NCBI RefSeq assembly: GCF_947623445.1
Contig: NC_135242.1
Coordinates: forward strand, 1,736,001 to 1,800,000
DNA: 64,000 nucleotides
Origin: Clavelina lepadiformis
Lineage: Eukaryota; Chordata; Ascidiacea; Aplousobranchia; Clavelinidae
Direction of reading: 5' to 3'
Of the stretch, positions 1 through 64,000 are shown piece after piece (position 1 is the stretch's first letter; every line of letters begins with the position of its first letter). The notes under the pieces were generated by a model. It was not told the origin of the DNA and ran no database searches. It worked only from the letters and a program-made list of their open reading frames with translations. The position numbers and the translations under genes were made by a program.

Positions 1-189
1 AAAGTTTTAATAAAAAGCAACATATTAATTTGAATAACGAGATGCCAATGCCAAAAAATTGAATTGAAATGATTAAGTAAATTTTAATAAATATGCTTGC
101 TGTGACAGTTGACAAAAACTATGATGCGTTTGAAGAGGAACACAAAAAACAGGAAATCGAACTTGTACTATTGAAAACTATTCCAACCG

Positions 190-628
190 ATTCAACAGTT
201 TCGTTTATGATATCATTGTTTAATTTAATGATGATTAATAACGTTTCAAATTGCCTTGCTTGGTTGATTCTTCAACCTGGTTAAACAATCGTTTTAATGT
301 AAACAATGCCTCAGGGAGATGAGATAAAATTTTCCCCACACACAATGTTAGCAGATGTTACTTTGTCATATTGCTAAACAATTCAAGCAAAAAGACAAAC
401 AAAATGCAACGTATAACGACAATAGTAGTCATGGGAAAACACATACTTGTGATCTGACACTAATGGTAGTGATGCTTCTTCGGTGGGACATTGCATTGTT
501 CATGGTTTCAGTTTCATTTTTTTCTCCATCTGCATATCCAATCGCATTAATTTGAATTCTTGTGATATCACATCACTGATTGCTTTCAATAAAAAATCAA
601 CTCGCATATTATCTGGATGACACTCCAT
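190..628 (-). pseudogene. Type D ZNF N-terminal relic with conserved 3' flank
   Basis: Read on the minus strand from an ATG at 628-626, the frame begins MECHPDNMRVDFLLKAISD and continues into the EFKLMR-type helix. It matches the N-terminal module of the type D zinc-finger genes. It then runs out of frame with no fingers. The flank at about 190-440 recurs with the same relic near 31.5-31.98, 44.17-44.58 and 48.86-49.64 kb, so the relic and flank were copied together. It is a non-coding remnant, not a working gene. Confidence 0.6.
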
Positions 629-639
629 GGTTTGATTGT

Positions 640-1279
640 GATACAATAAAATTATACACACTATTGGCTGAAAACGTGAAAGGTAAAATATTTTAATAAA
701 AAGTATAACATATTAATTTGAATAAGATGTCAGAACCAAAAAATTGAATGGAAATGTTTAAAATAAATTGTAATAAATATGATATGTTTAAAGACAAACA
801 CAAATAACAAGAAATTCCAATTGAATCCCTGATGATGACATGATGACATTATCATATTTTAAAGTCATGTTTTCTGTGTTCTTAATTAAATAAAACACTT
901 GACTAATGCTTTCTCCACATATCAACATTAAATGTAAAATTAACATTGGACCTACGACCCCAGAAAATTGTGAACCAGGTCAAGTATCATAAACTTTATA
1001 GTTTATCTTAAACGTTTATCAAAAAACATCAAAATATGAGATATGAGGACACCAATTTTATATTTATAAATACCCAACAAATAAATATATGAAAACACTC
1101 CAACATAATTTAAGCAATTTTCACAATTTTCTAATTAAGCAGTTTTCCTCCACAATGAAATTGGGACACAAAAGTCAAAAAACTTTGTGTGTCATACAAA
1201 GGTCAAGAAAAACAAAACTGACAGAAGGAATAATCATCAGGCAATATTACATACTGAATGCAAATAGTCTACCAAACAA
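640..1279. other. AT-rich spacer, no gene seen
   Basis: No coding signal is recognised. The stretch at about 930-1110 resembles the right edge of the window (63.73-63.9 kb), including shared words such as 'gaccccagaaaattg' and 'ataaatacccaacaa'. It therefore belongs to a local repeated intergenic sequence. Confidence 0.5.
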
Positions 1280-1753
1280 TTATACAGTCTGTGGCTGAGC
1301 AGTGTTTATTGTGTCAATAGTTTTAACTTTGGCATTTACTCCAATATTTGATGGAGGAGGAAATTTATTTAACATGGATATACTTGGTTCATCAGTCTCA
1401 GTCTGTGAAACCTCATATTCTTTCAACAAAAAAGGTTCTTCTTCGATAGCTTTAACAACAGGAAGAATTGATGCCTTCTCAGAATATACTCCATCAATGC
1501 AAATTCCAAAGTCAGATTCTACAACTGCTGTTTGCGATGTTTCTTCACTTGGAATTGCATTGTTCATGGTTTCAGCTTTCTTTGTTTCTGCAAGAGTCTT
1601 TGAAACTCTATCTTCCATGTTTTTTTGCATTTGTGCAAATTCCATCTTCATATCTTGTCGAATTAACTAAAATTCTTGTCAAATAAGATCATTCATAACT
1701 TTTAATGAAACATCAACTTGAATCGTGGCTGGATCACACAGTTCACACTCCAT
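1280..1753 (-). pseudogene. Type D ZNF pseudogene lacking all fingers
   Basis: The minus-strand ATG at 1753-1751 opens MECELCDPATIQVDVSLKVM, the QVD module. Two in-frame stops follow within the helix segment, at the positions of the residues around ILQEFKSMR. Downstream the frame is open for 123 codons and carries the usual spacer, including EYEVSQTETDEPSISMLNKF. The sumoylation-type IKEEP motif reads IEEEP here, so the lysine is lost. No zinc finger follows, because similarity ends near 1280. It is a host gene fossil truncated before the DNA-binding part. Confidence 0.75.
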
Positions 1754-2259
1754 GGTTTGATTGTTATGAATTTGATTGTTATGATTGTTAAAACCGAAAA
1801 CGTTCACATGTTTTCTGCTTGCACTTGTTTACTTTTCATATAAAAACGCTGTAATCATAGCAGCAAGAGGCTATACACCACAAGCATAGGCGCCGAAGTT
1901 TACAAAATGTAGGGCGGAAAAGTTAATGGGTTCATATGTTTGGGAATTCTCCGTGTCAAGGATTGTTGTAAAAACACAAAATAAGATAAAATATACTTCT
2001 AATCAACGTTATTTGCGACAACAGCCATGCTACAAGTTTTTGCTTTTTATAAAAATTCTAGACTTGTTGGTTATGCTAACCTAACACTTATAGCTCAATT
2101 ATATTTATCGTCCGTGATTTTCTGCACCTCTTCTAGTTTTGCTCTCCCTATTCTCTTTAAACTCTCCGCATGCGTCGTCTCAGGGTTATTATTGGTCATT
2201 ATGTTTGTCTGTACAGACGTAACACAAGAGATGGGAAAACACTTCCAACAAAAGCATAT

Positions 2260-3074
2260 CAGTCGAATCCGATTAATTGCATAGTCTCTTTGCCAAGCCT
2301 TTTTATGCGATTAAACGAATTAGGTTTATATATGCGTGCGTTCATGCAAAAGTGCAAATTCCACTTATTTTCTTACTTGACGTGCGACGCTGGTCACATG
2401 TAAAAGCGTCAATACGCAAAACACTAACGTTTATTGTGTATAGCGATCATTCATTCATTCAAGCACGCAAAAGATGAAAACATGCTTTCTTGCATTTGTG
2501 TTTTTAAGCGAACAAATGTGGCCATGTCCGCCCCTTCAAACTGTAGTCATTGGCGAGTTGTACGAAGTACATGCAGAACTTCTTTATTTTTTGGTGCTGT
2601 CACAACGATTGCGTCAGCAGAGCTTTCTTTATTGTTGTTGTCTTTTTCAACTTGTTTGTTTCGTAAAACTTCTTCACATATTACGGCATCATCTTAACGC
2701 AACGCTTAAATGAAACTAAACCAATGCGAATGTTAATGTGAGCGTATTGACAGCAACGTGTTAATGCTTAAATTGAGCATTGTTGGTTTGATCGTTTCGT
2801 GACAAAGCGCACCACAAGTCACAAAGCTTACGCATTGCGTGTGCGCTCCCAGTGCGCATTGTTTTCAATTTTATATTTTAAAAACTTTTGAATAATGGAA
2901 TAAATTATCTTCATTTTTATTCAATTAAGCGGATTATGCAATAAACTGTTATGCGATAAACCGAAGTATTGTCTTTACAAATGATAGACTACGCCTACGG
3001 TTTAGGACTTGCGCCCTTTATGCAATAAAACGAATTATGTGATTATCCAGAATGCAATTAACCGGATTTGACTG
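2260..3074. mobile_element. pogo/Tigger-like non-autonomous element (815 bp)
   Basis: The left end reads CAGTCGAATCCGATTAATTG. The reverse complement of the right end reads CAGTCAAATCCGGTTAATTG, a near-perfect terminal inverted repeat. The CAGT start and TA-containing flanks (ATAT on the left, TATA on the right) fit the pogo branch of Tc1/mariner. Internal copies of the 'tgcgataaacc'-type end sequence are visible near 2950-3060. No transposase frame was found. Confidence 0.7.
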
Positions 3075-3439
3075 TATAACCAGCTTTTGAACATAAAATC
3101 GCTATTATTTGTTAGAAAAATCCACCCTGTCCACCCAAGTTCGGCGCCCGTGACCACAAGTATAGGATAGATCAGGAGTGTCTAACCTTTTTCCTTAATG
3201 GACTAACGGAGTCAAAGATAAAATAGTCAAGGAGTTCGAAAAAAAAACTTGTAATGGAATTGGAATATATGGAAGCTTGACCGACTTCACTACAATCTTT
3301 GCTTGTTGACATGTTTATTGCGGGTGATGACATATGAGTCTCATAAGGTCGTTGTTTGCTTTTCTCACCCTTGTACTTATTTTTTTACCTTAACGGAATA
3401 TTGTCTCACGATGACGACAACCAAGTTGTCTAACTTCTT

Positions 3440-3740
3440 CTTCTTTCTTATGAGGTGGGCTCAAGCATATTCAACTACCAATTGCAGCCATTTCTTCCCT
3501 TCTTCGTCAGAGGTCTTCAGGTCCTCTTGCCCTATGAGTGGGTGTAGGACACGACAGTCGAAGATGATGCGTTCTTCTGTTTGTAAATCTGCACCGCAAA
3601 TGCCTGATGGTGACATGGGTTTCTTGTAGAAGGATGGCGGTACTCGCAAGGTGTTGATTTTGGCTTTTGTGAGACCTTCAACATTCAGCTGTAACAGTGT
3701 GACACTTTCCTGTTCGGCAGTTCAATCTACCTGCCCTAAG
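3440..3740 (-). mobile_element. Internally deleted LINE fragment
   Basis: A minus-strand frame reads LLQLNVEGLTKAKIN, like the first strand of a LINE ORF2 endonuclease. It passes directly into SPSGICGADLQTEERIIFDC, like the cysteine-rich C-terminal tail of LINE ORF2 (CGAxxQTxxHIIFDC). The whole reverse transcriptase is missing between them, so this is a deletion derivative. The clade is not resolved; it looks Jockey- or RTE-like. Confidence 0.55.
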
Positions 3741-3749
3741 GAGGGCTCA

Positions 3750-4630
3750 TGCTTCGGGTCAGTATTAGGCAGCCGACACTTGACACTGAACTTCTTCAAA
3801 TTGAACACAACAATGGTTACACAGGAATGAAAACTGTATAAACTGATAATATCAAAGCTTCTTTGAACGATTACATTTAGACAAAACATTGAAACAACAA
3901 CGGCATAAAGACATCCATGTTACAGCGATTATCTTAATAGAAGAATGAATGAACAGCTGTGCATAGCTGATGCAATATAGGCAGGCACGACATCTATGTC
4001 ACGACTAAAAACAGGAAGTAATCGATACGTAACGCTATGCTATGGTGATTTCCGTAAACATGTATACTATGCTGTATTAGATTTGTATGCTATAATATAA
4101 TATCATCAGTTCCAATTATTTTCCGACGAACAATTCACTGTAACAATTATATTTTCCAAAATATGGTTGTAGTCAGATCAGACACAATTTTATATCCATA
4201 TTTAATCCTAATAGAGCTATCGCTTGAATTATGAGTTATGAAAAAGTGAGAAGGAAAAAGAAAGCGGTTGGAACTAAGCCTAAGTTTTTGTATCGCTATA
4301 TCAGCCAATCACTGAAACACATTTCAGTTACATCATGCTACGTATAGATCGCATTTTTACAATAATAACCATAATGTAACATACTCTACGTCACTGAAGT
4401 TCTTCACCACAAGTACCATCTAACTTCATACACTCTAAATTTATGACGCTACTAAAAACACTTAAATACTGATAAAATGTCTCGGTTTTAATGTTTGAGC
4501 AACATGATTAAACAAGGATAATAGAGCTTTCTAAATATTACATTTCATCTAACTGGAGAATACACAATCGCTTATTAAAATGTTAATTATATAACTCATT
4601 ACAAGTACAACTCACTATTACAATCCCCAT
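3750..4630. other. Spacer without recognisable genes
   Basis: AT-rich sequence with no frame resembling a known family on either strand and no clear repeat ends. Confidence 0.4.
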
Positions 4631-4639
4631 AGTGGATAT

Positions 4640-6633
4640 CCATGTGACCTTGCAAAGAAAATTTTTTCGTAAATGAATTTTGACAATCCTAGCATTGCAA
4701 AGGTCGCACTCCAGTATGAATTTTCATATTACTGTCGAATCTGCTTAATTCGGACACCGGATAACCCGGACAACCGCTTTATTCGGCCAAAATGCTCGGG
4801 AACGGAACAAAAGTAAAAATTCAACGTAAAAAACTCCTGTTAATTCGGACAACTCTCCGCTTAATTCAAACACAGGTTCGCAATTCCATCGTTAGGTTAT
4901 GATAGAATAAACAGTACTTCGTTCGTTTTAATACAAGATTCAATTGCATTATGAGTGATTATGGTGAAACAATGACGATTGATGCAGTAACAATTGACAA
5001 TGAACTCATATAAGGCCGTGACAGCTTCATAGTCGCTTTTACTTCGGTACAATTGCGTCCATCTTGTAGGACAAAATTGTACAGAAAAGTTTAGCACAAA
5101 AAGTGAAATTGCTCACTAAAGTAAACAAAGACGTTTTATGCGATCAGTGCCGGTTACTGCAGTATAGCGCAGCTTCAATTCATTTATTACGCAACAGTAC
5201 AGTATTTTAAATGCATTTTTTGCCTTTACGCATGACCATGAAACGAACAATTGATTTTCCGCTTAATTCGGCCAAAAGTGAGCGGAACCAAAGTGTCCGA
5301 ATTAAGCGGAGTCGACTGTAGTTTGCAAATTTCTCTTAAAGGTAAATGACTTGTGACAAAACTCACATTGATAAGGTCACTCTCCAATGTGGATTCTCAT
5401 ATGAGTTTTCAAATGGATGCTTTGGGTAAATGACTTTTGGCAAACTTGGCATTGATAAGGTCGTTCTCCCGTATGTATTCTCATGTGAGTTTTTAAACTG
5501 CTACTTCGGGTAAAAGACTTTTGACAAACTTGGCATTGATAAGGGTGCTCTCCAGTGTGAATATTCATATGAGTTTGCAAACTGTTGTTCCAAGCAAATG
5601 ACTTGTGACAAACCTCGCATTGATAAGGTTTCTCTCCAGAGTGGATACTCATGTGATTTTTCAAATGGATGCTTTGGGTAAATGACTTTTGACAAACTAG
5701 GCATTGATATGCTCTTACAAACATATCACTTGGGACAAACCTTGCATTCATAAGGTCTCTCTCCATTGTGGATTCTGATATGATTTTGCAAACTGCTACT
5801 TTGGGTAAAGGATTTTTGACAAAGTTCACATTGATAATGTCGCTCTTCAGTGTGGGTTCTCATATAAATATGTAGATTGCTATTTCTAGTGTACGACTTG
5901 TGACACATTTTGCATTGATAACGACGCTCTCCATTGTGGATTCTCATGTGAATACGCAAACTGCTATTTAGGGTAAAAGACTTTTCACAAACATCACATT
6001 GATAAGGTCGCTCTCCAGTGTGGGTTCTAATATGGTATTTCAATTGCGATTTTTGTTTGAATGATTTATCACAGAATTTACAATTAAAATGCTTTTCTGT
6101 GTTATTTCCAACAAACACCTGAGCATCAACTTTGCAAGCATCAATTCCATCACTTGCAGCAGGTTTATCGAGAAACATTTCCAAAAAATTTCTGCATTCA
6201 TCATCTGAATTTCTTTCAACACACCTTTGTGGTTTAACAATTTTGACTGTGGTATTTACTCCGATATCTGATTGAGTAGGAAATTTATTTAACATGGTTA
6301 TATTTGGGTCATCAATCTCAGTCTGTGAAATCTCATATTCTTCCAACAGCAAAGATTCTTCTTTGATAGCTTCAACAAGAGGAAAGACTAGTGCCCTCTC
6401 AGAATAAAATTTCTCAATACAACTGCCGATATCAGATTCTACATGTAATGGTCGTGATATTTCTTCAATTGGAATCGCATTGTTCATGGTTTCAGTTTTT
6501 TTGTTTCTGCAAGAAGCGTTGAAACCAGATCTTCCATTTTTTCTTGCATTTGTGCGAATTCCATTTTCATTTCTTGTCGCATTGTTTTAAACTCTTTTAA
6601 AATAAGTTCAATTATGCCTGGATCACACTCCAT
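4640..6633 (-). pseudogene. Type D ZNF pseudogene split by a pogo-like element
   Basis: The minus-strand ATG is at 6633-6631 (MECDPGIIELILKEFKTMRQ), a short version of the shared N-terminal module. A one-base deletion in a run of A near 6500 shifts the frame, after which the spacer (EAIKEESLLLEEYEISQTEI) and fingers are open to about 5730. The array then continues in another frame (5829-5377), meets a stop at an arginine codon of a linker (CGA to TGA type), and is interrupted inside the next finger by the element at 4732-5318. A last decayed finger lies at 4640-4731. About ten fingers can be traced. The gene cannot encode a full protein. Confidence 0.8.
4732..5318. mobile_element. pogo/Tigger-like MITE inside a zinc finger (587 bp)
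   Basis: The left end is CTGTCGAATCTGCTTAATTC and the right end in reverse complement is CAGTCGACTCCGCTTAATTC. TA dinucleotides at 4730-4731 and 5319-5320 form the target duplication. Both ends carry the 'gcttaattcggac' core. The insertion lies within the helix of a C2H2 finger of the surrounding pseudogene. No transposase frame is seen. Confidence 0.85.
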
Positions 6634-6639
6634 GGTTTG

Positions 6640-7140
6640 ATTGTTCTGGGATACTTATAAAAATACTAAAAAAAAGCTAAAAAATTTAAAAAAAAACTAA
6701 CACAATAATATGTAACCTACAATATGAATAATAACATAAAAAATTAACTTCGAAAAATTTAAAACAAACCAAAATTGTAAAAAACGTTTCTGCTCTGACA
6801 ATTGGTGGCATTTATGTGTTTTATGTAAATGGTTGAAATTGCGAGATTACATATGGAAACTATCAATTGTACGCAACGTAACATTAGTTTAATTTAAAGA
6901 AGTTCTATAAAGCAGTTTTGCAGCATGTGCTAGTAGTATACCAACGTTAGGCATTTAATATGTCAATGAACCAATATTTTAAAAAGCAAGCTTTCTTCTG
7001 CAAGTGATCACACGAATTATGCTCATTTGTCAAAATCGAACACTTTAACATTTTTTACTCTTGCACTTGCTTACTTTGTACAAAAAAACACTGTAATCAC
7101 AGCAGTAAGAGACTATAAACCACAAGTATACGCTAGATCA
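6640..7140. repeat. Conserved 5' flank of type D ZNF units
   Basis: The sequence upstream (minus sense) of this pseudogene is repeated upstream of other type D units, near 1.76-1.91, 31.99-32.4 and 51.69-52.32 kb. Shared words include 'aacacaataatatgtaacctac' pieces and 'agaggctatacaccacaagta'. This shows that whole units, with any promoter they hold, were duplicated. Confidence 0.55.
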
Positions 7141-7506
7141 GGAGTGTCCAACCTTTTTCCTTAATGGGCCAAATAGAACCAACCAAAAACAGATGACAGA
7201 TTCTCTTACAAATTTTATATATATGTAATAGTATAAATATAGGCTAAATTGTAAAGAATATTGTCGCTGCTCAAGAGAAAACAGATTTAAGCCAGCTTTG
7301 TAGGCTTATGATAAAGAAAAAATAATAAATTTAAATAATTTTAAAATATAGACGTTAAACATTATCTGTATAAATGTTATGTGTAAATATTATGAGCAAC
7401 ATAAATAGCTGATGTCTATGTTAACATGGTAAAACAGTAACAAATAGTAAATAACAGTAAATCAAAAAAGCAAAGTGAATACAGACTTGCCATAGTTGCC
7501 CTAAAG

Positions 7507-8273
7507 CAGTGCTTCTCAACCTTTTTTTGCGGCGACCCAAATATTGAACATAAATTAATAGCGATGCTGAGGCGACCCATTTTCTCTTACCAAAAATTGG
7601 GTATTTACAAAAATTTAGCTTTGAATCAAATGTAGCTAATCTAAAGTCTCGCAGTAAATAATTATCAAGATGTTTCTTCACTTGTGTTTCCGCAACAATG
7701 CAGTATGACGTCAACAAACAGTTATGCAACGAATAGAGTAAGGTACTCAGTTATTGAACGGCTTTGTGGACTAGTTTAACTGGCGACGTTGACCCAAACC
7801 AAGCAAATGACGACCCAACTTTGGGTCGCGACTAGGGATGGGCCGATACGAACCTGAATAGAATCGCCGAATATCGCCTTTATGGAAGATTAGGGCGAAC
7901 ATGAATACCAACATTGGGAACCCGAATACAATATTACTTATGAATTTACTGACTTTTGTTAAAAATGTTGATCTAGTTTCCCGACTAAGCTAAACTAGAG
8001 TCAGCAGTACTTACAATGATGGTCGTTTTCCTAACGATTTTTCTTTTTCAATCGCTTTTTAAAGACTATTTTTCGAAATAAAGCGATTTGTTTATCGATT
8101 ACGTCATTCTAGAAGCAAGACTTGACAACTTTTGGATGAAATTTTATAGTTTGGTTCTAATACGAATAGATTCGGGATTCGTTCGTGTCGACCTTCAAGA
8201 TATTAGGGTACGAAACTGAATTATCTTCCTTGCGGCACATCCCTAGTCGTAACCCAGGGGTTGAGAAGCACTG
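7507..8273. mobile_element. hAT non-autonomous element carrying a nested second element
   Basis: The left end is CAGTGCTTCTCAACC and the right end is GGTTGAGAAGCACTG, an exact 15-bp inverted repeat. The flanks are a perfect 8-bp duplication CCCTAAAG (7499-7506 and 8274-8281). These are hAT hallmarks. Its middle was later invaded by the element at 7833-8245, so its own length is about 350 bp. No transposase remains. Confidence 0.9.
7833..8245. mobile_element. Nested hAT-like MITE (413 bp)
   Basis: The ends are TAGGGATGGGCCG and, in reverse complement, TAGGGATGTGCCG. The flanks GTCGCGAC (7825-7832) and GTCGTAAC (8246-8253) fit an 8-bp target duplication with two later changes, both explicable by CpG decay. 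It sits inside the outer hAT element and is therefore younger than it. Confidence 0.8.
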
Positions 8274-8281
8274 CCCTAAAG

Positions 8282-8590
8282 CATCATATGGCTTCGTGAC
8301 ATGCCGAGTTGATGCCACCTCATTACCTGACATCAATGACTTTATTCTCTGATACAGTAAATTTCTACTCTGAGAAAAGACCAGTGCATGGCAAGATGTG
8401 TGCATGTTTTTGCACTAAATGACTGGGACAAAACTTCCAAAAAAACTCAATTTTTAGGTCATAAAGAGATTGACTCAATCAATTGCTTAGTAATTTCACA
8501 ACTAAATGCTCATAATTTTGCATTTCTAATGATTGTAAGTAAGGTGGCCGTGAACCTTTGGGCATTTCTGTAGAATACACAATAGACTTT
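8282..8590. other. Spacer, no gene seen
   Basis: Only short unconvincing frames (for example 61 codons at 8388-8573). No recognised domain or repeat end. Confidence 0.4.
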
Positions 8591-8599
8591 GTATGCGCA

Positions 8600-8890
8600 A
8601 TGAATTTTAATTCCACACGCACTTAGTAGTTAGTAGTTAGTACCCTGGACTTCGCAGTCTCAATCTGCAATGCCAATTCGACTCCATTTATAAACTGAAA
8701 TTGAGAGTCCATCAAACTATTTTTCATAAACTTGGCCATTAAATAACAAGGGTTTCGACTTTGTAGTGCCAACAGCCAGACCTCTCAATCACTGCAATTG
8801 GGCTTGTATCATACCTGGCTTTTTGTTTACCTGTGCGTCCTATGTTGAGCTGGAGCAGTCTCGAACAAAACGGTAATTACCCTTTTGTGC
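8600..8890 (+). mobile_element. Possible tRNA-derived SINE
   Basis: The stretch TAGTTAGTACCCTGGACTTC resembles a tRNA-like A-box region. It is followed about 30 bases later by AATTCGACTCC, which resembles a Pol III B box (GGTTCGANTCC). The downstream body runs to about 8890. Only this copy is in the window, so its repeat nature is inferred. Confidence 0.4.
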
Positions 8891-8899
8891 GACCAGAGT

Positions 8900-10390
8900 T
8901 TGGCATGGAAGTACCCAAAATTGTTTTCCATGAACATTAATGACGCACTTCGGACTTTACAGCTTTAGGTAAATTTTTGCACTTAATGATGGGGACAGAA
9001 GCTGCCAACTCAATAATTGGTTCTTACAGTGCACAACCAAAGGTTGAACACAAGATCTTGCTGGAAACGACCACAATTAGCAGTCTGGGACGCTGACAAT
9101 CACTACATGGCAATCATCATAGACGCAATATTTAATATTATGACCTTTCTAGGCCTAGCTTAGTAGCAAACCTTCTATAGTGTATCGGTGCAGTACTGGA
9201 CTACTGGTAAGCCCGTACTAAATTCCAGCCAAGATTTTACCTATATTAAGGCATATATGTTTTCATTAAAAAAAGGACATCACGTAGGCTATTTGCCAAT
9301 AAAGGGTATATGTTGGCCTAGCGCCATACCTTATGCGAGATAACCCAATTTCTTATTGATGCACTGAAGTCACTGCAAATTCGTGTATGCCATACCGTAT
9401 GTTTTCTACACAGGTCGTACCAATATATCACGTGACAAAAGAGAATTACTCATTCGAACACGATTAGCCTTACAACTATTACTTTAAGTTTAAAACATGG
9501 AATTATTCCTTTCAGCTTATATCAATGACTAATCCGTTCATTCCTTTTTCCCTTTCTTATGGGCCAATCCTTGACGAATGGAGTGGTCTTATATTAAATA
9601 CAATAGGAGCTTTATCATTTCGTAATATGCATTGAAAGAATTTAAGCAACTAAACAGCATATAGTCACGCGGTTTGAGAACTGAGAACTCATATCATCGA
9701 AGAGAAGTAAAACAACCTACATCAAATCAATCATTCTCGCTATTATTTTCCATAAATTGCTGCCCTGATAAGTTCGAAATTGTTGAGTTAGTTGCATATT
9801 GAGCAAGAAAGAATGTTACCAGCTAACTTATTTATGAAATTTTGATGACCAACTATCAATAGCAAGATCAGCCAACTATACGAACGCTAGTGAACGAGAA
9901 AATTTTCAGGAACTTCCTCTTCAATATAACCAACAAGACCATTTCGAGAACAACAGAACTAATGCCGTTGATACCTGGTTGATGTGATGAAGTGTTAATC
10001 GCCTAACCAATGTGTTATACATCTCCAACAGCATGAGCAAACTTTTGTATATATCTTTTACGCATCAAGACAAAGTCCATTGAACATCGCAACAAATTGC
10101 TTCTTACTACCGCGATTCGCGAACAAGGCTTGCTACAGCCATGGAAAGACACACGCAGACGGGATCGTTCATTTTTTAACCTTCGGACACACAAGGGACC
10201 GCGACACTTCTGTAAGCTTATGTCGCATGTTTTGTATATCAAGTGGAATGGTGTATCGATATTTTTTATACTTTCCGAGCTTTTGACGATGATGTCACCA
10301 ACGAAAAACAGCAGGCTGTAATTGATGACGTAACTAGAAAATTTTAACTTGTGCTTGGTTAGAACTGTGGCGGCCTGGGTGGCTTTTGTA
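8900..10390. other. Gene-poor spacer
   Basis: No reading frame resembles a known protein. Overlapping frames of 60-75 codons at 10015-10321 on both strands share no recognisable motif and are treated as chance. Confidence 0.45.
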
Positions 10391-10399
10391 ATACCATTA

Positions 10400-10616
10400 C
10401 GTCATTCTTGGAAATGTGTTTTCCAGTTAACAATTGGAGTTTTTAAACTTTCAGTTCCGCCACATCATTCTTGGAAATGTGTTTTCCAGTTAACAATTGG
10501 AGTTTTTAAACTTTCAGTTCCGCCACATCATTCTTGGAAATGTGTTTTCCAGTTAACAATTGGAGTTTTTAAACTTTCAGTTCCGCCACATCATTCTTGG
10601 AAATGTGTTTTCCAGT
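10400..10616 (+). repeat. 63-bp minisatellite, about 3.4 copies
   Basis: Near-identical 63-bp units begin at about 10400, 10463, 10526 and 10589. Each contains TTCTTGGAAATGTGTTTTCC and 'aacaattggagtttttaaac'. Because 63 is divisible by three, one frame stays open and reads as a 21-residue repeat (HSWKCVFQLTIGVFKLSVPP). That frame has no start context or homologue and is an artefact of the unit length. Confidence 0.9.
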
Positions 10617-11263
10617 TACTTATTTGAGTTAATGAACTAGCTTTCATAAACACTGCAATTATCGTTGGAATATTTGGAAACTTGCTCTGAATAACTTCGT
10701 GTGAAAACTCCTTTTAGTACGTTACCAAGTCGCTTCCAAGAAACTGTTTCCAGCTTTAACCGAATGTAAATTGCATTGCAAACGCACTGTTTTTCTCGTT
10801 CACACGCTTTGAAATGTTCATGCCTTTTTTGTCATATATTTCCGCCACATCGCAGCACGTTTTATAAGCTTGAACTTCTGTGCGAGACTCCGGAGAGCCT
10901 CAGGCACAGACGTAAAGTTATAGTCAGATGTAATACCGTACTACGGTAGTCGTGCAAATCAATAGACATCTTAATAGCAGTGATTTTGCTATACTTCTGG
11001 TTATGCGTAATATTGAGAAAGTGTACAGCACCTATAATAAAAGCCTTTTCTGGTAAACTGTATTTGTTATAAAATAATAAGAAAGTTCGGCTGTCAATAA
11101 GGTTAGAGAATTCTAACCGCACGCAACAATAGAGTCAGATATTAATGTAGTAGGTTAACTAAAGTCAATAACGTACGATAAGATCGATAAACTCTGCATC
11201 TGCATCTGTCGGCATCAACCTCTGCATTCCAACAACCTCGACAAACTAGCAACCTCTACAGAA

Positions 11264-11296
11264 CAAAGAGATTTAAACACTGTTTAAATCTCTTTG
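11264..11296. repeat. 33-bp near-perfect palindrome
   Basis: Sixteen bases, CAAAGAGATTTAAACA, are followed by one base and then the exact reverse complement. It directly abuts the target duplication of the MITE at 11305. It could form a hairpin; no function is evident. Confidence 0.85.
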
Positions 11297-11304
11297 ATTA
11301 GAAC

Positions 11305-11870
11305 AATGCCTTTATAATAATTAGGGCAACCAGTTTTTTGACCTAAAAAGTTTAAAGTTTGGGTTTAAAATTTGCAAATTTTCACCTTATTTTGGCTTAA
11401 AAAGTTTAAATTTTGACAAAACGCTTTTCTAGTGTTGAATTTTTTTCGTTTCTGCGTATTAAGATTGACAACTTGCAGTTTCAATTTTTCAAATGCAATG
11501 CCTTCACATCGTGACGTCACCAGACGCGCTGAAAGGCCTTCCATCTCTTTGTGGCTTTGGTTCTAAGTATAATTTGGGGCACTGGAATTGTTTGCGGTAC
11601 AAGAAAAGAGAAAAACGGAAGAATAATATTACAAAATGGTTACAAAATTACAAGTTTAATAGATTTTGACCTAAAGGAAACAATTGGGACCGTATTTTGA
11701 CCTTAGGTAACATTTTGACTTTTATTGACCTAATAACTTCTATACTACACGTCGTACAAAGCTGAAATTTGTTTTGTGCTTGTCCGATAGCATTCTGGGC
11801 AGGTTAAAAAAAACTGACCATATTGACTTATGGTTGCCCTAATAATAATTAATGTATTTATAAAGGCATT
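11305..11870. mobile_element. MITE with TTAGGGCAACCA inner repeats (566 bp)
   Basis: The outer ends AATGCCTTTATAA form an inverted repeat, with a second inner pair TTAGGGCAACCA (around 11320 and 11840). The flanks GATTAGAAC and GGTTAGAAC look like an 8-9-bp target duplication with one mismatch, which suggests a hAT-class origin. Related fragments occur near 54.87 and 55.24 kb (TAGGGCGATTATTTTTTGAC and relatives). No coding frame. Confidence 0.65.
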
Positions 11871-12047
11871 GGTTAGAACTGCTGCTTTTGTATTGTATTA
11901 CCTTTACCATGCTTAAAATCACTGGAGCATAGCAAAAGGTTCGTAGTCTCTTTTTCATATCTTGCCAGGAGAATGAAGGTTATAGAAAATATAGACTATA
12001 GTTGATCTATCGCTGTAAATGGCGTAAAAAGTAAAACCCCCGCAGCA

Positions 12048-15000
12048 ATGGGAACTTTGGGGAAAATAACTATTTTTATTGGATTGTTATCTGTGCTATT
12101 TGGTTATATTACGCATAGGCCTATACCAGCAGATATTCCTGATCAATGGAAGTTTCAAATATTGGTCGACATACTTTCCGCTGCAGAAACTGTGGTAAGT
12201 AACTTAGCCTAATGTACTTCTGCAAATGTAGGCCTATGTGACCATGAGATGGAAAACCCGAAACTGCTTTGATTAATTATCTTCAAACCATTTTTTTTAA
12301 AGAAAGTTTTGTGCCTTGTCTTATTCGTATTCTCGTCAGCTAATGTTATATTTGGTTGCGTTCGTGCCGACATATTTTACCTATTCATATGTACACATGT
12401 TTTTAGTCTGTGACATCTTACATCGCTAACCTTAAGGCTTGATTGTTATTTATCGTGCCGCGTTTATTTGCTCAGTGCGTGACAACGGTGGAATCTGTGT
12501 TTGTGTGGTTTTGCGCTCGGTTTGGAAGTGCAAGGGAGTGTTGGGGCAGTCTATGTTTGGATTTGATAGAAGAAATATGGTTGTTTTTACACCTTTTGTC
12601 TATATGCTGATTCCTGACATAAGTTGTAAATTTTTGATCATTTGTTAATCAGTCGTTTTATTCTTCACCAAAAGCGCGGTGGGGACAAAAAATCAAGCCA
12701 ATTGTTACTAAAACGTGCCAATGAACAGGAAAAAGTGATAAAGCCGAAAAGGCCTAAAACATGTTCACGAAAAATGTTGATGTCATGAAAAATGTTAAAA
12801 AACACGGCCACTAAACCTAATGTTTGTAGTGTAATATTGTAGATGTTTTGAGACAAAATCAATTTCATAGCATTGTGCATAAATGTAGCGTTTTAATTTG
12901 AATTTTGTAGGCGGATGTTACAGACTGGCTAGGATACCAAAATAGATGGTGGTTTTACCCTGGTAACCTAGATATTGCGCTTCCTGTTGGACTACCACCT
13001 GATATAACTGTGGAGTACGTTGAGCTTGCTGGTATCAACACTGTTATAATAACTCCAAAAGGTAAAAGCTCTATTTCAGTTTGAATCACTGAATAATGAT
13101 GATTTACATGATTACATGAGCAATGGTTTGGATGATAAATATGTTTTCAGCTTTTAAATCTCGAACCAGTCCCGGTCCTGCATTGGTGTTTTACCATGGT
13201 GGAGGATGGGTATTCGGAAGTTTACGTAAGTTAATGTGATGTTTATTGGTTTGTTGCAAGATTTTAATGTGTCAGTTTGTTACGGTATACAGTGCAACTA
13301 GACAAAGAAATTAAGATAAAGTGAAAATTTAACGTTTTTGTAATTTCGTTTTGTGCAATTATCTTGTTTATTGTTTAGGGACATACATGGAACTTCTTGC
13401 AATGGCTGCTGAGGAAACAGGATTTGTTGTGATTTCACCTGAGTAAGTGGTGAAAAATATGACAAATGACAATTCAACTTTTACATTGATTTCATTTTAT
13501 AAGTATTGTTCAATGTTAATTTTCAATCTAAGATATCGTCGCGCCCCACAATTCCCATTCCCCATTCCATATGAAGATTGCCTCAATGTCACCTTAAACT
13601 TCATGAAGATTTCGGAAAATTTCAACGTCGACCCGAACAAACTAGTGTTGATTGGAGACAGTGCAGGTAATAAAAAGTATTCGATTTTTTTTAATTTAAT
13701 TGTCAACATAATTTTGTTAAAATACCAGACATGTTGTGAAAATTCTTTAAAAAAGTTGAATTTTCTTTTACTGCTTTGGTTTTAAAGAGTCGAATATTAT
13801 TTATTCTCACTATCTCTATGCTTAAATACTTGCCAAAAACATCTCATAGCCTGCAGTTGCTTTCATATCACACAGGCGGGAACCTCGGGATGTCAATCAC
13901 AGTGACACTTATTGAAATGAACAAGGAGGATCCAACCCTCCCGTTGCCAGCCATGACAACTTTGATCTATCCTGTCCTGCAAATGATCAACTTCCGCCTT
14001 CCGAGTTATCAACAAAATTTGCAATTTTTTTTTCCAAAACTTGTCGCCCCGAAATTTTGGTTGGCGTATATTGGGTAAGCACCTACCTTAAACAATCAAA
14101 CAGTAAGGTTTCAATTTATTAGAATTTATACTCTATACAATTTTACTTCACATGCAGCATAATGACGCATGTGATAAGTAAGTTATGTTTTTATACATTC
14201 CTATTATATTGGATAAGTTAATGTAACACAAATATAGTCAAGTATTGTTATATCAAGCAGTTTTTCTTGATTAGGTTCAATGATAAATTGGATTTGTCTC
14301 ATATTATTGCTGAAAATGGCCATGTCAATTACAAGAATGAAACAGTGCAAAGCTTCAAAGCTTTGGTCAATGCTGACTTGGTACCTGAAAGGTAAATTGC
14401 GGTAGTAATTAATTACACTGGTCTGCATGAAAATTTTATTCTGTATGATGCCAACGTTTTCTAGCTAATTTTGGTGCGCTGATTTCAAAAATGCCATCCT
14501 TTTTTGCCTGTCACATTAGGTTTTAAAGTTACGGTCGAAAAACCGCATCATTTTTCGCTTTTACGTTTAACTACCCACTTTTTTGTCAAAAGGATATTAT
14601 TTATCAAGATAGATTTTGTTATCACAATGAGCTACGTATGTGCATCAAAGCTACGTATGTGGTACCAGAAAAAACTCAAGAACCTTCCCTTTGGCGTCCC
14701 TACGGTATATAGGGAGCAAAAAAACCATCGCAATGACTGTTATTTTTGTATGGTGTATTAAGGGGTTTAACAGAAGAAACAAATCCAATATCAAGTACCC
14801 TAATTTAAAGTCAGCATTGAGGCCTGTACCACATTGTGATGAAATTCCTGTGCCGAATCCTCTAACAGAGATGTAAAGCTCCTCACAATCTGAAAGAAGT
14901 GCAGGTGATGGAGAGCACTATCTGGAAGGAATAAACGATGACTCTCCAAAGCTGTTTTCACAAACTAAGCTGAATGATCTCACAAGAGAGTTATATCTTT

Positions 15001-17065
15001 CAAAAGAATATGCACAACTTCTAGCATCAAGATTAAAGGAAAAGAATCTTCTAGAAAAGGGTACAAGTTTTGCGTGGTACCGCCACAGAAAGAAAAAAAT
15101 TACAGAATTTTTTAGTAAAGAAAATACTCTGGTTTATTGGAAGAATGTTCAGGGTTTAGTTGAAACATTTACAATATCATATTCAGCAGAATATTGGAGA
15201 CTGTTCATAGATTCTTGGAAGACGAGCATGAAAGCTGTGTTGTGTACAATGGGTAAACTGTGCCATCAGTACCTGTTGCACATTCTACTGAGATGCCAGA
15301 AACGTATGAAAACACAGAAACTCTGTTGCAAATGATACAGTACCAAGAGCATAACTGGTTGATATGTGCTGATTTAAAAGTTGTAGCTCTCATACTATAC
15401 TACACTAAATTTCCCTGTTTTCTTTATCTCTGGGACAGTAGGACAGATACTTCCCACTTTACTCGGAAATTGTGGCCAGCAAGAGATGAGTTTCTGCCTG
15501 GATCTAAGAATGTGAAGCCACATCCTCTTGTTGCTCCAGCAAAAGTTTTTTTACCGCCCTTGCACATCAAGTTTGAGTGCATGAAAAACTTTGTATACGG
15601 AGAAGGATTTAGGAACTTGCAAGAAAAGTTTTCGTCTTTATCCGAAGCTAAGCTGCAAGCAGGTATTTTCACTGGACCTCAAATCAGAGAACTGTTGAAC
15701 GATGAAGATTTTGAAAAAACGTCTATAACGGAATTGCAAGCCTGGAAGGGATTAAAAGCTGTTATCCAGCAGTTCCATGGAAATAACGGAGCCTCCATTT
15801 ACAAACAGCTTATTACAGATATGCTCGATGCCTTACAAAAACTTGGGGGCAGGATGAGCGTCAACATGCACTTTTTACCCTCCCAGCTAGACTACTTTCC
15901 AGATAACTGTGGGACGTTTAGTGAGGAACAAGGTGAACGTTTTCACCGGGAGATAATGGTGATGGAGGAACACTATCAGGGTAAGTGGAATGTCAGCATG
16001 ATAGCTGACTAATGCTGGTGTCTTAAAAGTGAAGACTCTTCTAAATATGAGAAAAAATCAGGTAGACACGCATTTTCAATAAAATAGATTCCGAGGTAGT
16101 GAACCGCTGTGCTTTCAATAATAAATAATCATTTTACTGGATTATATCGTTATTGCTGTCATATTTCAAAAATCTTTATTGTTTTATCATAAGAAGACAA
16201 AGATGTGTAACAATTCTGTGCAAACTGTGAATTTTTTCGAGTCAAGCTTGTTGTACACCTTACATTATTTGCGATTATTCACGAAAAACGCTCTATGACG
16301 TGTAACAGTTATCTCAAAAACCTGATGTGCTAGAATAAAACGGACCACAGATTCGGAATCAGCGCCACAAAATTAGCTATATTTGCATGTTTTTAGTGAA
16401 GAAAAAATTTTGAAGTTGAAAAATGCAGGCCAGTGTTATCCATAATTTTAATGTCAGTTGCTGTTATCGAGTCACTATTATAACCTTTTTCTTTTATTAC
16501 TCTATTTATTGCTTAATGAGTATAGGAGGGAAATTTGATTATATGGCAACCCGCATAACATATTCTTTTCAGGTACAAATCTAGAGGCTATAACAACACA
16601 ATGGCAACTTTCACGGAAGATGAAAAAGCAATGCTTACAGATGAGGTATTTTCTCATTTTGAGAGACATTACCTTGATGTCAGGGTTGCTCCTTTGATGG
16701 CCTCTGACGAGATTCTTGCCAAAATGCCACGCACTCACATTCTAGTTTGCGAGTATGATACTTTACGTGATGACGGGGTGAGTTACATCTTTTTATCCTC
16801 AAGACACTTTTTCACATGTTTTGTAATGTGGAAAACCTTATCTTTTAATATGCAAACCTGTGGTTTTGCCAGCTAACTTATTTCACCTTTTTTCATGACG
16901 TAGGTTCTACTTTTCGAAAGGCTGAAGAAGCTGAATAAGGACGTCACCTTTCAGCACCTTCCTGACACCTTGCATGGCTCTGTTTCCCTTGGTGCAGTGT
17001 TCAAGGGAAGCCACTACGGGCAGCAGAATAGAGATTTGTTTAAAGTTGTCCGAGATAATTTCTGA
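12048..17065 (+). CDS. AADAC/NCEH1-family membrane serine esterase, nine exons
   Basis: Exons: 12048-12194, 12911-13061, 13151-13225, 13379-13442, 13533-13666, 13876-14074, 14275-14391, 16573-16777 and 16904-17065. All have GT-AG borders and matching phases, giving 417 residues. Residues 1-22 (MGTLGKITIFIGLLSVLFGY) form a signal-anchor helix followed by HRPIPADIPDQW, as in arylacetamide deacetylase, so an ER-membrane enzyme with a lumenal hydrolase domain is expected. The oxyanion motif HGGGW is in exon 3. The nucleophile GDSAGG spans exons 5-6. The acid lies in YDTLRDDG of exon 8 and the histidine in LHGSVSL of exon 9, so the alpha/beta-hydrolase triad is complete. Family members hydrolyse lipid or xenobiotic esters; the substrate here is unknown. 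Intron 7 carries a transposon. Which paralogue of the family it is cannot be told. Confidence 0.93.
14462..16379 (+). mobile_element. Transposon-derived element in esterase intron 7, superfamily unresolved
   Basis: The ends are inverted repeats: TAGCTAATTTTGGTGCGCTG on the left and, in reverse complement, TAGCTAATTTTGTGGCGCTG on the right. Plus-strand frames encode parts of a protein family found repeatedly in invertebrate genomes. One part has FGVPTVYREQKNH..DCYFC and PNLKSALRPVPH. The largest (15260-16012) has DLKVVALILYYTKFPCFLYLWDS, LPPLHIKFECMKNF, GIFTGPQIRELL and GERFHREI..ME..YQGKWN. The coding region is broken in a few places, so it is a fossil. I do not know its superfamily. Confidence 0.65.
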
Positions 17066-17670
17066 TGCAATGTCTGAAACAGCTGTAACTTTTTAATTTT
17101 ATATGCATTCTTCAAATTTTGATCACTGTAATTTTTTTTCTGTTTGGATTGTGTTTTTTGAACTTTATTTAACAGTCTTACTTACAAATTTTTATGCAAC
17201 TAATAGATAGTGTATCTCGTTCATTTTTTTGTGCTGTGCAGACTGGAGTTAAGTGAGTGGGAGATCTTCACACCCACCTTCAGGCATATTTGACTTTTCA
17301 TATTTTGTCGTTATGGTGATTAGCTACATGCAATGTAGGCGTAAGTTTCTGTAGTGTTTTATGGTAATTTTCCAAATGATTTGATGACATTTATCGTCGA
17401 TTTCGTGTTAATTTTGTGCTTTGCAATAAGCTTAACATGGCTAAGGTAAGATTTTTCCGTTATTTTTCACTCGCAAATGAAGGGGTTGTTAACATAATTT
17501 ATGTCCAATGACTGATGACTGCATTAACAGCAAACATTGCGACGTCAAAGTATGGTTGTTATTTCCAGCGCGAGTAACGAAGGCTACCGAGCAATAAACC
17601 GGCACAAGTCTTAAATAAATAATCTTATCATGCAAGAGCTGGTAGGTTAGAAATTTTTCAACGCTGGGTT
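17066..17670. other. Esterase 3' flank and spacer
   Basis: The sequence after the esterase stop includes the likely 3' UTR. No canonical AATAAA was pinpointed close by, and no other gene is seen before the hAT element. Confidence 0.4.
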
Positions 17671-17686
17671 AGTTTAGAGTAGACTG

Positions 17687-19269
17687 CAATGGTTCTTAAC
17701 CTGGGTGCTACCGCCCCCTAGAGTGGCGGAAATACTCAAGGGGCGCTGTATTCTGAAGGTGTAACGATATTTAGCTCACTGCAAATTTGTTTTATTAGTT
17801 TAGTTTAGTAGATCAAGATCAATGTATTCTCTTGCTTTGTATAGGCCAGTCATTTTTTATTTAGGCCAGCATTTTGTTTATGACGTAACACTAAGAGTTA
17901 GTTAACAGCAAGTCAACGCAATTTCATTGCTAAGACAGTAAGCTTTAGCTCAGTTTAGTCTACTTAAATACGCTGCAAAACGAAACGATGACATCTAATG
18001 CTAGCAAAATACGAAAATGTGAAAATGAAAACAAAGGTTTTAATTTTGAGGCTCTCTGGTACTTGTATTTTCTGCAAATGGCTCTTCCATTGAATACATT
18101 TGCCCACCTCTGGATAGGCCTACTAGCCAATCGTTTTAGTTATGTCATAATGCGCATTGTTTGGTCTGATGCTTGATTCATTCGCTTTTAAAACGTGGTC
18201 AGTCAGTCATTCCACTTTCGAATGTTATTGCGTGTGCAACTGATGCAGCACCATCAATGACTGGACGCCATCGAGGATTCCTGGCACATCTTAAAAGAGA
18301 AGTTCCGGACATATTTACAATCCACTGTGTCATTCACAGACAGCATTTAGCTGCAAAGCATCTCAGTGGCAGATTGCATAGTACTCTGCAAGCTATTTTA
18401 TCAGAGCAATGAATAAGATCAAAGCCCATCCTTTGAATGACCGCATATCGCCAACTTTGTCATGAGAATGAAGAAAAATTTGAACTGCTCTTGCTACATA
18501 CAGAAGTCCGGTGGCTTTTAAAAGGAAAATGTTTACAACGCTTTTATGACCTCGATGATTCTGTTATTGATTTCTTTAAGTTTAAATTATTGGATGAGAA
18601 AGTGAGTTCAGATTTGGAAAGCAGACGTTGCTTATTTGTCTGATATTTTCAAGAAATTAAATGAGGTCAACATTAAATTGCAAGGAACCAAAATGTGTCT
18701 CATCAAAGCAAAGGGAATAATAATGGCATTTATTAGCAAATTAGATTTCTATAAAAATTGTTTACTAAGGGAAGACTTAAATCAGTTTCCTAGCTTAAAA
18801 GCCGTAAAGAAAAACCAAATCGATGATTCATGTTTGTCAGACACTGATCTAGACTGCTATTCCTCTCATTTTCAAGCATTCAAAGAAAAATTGTTGATCA
18901 GATTTAAAGATATCAAAGAATTAAAAATACCAGAGTAGGTTGTAAATCCATTCCAGGCTGATGCAAACAATGCTAATCCAAATCTAGTTGAAGAACTTAT
19001 AGACTTGCAAAATGACTTATTACTGTCTGAGGCTCTTTTTATCAAATATTGAACTTGATGTACTTAAGTTGGCAAGTTCTCACCAGGCCCAAGGTAGTCA
19101 TTAAATACATTTTTGTATATAAACCATTCTCTTATTATTACTCTCATTAATATATTAAATAATATCGCTTCTACCAAATACAAGGCAACCAGATTGGTGA
19201 TTAAGCCGGTTGACAGACTATGGAAACCTCTGAAAAGGGGCGCTGGGGAAAAAAGGTTAAGAACCACTG
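17687..19269 (+). mobile_element. Dead hAT element with ZBED5/FAM200-type transposase remains
   Basis: The left end CAATGGTTCTTAACCT and the right end, in reverse complement CAGTGGTTCTTAACCT, form the inverted repeat. GTTTAGAG occurs on both sides (17672-17679 and 19270-19277), with seven extra bases on the left. Plus-strand frames at 18173-18412 (ACATDAAPSMTGRHRGFLAHLK, HCVIHRQHLAAKHL), 18437-18643 (LLLHTEVRWLLKGKCLQRFYDL) and 18636-18938 are consecutive pieces of a hAT transposase of the ZBED5/FAM200 kind. They are separated by stops and frameshifts, and the N-terminal BED part and the dimerisation C-terminus are missing. It is immobile. Confidence 0.88.
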
Positions 19270-19425
19270 GTTTAGAGTAATCAAAGTTGAAAAAGATAAC
19301 AGTGTTTAGTGGACGTGCACTTATGTCATTTAAGCTGAGTAGAAATTAAGTTGACGGTAACTCCATATAGAGCTGGTAACAAACAATTTTGTCTTTGAGA
19401 GTTTTACAAAAAACTTTTGAGCGAG

Positions 19426-21107
19426 ATGGTGCAAGCTTCAGGCTGGAAAGACTGGATTCCAGTACGGTTTTTCAGAAATTTGTGGTTTTTCCTGAAAATG
19501 TCCTTCTTGGAAGTGTACGGAGACAATGTCAACTGGTTCAGGAGCAAAATGAGGAGTAAGAAAATGCGTCATGTTCACACATAGTACAAACAGCCTGCTT
19601 AAATAAACACGAAAAGACAAACGTACTCTAATAACTTCCATTTGCCGTGGCAGGTGAAATGTCGAATATTTATTTCTATTTATGCAGGCTGCTTTTGATA
19701 ATACTGTTTCTATATTTGCATTGTTACTTACAGGAAAAGCTTCTTTAAGCGGAAGAAATCACGACGTCAAAGAAAAGACAAATGTTAATTTTCAAACTCA
19801 GCGCATTATGAAGCAAGTGTTGAGTATTTACGCCATGATTGTAATCTAAAAAAAATCTAATGATAGTTTGGCAAAGAAAGTTTAAGCAATTCTTTTTCCT
19901 GCAGTTCGTTTAGTGCTCTAAAGATGTTCTTCTACAAATGCATGTACGTCGACATGTGTCGAAAGGCTCGTATAGATGGGAAAGCTCCCAACGCAAGAGT
20001 TTTAAAGTATGACACGAAACAGGAAATCAGGTAAAATGTATGAATAACCTAGAGCAGGTTCAGCGTTGAATACTTTATGGTGGTGTGGCATATCTTTATC
20101 CTCGGACTGGGAAAAGTCTTTACACGACTTAAACACGGAGATGATTCCTCATCGTTCGAGCACAGAGCCGAGTGTTTTTAAATATTTAACTTTTGCGAAA
20201 AATATACCTACATATTATTCAAGCGGGTGGTTTTGGAAAGCTTTTATTCCTGCTATCTACTAAGGGGCCTGCATAAGCTATAGTAGCCTATCAGAGCTAC
20301 AAAATTTTCAAAAAGCAGTTTTGATGGCTAACAATATTAGCACGACACCATCCCAAATACAAGCATTGCCATACACACGGAAAGCTCAGAATCTAATGTT
20401 CCAAATGAACGTAATTTTGCATCGCTTGTTGAATTGTAATGGGCGCGGTTTTTGTCCCTTTAGTTTGCTGGCCTTCATGTGTGCTGGGAGACCTCTAGTG
20501 GTAATATTTGGTTCATGTTCCTGACCCCCGTTTGTCAAAAGCCTCGAAGAACTTGGCAGGATTTCGCGGATGTACAAGGACAGGGTCGATTTTGTGGTCG
20601 TCTACATCGACGAAATACATGCCCTTGACGGCTGGTCTTTCGAACAGAACAAGTAACTGCAATTCTTTTCCAATTGACCGCTTAGCTATTATAAGTTAGT
20701 GATAAAGTATGTCATTCAGCAAATAACCAAAATATTGACTAAAATAAATGTGCGATAATTATGATGTTTATGTTACCTTCATATGAAAAATTTCCTGGTA
20801 ATAAGTGCGCCCCGAGATTGATTTAAAAATAATAATTTTTCTTGGCAGGTTTAAAATAAAGACGCATCGTGCAATTGAAGATCGTTTGTCGGCGGCTGAA
20901 ATTTTGCAGAGCTTGGATGACTTTTCTCTCCCGCTTGTGGTGGACATGATGAAGAACGAAGCAAACCTCAACTATGGAGGGTTGCCAGAGCGAATGTGCG
21001 TGGTACTAGATGGAGAAGTGAAATACATCGGCGGGATAGGACCTTACAACTTTAACATCGAAGAGATGATAACTTATTTGGAAAAAATTGTAAAATCTCC
21101 TCAATAA
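19426..21107 (+). CDS. DIO: Iodothyronine deiodinase, selenoprotein (copy 1)
   Basis: The well-supported exons are 19905-20030, 20464-20652 and 20849-21107, with matching phases. They read APNARVLKYDTKQEI, then LLAFMCAGRPLVVIFGSCS, an in-frame TGA at 20522-20524, then PPFVKSLEELGRISRMYKDR, DFVVVYIDEIHALDGWSF, HRAIEDRLSAAEIL, and LPERMCVVLDGEVKYIGGIG to the stop at 21107. The TGA sits exactly at the catalytic selenocysteine of deiodinases (GSCTU-PPF), so it is read as Sec. The enzyme removes iodine from thyroid hormones at a membrane. A likely first exon starts at ATG 19426 and contains a hydrophobic anchor (RFFRNLWFFLKMSFLEVYG). Its splice to 19905 is unresolved, and 19734 onward may be an extra exon. 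AATAAA is at 21387-21392. I could not fix the SECIS element, which should lie between 21108 and about 21410. Confidence 0.9.
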
Positions 21108-21814
21108 TTTTTAACTCATTCAACCAAATCATTTAATTTAAAATTTTATGCCACTGGGAAAACTAAATTACTTTCTATAATTTAGAATAAAATCGTGGGT
21201 TGGAAAACATTTGTTCCAAGTGCTTTTTGTGGAGTTTTATGACGAATTTTCTGTCACTACCATATTTGGTAACAAAAATATCCGATAAGCTGCTCCTCAA
21301 GATTCATTTGCAACAAATTGGCAAGTTCTTGGGTTGCTTTGATAGTTATTTTGCTCATCACTTTGCTCTGGGTTTAAAAATGGTTTAATAAACGCCTAAA
21401 ACTGTTATAGCTGATGAATAGCATGGTTGTATTATTTATCAAAAACTTGCACAAAAGTGTTTTAAACTGCAGTTGAAAGTGTGACATATTCCTGAGGGTC
21501 GGTATGGGATAAACCATTTTTGACAGAGTTGAGCTGCAGAACTGCGTGGTTATCTGACTTATTAGAACTTAGAGCAAGACGGTGACGAGCTTGGAGATGC
21601 AAGACTGTGTTCTGCATCCACTGGTTCTTTCAAAGAATCTGCAAACACGACACTGATTACTGTTACTGTTAGATACTTGATTATAAACCACAGGTCGGAG
21701 TGTACGTCACAAAACAAACAAAGGACCTGACAAAGATTAGTAACGTCGACTCATGAGTAACCAACGTAGGTTGGTTGAACAGAGCGAACTCTACAAGCTT
21801 AGACGTAGAATCTC

Positions 21815-23005
21815 TCACTGAACGCTTTCATGGCGTTTAAGATGATCTTTCAAAGTTTGTTTTTGACGAAAGCTTTCCCCGCACTGTTCACACTTGAACG
21901 GTTTTTCTCCCGTGTGCAGACGAATGTGTTCTGTTAATGTATGTTTGCAGGTCAAACCCTTTCCACAGATGCTACAGAGAAACGGTTTAGGACCGTTCTT
22001 GTGCTTTTCACGATGCTTACGTAAAGTTGTATGGCATGCGAATGCCTGATTGCATTCCATGCACTTGTAAGGCTTCTCCCCGGTGTGGATTCGCATATGT
22101 ATCTGTAATGTCGTTTGCTGAACGAATGATTTCTTACACACAGTGCATTCAAATGGTCGCTCTCCAGTGTGAATTCTGATGTGGCTTTTCAAATTACCTT
22201 TAAATTTAAAGGCCATGCCACACTGTTGGCACTGGTACGGCCGTAGGTCTTGATGGGCCTTCATGTGAACAGCCAACGTTGAGGCGATTTTGAAAGCTTT
22301 GCCACAGACATGGCAGGAATAGTTTCTCTCTGTCCCATGGCTGAGTAAATGGTCCTGAAGCTTTCGCCGTTTCTTAAAAGCTTTATCACAATCAGCAATT
22401 GTACATTTAAATGGTTTCTCAGTTTTATGTACAAGGAGATGCTGCGTTAAATAGCCTTTTATTTTGAAGGACTTATGGCAGTATATGCACTGGAAAGGCA
22501 AGCGACTGCTGTGGGTTTGCAAGTGTTGCAGTAGCGCTGCTCGCCTGCTGTATGTTCTTTTACATTGCGGACACTTCAAAGGGTTTTCATTTTGCACAAC
22601 ACTGCCATCTGGTGACAAATTTACAGGATAAGTGTTGTCTTCATTGTACTCATTCACAGCTGAACCCATATTTCTTTGAAATCCCAAGTCCGACGGATCA
22701 TTCTCCGTTTCTGAAAGCAAACTGTTCTCGTCTTCAAACAATTCCACATTTATGAAATATCTCAAACCATCCAGTTCAGACTCACTTCTTTCAACGACAT
22801 CATTTTCACGAGAATCAGGAAGTCTTGTTTTGCATCGAGCTGCTTGCTTCTTTACTTCAACGAAGCTTCCTGTGTTATTCAATGTGATGAGTGTTTCGAT
22901 TTTATATTCCAGTCTCTGAATGGCTGCCTTAATTTGTGAAAGAGAATCCATCAGTGAAATTAAACGCAGTTCTTTTAAAACCAGCACTTCCATGAGATTA
23001 TCCAT
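21815..23005 (-). CDS. C2H2 zinc-finger protein, type A, nine fingers (copy A1)
   Basis: A single open frame of 396 residues. I choose the ATG at 23005-23003 (MDNLMEVLVLKELRLISLMD); the frame can be extended four codons upstream, but only to a GTG. Residues 1-45 form a coiled coil (LKELRLIS...AIQRLEYKIETL) that aligns with the N-terminal helix of the other ZNF types here. Residues 60-140 are acidic. Nine fingers fill about residues 145-392; the third has CTIADCDKAF spacing, and linkers vary between TGEKPF and non-canonical QDLRPY, SSRLPF and KNGPKPF. It is probably a nuclear DNA-binding regulator. It ends ESVQ. It is 94-95% like A2 by eye. A1 lies between deiodinase copy 1 and ZNF-B1. Confidence 0.9.
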   Translation of the reverse strand: MDNLMEVLVLKELRLISLMDSLSQIKAAIQRLEYKIETLITLNNTGSFVEVKKQAARCKTRLPDSRENDVVERSESELDGLRYFINVELFEDENSLLSETENDPSDLGFQRNMGSAVNEYNEDNTYPVNLSPDGSVVQNENPLKCPQCKRTYSRRAALLQHLQTHSSRLPFQCIYCHKSFKIKGYLTQHLLVHKTEKPFKCTIADCDKAFKKRRKLQDHLLSHGTERNYSCHVCGKAFKIASTLAVHMKAHQDLRPYQCQQCGMAFKFKGNLKSHIRIHTGERPFECTVCKKSFVQQTTLQIHMRIHTGEKPYKCMECNQAFACHTTLRKHREKHKNGPKPFLCSICGKGLTCKHTLTEHIRLHTGEKPFKCEQCGESFRQKQTLKDHLKRHESVQ

Positions 23006-23435
23006 AACAGTAAACACTAGGAACTCTCAATCAACAACAAAACTGTTCTGTCTACAAAAATACTGCCTATAAAAAAAGTAAATATCGTTACAGAATGTTG
23101 TTCAAAAATTGTCAAGAATAACAAACAAAACTAGTCACTGCAGCAGATTCTATGGACTTACTGTTTGCAGAACAAGGATTCTTGAGCTTAATTACGCCTG
23201 TTAACTCTTCTAAAACATTTATAACTGAACTTTGTGCAAAAAAAAGAAAATTTGTAAAGCACAGTCTTAACCATAAAATAAAAACACATAAAACTGAACA
23301 TCATAATTATCAAACTGTCAAGAATTAAGGATGAAGTTGAACAGCCGTATAACTACAAATTTTGACATTTGAAAATGAATGTTTGCATTGTTTATTACAT
23401 TTATTAAATATTGTACACATTTCATGTCAATGATG

Positions 23436-24595
23436 TTATGTGTGTACAAATGTTCCATCTAACCACTCCGTTTTTTCACCAGTGTGCGTCACTTGGTGCC
23501 TGGCAAGAGAAAACTTTGACCGAAATCGCTTTTCACAGATTTCGCAAATCCATGGTTTTTCTCCATTGTGGCATCTCATATGGGTTTTTAAGCAGGTTCC
23601 AGAAGACAGCCGTTTAGGACATATTGGGCATTGGATTGGCATCTCTTTAGTATGTATACGAAGATGTCGCTTTAATTTGTATTCTTCTCGGAAGCGTTGT
23701 CCGCAAGTCACACACGGCCAAGGTTTGTCTCCAGTGTGCGTAAGCAGATGTCTATTGAGTCTATATTTATGCGGAAAAGATTTTTCGCAATATTTGCATG
23801 TGTACGGCTTGATAGTGCTGTGTAGTTGCTTGTGTATACATAGATATCTTCTCTTCACAAATGATTTATCACAAACATCGCAAATAAACTTTTCGTCATT
23901 CAGTGTCTCATCGTATTTTAGTGGCGTCTCGCTTTCCTCAAGCAACTTGCATTGCATTTCAGCAACAAGATCAGCTTTACCAAAAGAAATTCTTAAGTGT
24001 TTTTTTGCAGATTCTTTCTTGTCTTGATTGTATTTAGATTTTACTTGAAATGATTCAATGGAAAGTTTCTGCTTTTTGGTCACACTTCTAGTTGTGATTG
24101 CATCAATGGAAAGTTTCTGCTTTTTTGGACACTTTCGGTTGTAGTGTTTTCGAAAAGGTACTTTTTTGTTTTTCTATCAGATTTCTGTGATGGTTGTTGT
24201 TCCAGAACTGTTAAAGGCTCTTCTCTAACGATAACAACACGAGATGAAAAAGATCCAGATCTGGAGGAGCACTGTTTGGCCGAGATGCTGGGATCCAACT
24301 CAGTGTGTGGGGGATCTGGCATCACAGGATGCTGTTGATTCCCATGAGATAAACATGGAAGGTCTTGACTTGGTTCATCTGTGGTTTTAGTTTTTTCTTC
24401 TTCGGTTAATGGCATCCTTTTGTTTGCTTCTGCTTTAAGTTGCTTCAAATTTAATTCCTCGATTTTTTCTTCCATTTTTATAAATTCCTTCTTCATATCT
24501 TTTCTAATCGATTTCAATTCTCGCAAAATCAAGTTTCCTATTGCCTTCATTATAACAACATTATCAACTTGCACACCAGCTATTAAAGATTCCAT
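23436..24595 (-). pseudogene. ZNF type B, frameshifted (copy B1)
   Basis: The ATG is at 24595 (MESLIAGVQVDNVVIMKAIG). The first part carries the QVD module and coiled coil and runs to about 24080. A one-base loss relative to B2 and B3, in the lysine-rich stretch near 24120, puts the five-finger half (24083-23436) in another frame. The psi-K-x-E motif of B2 and B3 (VKDEP, K124) is VREEP here, so the sumoylation-type lysine is also gone. The fingers (FICDVCDKSF to CEICEKRFRSKF) and the tail EWLDGTFVHT are intact. On the minus strand a strong acceptor (TTTTTCTTTACAG) lies about 17 bases before the ATG. Confidence 0.85.
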
Positions 24596-24639
24596 ATTTA
24601 CTTAGAAACAACCTGTAAAGAAAAACAGTAAGTGACAAT

Positions 24640-25080
24640 TAGAAATTAAATGTTACGATTTAGAAAACAGTAATGACAACAATGTGACTGGATTATCTTA
24701 AAATATGATAAAATGAAAAAGTGTGATAACAAAAACCAGTATTGTGAAATCTTCAAGACTAGAATTTGAAACTATTTCCTTATTTTTTTAACGTTCAGTT
24801 AGAACTCAGACCAGGAACTTTATACTATAAATTGCTTTCAATATATACAATGTCTACTTGCACACAACCTGAATGACATGCTGTACATTACAGTGAACTG
24901 AACCAAATAAACTAAAACTGCAGAAACAGATAAAAATAAATTCATACCACATCTAGATAATTAACAGACAAGATACAATAGAAAGATGAATAAACTGTTT
25001 ACAAATTATTTTAAGCTGGCAAATTTGCCAAAAGATCTATTTGACTATCTCAATTTGTATGGCCATTCTACCAGTATAAA
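24640..25080. repeat. Duplicated spacer also found near 46.67 and 47.17 kb
   Basis: The stretch from about 24750 ('aatcctcaagactagaatttg') recurs at about 46680 and 47170 with the same downstream order. It marks a duplicated segment that also contains the type E ZNF remnant. ZNF-C, expected here by comparison with blocks II and III, is absent. Confidence 0.6.
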
Positions 25081-25485
25081 TTCTTATATGCTTTACAATT
25101 CAAACCAAGTGCAGCCATGCAATTAACCCCGCATTAAGGACAGAAGTTTTCCAGTACAGGTGTTCACTGCTGATATCAGCCATCAATCTTGTGATTCGTG
25201 AAAAACATTTGTGACAGATCTGGCATGGATAAGGTCACTTTGAGTGCAAGACCAAATGAGTCTGCAACTTTAAATTGTGTTTGATGTAGTTACCACAAAA
25301 AATGCAAAAGAAAAATTTGTTTGTCTTTTTAAGCAAAGCACGAATTATGATTTTGTTAGTATTGCTTTTACCACTTGCTGTGAATTTATTGAAATGTTAT
25401 TCATGGTATTGTGGCATTCTTCATGTGATTTTCTGTCAAGAAAAGTTTGGAGTACTGACAATTTTATTTGTGATATTTTCCTTAA
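25080..25485 (-). pseudogene. Type E ZNF 3' half: decayed fingers
   Basis: A minus-strand frame around 25310-25190 reads FFCIFCGNYIKHNLKLQTHLVLH, then PYPCQICHKCFSRITRL: one good C2H2 finger and one decayed one, separated by a stop. The paralogous stretch at 47560-47760 has the same finger with a cysteine changed to arginine (FRIFCGNYIKHNLKFQTH). The N-terminal half of this gene is at 28417-28783, beyond the 2.93-kb insertion. Confidence 0.6.
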
Positions 25486-28416
25486 GGGGCAATACCCATT
25501 TGAAAGAGATAGGCTTTTCAATGCAAAGTACATTAAATCAAGACGCTACTGTCGCAAATCCACATCATAAACCTACACTGAATTTTGGCTTGCAACGACA
25601 TCTAGGTCAGGACTGTCTGCAGTCTTAATTTGGACAAAATCCATGTACTCAGTTTTCTATAACAGCTACCTAAACTTTACAGCAAGTTTTGAACTTAAAC
25701 ATTTAGCACAAATTCTCCAAAAAAGCAAAAACTCAAACCCACAAAAAATATACAATTTAGCCTAAACCTGGAACCAGCTGTCTCCAAAACAACAACAAAA
25801 CTACTTCACATCGACATCACATGCGCATTGGACCGGAAAATTTCTTACTTTTTTTAATATGACGCATTGAGTGCAAACACGTAATAATCACTGTGTTGCC
25901 GGCTCAAAATTGTCTTTCTGTTGGGAATTGAGCCCTTATAGGGGATTTTTTAGTCCGACTGTCTAAGGTTAAAGACGCTTGCATTAGAACATACCAACTG
26001 AAAGTCCAACGTGCGCGAAAGATTGGTCATCTCTATCAAAAAGAGCTTGAACGTTTATCAAATAGAGCAAATTTACACTATCCGCTAGATGGCGATTAGA
26101 GCACAGACATCCTTAATTGGTCAAAAGACATCAATTAAGGTTAAAATTCTGAACCAGCCACAAGTAATTTAGTCCCATTGAAAATCTATGCGTTGTGTAC
26201 GACATGGCGAAACGCAGGAAGCCTGGAACAAGATTATAATTCAACAATACGCTAGCAGGATCTGGCAAAAAGGCGATTTTATGTGTTGCCAGATTATCTT
26301 AGGAGCGCTCGCAGGAAAGTCGTAGGAAGACGACGTCTAGCAGTAATATAGACAAGACACACCTACTGATAACATAAAAACTGCGATCGTATTTATTTCC
26401 GTTTTGTAAATCAACATGGAGCGCGACCTAGGCCCTAGGGGAGAAGCTTGCCAAAGATTTGCAAGGGATGGCTTGGTCGTTAAAGTTCTCACAACTGACA
26501 ACGATTTAAAGGTTTTTAACGGATTTTCCAAGCAAATGCAATCAACTCAAGAACAACCAGTAACACGTGAGACAAGCTGTGTCCATACCTTTCAATTCCT
26601 TGGTCGGCGTTTTCGAAAGCTTTGCATAGGTAAGTTCTTTACAAAAGAAAACACTACCAGCGCGATGAAAGCACGTTCGCGAAAAAAGTTTTCCATCCAT
26701 TTTCAGTCGAGGTTGTTTGCTTAGTACGAAGCCTGCATCGAAAATCACTTGAAAAGGATCTTCAAACTGTGACAAGTCTGCTAAACAACGCAACAGAAGC
26801 TGTTTTAGCCGGCCTGCAAGATGATCACAGCGAATGAATGTCGACGGTTTTCTTTCGTTCGCCGTGGTAAACCGCGACCACTGTTATGGAACAAGAACAA
26901 AATACGTCTTGTACTAAATGACAAATCATAATTGCTTTGCAAACAGACCGTTGCCAAATACTCAGTCAATGAATTTTGGGTGTAATATGTTGAGGTAAAA
27001 CCAACAAAAAATGCAAAAGTGTAAACGATACATTTTCGAAAACGCTGCCGACAGGCAGCCATTTTGAAAACACAATACCTGGTCGATTGCAACTTGCAGC
27101 TTTATGTCGAAACAATGGTTTTGGTAGCGCCATCAGCAGTACCAATGGCTTGCGATGGATAGGGCTTTCGTTTACAGTCAGGCTTCCCAGCAACAAAATG
27201 GATGCAGTCGCTCGTCGAAGACGTAAATTCTGAAAAGAAGGGCCATTGAAATAGCATGATTTAGGCGAAACAGTTGTAGAAACTTACAAAAATAACCATA
27301 GCAACTATTGTTGTACCTAATGCTCAAAGCCTGTAAAGGCAATTTTTAAAACCTCATGGCCGAAACAGTATTGATGATGATTGCATCACTAACTTGAAAT
27401 GTTCACGTCGGCTGGCTCTAAAATGAAGCGATATGGATCGACGCAAAGCCGCAAATGACTTACTTGCAAATCACATGCAAGCGGTAAAATTGATTTATGT
27501 ACTACTGGCATATATGTCAGTCAATGATCGCCCAGCTCCTGGCCGTCAAAGTTGATGCTACCATTCCGTTATCGGTCATTGTGCTAATCCAGAGAGACAA
27601 GACTCGTTAGAAGCCAGGCGAACCATGTCCTTTGTTAAATTTTCTATCAGCTTTTTCATCGTTTGTCTGCGTACATTTTAATAAAATATTAGTGCTTTAT
27701 GCTTTTATTAACTTAAAACGCATCTATTCTGTCAGAAAAATACGTACACTTCATTATAGCACGAAAACAATAACTGTCCTACCAGTTTTGCAAATAAAAT
27801 GAATAAACAAAAAATTAAACGCCGTTAAATACAAAAAAGACAGCCAAAAGTATTTCTGGAAAGTGTGCAATCAAATTTTAGTTAATAGCCTAGCCCAAAG
27901 ACAAGCTAGCAAGTTAAGTAAGCCTAAAAACTGAGTTTTACATTCATAATAAATTTTTAGCTTAAGGGGTCAATACCCATTTGAAAGAGATAGGCTTTTC
28001 AATGCAAAGTACATTAAATCAAGACGCTACTGTCGCAAATCCACATCATAAACCTACACTGAATTTTGGCTTGCAACGCCATCTAGGTCAGGACTGTCTG
28101 CAGTCTTAATTTGGACAAAATCCATGTCCTCAGTTTTCTATAACAGCTACCTAAACTTTACAGCAAGTTTTGAACTTAAACATTTAGCACAAATTCTCCA
28201 AAAAAGCAAAAACTCAAACCCACAAAAAATATACAATTTAGCCTAAACCTGGAACCAGCTGTCTCCAAAACAACAACAAAACTACTTCACATCGACATCA
28301 CATGCGCATTGGACCGGAAAATTTCTTACTTTTTTTAATATGACGCATTGAGTGCAAACACGTAATAATCACTGTGTTGCCGGCTCAAAATTGTCTTTAT
28401 ATTGGGAATTGAGCCC
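25486..28416. mobile_element. 2.93-kb insertion with 450-bp direct terminal repeats
   Basis: Comparison with the uninterrupted paralogous locus at about 47.91 kb ('gatattttccttaatctacg') shows that everything from 25486 to 28416 was inserted, with TTAA on both sides (25482-25485 and 28417-28420). The two ends, 25486-25935 and 27966-28416, are direct repeats of each other with about four differences, so the insertion is recent. Each repeat also begins GGGG(T)CAATACCC and ends GGGAATTGAGCCC, a short inverted repeat, and the right one alone is flanked by TTAA. The 2.03-kb interior has no recognisable transposase, gag or pol. It is either a composite of two TTAA-type MITEs carrying captured DNA or a non-coding LTR-like element; I favour the first. 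Confidence 0.75.
26416..26724 (+). CDS. Unrecognised 102-codon frame inside the insertion
   Basis: The frame starts MERDLGPRGEACQRFARDGL and ends RKKFSIHFQSRLFA. It is basic and has a perfect-looking splice donor (ATAG|GTAAGTTC) at about 26629, so a first exon of some host or element gene is conceivable. No domain is recognised. An overlapping minus-strand frame of 83 codons weakens the case. It is listed because it is the best coding candidate in the 2-kb interior. Confidence 0.2.
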   Translation: MERDLGPRGEACQRFARDGLVVKVLTTDNDLKVFNGFSKQMQSTQEQPVTRETSCVHTFQFLGRRFRKLCIGKFFTKENTTSAMKARSRKKFSIHFQSRLFA

Positions 28417-28783
28417 TTAATCTATGATTGAGGGTGAGAGTCTCCTTTGTATAGCGTCTTTAACTCCAGAAGTAATTGCATCACTAGATTTAGTTTGGGA
28501 AACCTTCTTCTCAGAATAAGATTCCTGAAAACAAATGTTGATACCAGACTCTGCGACTGATGGCTGGGAAGTTTCTTCAAACTGCATTGCATTGTTCATG
28601 ATTTCAACTTTCTCTGTTTCTGCAAGAATCTTTGACACCATATTGTCCATATTTTCTTGCGCTTTTGCAAATTCCATCGTCATACCTTGTCACATTGACT
28701 TAAATTCTTGTAAAATGGCATTAACGTGACAGTTAGTTTTGAATCCAGCATAAACTTGTATTGTACCAAGGTCACGCTCTATC
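28417..28783 (-). pseudogene. Type E ZNF N-terminal exon, start lost (copy E1)
   Basis: It aligns with E2 at 47921-48274 throughout (QEFKSM, MTMEFAKAQENMDNMVSKIL, SEKKVSQTKSSDAITSGVKD). The initiator is ATA instead of ATG, and a stop lies just after EFKSM. Its own downstream fingers are displaced by the insertion at 25486-28416. It has no coding capacity as it stands. Confidence 0.75.
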
Positions 28784-29269
28784 GTTCATATTAATAATGA
28801 ATGAAACTAATTACAAGCTACTTCCTGAAAAAATTGGTTGCTTTAAAAAACAAAAATGGTACAATCAATGATAGGCGCCGACTTAAAGGGATACAGGATG
28901 ACCACGTCAGTTGACGACTTTTACTACAGGGTGGCGGCAACCAAATTGTCATGCTCCAATTTTATCACAAATACATCTTGCATAACATCAGGTAAACTAC
29001 TCAACATAAAACTACAACAAATTTTAGGACTCTATCTTCAAAATTTACTACAAAGTAAAGAACTGCAGTGATTTTCACATACAAAAAGATTCCCTGTTGT
29101 TTTAAAAAATGTTTCTAAAGACTTCTGCATAGTTTCAAGATGCAAAGCACACAAAGTCATCTTAAACGACATAACACACCATAAACAGTGGTACACATAC
29201 ACACAACATAAACAGTGCTCATATCACTTAAAAATCATAGGGCAATGGTGCTAAAATAGATAGTTAAAT

Positions 29270-29395
29270 GATCTTGCAAATCGGTGCTTCTGGCATTGAT
29301 AAGGTTGCTTTTCAGTGTGAGTTATCATACGAGTTTTCAAATTGCTGGTTGGGGTAAATGACTATTGACACACCTAGCATTGATAAACTTCCTGA
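29270..29395 (-). pseudogene. Decayed downstream finger exon of the D1 unit
   Basis: After a minus-strand acceptor-like TTTTTTCAG the frame reads EVYQC and then TPTSNLKTRMITHTEKQPYQCQ, with stops at positions that are cysteine or lysine in other copies. The same exon-like piece follows the type D units at 44590-44776 and 49640-49815. Confidence 0.55.
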
Positions 29396-29664
29396 AAAAA
29401 CAAACTATTTGTCAAAAACAACCACATAGTGAAAATTTATGTTTCATGAAACATAAAAAGTTATTGATAAAACATGAAAAGTGGACAAATAAAACACAAA
29501 CAAATAGATGCAGCTTCTGGATAAATGGTTTGTAAATGTTTTTCAAGGCTAAGTTTTTGTCCAAAGACCTTTTCAAAATATTTACATTGCCCCAATGTGA
29601 GTTTTAATATGAGTTAATAATTATCACTTCAACCTAAGTGACTTTTGACAAAAAATAAACTTTG

Positions 29665-30981
29665 TTAAGGTTGCTCTCCAGTGTGATTTGTCATATGAGT
29701 TTTCAATTTGCTGCTATAGGAAAATGACTGCTGGCACACATCGCATTGATAAGGTCGCTCTCCAGTGTGGATTCTCATATGACTTTGCAGATTGCTCTTT
29801 AGGGAAAATGACTTGTGGCAAACATCGCATTGATAAGGTCGCTCTCCAGTGTGAGTTCTCATATGAATCTTTAATTTGCTGCTTTGGGTGAATGATTTGC
29901 TGCACACATCGCATTGATAAGGTTGCTCTCCAGTGTGACTTCTCATATGATTTTTTAAACTGCAATTTTGGGTGAATGACTTGTGGCACACATCGCATTG
30001 ATAAGGTTGCTCTCCAGTGTGAGTTCTCATATGACTTTTCAATTTTTTTCTATAAGAAAATGACTTGTGGCACACATCGCATTGATAAGGTTGCTCTCCA
30101 GTGTGACTTCTCTTATGAGTTTTTAAATTGCTGTGTTGGTTAAATGACTTGTGGCACACATCGCATTGATAAGGTCGCTCTCCAGTGTGAGTTCTCATAT
30201 GAGTTTTTAAATTGCTGTGTTGGTTAAATGACTTGTGGCACACATCGCATTGATAAGGTCGCTCTCCAGTGTGAGTACTCACATGAGTTTTCAAACTGCT
30301 GCTAACGGAAAATGACTTGTGGCACACATAGCATTGATAAGGTCGCTCTCCAGTGTGACTTCTCATATGAGTTTTTAAATTGCTGCGTTGGTTAAATGAC
30401 TTGTGGCACACACTGCATTGATAAGAACTCACTCCAGTGTGCGTACTCATATGAGTTTTCAAACTGCTGGTAACGGAAAATGGCTTGTGGCACATCTCCA
30501 CAGAATCGCTGCAGTCTTCATCTGAGTTTCTTGCAACACAGCTTTTTGGTTTAACAATTTTGACTGTGGCATTTACTCCATTCTCTGATTGAGGAGAAAA
30601 ATTATTTAACATGGATATACTTGGGTCATCAATCTTAGTCTGTGAAACCTCATATTCTTCCAACAGCAAAGGTTCTTCTTTGATAGCTTCAACAAGAGGA
30701 AAGTCTGGTGCCTTTTCGGAATAAACTTCCTCAATATTAAGGCTGATATCTGATTTTATAACTGTTGTTTGCAATGTTTCTTTAACTGGCAATGCATTGT
30801 TCATGGTTTCAGTTTTATTTATCTCTGCAAGAAGCGTTGAAATCAAATCTCCCATGCTTTCTTGTATTTTTACAAATTCTATCTTCATATCTTGTCGCAT
30901 TGATTTAAATTCTTGTGAAATCATATCACTGATTGATTTTAACAAAGTGTCAACTTGCATACCAACTGGTTGACAATCCAT
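29665..30981 (-). CDS. C2H2 zinc-finger protein, type D (copy D1)
   Basis: 438 residues in one frame; the ATG at 30981-30979 gives MDCQPVGMQVDTLLKSISDM. Residues 1-55 are the QVD module plus coiled coil (ISQEFKSMRQDMKIEFVKIQ). IKEEP at about 100-104 is a sumoylation-type motif followed by LLLEEYEVSQTKIDDPSISM. Nine complete fingers with TGERPYQC linkers run from about residue 189 to 433, after a half finger (CHKPFSVTSSLKTHMSTH) that has lost its first cysteine. By comparison with D2, about 54 residues, including the usual lead finger, were deleted in frame before it. Fingers 3 and 4 share the helix QHSNLKTH. The stop in TGEQP is the normal end of this family. Probably a sequence-specific nuclear regulator. 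Confidence 0.88.
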   Translation of the reverse strand: MDCQPVGMQVDTLLKSISDMISQEFKSMRQDMKIEFVKIQESMGDLISTLLAEINKTETMNNALPVKETLQTTVIKSDISLNIEEVYSEKAPDFPLVEAIKEEPLLLEEYEVSQTKIDDPSISMLNNFSPQSENGVNATVKIVKPKSCVARNSDEDCSDSVEMCHKPFSVTSSLKTHMSTHTGVSSYQCSVCHKSFNQRSNLKTHMRSHTGERPYQCYVCHKSFSVSSSLKTHVSTHTGERPYQCDVCHKSFNQHSNLKTHMRTHTGERPYQCDVCHKSFNQHSNLKTHKRSHTGEQPYQCDVCHKSFSYRKKLKSHMRTHTGEQPYQCDVCHKSFTQNCSLKNHMRSHTGEQPYQCDVCSKSFTQSSKLKIHMRTHTGERPYQCDVCHKSFSLKSNLQSHMRIHTGERPYQCDVCQQSFSYSSKLKTHMTNHTGEQP

Positions 30982-31499
30982 TGCCTGATTAGTGATTAAT
31001 TATCATACAACTTTTTAATCTATTTGCTGAAAAAAACTTAAAATATTTGAAGATTTTGTTGATAGCGGAAAACTGATAATGATAATGTGTAACGAAAACT
31101 GTTGAAATAAAAATAATATATCTAAATAAATTTTCTCTAAAATTGCTACACAGTAAAGAACAGCAGTAACTGTCACATACAAAAACAAATAAGATTCCCT
31201 GTTGTTTTCGAAGAATGTTTCTAAAGACTTCTGCATATTTTCAACATGCAAAACACACGAAATCAGCTTAAATGACATTACACACCAGTTGGAAACTAAA
31301 CTAACCCAAAATTGGCACACACCATAAACAGTTCTCAAATCACTTAAAAATCTTAGAGCAACACATTTATGAAAGTTATATCTGAATTAAGTGTTAAATT
31401 CTGTTTGATGTGATGTTGAAAATTACTGATAAATGACCATTGATTTGATTGAAAGTTTTAGGTTCACTTGACATCTTCATATCATACTATTTGCACTAG

Positions 31500-31980
31500 T
31501 GAAGACTATTCCAACTGTTTCAACAGTTTCGTTTATGATATCATTGTTTAATTTAATGATGATTAATAACGTTTCGAATTGACTTGCTTGGTTGAGTTTT
31601 CAACCTGGTTAAACAATCGTTTTAATGTAAGTAATGCCTCAGCGAGATGCAATAAAATTGCTTCACACACAATGCTTCTAGACAGTACTTTGTCATACTG
31701 CTAAAGAATTCAAGGGAAAAAACAAACAAAATGCAACACATAACGGCCATAGGAGTCTTAGGAAAACACATACTTGTGATCTGACACTAATGGTAGTGAT
31801 GTTTCTTCAGTGGGACATTGCATTGTTCATGGTTTCAGTTTCTTTTGTTTCTTCCATCTGCATATCCAATCGCATTGATTTGAAATCTTGTCATATCATA
31901 TCACTGATTGCTTTCAATAAAGATGTTCATGTTTCATGATGTGATTCATGATGTTCAATTCCATGTTTCCTGGATGACAC
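31500..31980 (-). pseudogene. Type D ZNF N-terminal relic
   Basis: A minus-strand remnant of the N-terminal module (QDFKSMRLDMQMEETKETET, then MNNAMSH), with stops. It is followed by the same conserved flank as the relics at 190-628, 44165-44583 and 48860-49640 ('gtttatgatatcattgtttaat' pieces). It has no fingers. Confidence 0.6.
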
Positions 31981-31984
31981 TACG

Positions 31985-33100
31985 TGGTTTTACTGTGATA
32001 ATAAATTTAAAACCTATTTACTAAAAAAAACAAAAGTTAAAAGAAACTAATACAATAATATGTAATCTACAATGCAAGTAAAAATATAAAACATTAAATT
32101 CAAAAACTTCAACATAATAATACATAATCTAGTTAACAAAATCATAACAAAAGTTTCTGCTTTGACGATGGATAGAGAAAGATGCCAATTGCAATCATTA
32201 AAAAATGAGACACTTTGTAATTTTTCGTCTAAACAACAGTAAAACGAAAGAGCGAAGTGAATTTGCATGAATACTACTAATGTTTGATGACAATCTATGT
32301 CAAAAGTAATATTAACAAATTCAATTGATTTAATTGCATAGAGCAGATGCTTCCATACTTGTGACAGCAACTGTTTTGTCACTAAATGAAAAATGCAGAA
32401 CTATATTCAAGCCTCACTATTGAAGTTGAACCTGACAATGGACTTACTAAAACTTATAAACCAAAGCCAACAAAACTTACAAAGTAAATGATAATGTCAA
32501 TTCTGGAATAAAGAGTGCACGAAAAACGAGATAACTTTTTATAAAACCTAGAAACCAACTTTCTTTCATAAAGATACTTTAATCGACACAAGGTGATGAT
32601 TTTGTTGTTGATTTTGCTTTAGATTAGAAAACAATGAGCGGTAGGCAATATCGGTCATGAAGTAACATGCACAATGTTGATTAAACAATTATCAATTCAC
32701 TATATCATTCAAAACTAAAAATATCAAAAGCTAATTGCCAACTACAATCAGTCAATCACGGAGTGGATGCTTTTGGTTTATTGGAATAAACATTGTTGAA
32801 ACTATTGAAATGGAAAGTCAAAAAACCAACCACAAAGTTGCAAAAACAAGATAAAAGATAAGGAAATGTTTTTTAATGCTGGAATTATGCAACTATTCCA
32901 CTTGTCCAAATATAATCCTAATACTACAGAGCTAAGTAAGAAAAAGCAAGGACAAGGATCTCATTAAAAAGTGATTCTTGTGACTGCATTCGATGTTATC
33001 CAATAAAATTAATAAAACAAATCTGTTTCTTGTCTGTTAACTCAGTCAACTTTACTGTTTAATTTTCACATCAGACCAGTGCAAAACCAAACATACAAAA
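31985..33100. repeat. Type D 5'-flank copy and AT-rich spacer
   Basis: Up to about 32400 this matches the upstream flanks at 6640 and 51690 ('acaataatatgtaatctacaa' and neighbours). Beyond that no similarity or gene is seen. Confidence 0.45.
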
Positions 33101-33107
33101 AGGTTTG

Positions 33108-33187
33108 GCACGCGAGTTGTTGATATGTTGACATTGACATTATTTATAAACTGGCACACTGCATACGAAAGGTTGCCGACCTCTGCC
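33108..33187. mobile_element. hAT right-end fragment
   Basis: The sequence ends GGTTGCCGACCTCTG, whose reverse complement CAGAGGTCGGCAACC is a common hAT terminus, preceded by 'ggcacgcgagttgttg'. No matching left end or target duplication was found, so it is a truncated piece. Confidence 0.45.
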
Positions 33188-33749
33188 TTAGTAGTTTAGA
33201 AGAAATCCAAGTAAATATTTGTTATATCTGTTATTTGCAGCACATTACATTAAGTACAGTACAGACATAGGTGATTGTTTTCCATGATCACAATCAACTT
33301 GAAATAAACACAAACTGAATTACTACATTCACATGCACCGCAGATGCCAGGCAAACACTCACAGCTTTTACGTTACATGCTTCGCAGTGCTGATCACTAC
33401 ATAACTGTCACTACTGTTGCTGATCACTACATAATTGAACAGTTATCATGGACATCGATACAAAATGAAATCGGTACGCTTTTTTAACAGTGGTTTCAAT
33501 ACAACATTTTTTTCACTTTTTTTCCTCCCCCTCCTTCCTTCGCCTTCGTTTTTTTATCCTCCTGCGCCGTGTATCTGGATGTGGGAAAGCAAAATTATGG
33601 TGTACAAGGAAGCGGCTGCTGTACACTGCGACTTGTAGCCAAATGCTTTTGTGCAGGTAAGGTGTCGTCTTATACAATAAAGATTTTTATTTATTTTGAT
33701 AATAAACATCGGTATCGGTTTTAAACACTAGAAGAACAAATCGGAGCAA

Positions 33750-34130
33750 AAGTTTGCGTCTCCTTTGTTTGGAGACACCAATTAGCCCAAGTGTGCAATG
33801 TTGTTTCGGAAAACAAATCTTGGGTGTGCACTTGTTTATTACATACAATGGGTGTGCACCATAATCTGCAGTCTGGGTCAGTGGCACTGCACAGTGTACA
33901 AATTGCTGTAAAAGAAGAACTCTGCAACTAATTTTCAATATTTTTTATTTATCGTCCTTTAATTATACTGGGCATAGGTTGGAGACATAGGTTTATTCTG
34001 GTGTGCAATACTATTTCAGAAAAACATCTGAAATCTGGGCCAGTGGCACAGCGTAGGCCTAGTTTGCAAATCGTTGAAAAAAAAGAACTTAGCTACTAAT
34101 TTTCAATATTTTTTATTTATCGTGTAGGAA
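33750..34130. repeat. Diverged tandem duplication, about 180 bp x 2
   Basis: Two consecutive stretches share 'tctgggtcagtggcactgc' or its near match, and both end 'aattttcaatattttttattta' (about 33930-33950 and 34100-34125). No gene is associated. Confidence 0.6.
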
Positions 34131-35049
34131 TTTACTAGCTTTTCTGGCATCAGCAAATTAGTAACTACCAAGTATTTAACGCGTATTACATCTAAAATGG
34201 CCACTTCGACAGTAATTAAACCTGGCTCTGTTTTTGCTTCAGCTGAGTAAGCTAAACAAGCGAACAGTGGGTGGTATACACAGGGGATTACCCGTTTGCG
34301 TGACAATGTTTTAACAAAAACAGAGATTCTCCCATTGCAGCGTAACATGTTCTTTAACCTTAAACATTATTATTTATTTGCAAGCAAATGCGATGCAGAT
34401 GAAAAAATGTTTTCGTTTTAAACTTTGGTTGTATTTTTTACTATCGTTAACGTACCACAACCTGAAAATGACTTTCTTGAAAATGTACGCATAAAATGTC
34501 TACTGGTTCTGGAGCAAAATAAGAAAATGTGATATATTCTATTTGTATTTGCCGTGGGCTCCATGGCATTTAAAATGTCGAATGGTCGTTTCTATGTACT
34601 CAGGCTGCTTTTGCTAATGCTGTTTCTTATTTGCATTGTTATGTACAGGGAAAGCCCCTTTAAGCGCAAGAAATCGTGACGTCAAAGAAAAGACAAATAT
34701 TAATTGTAAAATTCAACACATTATGAAGCAAGTGTTGAGTATTTACGCAATAATTGTAATCTAAAAAAAAATCTAATGATAGTTTGGCAACGAAACTTTA
34801 AGCAATTCTTTTTCCTGCAGTTCGTTTAGTGCTCTAAAGATGTTCTTCTACAAATGCATGTACGTCGACATGTGTCGAAAGGCTCGTATAGACGGGAAAG
34901 CTCCCAACGCAAAAGTTTTAAAGTATGACACGAAACAGGAAATCAGGTAAAATGCGCGAATAGCCAGAGCAGGTTCAGTGATAAATGCTTTATGGTGATG
35001 TGGCATGATAATCTTTATCCTCGGACTGGGAAATATCTTTACACGTGTG

Positions 35050-37200
35050 ACGATTACGTCACGAGTCACGAGTTGTTTTCGAGATGTTTGAAATTTAATT
35101 TGGGACCTTGTAATTCAGTTGTTTACCACACTTGAGTTTTCTTTAATGACGTCAGATAATTTCCTCGCTTGAACTGATTTGCCACATATATATATCGATG
35201 CAATGTTTACAATCTTTCCTTTTCGTGTGATCAATTTCACTGGTTACTACAGCGCTATGTAACATTCAGTACAAGCTTTTACCGAAGGTGAAAACCTTTG
35301 TGTCTTATAATAAATAAAATGGGACCTTTATCATTTAGTAATTTGTATAGACAGAATCAACCATCAATCGTCCTCGCTCATATTCTAACAATTACCGCCA
35401 GCATATGCGGTCTTTATGACAGATGAGTTTCTTGTGTAATACTTCACAGTGAGTTCACACAAGTAGTGCACAAACGAATTCTTTTTGTCATAAGCTTATA
35501 GGTCCTGGTCATAAGCTTTACACGACTTAAACGTGGAGATGATTCCTCATCGCTCGAGCGCAGAGCCGAGTATTTTTAAATATTAAACTTGTGCGAAAAA
35601 TATACCTACATATGGCGGTTACTGTTTTATTTTGGATTTTTACAGAACTGCCAAATTATGGATGTTATGATATATAGTTATCTGACTCTTAAGAATGATT
35701 AGAAGGTTGTGAATTCTGTCTAGGTCTCTAGGAACTCCTAAACTTCGGTTGAATAGTTTATACAATTTAAACACGGAGAATCTGGTTAATATTGATTTTA
35801 ATATCCTTCATTATTTCTACAAACAACACTAAAATTTACGACAATATTACGGGTCATATACTAAGGATTTTAAGAATCCAATAGCAAGCAAGCGCAACAC
35901 TCTGCATTCATTAATACTTCAGGAAAACGCTCATAAGGTTAGTACAGTTACCTCTTAGGTATAAGTAACAATTCTAGTTCTCTCTAATTCTCCTTAAATC
36001 ACGCTATAATACGCTATACTTATACGCTTAAGAAGATAATAAGGAAATAAAAATACACTGAAACAGATAATAAAGAAAGAGGATTTCAACTTGAAGAGAA
36101 TGCATTTTTCTTTACGGAAATGATTCGGACTTTTAAACGTGACGTATTACAAGTCAGGTGGTCGACACAGGAAACAATATGTCAATCAATCAACGTCAAT
36201 TTTTCATAACACTGCTGTTAATACGAGGTCACTCGTGTAGATAAACATGTTTACTAATAATCTGTCAATCACACAGAAGCCATCAAAATGCAATAAGTTC
36301 AAAAGTGCAAGCAGAGGTAAGCTCGCGGAACTGACTGTCAATCAACTACATTTCGGTAAGTCTGTAATACCGTGAACTGTGATTGACTTATGGCAAATAT
36401 GACGTTATGTAATAGCGTGGTAAACGTCACAAATATGATTATAACAACACAACTTGGAAGACATTGGAAACAGTGTCTTCCACATATTAGTCAAGCGGGT
36501 GGTTTTGAAATCTTTTATTCCTGCTATCTACCAAGTGGCCTGCATAAGCTATAACTTAGTAGCCTATCAGAGCTACAAAATTTTCAAAAACCAGTTTTGA
36601 TAACTAACAACATGAGCACGACACCACCCCAAATACACGCACTGGAAGTTTGCGAGTCGGCTCACTGGCAGCTTTCGTTGCGGACTAATGTCGAAATGTT
36701 TGTCACTTTTTTAGGCTTTTTTAGTTTAATGATTAACGACACAACAACAACAACAGACAAATAATAAACAGTAGTATAAATTAAATGGCAAAGCACAATC
36801 AAAAGAAGCAAGTTAAAAGCATGGCAGGCAAAGCCTCCATTTACTATATTGAAATATTAATTTTTTTTTCTTTTTACTAAACATTACTCGGATTTTTCAG
36901 TGTCCTTCACCAAATTTTCAAAGAGCTCAATCGATGATTTACAGTGGTTAGGCTTGGCGCGATAAATAGTTAAACGCGCTGCTGGCAACAAGTCAAAAAG
37001 ATAGGCTATTCACAGTTTAGGAATTCCGAGTAGTAAGTTGTTATGCTGAAGGTTGTGAGGATACTTCAAGCGCACAGCAATCCAGTTACATACATTTTCT
37101 CAGAACCAAACCGAAAATGAGTATTGAATAAACATGTGTGATACCGTTTTAACATTATTTTCATAAAAAGCGCATAGCTCAGAATCTAATGTTTCTAACG
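35050..37200. other. Expanded intron of deiodinase copy 2
   Basis: Segments matching the copy 1 intron appear at 34947-35040, 35512-35620, 36487-36650 and 37170-37200. Unrelated DNA separates them (about 35045-35510, 35620-36485, 36655-37170). No element ends were identified for these three inserts and no gene is seen in them. Confidence 0.55.
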
Positions 37201-37233
37201 CGAACAGCGCCTGATTAAATACTATAGCTTTAA

Positions 37234-37787
37234 CCCTATCCTAACCAGGCTCGCGAGTTTTAAAAAAAACTAGGCTTGGCCGACCCCGCACACACATTTT
37301 CAATCGTTAATTACTAGAAAACTATACGTCGTAAACTGATCGGATTTTGACAGGTTTGTAGCAAAAACATCTGGCTTCCTGTATACATCATAATTGTAAA
37401 ACTAAAGAAAGTTAATTTAGTGTAAATTAAGTATTTCTAAAAGTGACACATTTCTAGAAATTCTTCTCGTTACGCCGCGTCCCCGCTGTGCGGAAAACCA
37501 GCTGACCGCGAGAAGAGAACGAAAGAGAATAGTTAGTCGAGTTATTGGTGCGTAAATGAGTAATACGCTTCAATGCGGAGAGCAGAGCAAAGCAGAGGAA
37601 AATTATGAAAATATCGCAATATCTTAAAAATTACAAAATCCAACTTTATCAAACAAACATGGACAGATAGCTGAACATTTTTTAGGAAGAGTCACCAAAT
37701 TTCAAGTTTCTACAGCAAACAATGCAACTGTACGCCACGTTTTGCTATGACAGTGTGCGGGAGAAGCCAAGCCTAGTTAGAACAGGG
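37234..37787. mobile_element. piggyBac-like MITE (554 bp)
   Basis: The left end CCCTATCCTAACCAGGCT and, in reverse complement, the right end CCCTGTTCTAACTAGGCT match at 15 of 18 bases. TTAA lies at 37230-37233 and 37788-37791. A CCCT start with a TTAA target is typical of piggyBac. An inner pair (AACTAGGCTTGGC, then CCCGCACAC) repeats the motif. There is no transposase. It is one of the insertions that enlarged the copy 2 intron. Confidence 0.8.
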
Positions 37788-38779
37788 TTAAGGCTAGGTT
37801 TAATTTGAAATGAACGTAATTTTGCATCGCTTGTTGATTTGTAATCGGCGAGGTGTTTGTCCCTTTAGCTTGCTGGATTTCATGTTTGCCGGGAGACCTC
37901 TAGTGGAAATATTTGGTTCCTGTTCCTGACCCCCGTTTGTCAAAAGCATAGACGAACTTGGCAGGATTTCGCGGATGTACAAGGACAGGGTCGATTTTGT
38001 GGTCGTCTACATCGACGAAATACATGCCCTTGACGGCTGGTCTTTCGAACAGAACAAGTAACTGCAATTCAGTGTCTCTTTTCCACTTGACCGCTTGGCT
38101 ATTATAAGTTAGTGATAAAGCTATGCCATTCAGCAAATAACCAAAATGTTGACTAAAATACATATGTGATAAATTTGATGTTTATGTCACCTCCATTTGA
38201 CAAATTTCCCGGTAATAAGTGCGCCCCGATCGAAATTGGTTTAAAAATAATAATTTTTCTTGGCAGGTTTAAAATAAAGACGCATCGTGCAATTGAAGAT
38301 CGTTTGTCGGCGGCTGAAATTTTGCAGAGCTTGGATGACTTTTCTCTCCCGCTAATTGTGGTGGACACGATGAAGAACGAAGCAAACCTCAACCATGGAG
38401 GGTTGCCAGAGCGGATGTGCGTGGTACTAGATGGAGAAGTGAAATACATCGGCGGGATAGGACCTTACAACTTTAACATCGAAGAGATGATAACTTATTT
38501 GGAAAAAATTGTAAAATTTTCTGCAACTGCCATATTTGGTAACAGAAATATCCGATAAGCTGCTCCTCAAGATTTATTTGCAACAAATTGTTAAGTTCTT
38601 GGGTTGCTTTGATAGTTATTTTGCTAATCACTTTGCTCTGGGTTTAAAAATGGTTTAATAAACGCCAAAAACTGTTATAGCTGATGAATAGCATGGTTGT
38701 ATTATTTATCAAAAACTTGCACAAAAGTGTTTTAAACTGCAGTTGAAAGTGTGACATATTCCTGAGGAACATATTCATA

Positions 38780-38975
38780 TTCATATTCCTGAACATTCTA
38801 TTATATTATATTCTATTATTTATATATTATTCTATATATTCCTCCTATTCTATTATATTACATAACATATTGAACATAACATAACATAACATATTATAAC
38901 ATATTGAGTATTGAACATAACATATTGAACATAACATATTGAACATAACATATTGAGGAACATATTCTTGAGGAC
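38780..38975. repeat. AT-rich tandem array
   Basis: Short repeats of 'attcatattc', 'tattatattct' and about 13-16-bp 'gaacataacatatt' units. Copy 1 has only 'cctgagggtcgg' at the homologous place (21490-21505), so the array expanded after duplication. Confidence 0.8.
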
Positions 38976-39256
38976 AGAACCTACTGTATGGGATAAACCA
39001 CTGTTGACACTATCAACTTGACAGAGTTGAGCTTTAGAACTGCGTGGTTTTCTGACTTATCAGAACTTAGCTGTTGTTCGCTTGGAGATGCAAGACTGTG
39101 TTCTGCAAACACCACACCGCTCGTTGTTACTTGATTATAAACCACAGGTCGGAGTGTACTTCACAAAACAAACAAAGGACTAAACCTGACAAAGTTTAGT
39201 AACCAACGTAGGTTGGTTGAACAGAGCGAACTCTACAAGCTTAGACGTAGAATCTC

Positions 39257-40447
39257 TCACTGAACGCTTTCATGGCGTTTAAGATGATCTTTCAAAGGTT
39301 GTTTTTGACGAAAGCTTTCCCCGCACTGTTCACACTTGAACGGTTTTTCTCCCGTGTGCAGACGAATGTGTTCTGTTAACGTATGTTTGCAGGTCAAGCC
39401 CTTTCCACAGATGCTACAGAGAAAAGGTTTAGGACCGTTCTTGTGCTTTTCACGATGCTTCCGTAAAGTTGTATGGCATGCGAATGCCTGATTGCATTCC
39501 ATGCACTTGTAAGGCTTCTCCCCGGTGTGGATTCGCATATGTATCTGTAATGTCGTTTGCTGAGCAAAGGATTTCTTACACACGGTGCATTCAAATGGTC
39601 GCTCTCCAGTGTGAATTCTGATGTGGCTTTTCAAATTACCTTTAAATTTAAAGGCCATGCCACACTGTTGGCACTGGTACGGCCGTAGGTCTTGATGGGC
39701 CTTCATGTGAACAGCCAACGTTGAGGCGATTTTGAAAGCTTTGCCACAGACATGGCACGAATAGTTTCTCTCTGTCCCATGGCTGAGTAAATGATCCTGA
39801 AGCTTTCGCCGTTTCTTAAAAGCTTTATCACAACCAGCAATTGTACATTTAAATGGTTTCTCAGTTTTATGTACCAGGAGATGCTGCGTTAAATAGCCTT
39901 TTATTTTAAAGGACTTATGGCAGTATATGCAGTGGAAAGGCAAGCAACTGCTGTGGGTTTGCAAGTGTTGCAGTAGCGCTGATCGCCTGCTGTATGTTCT
40001 TTCACATTGCGGACACTTCAAAGGGTTTTCATTTTGCACATCACTGCCATCTAGTGACAAATTTACAGGATCCGTGTCGTCTTCATTGTACTCATTCACA
40101 GCCGAAACCATATTTCTTTGAAATCTCAAGTCCGACGGATCTTCCTCCGTTTCTGAAAGCAAATTGTTCTCGTCTTCAGACAATTCCACATTTATGAAAT
40201 ATCTCGAACCATCCAGTTCAGACTCACTTCTTTCAAGGGCATCATTTTCACGACAATCAGGAATTCTTGCTTTGCATCGAACTTGTTGCTTCTTTACTTC
40301 AACGAAGCTTCCTGTGTTATTCAATGTGATAAGTGTTTCGATTTTATATTCCAGTCTCTGAATGGCTGCTTTAATTTGTGAAAGAGAATCTATCTGTGAA
40401 ATTAAACGCAGTTCTTTTAAAACTAAAACTTCCATGAGATTATCCAT
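39257..40447 (-). CDS. C2H2 zinc-finger protein, type A, nine fingers (copy A2)
   Basis: 396 residues from the ATG at 40447-40445 (MDNLMEVLVLKELRLISQID); as in A1, an upstream extension has only a GTG. The coiled-coil N-terminus, acidic middle and all nine fingers align with A1 without gaps. Most differences lie between residues 50 and 135, outside the fingers. Within the array only a handful of residues differ (for example AGC for ADC in finger 3, KSFAQQ for KSFVQQ in finger 6, QKQPLK for QKQTLK in finger 9). That pattern suggests DNA-binding specificity has been held since duplication. Confidence 0.9.
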   Translation of the reverse strand: MDNLMEVLVLKELRLISQIDSLSQIKAAIQRLEYKIETLITLNNTGSFVEVKKQQVRCKARIPDCRENDALERSESELDGSRYFINVELSEDENNLLSETEEDPSDLRFQRNMVSAVNEYNEDDTDPVNLSLDGSDVQNENPLKCPQCERTYSRRSALLQHLQTHSSCLPFHCIYCHKSFKIKGYLTQHLLVHKTEKPFKCTIAGCDKAFKKRRKLQDHLLSHGTERNYSCHVCGKAFKIASTLAVHMKAHQDLRPYQCQQCGMAFKFKGNLKSHIRIHTGERPFECTVCKKSFAQQTTLQIHMRIHTGEKPYKCMECNQAFACHTTLRKHREKHKNGPKPFLCSICGKGLTCKHTLTEHIRLHTGEKPFKCEQCGESFRQKQPLKDHLKRHESVQ

Positions 40448-40599
40448 AACAGTAAACACTAGGAACTCTCAATCAACAGCAAAACTGTTCAGCCAACAAA
40501 AATACTGCCTATAAAAAAGTACAATTTCGTTACAGAATGTTGTTCAAATATTGTCAAGCATAATAAACAAAACCAGTCACTGCAGCAGATTCTATGGAC

Positions 40600-41255
40600 T
40601 TATTGTTTGCAGAACAAGGATTCCTTGAGCTTAATTACGCCTATCAAATCATCTGAGACATTTATAACTGAATTTTGTGCAAAAAAAAGAAATTGTGTAA
40701 AGCACAGTCTTAACCATAAAATAAAAATACATAAAACTGATCATCATAATCATCAAACTGTCAAGCATTAGGCATGAACTTGAACAATGGTAAAACTACA
40801 AAATAATTTTGACATTTGAAAATGAATGTTTGCATTGTTTATTGCATATTGTACACAATTCATGTCAATGATGTTATGAGTGTACAAATGTTCCATCTAA
40901 CCACTCCGTTTTTTCACCAGTGTGGTGTAAAGTTTAGTTTGCAGAACAAGGATTCCTTGAGCTTACTTACACCTATTAACTCTTCTAAAACATTTATAAC
41001 TGAACGTTGTGCAAAGAAAAGAAAATTTGTAAAGCACAGTCTTAACCATAAAATAAAAATACATAAAACTGATCATCATAATCATCAAACTGTCAAGCAT
41101 TAGGGATGAAGTTGAATAGTCGTACAACTACAAAAGAATTTTGACATTTGAAAATGAATGTTTGCATTGTTTTTGCTTATTGTACACAATTCATGTCAAT
41201 GATGTTATGTGTGTACAAATGTTCCATCTAACCACTCCGTTGTTTCACCAGTGTG
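40600..41255. repeat. ~320-bp tandem duplication of the ZNF-B2 3' end
   Basis: The segment beginning 'ttgcagaacaaggattccttg' occurs at about 40608 and 40938, and the one ending 'ccactccgtt(t/g)tttcaccagtgtg' at about 40920 and 41255. The left copy therefore contains an isolated scrap of the last codons of ZNF-B (THTGEKTEWLDGTFV). Blocks I and III have a single copy. Confidence 0.75.
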
Positions 41256-42374
41256 CGTCACTTGGTGCCTGGCAAGAGAAAACTTTGACCGAAATCGCTT
41301 TTCACAGATTTCACAAATCCATGGTTTTTCTCCGTTGTGGCATCTCATATGGGTTTTTAAGCAGGTTCCAGAAGACAGCCGTTTAGGACATATTGGGCAT
41401 TGGATTGGCATTTCTTTAGTATGTATACGAAGATGGCGCTTTAATTTGTATTCTTCTCGGAAACGTTGTCCTTAAGTCACACACGGCCAAGGTTTGTCTC
41501 CAGTGTGCGTAAGCAGATGTCTATTGAGTCTGTATTTATGCGGTAAAGATTTTTCGCAATATTTGCATGTGTATGGCTTAATAGTGCTGTGTAGCTGCTT
41601 GTGTATAGATAGATATCTTCTCTTCACAAATGATTTATCACAAACATCGCAAATAAACTTTTCGTCATTCAGTGTCTCATCGTATTTTAGTGGTGTCTCG
41701 CTTTCCTCAAGCAACTTGCATTGCATTTCAGCAACAAGATCAGCTTTACCAAAAGAAATTCTTAAGTGTTTTTTTGCAGATTCTTTCTTGTCTTGATCGC
41801 TTTTTGACTTTATTTGACATGAGTCAGTGAAACCTTTCTGCTTTTTAGTCACACTTCTAGTTGTGACTGCATCAATGGCAAGTTTATGCTTTTTGGGGAC
41901 ACTTTTGGTTGTAGCGTTCTCGAAAAGGTTCTTTTTTGCTTTTCTATGTGATTTCTGTGATGGTTCTGATGGTTGTTGTTCCAGAACTGATAAAGGCTCA
42001 TCTTTAACAATAACAACACGAGATGAAAACGATCCAGATCTGGAGGAGCACTGTTTGGCCGAAATGCTGGGATCCAACTCAGTGTGTGGGGGATCTGGCA
42101 TCACAGGATGCTGTTGATTCCCATGAGATAAACATAGAAGATCTTGACTTGGTTCATCTGTGATTTTAGTTTTTCCTTCTTCGGTTAATGGCATCCTTTT
42201 GTTTGCTTCTGCTTTAAGTTGCTTCAAATTTAATTCCTCGATTTTTTCTTCCATTTTTATAAATTCCTTCTTCATATCTTTTCTAATCGATTTCAATTCT
42301 CGCAAAATCAAGTTTCCTATTGCCTTCATCATAACATCATTATCAACTTGAACACCAGCTATTAAAGATTCCAT
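41205..42374 (-). pseudogene. ZNF type B with a nonsense codon (copy B2)
   Basis: The ATG is at 42374 (MESLIAGVQVDNDVMMKAIG). The frame is open for 300 codons through the QVD module, VKDEP motif and two fingers, then stops at the first cysteine of finger 3 (PWPCVT, then TAA where B3 has the TGC of TCGQRF). The remaining fingers and tail (MPIQCPICPKRL to TFVHT) continue in the same frame downstream (41411-41205). If translated, the product would keep the N-terminal module but only two fingers. A minus-strand acceptor lies just before the ATG, as in B1 and B3. Confidence 0.82.
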
Positions 42375-42867
42375 ATTTACTTAAAAAAACCTATAAAGAA
42401 AAACAGTAAGTGAGAATTAGAAATTAAATGTTACGATTTAGAAAACAATAATGACAACTATGTGACTGGAGTACCTAAAAATATGATAAACTACAAAAAC
42501 GTGATAAGAAAAACCTAGACTCGAGTATAACAAATCAAGAATTAAACTAGAGATACTAGTCATGATTAATACAAAGATTAAGACAAAGATATCGCAATTT
42601 CAACACAGCTAGGTATCAAGCAAGGCATATGTAGTCCTCTGAGTTTCAACTGCTCTGTTATTTAGCTGGCACTACATAGCATAGCTATCACATAGCATAG
42701 CTATCACATGCATGTCAATTTAACCTCGTAACATCACCAAAAAACTTAAATTACATTTTGAAGTAATTTGCAAAAAATAGAATATGATCATGATCACGAC
42801 CAAAGCTGTCACAACAAAATTGGCAACAATGTTGTTTTTCACTTGAGTGGCAAAGTTAATATTAATA

Positions 42868-43893
42868 TCAAACAATTTCCAAAGTTCTAGACATTTCATT
42901 TGTGTGGAAAAGCTTGTGTCTATTAAGATTGAATCTTTTCGCAAACTGCTTGCCGCAGAATTCACAAGTGCGTGAATCTTCTACGGGGCTAGGCTTTTCG
43001 CCTGTATGGAACAGCTTGTGTCTATCAAGATTAAACTTCTTCGCAAACTGCTTACCACAAATTTCACAAGTGTGTTGACATTTTATAGTGTCAATTTCAT
43101 CTGGGTGAAGACAACGTTTATGTCTGTTAAGATTGAACCTTTTTCCAAATTCCTTACCGCAGATTTCACAGGTATACTGGCCTCTAGCAGTTTTAGACGA
43201 TAGATGTAAGGGTTTTTGTAAACATGCCTTGTTCATGCAGCCAACCTTAGTCACGGTTTCACGGAAACATTTCCCAGTTAAACCTTTTTGATTAATGGGC
43301 TGTTGAAAATTTTCTAAAGCACTAATTGCACAAGGTTCTTTGTTTGTTTTGTTTTCAAAACTTTTCGACTCCTGATCTGACAAAAACCCATTATTCAAAG
43401 AATAATTGTCAATTCTAGAAGCATTACTTGAAACGTCCGATACACCACTACGACTCAGAGAAGTGTAGCAGTTGTTTTCAAAGTTTTCAGACAAATTCTC
43501 AGCTACATGTTTAGGAAATATTTCTGATTTTTTAAAGTAAAACCGTTGCGAACTTTGTTCTTCATCTAACAAAAATTCCTCTTTAATCTTTTCAAAATGA
43601 GCAAAAATTGATGAGTTTTTACTATAAGCTTCTTGATCCCAAACTCCAACATCAGATTGTATAGATGGTGAACCTGATGCTTGCTCATATGATAACGTGT
43701 TGCTCACAACTTCAGCTCTATCAGTTTCTTCCAGAAAATGCTTTGAAATCAATTCTTCAATTTTTTCTTCCAATTTTACAAATTCTTTCTCCACATTCAA
43801 CCTGACTGATTTTATTTCTTGCAAGAACAAGTGTCGGATTGTCATTGTTGCACCATTACCATCAACCTGATTCTGGATCAGGTTAGTTTCCAT
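42868..43893 (-). CDS. C2H2 zinc-finger protein, type C, three fingers (copy C2)
   Basis: 341 residues; the ATG at 43893-43891 gives METNLIQNQVDGNGATMTIR. QVD is at 9-11, with a coiled coil from about 21 (LFLQEIKSVRLNVEKEFVKL, then EEKIEEL). IKEEF at 103-107 is a sumoylation-type motif. Residues 110-225 are polar and serine-rich. Three fingers lie at about 242-263, 276-296 and 310-330, with almost the same recognition helix each time (KRFNLNRHK, KKFNLDRHK, KRFNLNRHK) and unusual long linkers (PDEIDTIKCQ, TGEKPSPVEDSR). It ends TNEMSRTLEIV. It lies head to tail behind ZNF-B2. Confidence 0.9.
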   Translation of the reverse strand: METNLIQNQVDGNGATMTIRHLFLQEIKSVRLNVEKEFVKLEEKIEELISKHFLEETDRAEVVSNTLSYEQASGSPSIQSDVGVWDQEAYSKNSSIFAHFEKIKEEFLLDEEQSSQRFYFKKSEIFPKHVAENLSENFENNCYTSLSRSGVSDVSSNASRIDNYSLNNGFLSDQESKSFENKTNKEPCAISALENFQQPINQKGLTGKCFRETVTKVGCMNKACLQKPLHLSSKTARGQYTCEICGKEFGKRFNLNRHKRCLHPDEIDTIKCQHTCEICGKQFAKKFNLDRHKLFHTGEKPSPVEDSRTCEFCGKQFAKRFNLNRHKLFHTNEMSRTLEIV

Positions 43894-44164
43894 TCTTTCT
43901 GTGTTTATATAAACTCAACATAAATATTTTCAATTGAAGCTGAAATAAAAACAACAGCAAAACTTAAACATTAAGAAAACAATTACACACACAGGGACAT
44001 AATAATACAAGACATGAAAAATGTAAACTCTCTGTCCACTAGGCTATCATAAAATAAAAAGTACACATTGTACACACGAAATCATCTAAAATGACTTTAC
44101 ACACCAGTTTGACCTAAACTAACCCACAATTGGCACACACAATAAACATTGCTGAAATCACTAC

Positions 44165-44583
44165 ATCATTGTTTAATTTAATAATGATTAATAACGTTTC
44201 AAATTCCCTTGCTTGGTTGAATTTTTAACCTGGTTAAACATTTGTTTTAATGAAAACAATGCCTCAGCGAGATGCGATGAAATTTCCTCACACGTAATGC
44301 TTCTAGACAGCACTTTGTCATACTGCTAAAGATTTCAAGGTTAAAGACAAACAAAATGCAACGCATAATGATATAATGGGAGTCTTGGGAAAACACGTAC
44401 TTGTAATCTGACACTAATGGTAGTGATGTTTCTTCAGTGGGACATTGCATTGTTCATGGTTTCAGTTTCCATTGTTTCTTCCATCTGCATATCAAATTGC
44501 ATTGATTTGAATTCTTGTGGTATCATGTCACTGATTGCCTTGAATAAAACAGCAACTCGCATATTATCTGGATGAAACTCCAT
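44165..44583 (-). pseudogene. Type D ZNF N-terminal relic
   Basis: The minus-strand ATG at 44583-44581 gives MEFHPDNMRVAVLFKAISDM and then PQEFKSMQFDMQMEETMETE before the frame breaks after AMSH. The flank matches the other relics at 190, 31500 and 48860. No fingers. Confidence 0.65.
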
Positions 44584-44589
44584 GACGGT

Positions 44590-44776
44590 GCTTATATGAT
44601 GTACTCATATGATGTTGCAAATCGGTGCTTCTCGTTAATGACAAGTGACACGCTTGACATTGATAAGGTTGCTCTTCAGTGTGAGTTATCATATGAGTTT
44701 TATCATACGACTTTTCACACACCAAGCATTGATAAACTTCCTGAAAAAACAACTTATTTGCCAAAAACAACCACAT
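44590..44776 (-). pseudogene. Downstream two-finger exon-like piece
   Basis: After a minus-strand TTTTTTCAG acceptor-like site the frame reads EVYQCLVCEKSYDKTHMITH, then TEEQPYQCQACHLSLTRSTD. Finger 1 is shortened and finger 2 lacks a normal second histidine spacing. The piece sits about 230 bases beyond the main type D exon and recurs at 29270-29395 and 49640-49815. It could be an alternative 3' exon in intact ancestors; here it is probably dead. Confidence 0.5.
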
Positions 44777-45016
44777 AGTGCAATTTTATGTTTCATGAAC
44801 ATACAAAGTTATTGCTAAAACATGTAAAAGTGGAAAAATAAAACACAATTAAATGGATGCAGCATTTGGATAAATGTTTTGTAAATGTTTTTCAAGGCTA
44901 AGTTTTTGTCCAACGACCACTTCAAAATATTTAGATTTCCCCAATAGGAGGTTTAATATGTGTTAAAAATTATCATTTCAATGTAAATGAATTTTGACAA
45001 ACAAAAACAAATATTT

Positions 45017-45640
45017 TCAAGGTCGCTTTCCAGTGTGAATAGTCTCATGAGTCCGCAAATTGCTCTTTTTGGAAAATGACTTTTGACATATATGGCATTG
45101 ATAAGGTCGCTCTCCAGTGTGAGTTCTCATATGATGTTTTAAACAGTTGCTTTGGATAAATAGCTTGTGGCACACATCGCATTGATAAGGTCGCTCTCCA
45201 GTGTAGATTCTCATATGAGCTTGCAAATTTCCACTTATGGTAAATGACTTGTCACAAATTTGGCATTGATAAGGTCGCTCACCTGTGTGAGTTGTTAAAT
45301 GAACTTTCAAGTCTTTTTTGCATTTGAATGATCTATCACAAAAATTGCAAGAAAATTGTTTTTCTTTGTTATTTCCAACAAGCAACTGAGCATCAACTTT
45401 GCAAGCATTGATTCTTTCACTTGCATTAGATTTATCGAGAAAAATGTCCACAGAATCGCTGAATTCTTTATCTGAGTTTCTTGCAACACAGCTTTGTGGT
45501 TTAACAATTTCGACTGTGGCATTCACTCCAATATCTGATTGAGGAAGAAATTTATTTAACATGGATATATTTCAGTCATCATTCTCAGTCTGTGAAACCT
45601 CATATTCTTCCAAATCACATGACTCAGCAAATAACATTTT
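45017..45640 (-). pseudogene. Type D ZNF remnant with four or five fingers
   Basis: An open frame of 181 codons begins MLNKFLPQSDIGVNATVEIV and contains the lead finger FSCNFCDRSFKCKKDLKVHL, three further fingers and the family-typical last finger (CHICQKSFSKKSNLRTHETI). Just upstream the spacer EEYEVSQTEND is followed by a stop, and the N-terminal module has been replaced by scrambled finger fragments (45640-45860). Confidence 0.75.
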
Positions 45641-45649
45641 TGACATCTT

Positions 45650-46475
45650 TTCACACACATCACATTGATAAAGTGTCTCAATTGTGTGAGTTCTCATATG
45701 AGTTTTCAATAACATGCTTCGCTTCCATGAAATTTCACACACCCGGCATTGATAAGGTTGCTCGCCTGTGCGAGATCAAGTTTGTTTTTTGTTGGAAAGA
45801 TTTATCACAAAAATTGCACAAAAACTGTTTTTCTTTGTCACTTCGACCAGACATATGAGCATAGAGTATATGTTGACTTTACTATTTTCGGAAGATCAAT
45901 CAAGGAATATTTCTACAAGATCGCTACAATGTTCATTTGGATTTCTTGCAAAACAGCTTCGGGGCTCAACAGCTTTAACTGTGGCATTTACTACATATTT
46001 GAGAGAGGAGAAAATTTGTTTAACTTGGATGTACTTGGGTTACCAGACTCAGTCTGTGAAATATGAAATTCTTCCAATAGCAAAGAATCTTCTTTGATAG
46101 CTTCAACAAGAAGAGCTGATGCTTTCTCAGAATAAACTTACTCAATACAAATGCCATTATCAGATTCCATATCCAATGGTTGTGATGTTTCTTCAATTGG
46201 AATTGCATTTTTCATAGTTCCAGCTTTCTTTGTTTCTGTAACAAATTTTGAAACCACATTTTCCATGTTTTCCTGCATTAAAATACAACAGAAACCATAA
46301 CTTTCTTGTTTTCTTGTATTTTAGCAAGTTCAATGTTCATAACTTGTCGCATTAGTTTAAATTCTTGTAAAATTAGATCCTTGATTGCATTCAACAAAAC
46401 GTCAACGTAAACGTACATTATCTGGATGACACTCTGTACTACTACAACAATCCATGCTGATATAGCAGCTATCAT
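45650..46475 (-). pseudogene. Scrambled type D ZNF remnants
   Basis: In minus-strand order this holds a module fragment (VDVLLNAIKDLILQEFKLMR, 46475-46278), a spacer fragment with EAIKEDSLLLEEFHISQTES and several stops (about 46270-46000), and decayed finger scraps to 45650. Together they are one badly decayed type D gene joined to the unit at 45017. Confidence 0.55.
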
Positions 46476-46751
46476 TATACAAGTAGCAACCTATTTGTTG
46501 AGAAATAATAAGGCGAGAGATTGAAACAAAACAGAAACATTAATAGGACATCAAATCTTAACATGCAAAGCTCAACAATGATTACCTTGGTGACAAACTT
46601 CTCTTACAGTCTTATGTACTTGAGCAATTTGTTATCATTACATTGAAAAGCATAAACCTATACGTTATCCATTATTGTGAAATCCTCAAGACTAGAATTT
46701 GAAACTATTTCCGTATTTCTTTAACGTTCAATTTGAACTCATACCAGAATT

Positions 46752-47015
46752 TTACACTATAAATTGTTCAATGTTCATAACTAACTTCATAACTTGTCGC
46801 ATTAGTTTAAATTCTTGTAAATATAGATCCTTCATTGCAATCAAAAAAACGTCAACGTAAACGTACATTATCTGGATGACACTCCGTAATACTACAGCAA
46901 TCCATACTGATATAGCAGTTAATATTATACAAGTAGCAACCCATTTCTTGAGAAAAAATAAGGCGAGAGATTGTAACAAAAGAGAAACATTATCATAAGA
47001 CATCATATTCAACAA
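46752..47015 (-). pseudogene. N-terminal module fragment, local duplicate
   Basis: The minus-strand frame contains VDVFLIAMKDLYLQEFKLMR, a second copy of the fragment at 46278-46475. About 100 bases of upstream sequence are shared ('gatatagcagctatcattatacaag' and its counterpart). A tandem duplication of roughly 530 bp explains the pair. Confidence 0.55.
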
Positions 47016-47559
47016 AATAATCCTGACTCAAAAAGTGAAAAATTTTAACATGCAAAGCTCAACAATGTCACCACAATTACCTTGGTGACAAACTCCTCTT
47101 AGAGTCTTATGTACTTGAGCAATTTGTTATCATTACATAGAAAAGCATAAACCTATATGTTATCCATTATTGTGAAATACTCAAGACTAGAGTTTGAAAC
47201 TATATCGGTATTTTATTAACGTTCAATTAGAACTCAGACCAAACTTTTACTCTATAAATTGCTTTTAATATATACAATGTCTACATGCACACATCCTGAA
47301 TGAAACCCTGCATATTAAACAAACTGAACCAAATAAACTAAAACTGCAGAAATTGATAAAAATGAATTCATAGCATATCAAGATGATTAACAGAAAGGAT
47401 AAAAGAGAAAGATGAATAAACTGTTTTCAAATAATTTTAAGCTAGCAAATTTGCCGTAAGATCTATTAAACTATCTCCATTTGTATGGAAATCCTACCAG
47501 TATAAATTCTTATATGTTTTACAATTCAAACCAAGTGCAGCCATGCATTTACTCCCGCA

Positions 47560-47765
47560 ATAAGGACAAAAGTATTCCTCCAGTACAGGTGTTCAATGCT
47601 CACATAAGACATAAACTTATGCTTCGTGAAAAACATTTGTGATCGATCTGGCATGTATTAGGTCACTTGAGTGCAACACCAAATGAGTCTGAAACTTTAA
47701 ATTGTGTTTGATGTAGTTACCACAAAAAATGCGAAAGAAAAATTTATTTGTCTTTTCAAGCAAAG
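47560..47765 (-). pseudogene. Type E ZNF finger remnant (copy E2)
   Basis: The minus frame FRIFCGNYIKHNLKFQTHLV, then LHSSDLIHARSITNVF, has a first finger that lost a cysteine and a frameshifted second finger. It lies below the E2 N-terminal exon at 47921-48274. Confidence 0.55.
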
Positions 47766-47920
47766 CACGAATTATGATTTTGTTGGTATTGCTTTTAACA
47801 CTTGCTGTGTATTTATTGAAATGTTATTTATAGATTTCTTGCATTCTTCATGTGATTTTCTGTCAACAAAAGTTTGGAGAACTGACATTTTTATTTGTGA
47901 TATTTTCCTTAATCTACGAT

Positions 47921-48274
47921 TTAGCGTGAGAGTTTCCTTTGTATAGCGTCTTTAACTCCAGAAGTAATTGCATCACTAGATTTGGTTTGGGAAACCTTCT
48001 TCTCAGAACAAGTTTCCTGAAAACAAATGTTGATACCAGATTCTGCAACTGATGGCTGGGAAGTTTCTTCAAACTGCATTGCATTGTTCATGATTTCAAC
48101 TTTCTTTGTTTCTGCAAGAATCTTTGAAACCATATCGTCCATGTTTTTTTGCACTTTTGCAAATTCCATCTTCATTTCTTGTCGCATTGATTTAAATTCT
48201 TGTAAAATGGCATTAACGTGACAGCTAGTTTTCAATGCAGCATCAACTTGCATTGTACCAAGGTCACGTTCCAT
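47921..48274 (-). CDS. Finger-less N-terminal-module protein (type E, copy E2)
   Basis: An intact 117-codon frame from the ATG at 48274-48272: MERDLGTMQVDAALKTSCHV, then NAILQEFKSMRQEMKMEFAK. QVD is at residues 9-11 and the coiled coil starts at about 22, as in types B-D. The spacer then departs from type D, with SEKKVSQTKSSDAITSGVKD and a stop. No psi-K-x-E motif and no fingers are in frame; decayed fingers lie 150-360 bases downstream. If expressed it would be a free dimerisation module, but it may simply be the open part of a dead gene. Confidence 0.5.
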   Translation of the reverse strand: MERDLGTMQVDAALKTSCHVNAILQEFKSMRQEMKMEFAKVQKNMDDMVSKILAETKKVEIMNNAMQFEETSQPSVAESGINICFQETCSEKKVSQTKSSDAITSGVKDAIQRKLSR

Positions 48275-48289
48275 AGTTCACATTAATAA

Positions 48290-48860
48290 TGAATGAAACT
48301 AATTACAAGTTACTTCCTGAAAAAATTGGTTGCTGTAAAATACAAGAATGGTAAAATATATGATATGAGCCGACTTAAAAGGGATACAAGACTGCAACGT
48401 CAGTCGACGATTGTTACAACAGGATGGCGACCACCACATTGTCATGCTCCATTTTTATCACAAACACATCTGGCATAGCATCAAATAAACTACTCGACAT
48501 ACAACCACAACATTTTTAGGACTCAATTTTCAAAATTTACTACAAAGTAAAGAACAGCAGTGACTGTCATATACAAAAAAAAGATTCCTTGTTGTTTTAA
48601 AAAAATGTTTCTAAAGACTTCTTTGTAGCTTCAAGATACAAAACACTTGAAATCATTTTAAATCACATAACACACCATAAACAGCACTCAAATCACTTAA
48701 AACATCTTAGAGCAACACATTTCAGAAAGTTAAATCCAAATTAATTGTTAAAGTCGGTTTGATGTGATGTTGAAAATCACTGATCAATGACGATTAATTC
48801 GATTGAAAGTTTTAGGTTCACTTCAGATCATCATATCATAGTATTTGTTCTAGTGAAAAC
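48290..48860. repeat. Duplicated spacer matching 28.79-29.25 and 31.3-31.5 kb
   Basis: The stretch after E2 ('gaaactaattacaagttacttcctg') matches the one after E1 at about 28800. From about 48720 it switches to match 31370-31490. The join shows unequal recombination between type D and type E units. No gene. Confidence 0.55.
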
Positions 48861-49640
48861 TATTCAAACCGTTTCAACAGTTTTGTTTATGATATCATTG
48901 TTTAATTTAATGATGATTAATTAAGTTTCAAATTGCCTTGCTTGGTTGAGTTTTCAACCTGGTTAAACAATCATTCTAATGTAAAGAACGCCTCAGCAAG
49001 ATGCGATAAAATGTCATCACACACAATGCTTCTAGACCAGGGGTGGGCAACATACGGCCCGTGGGCCGGATCCGGCCCGCGACGGGATTTTGAGCGGCCC
49101 GCAGACAGTTTCCGGTCTTACATGATAATGTGGCCTGCGGCCACATTCTGCCGCAATCCCTGTATTGCGTCACTGAATAAGTCCAGGTTTGCCAACCTGA
49201 GAAAGATGGCCATGAATCTACTTGTTCTGTTCGGGTCTACGTACATTTATGAGCAAACATTTTCCACCATGAACATTAATAAGACAAAGCTGCGTTCCAA
49301 TCTATTCAGCAATCAGGCCCGCCAAGTACTTCATTTTCTCATATCAGGCCCGCCGACCGAAGAAGTTGCCCGCCCCTGTTCTAGACGTTACTTTGTCATA
49401 TTGCTAAAGAATTCAACCAAAAAGACAAACAAAATGCAACGCATAACGGTAACAGGAGTCTTGGGAAAACACATACTTGTGATGTTTCTTCAGTGGGACA
49501 TTGCATTGTTCATGGTTTCATATTCCTTTGTTTCTTCCATCTGCATATCGAATCGCATTGATTTGAATTCTTGTGATATCATATCACTGATTGCCTTGAA
49601 TAAAACATCAACTCTCATATTATCTCGATGACACTACATG
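48860..49640 (-). pseudogene. Type D ZNF N-terminal relic interrupted by a hAT element
   Basis: The minus frame near 49636-49490 contains NMRVDVLFKAISDMISQEFK, then SMRFDMQMEETKE, without a proper start and with a stop after AMSH. It is followed by the conserved flank seen at 190, 31500 and 44165. The flank is split by the element at 49038-49378. Confidence 0.6.
49038..49378 (+). mobile_element. hAT deletion derivative (341 bp) with transposase C-terminal scrap
   Basis: The left end CAGGGGTGGGCAAC and the right end GTTGCCCGCCCCTG form the inverted repeat; the flanks are an exact 8-bp duplication TTCTAGAC (49030-49037 and 49379-49386). A plus-strand frame retains part of the hAT C-terminal dimerisation region (LFGSTYIYEQTFSTMNINKT, then KLRSNL). 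The rest of the transposase is deleted. The perfect duplication suggests a fairly young insertion. Confidence 0.92.
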
Positions 49641-49815
49641 GTTTGATGGTGCTATAATACGTATATGTAGGATCTTGCAAATCGGTGCTTCTGTTTAATG
49701 ACATGTGACACGCCAGGCATTGACGAGGTTGCTCTTCAGTGTGAGTTATCATATGAGTTCTGAAATTGCTAGTTGGGGTGATTGACTTTTCACACACCTA
49801 GCATTGATAAACTTC
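49640..49815 (-). pseudogene. Downstream two-finger exon-like piece of the D2 unit
   Basis: The minus frame reads EVYQC(stop)VCEKSITPTSNF, then RTHMITHTEEQPRQCLACHM and SLNRSTDLQD. It is the same piece as at 29270-29395 and 44590-44776, in the same position about 260 bases beyond the main exon end. Its first-finger cysteine codon region carries a stop here. Confidence 0.5.
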
Positions 49816-50076
49816 CTGAAAAAACCCACATAGTGCAATTTTATGTTTCATGAAACATACAAAGTTTTTGATAAAACATGTAAAAGTGGACAATTAAAAC
49901 ATAAATAAATGGATGTAGCATCTGGATGAATGGGTTGTAATTGTTTTTCAAGGCTAGGTTTTTGTCCAAAACCTTTTCAAAGTATTTGCATTGCTCCAAT
50001 GTGAGTTTTAATATCTGTTAATAATTATCGTTTTAACGTAAATGACTTTTGACCAAAAAAACAGACATTCTCAAGG

Positions 50077-51687
50077 TCACTTTCCAATTTGAATAGTTTC
50101 ATGAGTCCGCAAATTGCTCTTATGGAAAAATGACTTTTGACATATATGCCATTGATAAGGTCGCTCACCAGTGTGAGTCCTCATATGATGATTTAAGCGG
50201 TTGTTTTGGTTAAATGACTTGTGGCACACATCGCATTGAAAACGTCGTTCTCCAGTGTGAGTCCTCATATGAGCTTGCAAGTTTCCATTTGTGAAAAATG
50301 ACTTGTGACAAATTTTGCATTGATAAGATCGCTCACCTGTGTGGGTTCTCATATGAGTTTTTAAACCGCTGCTATCGGAAAATGACTTGAGGCACATATT
50401 GCATTGATAAGGTCGCTCTCCAGTGTGGATTCTTATGTGAGTTTTTAAACTGCTGCTTTGGGTAAATGACTTGTGGCAAACATCGCATGGATAAGGTCGC
50501 TCTCCAGTGTGGATTCTCATATGATCTTTTAAACTGTTGCTTTGGGAAAATGACTTAGGGCACACATCGCATTGATAAGGTCGCTCTCCAGTGTGAGTTC
50601 TCATATGACTTTTCAATTTGTTGCTAATGGAGAATGACTTGTGGCACACATCGCATTGATAAGGTCGCTCTTCAGTGTGGATTCTCATATGAGTTTTCAA
50701 ATTGCTGCTTTGGGTAAATGACTTGTGGCACACATCGCATTGATAAGGTCGCTCTCCAGTGTGAGTTCTCATATGACTTTTCAAACTGCTGTTAATGGAA
50801 AATGACTTGTGGCACACATCGCATAGATAAGGTCGCTCACCTGTGTGAGTTCTTATATGATCTTTCAAGTTTCTTTTGCATTTCAATGATTTATCACAAA
50901 AATTGCAAGAAAAATGCTTTTCTTTGTTATTTCCAACAAGCAACTGAGCATCAACTTTGCAAGCATTGATTCTTTCATTTGCAGTAGATTTATTGAGAAA
51001 CATCTCCACAGAATCGCTGCATTTTTCATCTGAGTTTCTTGCAACACAGTTTTGTGGATCAACCATTTTTACGGTGGAACTTACTGCAATATCCGATTGA
51101 GAAGTTAATTTATTTGATATTGATATACTTGGGTCATCCATCTCAGTCTGTGAAACTGTACATTTTTGCAACAACAAAGGTTCCTCTTTAATAACATCAA
51201 ATTGAGGAGAAGTTGATGTCTTTTCAGAATGATCTTCTTCAATGCAGGTTTGTGGCTCAACCATTTTAACTGTGGTATTTACTCCAATATCTGATTGATG
51301 AGGATATTTATTTAACATGGATATACTTGGGTCATAAGAATCAAGCTGTGAAACCTCATATTCTTCCAACAAAAAAGGTTCTTCTTTGATAGTGTCAATA
51401 AGAGGTAGAACTGATGCCTTTTCAGAATAAACTCCATCAATGCAAATACCGAAGTCAGAATCTACAACTGATGTTTGCGTTGTTTCTTCAGTTGGAATTG
51501 CATTGTTCATTGTTTCAGCTTTCTTTGTTTCGGCAAGAATCCTTGAAACCATATCTTCCATGTTTACTTGCAATTGTGCAAATTCCATTTTCAAATCTTG
51601 TCGCATTGAATTAAATTCTTGTAAAATAATATCATTGATGGCCTTTAAAGAAACATCAACTTGAATCATGGCTGGATGACACTCCAT
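50077..51687 (-). CDS. C2H2 zinc-finger protein, type D (copy D2), longest in the window
   Basis: 536 residues; the ATG at 51687-51685 gives MECHPAMIQVDVSLKAINDI. QVD is at 9-11, then the coiled coil ILQEFNSMRQDLKMEFAQLQ. The spacer is doubled: DTIKEEPFLLEEYEVSQ and, about 70 residues on, FDVIKEEPLLLQKCTVSQ, each with a psi-K-x-E motif and a DPSIS tail. Fingers start at about residue 261: lead finger FSCNFCDKSLKCKRNLKDHI, eight TGERPYQC-linked fingers and a decayed tenth (YQWHICQKSF, ending HETIQIGK) in which a cysteine and the last histidine are lost. Finger helices differ (SSNLKTH, SNKLKSH, SNSLKDH, SSGLKTH), so a long specific site is possible. Confidence 0.9.
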   Translation of the reverse strand: MECHPAMIQVDVSLKAINDIILQEFNSMRQDLKMEFAQLQVNMEDMVSRILAETKKAETMNNAIPTEETTQTSVVDSDFGICIDGVYSEKASVLPLIDTIKEEPFLLEEYEVSQLDSYDPSISMLNKYPHQSDIGVNTTVKMVEPQTCIEEDHSEKTSTSPQFDVIKEEPLLLQKCTVSQTEMDDPSISISNKLTSQSDIAVSSTVKMVDPQNCVARNSDEKCSDSVEMFLNKSTANERINACKVDAQLLVGNNKEKHFSCNFCDKSLKCKRNLKDHIRTHTGERPYLCDVCHKSFSINSSLKSHMRTHTGERPYQCDVCHKSFTQSSNLKTHMRIHTEERPYQCDVCHKSFSISNKLKSHMRTHTGERPYQCDVCPKSFSQSNSLKDHMRIHTGERPYPCDVCHKSFTQSSSLKTHIRIHTGERPYQCNMCLKSFSDSSGLKTHMRTHTGERSYQCKICHKSFFTNGNLQAHMRTHTGERRFQCDVCHKSFNQNNRLNHHMRTHTGERPYQWHICQKSFFHKSNLRTHETIQIGK

Positions 51688-51689
51688 GG

Positions 51690-52320
51690 TTTGATTGCTA
51701 TAAAAACCTACTGTGTATTTGCTGAAAAAAACAAAAGCTAAAACAATTTAACAAACAACTAACACAATAGCAGCTAATCTACAATAAAGTAATAATATGA
51801 ATCATTAAATTTGAAAAAACTAAACAAAACAAAATTGCAACAAAACTTTCTGCTTTGACAGTTGGAAGAATTTATGGGCTTCATGTAAATGGTTGAAAAC
51901 ATAAGTTTACGTATGGAAAATATTAATTGTGCAAAACCTAACATTGGATTAGTTTAAGGACAATTACTTAAAGCAATTTTACAATATTTACCAGCAGTGT
52001 ATCAACATGAGTCATTTAATACGTCAATGAACCAATATTTCAACAAATAAAAGTGGATTAAAGTTAATTTTAACCAGAACTGGGTACATTTTTTTCGCGA
52101 CCAAACATACCAGTTATGCTCATTTGTTAAAGTCAAACACGCTGATAGTGTTTCCGTTTGCAATAGTTCACTTGGCACAAAAATACTGTAAATGTCCTTT
52201 TGCAATTTACAAACCATGACAATCTTGACATTGACACTATTTGTAATTTTCAGGTGAAACGTACTATAAAAGGAAAGCAAAGTCACCATAGCAACAAGAG
52301 GCTATACACCGCAAGTACAT
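51690..52320. repeat. 5' flank of the D2 unit, shared with other units
   Basis: It matches 6640-7140 and parts of 1760-1910 ('aactaacacaat', 'agaggctatacaccgcaagta'). It is the most likely place for a type D promoter, but no TATA box or other element could be assigned. Confidence 0.5.
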
Positions 52321-52499
52321 GCATACAAAAGATAAGTAAATGTTTTTAAATGCAGAAATTATGTACAAATGATTTTTTACAGAATTCAGACCTCCATGTT
52401 TGTGTCATGATGTTAGCTTTAATACGCTCTGCTTTTAAGCCACACAACTTTAACACTGAGATATTGTTTGTGACTGACATATGAGTGAGATATAGTGAG

Positions 52500-53275
52500 C
52501 TGTTTTCAAGCATGTATTTTCATATGATTTCGAAAACAGTTTTTATAAAAAAATGATTTATGACACATTGGGCATCGATAAGGTCGCTTACCAGTGTGAG
52601 TTCTTATATAGGGTTGCAAATTACAATTTCGGGTAAATAACTTATGACAAAGCTGGCATTGGTAACGGCGCTCTCCAGTATGGATTGTCATGAGATTGTA
52701 AACTGCTACTTTATGAAAATATTTTGTTACAAACCTGGCATTAGTAAGGTAGCTATCCACTGTGGGTTCTTATATAATCTTTCAAGTGTGTTTTGCGTTA
52801 GAGTATTTTTTCAGAAAATTTGCAAGAAAAATGCATTTTTTTGTTATTTCCAACAAACAACTGAGCATCAACTTTTCAAACATTGATTCTATCACTTGCG
52901 GTGGATTCATCGAGAAAATTTTCTACAAAATAGCTTCGTTTTTCATCTGAGCTTCTTTCAACACAACTTCAAGGAACAACCATTTTAACTGTGGTATTTA
53001 GTCCGATCTACGATTGAGGAAGAATTTTTTTAACATGGAAATACTTGGGTCATCAGTTTCAGTGAAAAAGAAACTCACATTGTGAAAACTCATATTCTTC
53101 CATAGCTTTAAAAGCTGAGGAATGTGATTCACTCTCAGAATGATCTTTTTCAATACAAATTCCAACATTAGATGTGACGTTTAGTGTGATGTTGCAAACT
53201 GCTATTTTGGGTAAATGACTTTTGACACTCCTGGCATTAATAAGGGCGTTCTCCTGTGTGAGTTCTTAGATGAAC
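52500..53275 (-). pseudogene. Decayed type D ZNF gene
   Basis: In minus order this holds an isolated finger scrap (about 53275-53170), a spacer remnant with stops (53110-52790), and then frames with fingers YQCQLCHKLFTRNCNLQPYI and YRCPMCHKSFFYKNCFRNHM (52760-52506). Several frame breaks separate the pieces. It probably duplicates part of the adjoining D3 gene, whose third finger (TRNCYLQPHIRTH) is very similar. Confidence 0.65.
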
Positions 53276-53294
53276 TTTAAGGATAAGGTCGGTC

Positions 53295-54281
53295 TCAAGT
53301 ATGGGTTCTCATATGATATTGCAAAGTGTTCTTACGAGCAAATGACTTGTAACAAACCATACATTGATAAGGACGCTCTCCAGTGTGGATTTTCATATGA
53401 GTACGCAAAGTGCATAAAAGGGCAAATGACTTTTGACATACCTGGCATTGATAAGGCCGCTCTCCAGTGTGAGTTCTTATATGGGGTTGCAAATAACAAT
53501 TTCGGGTAAATGACTTATAACATATCTGGCATTGGTAACGGCGCTCTCCAGTATGGATTTTCATATGACATTTTAAACTGCTATTTTTGGAAAATGATTT
53601 GTGACAAACCTGGCATTGATAAGGGCGCTCTCCAGTGTGGGTTCTTATATGATCTTTGAAGTTTGTGTTGTATTTGAATGATTTCTCACAAAACTTGCAA
53701 GACAAATGCTTTTTTTTGTTGTTTTTAACAAACAACTGAGCATCAACTTTGCAAGCATTGATTCTTTTACTTGCAGTAGATTTATCGAGAAAAATTTCCG
53801 CAGAATCGCTCCATTTTTCATCTGAGTTTCTTGCAACACAGCTTTGTGGTTTAACAATTTTGATAGTGGCATTTACTCCATTCTCCGATAGAGGAGGAAA
53901 CTTATTTAACATGGATATACTTGGATCATCAACCTCAGTCTGTGAAACCTCATATTCTTCCAACAGCAAAGGTTCTTCTTTGATAACTTCAACAAGAGGA
54001 AAGACTGGTGCCTTTTCGGAATAAACATCCTCAATATTAAGGCTGATTTCAGATTTTACAACTGTTATTTGTGATGATTCTTCAACTGGAATTGCATTGT
54101 TCATGGTTTCAGTTTTCTTTATCTCTGCAAGAAGCGTTGAAATCACATCTTCCATGCTTTCTTGCATTTTTACAAATTCCTTTTTCATATCTTGTCGCAT
54201 TGATTTAAACTCTTGTGAAACCATATCACTGATTGATTTCAACAAAACATCAACTTGCATTCCAGCTGGGTGACAATCCAT
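53295..54281 (-). CDS. C2H2 zinc-finger protein, type D, shortened (copy D3)
   Basis: 328 residues; the ATG at 54281-54279 gives MDCHPAGMQVDVLLKSISDM. The QVD module and coiled coil (VSQEFKSMRQDMKKEFVKMQ) are intact. One spacer carries VIKEEPLLLEEYEVSQTEVD. Five fingers run from about residue 195, starting with the lead finger LSCKFCEKSFKYNTNFKDHI. The frame ends where the next linker should read TGERPY: the glycine codon GGA is TGA. Remains of one further finger follow at 53290-53170. D3 is therefore a truncated but still finger-bearing member, functional or newly dying. Confidence 0.8.
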   Translation of the reverse strand: MDCHPAGMQVDVLLKSISDMVSQEFKSMRQDMKKEFVKMQESMEDVISTLLAEIKKTETMNNAIPVEESSQITVVKSEISLNIEDVYSEKAPVFPLVEVIKEEPLLLEEYEVSQTEVDDPSISMLNKFPPLSENGVNATIKIVKPQSCVARNSDEKWSDSAEIFLDKSTASKRINACKVDAQLFVKNNKKKHLSCKFCEKSFKYNTNFKDHIRTHTGERPYQCQVCHKSFSKNSSLKCHMKIHTGERRYQCQICYKSFTRNCYLQPHIRTHTGERPYQCQVCQKSFALLCTLRTHMKIHTGERPYQCMVCYKSFARKNTLQYHMRTHT

Positions 54282-54299
54282 TGCCTGATTATCATATAA

Positions 54300-54860
54300 C
54301 TTTATAGCCTATTTGCTGAAAAGAATTTAAAATATTTGAAGATTTTGTTGATAAGAGGAAAACTGATAATGTGTAACCAAAACTGTTGGAATAAAACATA
54401 TAACATATAAATACTACATCCTTACTACAAGGTAAAGAACAGCAGCGACTCTGCCGACTCTCACATACAAAAATGAAAATCAAAAAGATTTTCAGCCAGC
54501 CAAACAAATCGAAAGCATTCAAGTGATGGGAAAAGTTAAGTTTTATCACATGTGCATGCTGCTCTATAGTTTTCTCTTCAAAGGCTAGTTTTTTATTGAA
54601 ACTGCATTTATGGTAATCTGTCATTACATGATTTTATGCAAATCCTCGAAAACACATTTCTGCATGCACCACTGCTGATATAGTTTTCAGTCAAAATTTA
54701 CAGACAAGTCCAATTAAATAACCTATTTATCAATAAATGTGTTTACAATAGCCTACAAATCCTACTTCACAACTGTCACATTTTGTTAGAAACATTTTGA
54801 CTTGCTTACTGACCCATTGGTATGAAGAGCTGAACTATAGACAGTTAGATACCGAATGGT
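54300..54860. other. 5' flank of D3 and spacer
   Basis: It begins like the flanks of D1 (31010) and D4 (58560), with 'taacctatttgctgaaaaga' pieces. No further gene is seen. Confidence 0.45.
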
Positions 54861-55127
54861 CATGACTAGGGCGATTATTTTTTGACCTAAAAATTGAAAA
54901 TTTTTACATTAAAAAACTCTTTTTGACAGATTTTGACGATTGAAGATTTCAAGTAGTTAAATTACCCATTATTGTACAAAAAGTTAAAATTTATTGTAGT
55001 AAAGAAGGACAAAAATCTGAACACAAACCTAACCCATTCTGAAAAGGGAAGTGAGCTAATTACAAATCACTGCCAAAAAAACTGCAACTAAAACACAATA
55101 AAAACTGTTCAATACATTTGTCTAAAC

Positions 55128-55458
55128 CAGTGACTCCCAACCGCGGCTCTTAGAGCCACATGCGGTACCAAGCTAACCTTCTTGCGGCTCTCATTGACCC
55201 CTGAAAATCCCTCTAAAAATATAAAAAATCGATTTATAATAATTAGGGTGATTATTTTTTGACGTGTCAGTTGGAGTTGGAGTCAAGTTGGACATTAAAT
55301 TGATTTGTGTTGTTTTTCTTGTTAGTGTTGCTATTCGTTGGTACATGCTTTCATGCCTTAAAATTTTGGTTCTAATTACTTGAGTGTTTTCATGCGGCTC
55401 CATACGTACTCTGAAGTTTGAAATTCGGCTCGACACCAAAAAAGGTTGCGAACCACTA
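55128..55458. mobile_element. hAT MITE (331 bp)
   Basis: The left end CAGTGACTCCCAACC and the right end GGTTGCGAACCACTA form an imperfect inverted repeat; the flanks are an exact 8-bp duplication GTCTAAAC (55120-55127 and 55459-55466). The interior has 'gcggctcttagagccacatg' and 'catgcggctcc', typical of this hAT group. It also holds a fragment near 55240 similar to the MITE end at 11320. Confidence 0.9.
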
Positions 55459-55755
55459 GTCTAAACTAAAGATACATGAAGTATCTAAAGCAAACCCAAA
55501 GCAAAAGCTGTTTCACAATAAGTAGACAATGGGCCATTTACAACAGTATAAAGTAGGCTGCAAGGTGTACAATGTAAAATGACAAGTTGACGAACAGTAC
55601 AACCTCTACGACACCACGACAATGTAGTTTGTAAGCAATTTTGACTTGGTAAACAATTTTGACAACTTTTCACCTAACGCTGTAACCATTGCAATCTCCT
55701 TGTTCTTCACTTAGGAGCTGTGGATAGGTTGATTTAACGCAAACTCAGACACGAC

Positions 55756-55913
55756 TCACATTTTTATTTTTCCACAGCAAAGGCAGTTGATTAAGATGGG
55801 TGCATTGTTCACAACTTCACAAATAGCGATTTCATTGAATTGCCGATTATGGCAAACATTATCTCTATTTTCAAACAAAACACTCAATAAATCAAATTCA
55901 TTTCTGCATCCAC
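55756..55913 (-). CDS. Possible terminal exon of an unrecognised gene
   Basis: On the minus strand a strong acceptor (CTTTTTGTATGTACAG) at 55914 opens GGCRNEFDLLSVLFENRDNV, then CHNRQFNEIAICEVVNNAPI, ending CLCCGKIKM. AATAAA overlaps the last codons. Four cysteines and one histidine are visible, but no C2H2 pattern fits. No upstream exon was found, so it is a weak candidate. Confidence 0.25.
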
Positions 55914-55949
55914 CTGTACATACAAAAAGACAAGGGTTCACTTGATTTA

Positions 55950-57020
55950 TGATGATTTACAAATTTTGTGCATGTAATTTAAAAAACATTACAGCACATC
56001 ACATAAAAAGAAAAACCCATAACGGCATGTTAATTGCCGCAAGGTCAAAACACAACTTGACTTAGAAAAAACAGCGACAAAACATCAAAATTTTCAAATT
56101 TAGAACTCATGATTTGGACACTTTGCAACTAATCCAAATTCGAATTTGAATTATAGCCTGGTTGGCGATTACGGATATCATGTTAAATTTACAAAGTGCT
56201 TTCAGGGTCCTCATAAAGTCACATACACCAGCCCTTACAAGTTAAACATTCCCATGACAGACTTAACGCCAAGCAAAAGAGAAGCACACTTTCCAATCTA
56301 TATACAAATTACAGCCATTGATAGAAACTTGCTTAAACAATCAGGTGTCATGTCACGCCAAATCACTTAACATATGCCATGCGAATTGCAGGTAAACATA
56401 GCAGCCATAATTTTAATGTTAGGTTTATCCAAGCTAAAAACATGGTTGGAATTGTAATACTGTATCACTTTGTTTAGATTTGATTTACTAAGGGTGTAAA
56501 GTATTCTTCAGTAAAACTATTACAAAATGATTTCGTCATATATGAGTACGTCTTTCCTATCAGTCCAAAGTAGGCTATTAATGAATATTAGAACGTCTAT
56601 TGTTAACGAATGACTAAGCTCAGCACAATTGAAACATTTCATACGATCACCTGACATGATAATCAGAAACAATCCTAACTATGGAAAAAGAACGAGCTAG
56701 CACACAGCATGCAAAATCATCATTCCAACAAAATCTAATAGTTTTTCTGTTAATTCCTATAAAATCAGCTTTTAGTTATTTTTAATTACAATTCTATGTT
56801 TTATGAAACGTAAAAAGTTATCAATGAATCATGTAAAAGTGGACAAATAAAACACAAACAAACGGATGCAGCATCTGGATGAATGTTTTGTAAATGTATT
56901 TCAAGGCTAAGTTTTTGTCCAAACACCTTATGAAAAAAATTACATTATTCCAATGTGAGTTTTAATATGTGTTGATAATAATCGCTTCAATGTAAATTAC
57001 TTTTGACAAAAAATAAACCT
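55950..57020. other. Spacer and 3' flank of the D4 unit
   Basis: From about 56790 it matches the sequence just downstream of other type D exons ('atgtaaaagtggacaaataaaac'), but the extra two-finger piece found there in D1, D2 and the 45-kb unit is missing. The frame at 56146-56370 has no recognised feature. Confidence 0.5.
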
Positions 57021-57103
57021 TGTTAAGGTCGCTTTCCAGTGTGAATAGTTTCATGAGTCCGCAAATTGCTCCTTTGAGAAAATGGATGTTGACATATACG
57101 GCA

Positions 57104-58549
57104 TTAATAAGGTCGTTCTCGAGTATGGATTTTCATATGAACTTTTAAATTGTAGCCTTTGGTAAATGACTTGTGGCACACCTGGCATTGATAAGGTCGC
57201 TCTCCAGTGTGAGTTCTCATATGGTTTTTCAAATGGTAGCTTCTGATAAATGACTTGTGGCACATTTCGCATTGATAAGGTCGTTCACCAGTGTGACTTC
57301 TCACATGATATTTTAAACTGCTGCTTTGGGAAAATGACTTGTGGCACACATCGCATTGATAAGGTCGTTCAAAAGTGTGGGTTCTCACATGAGTTTTTAA
57401 ACTGCTGCTTTGGGAAAATGACTTGTGGCACATATCGCATTGATATGGTCGCTCTCCAGTGTGAGTTCTCATGTGAGCTTTCAAATCCTTGTTAGCAGAA
57501 AATGACTTGTGGCACACATCGCATTGATAAGGTCGTTCACCAGTGTGGGTTCTCATATGAGTTTTTAAACTGCTGCTAGTGGAAAATGACTTGTGGCACA
57601 CATCACATTGATATGGTCGATCTCCAGTGTGAGTTCTCATGTGAGTTTTCAAAGGATTGTTAGCAGAAAATGACTTGTGGCACACATTGCATTGATAAGG
57701 TCGCTCTCCAGTGTGGGTTCTTATGTGAGTATTCAAGTTTGCTTTACGTTGGAATAATTTATTACAAAACTTGCAGAAAAAATGTTTTTCTTTGTTGTTT
57801 CCAACAAACATCTGAGTCTGGATTTTGCAAGCATTGTTTTTATCATTTGTTGCAGAATTATCAAAGAACAATTCCACAGAATAGCTGCATTCTTCATCTG
57901 AACTTCTTTTAATACAGTTTCTGGTATCGATCGTTTTAACTGTGGCTTTTACTCCAATCTCTGATTGAGAAGGTAATTTATTTGATATGGATATAGTTGG
58001 GTCATCAGTCTCAGTTGGCAAATCTGCATATTGTTGCAACAACAAAGGTTCGTTTTGAATAACATTAAATTCAGGATAAATTGATGCCTTTTCAGAATGA
58101 TCTTCTTCAATACAGGTTTGGGGCTTAACAGTTTTAACTACGGCACTTAATCCAATCTCTGATTGATGAGAAAATTTATTTGACATGGACATACTTGGAT
58201 CATCCATTTCAGAATCCTCCCAATGCTGCAACAGCAAAGGTTCTTCTTTGATAGCATCAACAGGAGGAAGAACTGATGCATTCTGAGAATAAACTTCTTT
58301 AATACAAATGCCGATATCAGATACTACATCTAATGCTTGTGACGTTTTATTAATCAGTATTGGATTGTTTATGGTTTCAGCTTTGTTTGTTTCTTCCAGA
58401 ATCTTTGAAACTATACCTTCCATATTTTCTTGCACTTTAGCAAATTCTATCTTCATATCTTGTCGCATTGATTTGAATTCTTGTGAAACCATATCACTGA
58501 TTGCTTTCAATAAAAAATCAACTTGCATACCAGCCGGATGACAATCCAT
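57104..58549 (-). CDS. C2H2 zinc-finger protein, type D (copy D4)
   Basis: 481 residues; the ATG at 58549-58547 gives MDCHPAGMQVDFLLKAISDM. It has the QVD module with coiled coil VSQEFKSMRQDMKIEFAKVQ. As in D2 the spacer is doubled: DAIKEEPLLLQHWEDSEMDD and FNVIQNEPLLLQQYADL; the second has lost the lysine. Eight fingers run from about residue 259 (lead FFCKFCNKLFQRKANLNTHI). Fingers 5 and 6 share the helix QSSSLK. The frame ends at RERPY followed by TAA, where relatives have a glutamine. The following frame (57103-57025) encodes the usual last finger (SNLRTHETIHTGKRP), so one finger is lost by a single nonsense change. Confidence 0.88.
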   Translation of the reverse strand: MDCHPAGMQVDFLLKAISDMVSQEFKSMRQDMKIEFAKVQENMEGIVSKILEETNKAETINNPILINKTSQALDVVSDIGICIKEVYSQNASVLPPVDAIKEEPLLLQHWEDSEMDDPSMSMSNKFSHQSEIGLSAVVKTVKPQTCIEEDHSEKASIYPEFNVIQNEPLLLQQYADLPTETDDPTISISNKLPSQSEIGVKATVKTIDTRNCIKRSSDEECSYSVELFFDNSATNDKNNACKIQTQMFVGNNKEKHFFCKFCNKLFQRKANLNTHIRTHTGERPYQCNVCHKSFSANNPLKTHMRTHTGDRPYQCDVCHKSFSTSSSLKTHMRTHTGERPYQCDVCHKSFSANKDLKAHMRTHTGERPYQCDMCHKSFSQSSSLKTHVRTHTFERPYQCDVCHKSFSQSSSLKYHVRSHTGERPYQCEMCHKSFIRSYHLKNHMRTHTGERPYQCQVCHKSFTKGYNLKVHMKIHTRERPY

Positions 58550-58805
58550 TGCCTATTTATCATACAACTTTATAACCTATTTGCTGAAAAGAACTTAAAA
58601 TATTTGTAGATTTTCTTGATAGCGGAAAACGGATAATGTGTAACCAAAACCGTTGGAATAAAAACATAAATCTAAATTAATCTTTTCATAATTACCACAA
58701 AGTAAAGAACAGCAGTGACAATCATATACAAAAACGAAAATCAAAAGATTATATGTTGTTTTGAAAGAAAGCTTCTAAGGAATTCCGCATAGTTTGAAAA
58801 TGCAA

Positions 58806-59240
58806 AGCATAGACGAACTTGGCAGGATTTCGCGGATGTACAAAGACACGGTCGATTTCTTGGTCATCTACATCGACAAAATACCTTGATGGCTGGTCAT
58901 TCGAGCAGAACAAGTCACTGCAATTCTTTTCCAATAAGTTAGTGATAAACTATGTCATTCAGCAAATAACCAAAATATTGACTAAAATAATTGTGCGATA
59001 AATTTGATGTTTATGTCACATTCATTTGAAAAATTTCCTGGTAAAAGTGCGCCCCGAGATTTGTTTAAAAATAATAATTTTTCTTGGCAGGTTTAAAATA
59101 AAGACGCATCGTGCAATTGAAGATTGTTTGTCGGCGGCTGAAACTTTGCAGAGCTTGGATGACTTTTCTCTCCCGTTTGTGGTGGACACGATGAAGAACG
59201 AAGCAAACCTCAACTATCTAGGGTTGCCAGAGTGGATGTG
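58806..59240 (+). pseudogene. Deiodinase remnant (copy 3)
   Basis: Only the part after the Sec codon of the Sec exon (58806-58930, equivalent to SIDELGRISRMYKD, then DFLVIYID, with a frame break before the tryptophan) and the beginning of the last exon (59090-59240: HRAIEDCLSAAETLQSLDDF, ending LPEWMC) remain. The selenocysteine codon is gone. The last exon runs straight into the ZNF-A remnant by a deletion. It is dead. Confidence 0.85.
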
Positions 59241-59247
59241 CTTGCTT

Positions 59248-59384
59248 CCTGTGTTATTCAATGTGATGAGTTTTTCGATTTTATATTCCAGTCTCTGAAT
59301 GGCTGCCTTAATTTGTGAAAGAGAATCCATCAGTGAATTGAAACGCAATTCTTTCAAAACCAACACTTCCATGAGATTATCCAT
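59248..59384 (-). pseudogene. ZNF type A N-terminal remnant (copy A3)
   Basis: The minus-strand ATG at 59384-59382 gives MDNLMEVLVLKELRFNSLMD, then SLSQIKAAIQRLEYKIEKLI and TLNNTGS before joining antisense deiodinase sequence. All nine fingers have been deleted together with the end of the deiodinase remnant. Confidence 0.85.
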
Positions 59385-59811
59385 ACCGGTAAACACTAGG
59401 AACTCTCAATCAACAGCAAAACTGTTCTGCCAACAAAAATACTGCTTATAAAAAAAAAAAAATTTGGTTACAGAATGTTGTTCAAAAATTGTCAAGGAAT
59501 AACAAACAAAACCAGTGACTGCAGCAGATTCTATGGACTTACTGTTTGCAGAACAAGGATTCCTTGAGCTTACTTACACCTATTAACTCTTCTAAAACAT
59601 TTATAACTGAACGTTGTGCAAAGAAAAGAAAATTTGTAAAGCACAGTCTTAACCATAAAATAAAAATACATAAAACTGATCATCATAATCATCAAACTGT
59701 CAAGCATTAGGGATGAAGTTGAATAGTCGTACAACTACAAAAGAATTTTGACATTTGAAAATGAATGTTTGCATTGTTTTTGCTTATTGTACACAATTCA
59801 TGTCAATGATG

Positions 59812-60981
59812 TTATGTGTGTACAAATGTTCCATCTAACCACTCCGTTTTTTCACCAGTGTGCGTCACTTGGTGCCTGGCAAGAGAAAACTTTGACCGAA
59901 ATCGCTTTTCACAGATTTCGCAAATCCACGGTTTTTCTCCATTGTGGCATCTCATATGGGTTTTTAAGCAGGTACCAGAAGACAGCCGTTTAGGACATAT
60001 TGGGCATTGGATTGGCATTTCTTTAGTATGTATACGAAGATGTCGCTTTAATTTGTATTCTTCTCGGAAACGTTGTCCGCAAGTCACACACGGCCAAGGT
60101 TTGTCTCCAGTGTGCGTAAGCAGATGTCTATTGAGTCTGTATTTATGCGGAAAAGATTTTTCACAATATTTGCATGTGTATGGCTTAATAGTACTGTGTA
60201 GTTGCTTGTGTATAGATAGATATCTTCTTTTGACAAATGATTTATCACAAACATCACAAATAAACTTTTTATCATTCAGTGTCTCATCGTATTTTAGTGG
60301 TGTCTCGCTTTCCTCAAGCAACTTGCATTGCATTTCAGCAACAAGATCAGCTTTACCAAAAGAAATTCTTAAGTGTTTTTTTGCAGATTCTTTCTTGTCT
60401 TGATCGCTTTTTGACTTTGTTTGACATGAGTCAGTGGAAACTTTCTGCTTTTTAGTCACACTTCTAGTTGTTACTGCAGCAATGGCAAGTTTATGCTTTT
60501 TGGGGACACTTTTGGTTGTAGTGTTTTCGAAAAGGTTCTTTTTTGCTTTTCTATGTGATTTCTGTGATGGTTCTGATGGTTGTTGTTCCAGAACTGATAA
60601 AGGCTCATCTTTAACAATAACAACACGAGATGAAAACGATCCAGATCTGGAGGAGCACTGTTTGGCCGAAATGCTGGGATCCAACTCAGTGTGTGGGGGA
60701 TCTGGCATCACAGGATGCTGTTGATTCCCATGAGATAAACATAGAAGATCTTGACTTGGTTCATCCGTGATTTTAGTTTTTCCTTCTTCGGTTAATGGCA
60801 TCCTTTTGTTTGCTTCTGCTTTAAGTTGCTTCAAATTTAATTCCTCGATTTTTTCTTCCATTTTTATAAATTCCTTCTTCATATCTTTTCTAATCGATTT
60901 CAATTCTCGCAAAATCAAGTTTCCTATTGCTTTCATTATAACATCATTATCAACTTGGACACCAGCTATTAAAGATTCCAT
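59812..60981 (-). CDS. C2H2 zinc-finger protein, type B, five fingers (copy B3)
   Basis: 389 residues, the only intact type B here; the ATG at 60981-60979 gives MESLIAGVQVDNDVIMKAIG. QVD is at 9-11 and the coiled coil at about 21-50 (LILRELKSIRKDMKKEFIKM, then EEKIEEL). VKDEP at 123-127 is a sumoylation-type motif (K124). Residues 135-235 are lysine-rich, with two KKHK/TKKQK patches that may act as nuclear signals. Five fingers run from about 242 to 374 (CDVCDKSFVKRRYLSIH to CEICEKRFRSKFSLARH), with unusual linkers STIKPY, TKEMPI and NGEKPW. The tail is TEWLDGTFVHT. A strong minus-strand acceptor (TTTTTCTTTATAG) about 18 bases before the ATG points to a 5'-UTR intron or trans-splicing. Confidence 0.92.
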   Translation of the reverse strand: MESLIAGVQVDNDVIMKAIGNLILRELKSIRKDMKKEFIKMEEKIEELNLKQLKAEANKRMPLTEEGKTKITDEPSQDLLCLSHGNQQHPVMPDPPHTELDPSISAKQCSSRSGSFSSRVVIVKDEPLSVLEQQPSEPSQKSHRKAKKNLFENTTTKSVPKKHKLAIAAVTTRSVTKKQKVSTDSCQTKSKSDQDKKESAKKHLRISFGKADLVAEMQCKLLEESETPLKYDETLNDKKFICDVCDKSFVKRRYLSIHKQLHSTIKPYTCKYCEKSFPHKYRLNRHLLTHTGDKPWPCVTCGQRFREEYKLKRHLRIHTKEMPIQCPICPKRLSSGTCLKTHMRCHNGEKPWICEICEKRFRSKFSLARHQVTHTGEKTEWLDGTFVHT

Positions 60982-61586
60982 ACTTACTTGGAAACAACCT
61001 ATAAAGAAAAACAGTAAGTGACAATTAGAAATTAAATGTTACGATTTAGAAAACAGTGATGACAACGATGTGAATGGAGTACCTTAAAATATGATAAACT
61101 ACAAAAACGTGATAAGAAAAACCTAGACTGGAGTATAACAAATCAAGCATTAAACTCGAGATACTCATCATGATTAAGACAAAGATATCGCAATGTCAAC
61201 ACAGCTAGGTATCAAGCAAGGCGCGCAGTAATCCTCTGAGTTTCAACTGCTCCAATATTTAACTGGCACTACATAGCATGGCTATCACATGCATGTCAAT
61301 TTAACCTCGTAACATCAACAGAAAATTAAAAGTATATTTTGAAGTAATTTGCAAAAAATAAAATATGACATTAATCAAGATATAGCCGGTATAGATGTAC
61401 ACATTGCCAATAAAATATTAATTGACTTTACATGATCAATAATTTTGTAATCTCATCAGGAATGAATAAGAAAATCTATTACTTTTGTATGGGTTTTTGA
61501 TCATGATCATGATCACGACCAAAGCTGTCACAACAAAATTGGTAACAGTATTGTTTTTCACTTGTCTAGCAAAGTTAATATTAATA

Positions 61587-62609
61587 TCAAACATTTTCCA
61601 AAGGTCTGGACATTTCATCTGTGTGTAGCAGCTTGTGTCTATTAAGATTGAATTTTTTCGCAAACTGCTTGCCGCAGAATTCACAAGTGCGTGAATCTTC
61701 TATAGGTCTAGGCTTATCGCCTGTATGGAACAGCTTGTGTCTATCAAGATTAAACTTCTTCGCAAACTGCATACCACAAATTTCACAAGTGTGTTGACAT
61801 TTTATAGGGTCAGTTTCATCTGGGTGAAGACAACGCTTATGCCTGTTAAGATTGAACCTTTTTCCAAATTTCTTACCGCAGATTTCACAGGTATACTGGC
61901 CTCTAGCGGTTTTAGATGACAGATGTAAGGGTTTTCGTAAATGTGCCTTACTCATGCAGCCAACTTTAGTCACGGTTTCACGGCAACATATCCCAGTTAA
62001 ACCTTTTTCATTAATGGGCCCTTGAAAATGTTCTAAAGTACTACTTGCACAAGGTTCTTTGTTTGTTGCGTTTTCAAAACTTTTCGATTCCTGATCTGAC
62101 AAAAACCTATCATTCACAGAATAATTGTCAATTCCAGAAGCATTACTTGAAACGTCTGATACACCACTACGACTCAGAGAAGTGTAGGAGTTGTTTTCAA
62201 AGTTTGTAGACAAATTCTCAGCTACATATTTAGGAAATGTTTCAGATTGTTTAAAGTATAACCGTTGCAAACCTTCTTGTTCGTCATCTAACAAAAATTC
62301 CTCTTTAATCTTTTCAAAATGAGCAAAAATTGATGAGTTTTCACAATAAGCTTCTTGATCACAAACATCAGATTGTATAGATGGTGAACCTGATGCTTGC
62401 TCATATGATAACGTGTTGCTCACAACTGTAGCTCTATCAGTTTCTTCGAGAAAATGCTTTAAAATCAATTCTTCAATTCTTTCTTCCAATTTTACAAATT
62501 CTTTCTCCACATTCAACCTGACTGATTTTATTTCTTGCAAGAACAAGTGTCGGATTGTCATTGTTGCACCATTACTATCAACCTGATTCTGGATCAGGTC
62601 AGTTTCCAT
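61587..62609 (-). CDS. C2H2 zinc-finger protein, type C, three fingers (copy C3)
   Basis: 340 residues; the ATG at 62609-62607 gives METDLIQNQVDSNGATMTIR. It aligns end to end with C2: QVD module, coiled coil (LFLQEIKSVRLNVEKEFVKL), IKEEF motif, serine-rich middle and three fingers with near-identical helices (KRFNLNRHK, KKFNLDRHK, KKFNLNRHK). Compared with C2 it has a short deletion near residue 82 and a small insertion after DDEQ; the changes are mainly outside the fingers. It lies behind ZNF-B3 in the same orientation as the pair in block II. Confidence 0.9.
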   Translation of the reverse strand: METDLIQNQVDSNGATMTIRHLFLQEIKSVRLNVEKEFVKLEERIEELILKHFLEETDRATVVSNTLSYEQASGSPSIQSDVCDQEAYCENSSIFAHFEKIKEEFLLDDEQEGLQRLYFKQSETFPKYVAENLSTNFENNSYTSLSRSGVSDVSSNASGIDNYSVNDRFLSDQESKSFENATNKEPCASSTLEHFQGPINEKGLTGICCRETVTKVGCMSKAHLRKPLHLSSKTARGQYTCEICGKKFGKRFNLNRHKRCLHPDETDPIKCQHTCEICGMQFAKKFNLDRHKLFHTGDKPRPIEDSRTCEFCGKQFAKKFNLNRHKLLHTDEMSRPLENV

Positions 62610-62639
62610 TCTTTCTGTGTTTATATAAACTCAACATAA

Positions 62640-63690
62640 AAATTCTTAATTCAAGCTGAAATAAACACATCAGCAAAACTGAATGAATAAGACAACAATA
62701 ACACACACAGGGACATAATAATATAAAACATGACAAATGTAAACTCTAGGCTATTATAAAAGCTCCACTAGACTATTATAAAATAAAAAGGTAAACATTG
62801 AACACTTTCATCATAAAAAAATAAAAGTGATGTGAAGACTGCAGCTATTTGTACTGTAATAATTAAATTAAGAGACTTATTAGCAAAAATTAGTAATTAC
62901 ACACAAATGTGGTAAAAATGCAATCAAACTTGCATCAACCTTGGGTCTTTAAAACAAGAAAAACAATTAGTAAACAAAGCCTGAATTATACTAAAGCCAA
63001 AACACTTTTTCACAGAATTCACATCTGTGCAGGGCCAAGCACAACAGATTTACATGCACAGTATGTCTGTTCATTTGGAAATAGCGATAGCAGAAAAAAG
63101 CTTTACTTTAAAAACAACTTCTAGAAAAAAATTATTTACTTGGAGAGAAATTAGTGTTTGCCGAAATATTTATCAGCAAACAAATGAATGAAACTTTGGA
63201 TTAAAATTTATAGAAAAAGAATCGAAAAATGAATGCGATTTTAAGAAAAAAAATAACAACGTGATTTGGTACCTTAACCCGTGTTTGTTTTATCAAAGTA
63301 TGTGATGATTTAACAATTCAGCTACAAGTCACAATGGCAGTGGTAAGACAGTGCCAGTTGATGGTGTGAATGACATTGGCTTATTGACATTGATAAATTA
63401 TTTATAAACTACATGAAAAACACAAAAACCATCAAAAACGCAGTTAAAACATTAACAAATGTAGAGTGCTCTTATGAACAAAGTTTTTTTGGGGATTTGC
63501 GTTGTGCATTTGTTCTAAATTTAATAGGTAAGGTAGGTATGTGCAAAATGACTACAAATGGATTCATTTAAAACACATTCTATTGGTTGGCCGCATAAGT
63601 TGAAGAAGTCAACAATTTTACTTGTTCCTAGATATTAAAAATACAATGCAAGTGAATGCATACACTGATGCAATGTTACAACTAGTCTAG
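62640..63690. other. 5' flank of ZNF-C3 and AT-rich spacer
   Basis: The first 150 bases match the flank of C2 (43900-44050; 'acacacagggacataataat'). The rest contains no recognised gene. Confidence 0.45.
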
Positions 63691-64000
63691 CCAAGCAACC
63701 ACTGAAGACAATAATCCTTGCTTAAAAAAAATTTACAAGGACAATGACCAGAAAATTGAGAACCAGATCCTGTATCTTGAACTTACTTTATAGTTTTTCT
63801 TAATAGTTCATCAACAAAAACATCATAATATATGAAATGGGGACACCAATTCTAAACTTATAAATACCCAACAAAAGAATATATGAAAACACTCGAACCA
63901 AGCAAGCAAGCCAAGCAACCACGGAAGACAATTTTATCGTTGCTTGTAAAATTTTTTACAAGGTTAGCACCATAAAATCATGAATCAGGCCCTGTATCAT
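63690..64000. repeat. Start of a ~220-bp tandem repeat, cut by the window edge
   Basis: 'ccaagcaaccac(t/g)gaagacaa' occurs at 63691 and again at 63911, with similar following sequence ('ttacaagg...aaccagatcctgtatc' and 'ttacaagg...aatcaggccctgtatc'). Part of the unit is also present at about 930-1110. Confidence 0.65.

Follow-up and report, generated by a model that had tools for sequence, protein, structure and literature searches.

We find that an N-terminal helical module is, judged by sequence comparison, homologous across a large C2H2 poly-finger family of the tunicate Clavelina lepadiformis. The genome holds a couple of hundred copies of this module or more, heading zinc-finger genes and broken copies of such genes. 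We lean, if only slightly, towards reading it as a coiled-coil association module on an expanded family of SUMO-assisted repressors, plausibly directed against transposable elements.

Module copies in the window

The window, a stretch of 64,000 nucleotides of contig NC_135242.1, contains ten module-bearing N-termini of classes B, C and D. All class A, B, C and D genes of the window lie on the minus strand, as do all features given below. Class B consists of the genes starting at 30981, 51687, 54281 and 58549 and a fingerless copy at 48274. The B1 module (residues 1-58) occupies 30808..30981 in an open reading frame of 438 amino acids (29665-30981), and the B2 module occupies 51514..51687 in one of 536 amino acids (50077-51687), each with nine pattern-matched fingers. 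The B3 module, which served as the query of the genome-wide search, lies at 54108..54281 (ORF 53295-54281, 328 amino acids, five fingers), and that of B4 at 58376..58549 (ORF 57104-58549, 481 amino acids, eight fingers). The fingerless copy has a B-type module at 48095..48274 in a 118-codon open frame, and a degraded B-type module at 6487..6654, outside the interval covered by an earlier sequence-only reading of this DNA, adjoins a finger ORF at 5726-6487.

Class C comprises the genes starting at 24595, 42374 and 60981. The C1 module (24416..24595, ORF 24080-24595) belongs to a copy that looks broken, because its five fingers at 23436-23957 occupy another frame than the module ORF. The C2 module (42195..42374) heads an ORF at 41472-42374, with more fingers, at 41208-41471, past an in-frame stop, and the C3 module (60802..60981) heads an intact ORF of 389 amino acids with five fingers (59812-60981). 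The two class D genes, starting at 43893 and 62609, carry modules at 43714..43893 (D1; ORF 42868-43893, 341 amino acids) and 62430..62609 (D2; ORF 61587-62609, 340 amino acids), with three fingers each.

Homology of the module across classes

N-termini of different classes are alike over 54-106 residues at E 3.5e-9 to 3.8e-17 (pairwise comparisons of nine window genes), and a profile of genes dispersed elsewhere in the genome matches the B/C/D profile with probability 97.5 and E 7.4e-12. Between classes B and D the likeness runs for about 100 residues, past the end of the module. The sequence-only reading had proposed a common N-terminal module with QVD at residues 9-11, which is indeed where all ten B/C/D modules of the window have it. 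Its helix motif, beginning L-x-E-[FIL]-K-S, fits literally in six of the ten and starts at residue 24 in those six instead of the proposed 19-22; it is broken in B1, B3 and B4 by Ser for the first Leu and in B2 by Asn for Lys. The spacing, said to be kept, is so nearly and not exactly, because QVD and the helix core lie two residues further apart in C, D and the fingerless 48274 copy than in B.

QVD itself is ruled out as the defining element: none of the 17 aligned rows of dispersed relatives contains it, and it is altered in four cluster copies (L074, L103, L104 and L106). Since the dispersed relatives lack it, the domain is therefore the helix L-I-L-x-E-L-K-x-I-R-x-D-M. It had been held against the proposal in advance if the motif without QVD appeared only as a generic coiled coil; the first half of this came true, as a QVD-less motif does exist, and the second did not, as it occurs mostly in finger genes.

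A Pfam scan of all 27 members of one alignment and all ten of another, at E up to 1, yields no model that reaches the cut-off. The best matches are IZUMO (E 0.007) and DNTTIP1_dimer (E 0.019), and the families listed (25 of 32 for the 27-member alignment, 10 of 10 for the other) are helical or unrelated domains. The module had been set apart from FAX, the Xenopus finger-associated box, and from KRAB, SCAN, ZAD and BTB; the last four are absent from the Pfam matches listed, and the named-domain match that would have overturned the proposal did not appear in the scan. DUF3669 is likewise not among the matches listed, the presence of its model in that Pfam copy being unconfirmed. A sequence search of solved structures gives no convincing relative, its best matches (E 0.039 and E 0.013) being to a designed protein, and on this and the Pfam matches listed we reject a named domain as the identity of the module. 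Openly accessible literature, as titles and abstracts, yielded no description of the module.

Expansion together with C2H2 fingers

Genome-wide there are 223 occurrences of a 27-base pattern taken from the module core, and none of the same pattern read backwards. Fingers follow C-terminal to the module in the same open frame at 16 of the 18 dispersed places read: 14 of 15 at a search E up to 1, and two of three above E 1. The proposed expansion with a finger family of its own is thus borne out. Many cluster copies look broken: of 88 open frames that match the module strongly, some of them cut by locus ends, 43 have at least two fingers in frame. A genome search for fingers returned 3992 candidates, of which 150 were scored.

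These counts bear on whether the likeness is mere convergence of heptad sequences in a generic coiled coil, which we consider very improbable. In favour of convergence, the module is short, amphipathic and helical, with a common composition and the weak Pfam matches described above, and three places (L100, L101 and L102) are found only above E 1. L100 (E 1.44) and L101 (E 3.56) are weak matches, yet both are finger genes; an iterated profile gives L101 an E of 0.081 and does not list L100. L102 (E 1.62) contains a stop and is not a genuine match. Convergence is opposed by the fingers at 16 of 18 dispersed places, by the profile-profile match cited above and by a search at E up to 10 in which 33 of 34 places are already known module matches (fingers were not read at each). 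C4:697486 is one place from that search. A reversed 41-residue module used as query finds nothing, an empty answer that alone shows nothing. At L099 the helix is present with no fingers within the 2 kb read, and a search started from the L098 module recovers nothing but L098 below E 0.05.

Capture of the module from a transposon or a gag/ORF1-type coiled coil has the slimmest chance of the readings considered. Retroelement proteins often begin with a coiled coil, and transposon-like remnants seem, by resemblance, to be present in the window; against this, no module frame inspected by eye looked like a transposon protein, and no confirmed relative of the module was found in IMG/VR or GTDB contigs.

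Predicted structure and heptad pattern

AlphaFold predictions of the ten window modules as single chains give one continuous helix over residues 5-62, which begins ahead of QVD and includes it, with block means of pLDDT of 94-98 over residues 11-50. Large hydrophobic residues are heptad-spaced over about 27 residues, and the best a/d contrast among the seven heptad registers is 3.51, the next best being 3.11. The module is thus predicted to be a continuous helix with hydrophobic a/d heptads, as expected of a coiled coil and as the sequence-only reading had suggested. Because of this heptad spacing and predicted helix, we infer coiled-coil association, in which the helix would bring members of the family together as dimers or larger oligomers.

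The same helix might instead be a docking peptide for a common corepressor, comparable to KRAB with TRIM28, without dimerisation of its own, a reading to which we give a real though minor chance. The hydrophobic moment at the coiled-coil angle of 102.9 degrees is 36.5 (p 0.0098) but peaks at 100 degrees (42.0), so an amphipathic helix docking elsewhere fits equally. Arg, unusual in the core of a simple zipper, occupies one core position in 14 of 17 rows; this basic or aromatic residue in the core strip and the conserved residues E24, K26, S27 and E35 (B3 numbering) outside the a/d positions suggest a specific partner. That one corepressor serves many fingers in KRAB genes also speaks for docking. 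Against it, the heptad-spaced hydrophobics are what self-association needs, and the helix has no known partner.

Conserved module and variable fingers

In 192 class B fingers from one chromosome, contig C3 of the genome, the four positions of highest entropy are the contact positions -1, 6, 3 and 2, while the module codons of 17 B genes have a piN/piS of 0.42. Contact positions thus vary most and the N-terminal domain is conserved, with a mixed per-position piN/piS: 5.06 at position 6, 1.15 at -1, 1.06 at 2 and 0.74 at 3. The ratio is clearly above 1 at only one contact position (6), and it exceeds 1 at several non-contact positions (up to 2.05 and 1.53).

It is improbable, in our estimate, that the helix has no selected function and is simply carried along by duplication of the entire gene as a single exon. 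Intact copies hold module and fingers in one open frame, and by eye an acceptor-like site precedes the ATG in the 12 window copies, so module and fingers appear to travel together; the extension of the B/D likeness beyond the module would also suit a passenger. The constraint on the module codons argues against it, as does the core motif, which is kept across the dispersed genes while their linkers and fingers look widely diverged.

A putative SUMO site in the linker

The linker between module and fingers frequently contains a psi-K-x-E site. In B3 it is IKEE (residues 100-103, 53973..53984), aligned with IKEE in D2 (residues 101-104, 62298..62309), and C3 has VKDE (residues 123-126, 60604..60615). 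Of 16 dispersed linkers, 10 contain the site, where 1000 composition shuffles predict 3.48 (p 0.002), and six do not; of 38 cluster linkers, 34 contain it, where composition predicts 13.2. The linker rows are partly related to one another, and the baseline is composition shuffles, not finger genes free of the module. With that baseline, psi-K-x-E could be a widespread feature of finger proteins. Beyond the enrichment itself, the lysine would offer a site for SUMO modification.

Proposed function and comparison with known systems

We infer that members of the module family associate, are SUMO-modified and repress. While the module is kept, the fingers would pick the DNA targets through the contact positions that vary most, a pattern of variation observed on one chromosome for class B. 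Together these parts would make a family of targeted, SUMO-assisted repressors, by analogy plausibly directed at targets that change, for instance transposable elements. A fuller version, in which hundreds of finger genes share one coiled-coil code and form mixed B/C/D (perhaps A) dimers that silence transposable elements via SUMO without KRAB or TRIM28, as a tunicate counterpart of the KRAB system, we regard as unlikely.

SCAN and ZAD also stand at the N-terminus in C2H2 families that expanded in particular lineages, and there they dimerise; each folds into a globular domain built of several elements, and ZAD contains zinc. The Clavelina module differs from these, as from BTB, in being predicted as one helix. 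Like KRAB, it precedes tandem fingers in a family that is large, clustered and quick to change, but KRAB is absent from its listed Pfam matches. KRAB recruits KAP-1 (TRIM28), and in human and mouse poly-finger genes a small exon of its own usually encodes the N-terminal domain (PMC2604467).

FiNZ, as described in PMC10547256, is a Glu-rich sequence of 28 residues on a single upstream exon of cyprinid fish zinc-finger genes, unique to cyprinids. The Clavelina module resembles it as a short N-terminal sequence with no likeness to known domains that would mark a large C2H2 expansion of one clade, but it is a predicted helix of 40-58 residues sharing the open frame of the fingers, not 28 residues on an exon of their own. 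Another resemblance is to DUF3669 of ZNF746 and ZNF777, which oligomerises within its own subfamily and combines an N-terminal association domain, a SUMO-acceptor lysine and C2H2 fingers; it differs in being accompanied by a KRAB domain, in six human genes (PMC6923878). There, changing the SUMO-acceptor lysine of a ZNF746 fragment abolished or nearly abolished repression, although sumoylation was not formally shown (PMC6923878).

Large C2H2 families of different animals bear different N-terminal domains (KRAB, SCAN, ZAD, FiNZ), and the module is a concrete tunicate candidate. It most likely makes the DNA-binding proteins that carry it pair up, a role that mammals and flies give to modules unrelated to it. 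It would allow a test of whether separate lineages re-invented the combination of association helix, SUMO site and changeable finger array. The interpretation first drawn from the sequence stands in part: the module is unnamed, tied to fingers, predicted to be helical with heptads and expanded with finger genes, and the lineage-specific effector or dimerisation domain that it proposed stays a candidate reading.

Class A as a possible distant member

The class A genes, starting at 23005 and 40447, have N-terminal helices at 22835..23005 (A1; ORF 21815-23005) and 40277..40447 (A2; ORF 39257-40447), each in a frame of 396 amino acids with nine fingers, and are possible distant members only. The alignable coiled coil claimed for them does align, but weakly, with probability 46.5, E 2e-4 and a five-residue insertion; a second profile comparison gives probability 7.8 and E 0.0045. 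The iterated module profile does not recover class A, and with this borderline profile result and N-terminal pair BLAST values of E 0.33 and higher against the other classes, full membership was rejected. Sequence likeness thus makes membership suggestive only. A search with class A itself gives 15 rows, all on contig C3 of the genome, and the N-terminus is predicted as a long helix over residues 2-45 in two sequences.

The shared N-terminal helix

The interval 21815-62609 of the window holds 12 N-terminal helices, all on the minus strand. Ten belong to classes B (starting at 30981, 51687, 54281, 58549 and 48274), C (24595, 42374 and 60981) and D (43893 and 62609), and two to class A, a possible distant member (23005 and 40447). 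Eleven of the 12 stand at the start of intact or broken C2H2 zinc-finger genes; the frame at 48274 encodes no fingers. The shared helix sequence is supported directly: across nine window genes, cross-class comparisons of the N-terminal regions among B, C and D gave pairwise E values of 3.5e-9 to 3.8e-17. The sequence-only reading had proposed a real and unnamed domain, and both parts of that proposal held. No Pfam match listed for all 27 and all 10 members of two alignments reached cut-off (best E 0.007). Profile searches of solved structures returned nothing below E 0.01, and the viral and prokaryote contigs searched contained no confirmed relative. The module is an N-terminal domain marking an expanded finger-gene family, itself an already known type of domain. 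The class differences described earlier are likewise evident, with finger count (3 to 9) and linker style varying between classes.

Ten residues (M1, Q9, V10, D11, E24, S27, R29, E35, F36 and E53, in the numbering of the B gene at 30981) are invariant in all ten aligned B, C and D modules. The helix motif as literally written in the sequence-only reading is found in six of these modules, starting at residue 24, and fails in the four full B genes, where the first Leu is replaced by Ser or the Lys by Asn. Likeness between B and D runs for about 100 residues, through an IKEE motif, and class C matches the other classes over 54-78 residues; from these match lengths, the B, C and D genes appear to descend from a single ancestral gene with later divergence of the fingers, not to have acquired a mobile module separately.

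Copy number and dispersed relatives

The domain is more widespread than first stated. In the 209.06 Mb genome (95 contigs), the module of the B gene at 54281 gave 351 candidates, of which the best 150 all score E 1.7e-9 or better; overlapping match lists came from the C module (best 150 of 191 candidates, E up to 10) and the D module (127 of 127 candidates scored, E up to 10). Searched as a 27-base pattern with up to three mismatches, E-[LF]-K-S-M-R-Q-D-M matched the genome 223 times, compared with 0 for the pattern backwards. The main clusters lie on contigs C3 (1.47-2.08 Mb), C1 (about 1.3-3.1 and 26.7-28.2 Mb), C7 (3.8-4.3 and 18.4-18.5 Mb) and C8 (14.35-14.40 Mb). The window itself occupies C3:1736001-1800000. 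The fetched loci contain 88 open frames that match the module strongly; at least 43 of these encode two or more in-frame fingers, a lower bound on intact copies because some frames end at locus borders.

Outside the main clusters, the C, D and later module searches listed 18 places, all of which were fetched and read; one of them, L100, borders the C3 cluster. The link to fingers recurs here: at 16 of the 18, a single open frame encodes the helix followed by C2H2 fingers (14 of 15 at E up to 1, and two of three above it). A clear module copy at L099 (G000:C7:9720436-9720684) lacks fingers throughout the 2 kb examined, and is a possible adaptor, spliced gene or fragment. Another place, L102, proved on reading not to be a match and was rejected. 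A later query added one candidate place, C4:697486, to these 18.

The 17-row dispersed alignment, which excludes L102 and includes the weak members L100, L101 and L072 accepted by eye, has the core L-I-L-x-E-L-K-x-[IM]-R-x-[DE]-M-x-x-E-[VI]-x-x-L. Its profile, those weak members included, matches the B/C/D profile with probability 97.5 and E 7.4e-12. The QVD tripeptide at residues 9-11, earlier taken as part of the module, is invariant in the ten window modules and absent from the 17 dispersed rows; on these alignments it is a sub-family mark.

Predicted helix and its possible partners

The module is predicted to be helical: from the ten window modules, AlphaFold models a single helix over residues 5-62, QVD included, with pLDDT block means of 94-98 over residues 11-50. 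Hydrophobic residues in the dispersed alignment fall at a/d of one heptad register (contrast 3.51, the best of seven; second 3.11), with one core a position filled by Arg (14 of 17 rows), His (two) or Tyr (one). The hydrophobic moment at 102.9 degrees exceeds that of shuffles (p 0.0098). Its maximum, however, is at 100 degrees, so the module may be a docking helix. The likelier reading is that module helices associate with one another as a coiled coil. The nearest tested precedent is DUF3669 of ZNF746 and ZNF777, which oligomerises (PMC6923878).

Fingers, linkers and gene structure

A conserved module is joined to variable contact residues. Finger positions -1, 2, 3 and 6 contact DNA, and these are the most variable positions in 192 class-B fingers on C3 (3.51 bits at -1, 2.89 at 6, 2.62 at 3 and 2.50 at 2). 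As simple pairwise ratios, raw piN/piS values in these fingers are 5.06 at position 6, 1.15 at -1, 1.06 at 2 and 0.74 at 3, with several other positions also above 1; the same kind of ratio is 0.42 for module codons (17 genes, near-identical duplicates included).

Linkers between module and fingers are enriched in psi-K-x-E, a SUMO-type lysine site, relative to composition shuffles as the only control: 10 of 16 dispersed linkers carry it compared with 3.48 in shuffles (p 0.002), and 34 of 38 distinct cluster linkers compared with 13.2 (0 of 1000 shuffles as high), although dispersed pairs L090/L091 and L095/L096 and most cluster rows are closely related and thus not independent. SUMO would attach to these proteins, the family would repress, and its targets, for example transposons, would change. 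Repression by a ZNF746 fragment was lost or almost lost once a SUMO-acceptor lysine had been changed, sumoylation itself being without formal proof there (PMC6923878), and blocking translation of FiNZ genes de-repressed transposons (PMC10547256).

Intact copies encode module, linker and fingers in a single open frame, whereas poly-finger genes of human and mouse usually carry their N-terminal domains on separate small exons (PMC2604467) and FiNZ is encoded by an upstream exon (PMC10547256). By eye, a pyrimidine-AG acceptor-like site precedes the ATG in all 12 window copies and may serve a 5' intron or spliced leader.

Cluster architecture and minor observations

Among the 110 C3 rows in the best 150 of 351 matches to the B query, strand changes at 1.70 Mb, with 55 of 55 plus to the left and 55 of 55 minus to the right; 40 A, C and D places obey the same rule (second fragments of one copy excluded). 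A cassette of D, C and A, in transcription order, repeats along this cluster, at window positions 39257-43893 and 59812-62609 and elsewhere on C3. Spacing between neighbours is mostly 1.4-1.9 kb (full range 0.8-1.9 kb), and several copies lack a part. The class C copies in the window are spaced about 17.8 and 18.6 kb apart.

A shortened module without the second half of the helix recurs on C3 and C8, for example at window 44437-44604. Eighteen of the best 150 of 351 B-query rows align solely to residues 1-47 or 1-48, seven with 53-codon open frames, and this form may be a spreading pseudogene or a short protein. Long open frames antisense to finger arrays in two fetched loci (L074:263-1882 and L107:1278-1988) are probably a by-product of repeated finger codons.

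Window 25486-25785 and 27967-28266 form a direct repeat, 99% identical and 2481 bases apart. A 251-codon open frame at 15257-16009, whose 239-residue ATG-started part gave no match in a Pfam scan, looks like a repeated-element protein, and the open frames at 48921-49628 and 18606-18935 resemble hAT-type transposase remnants.
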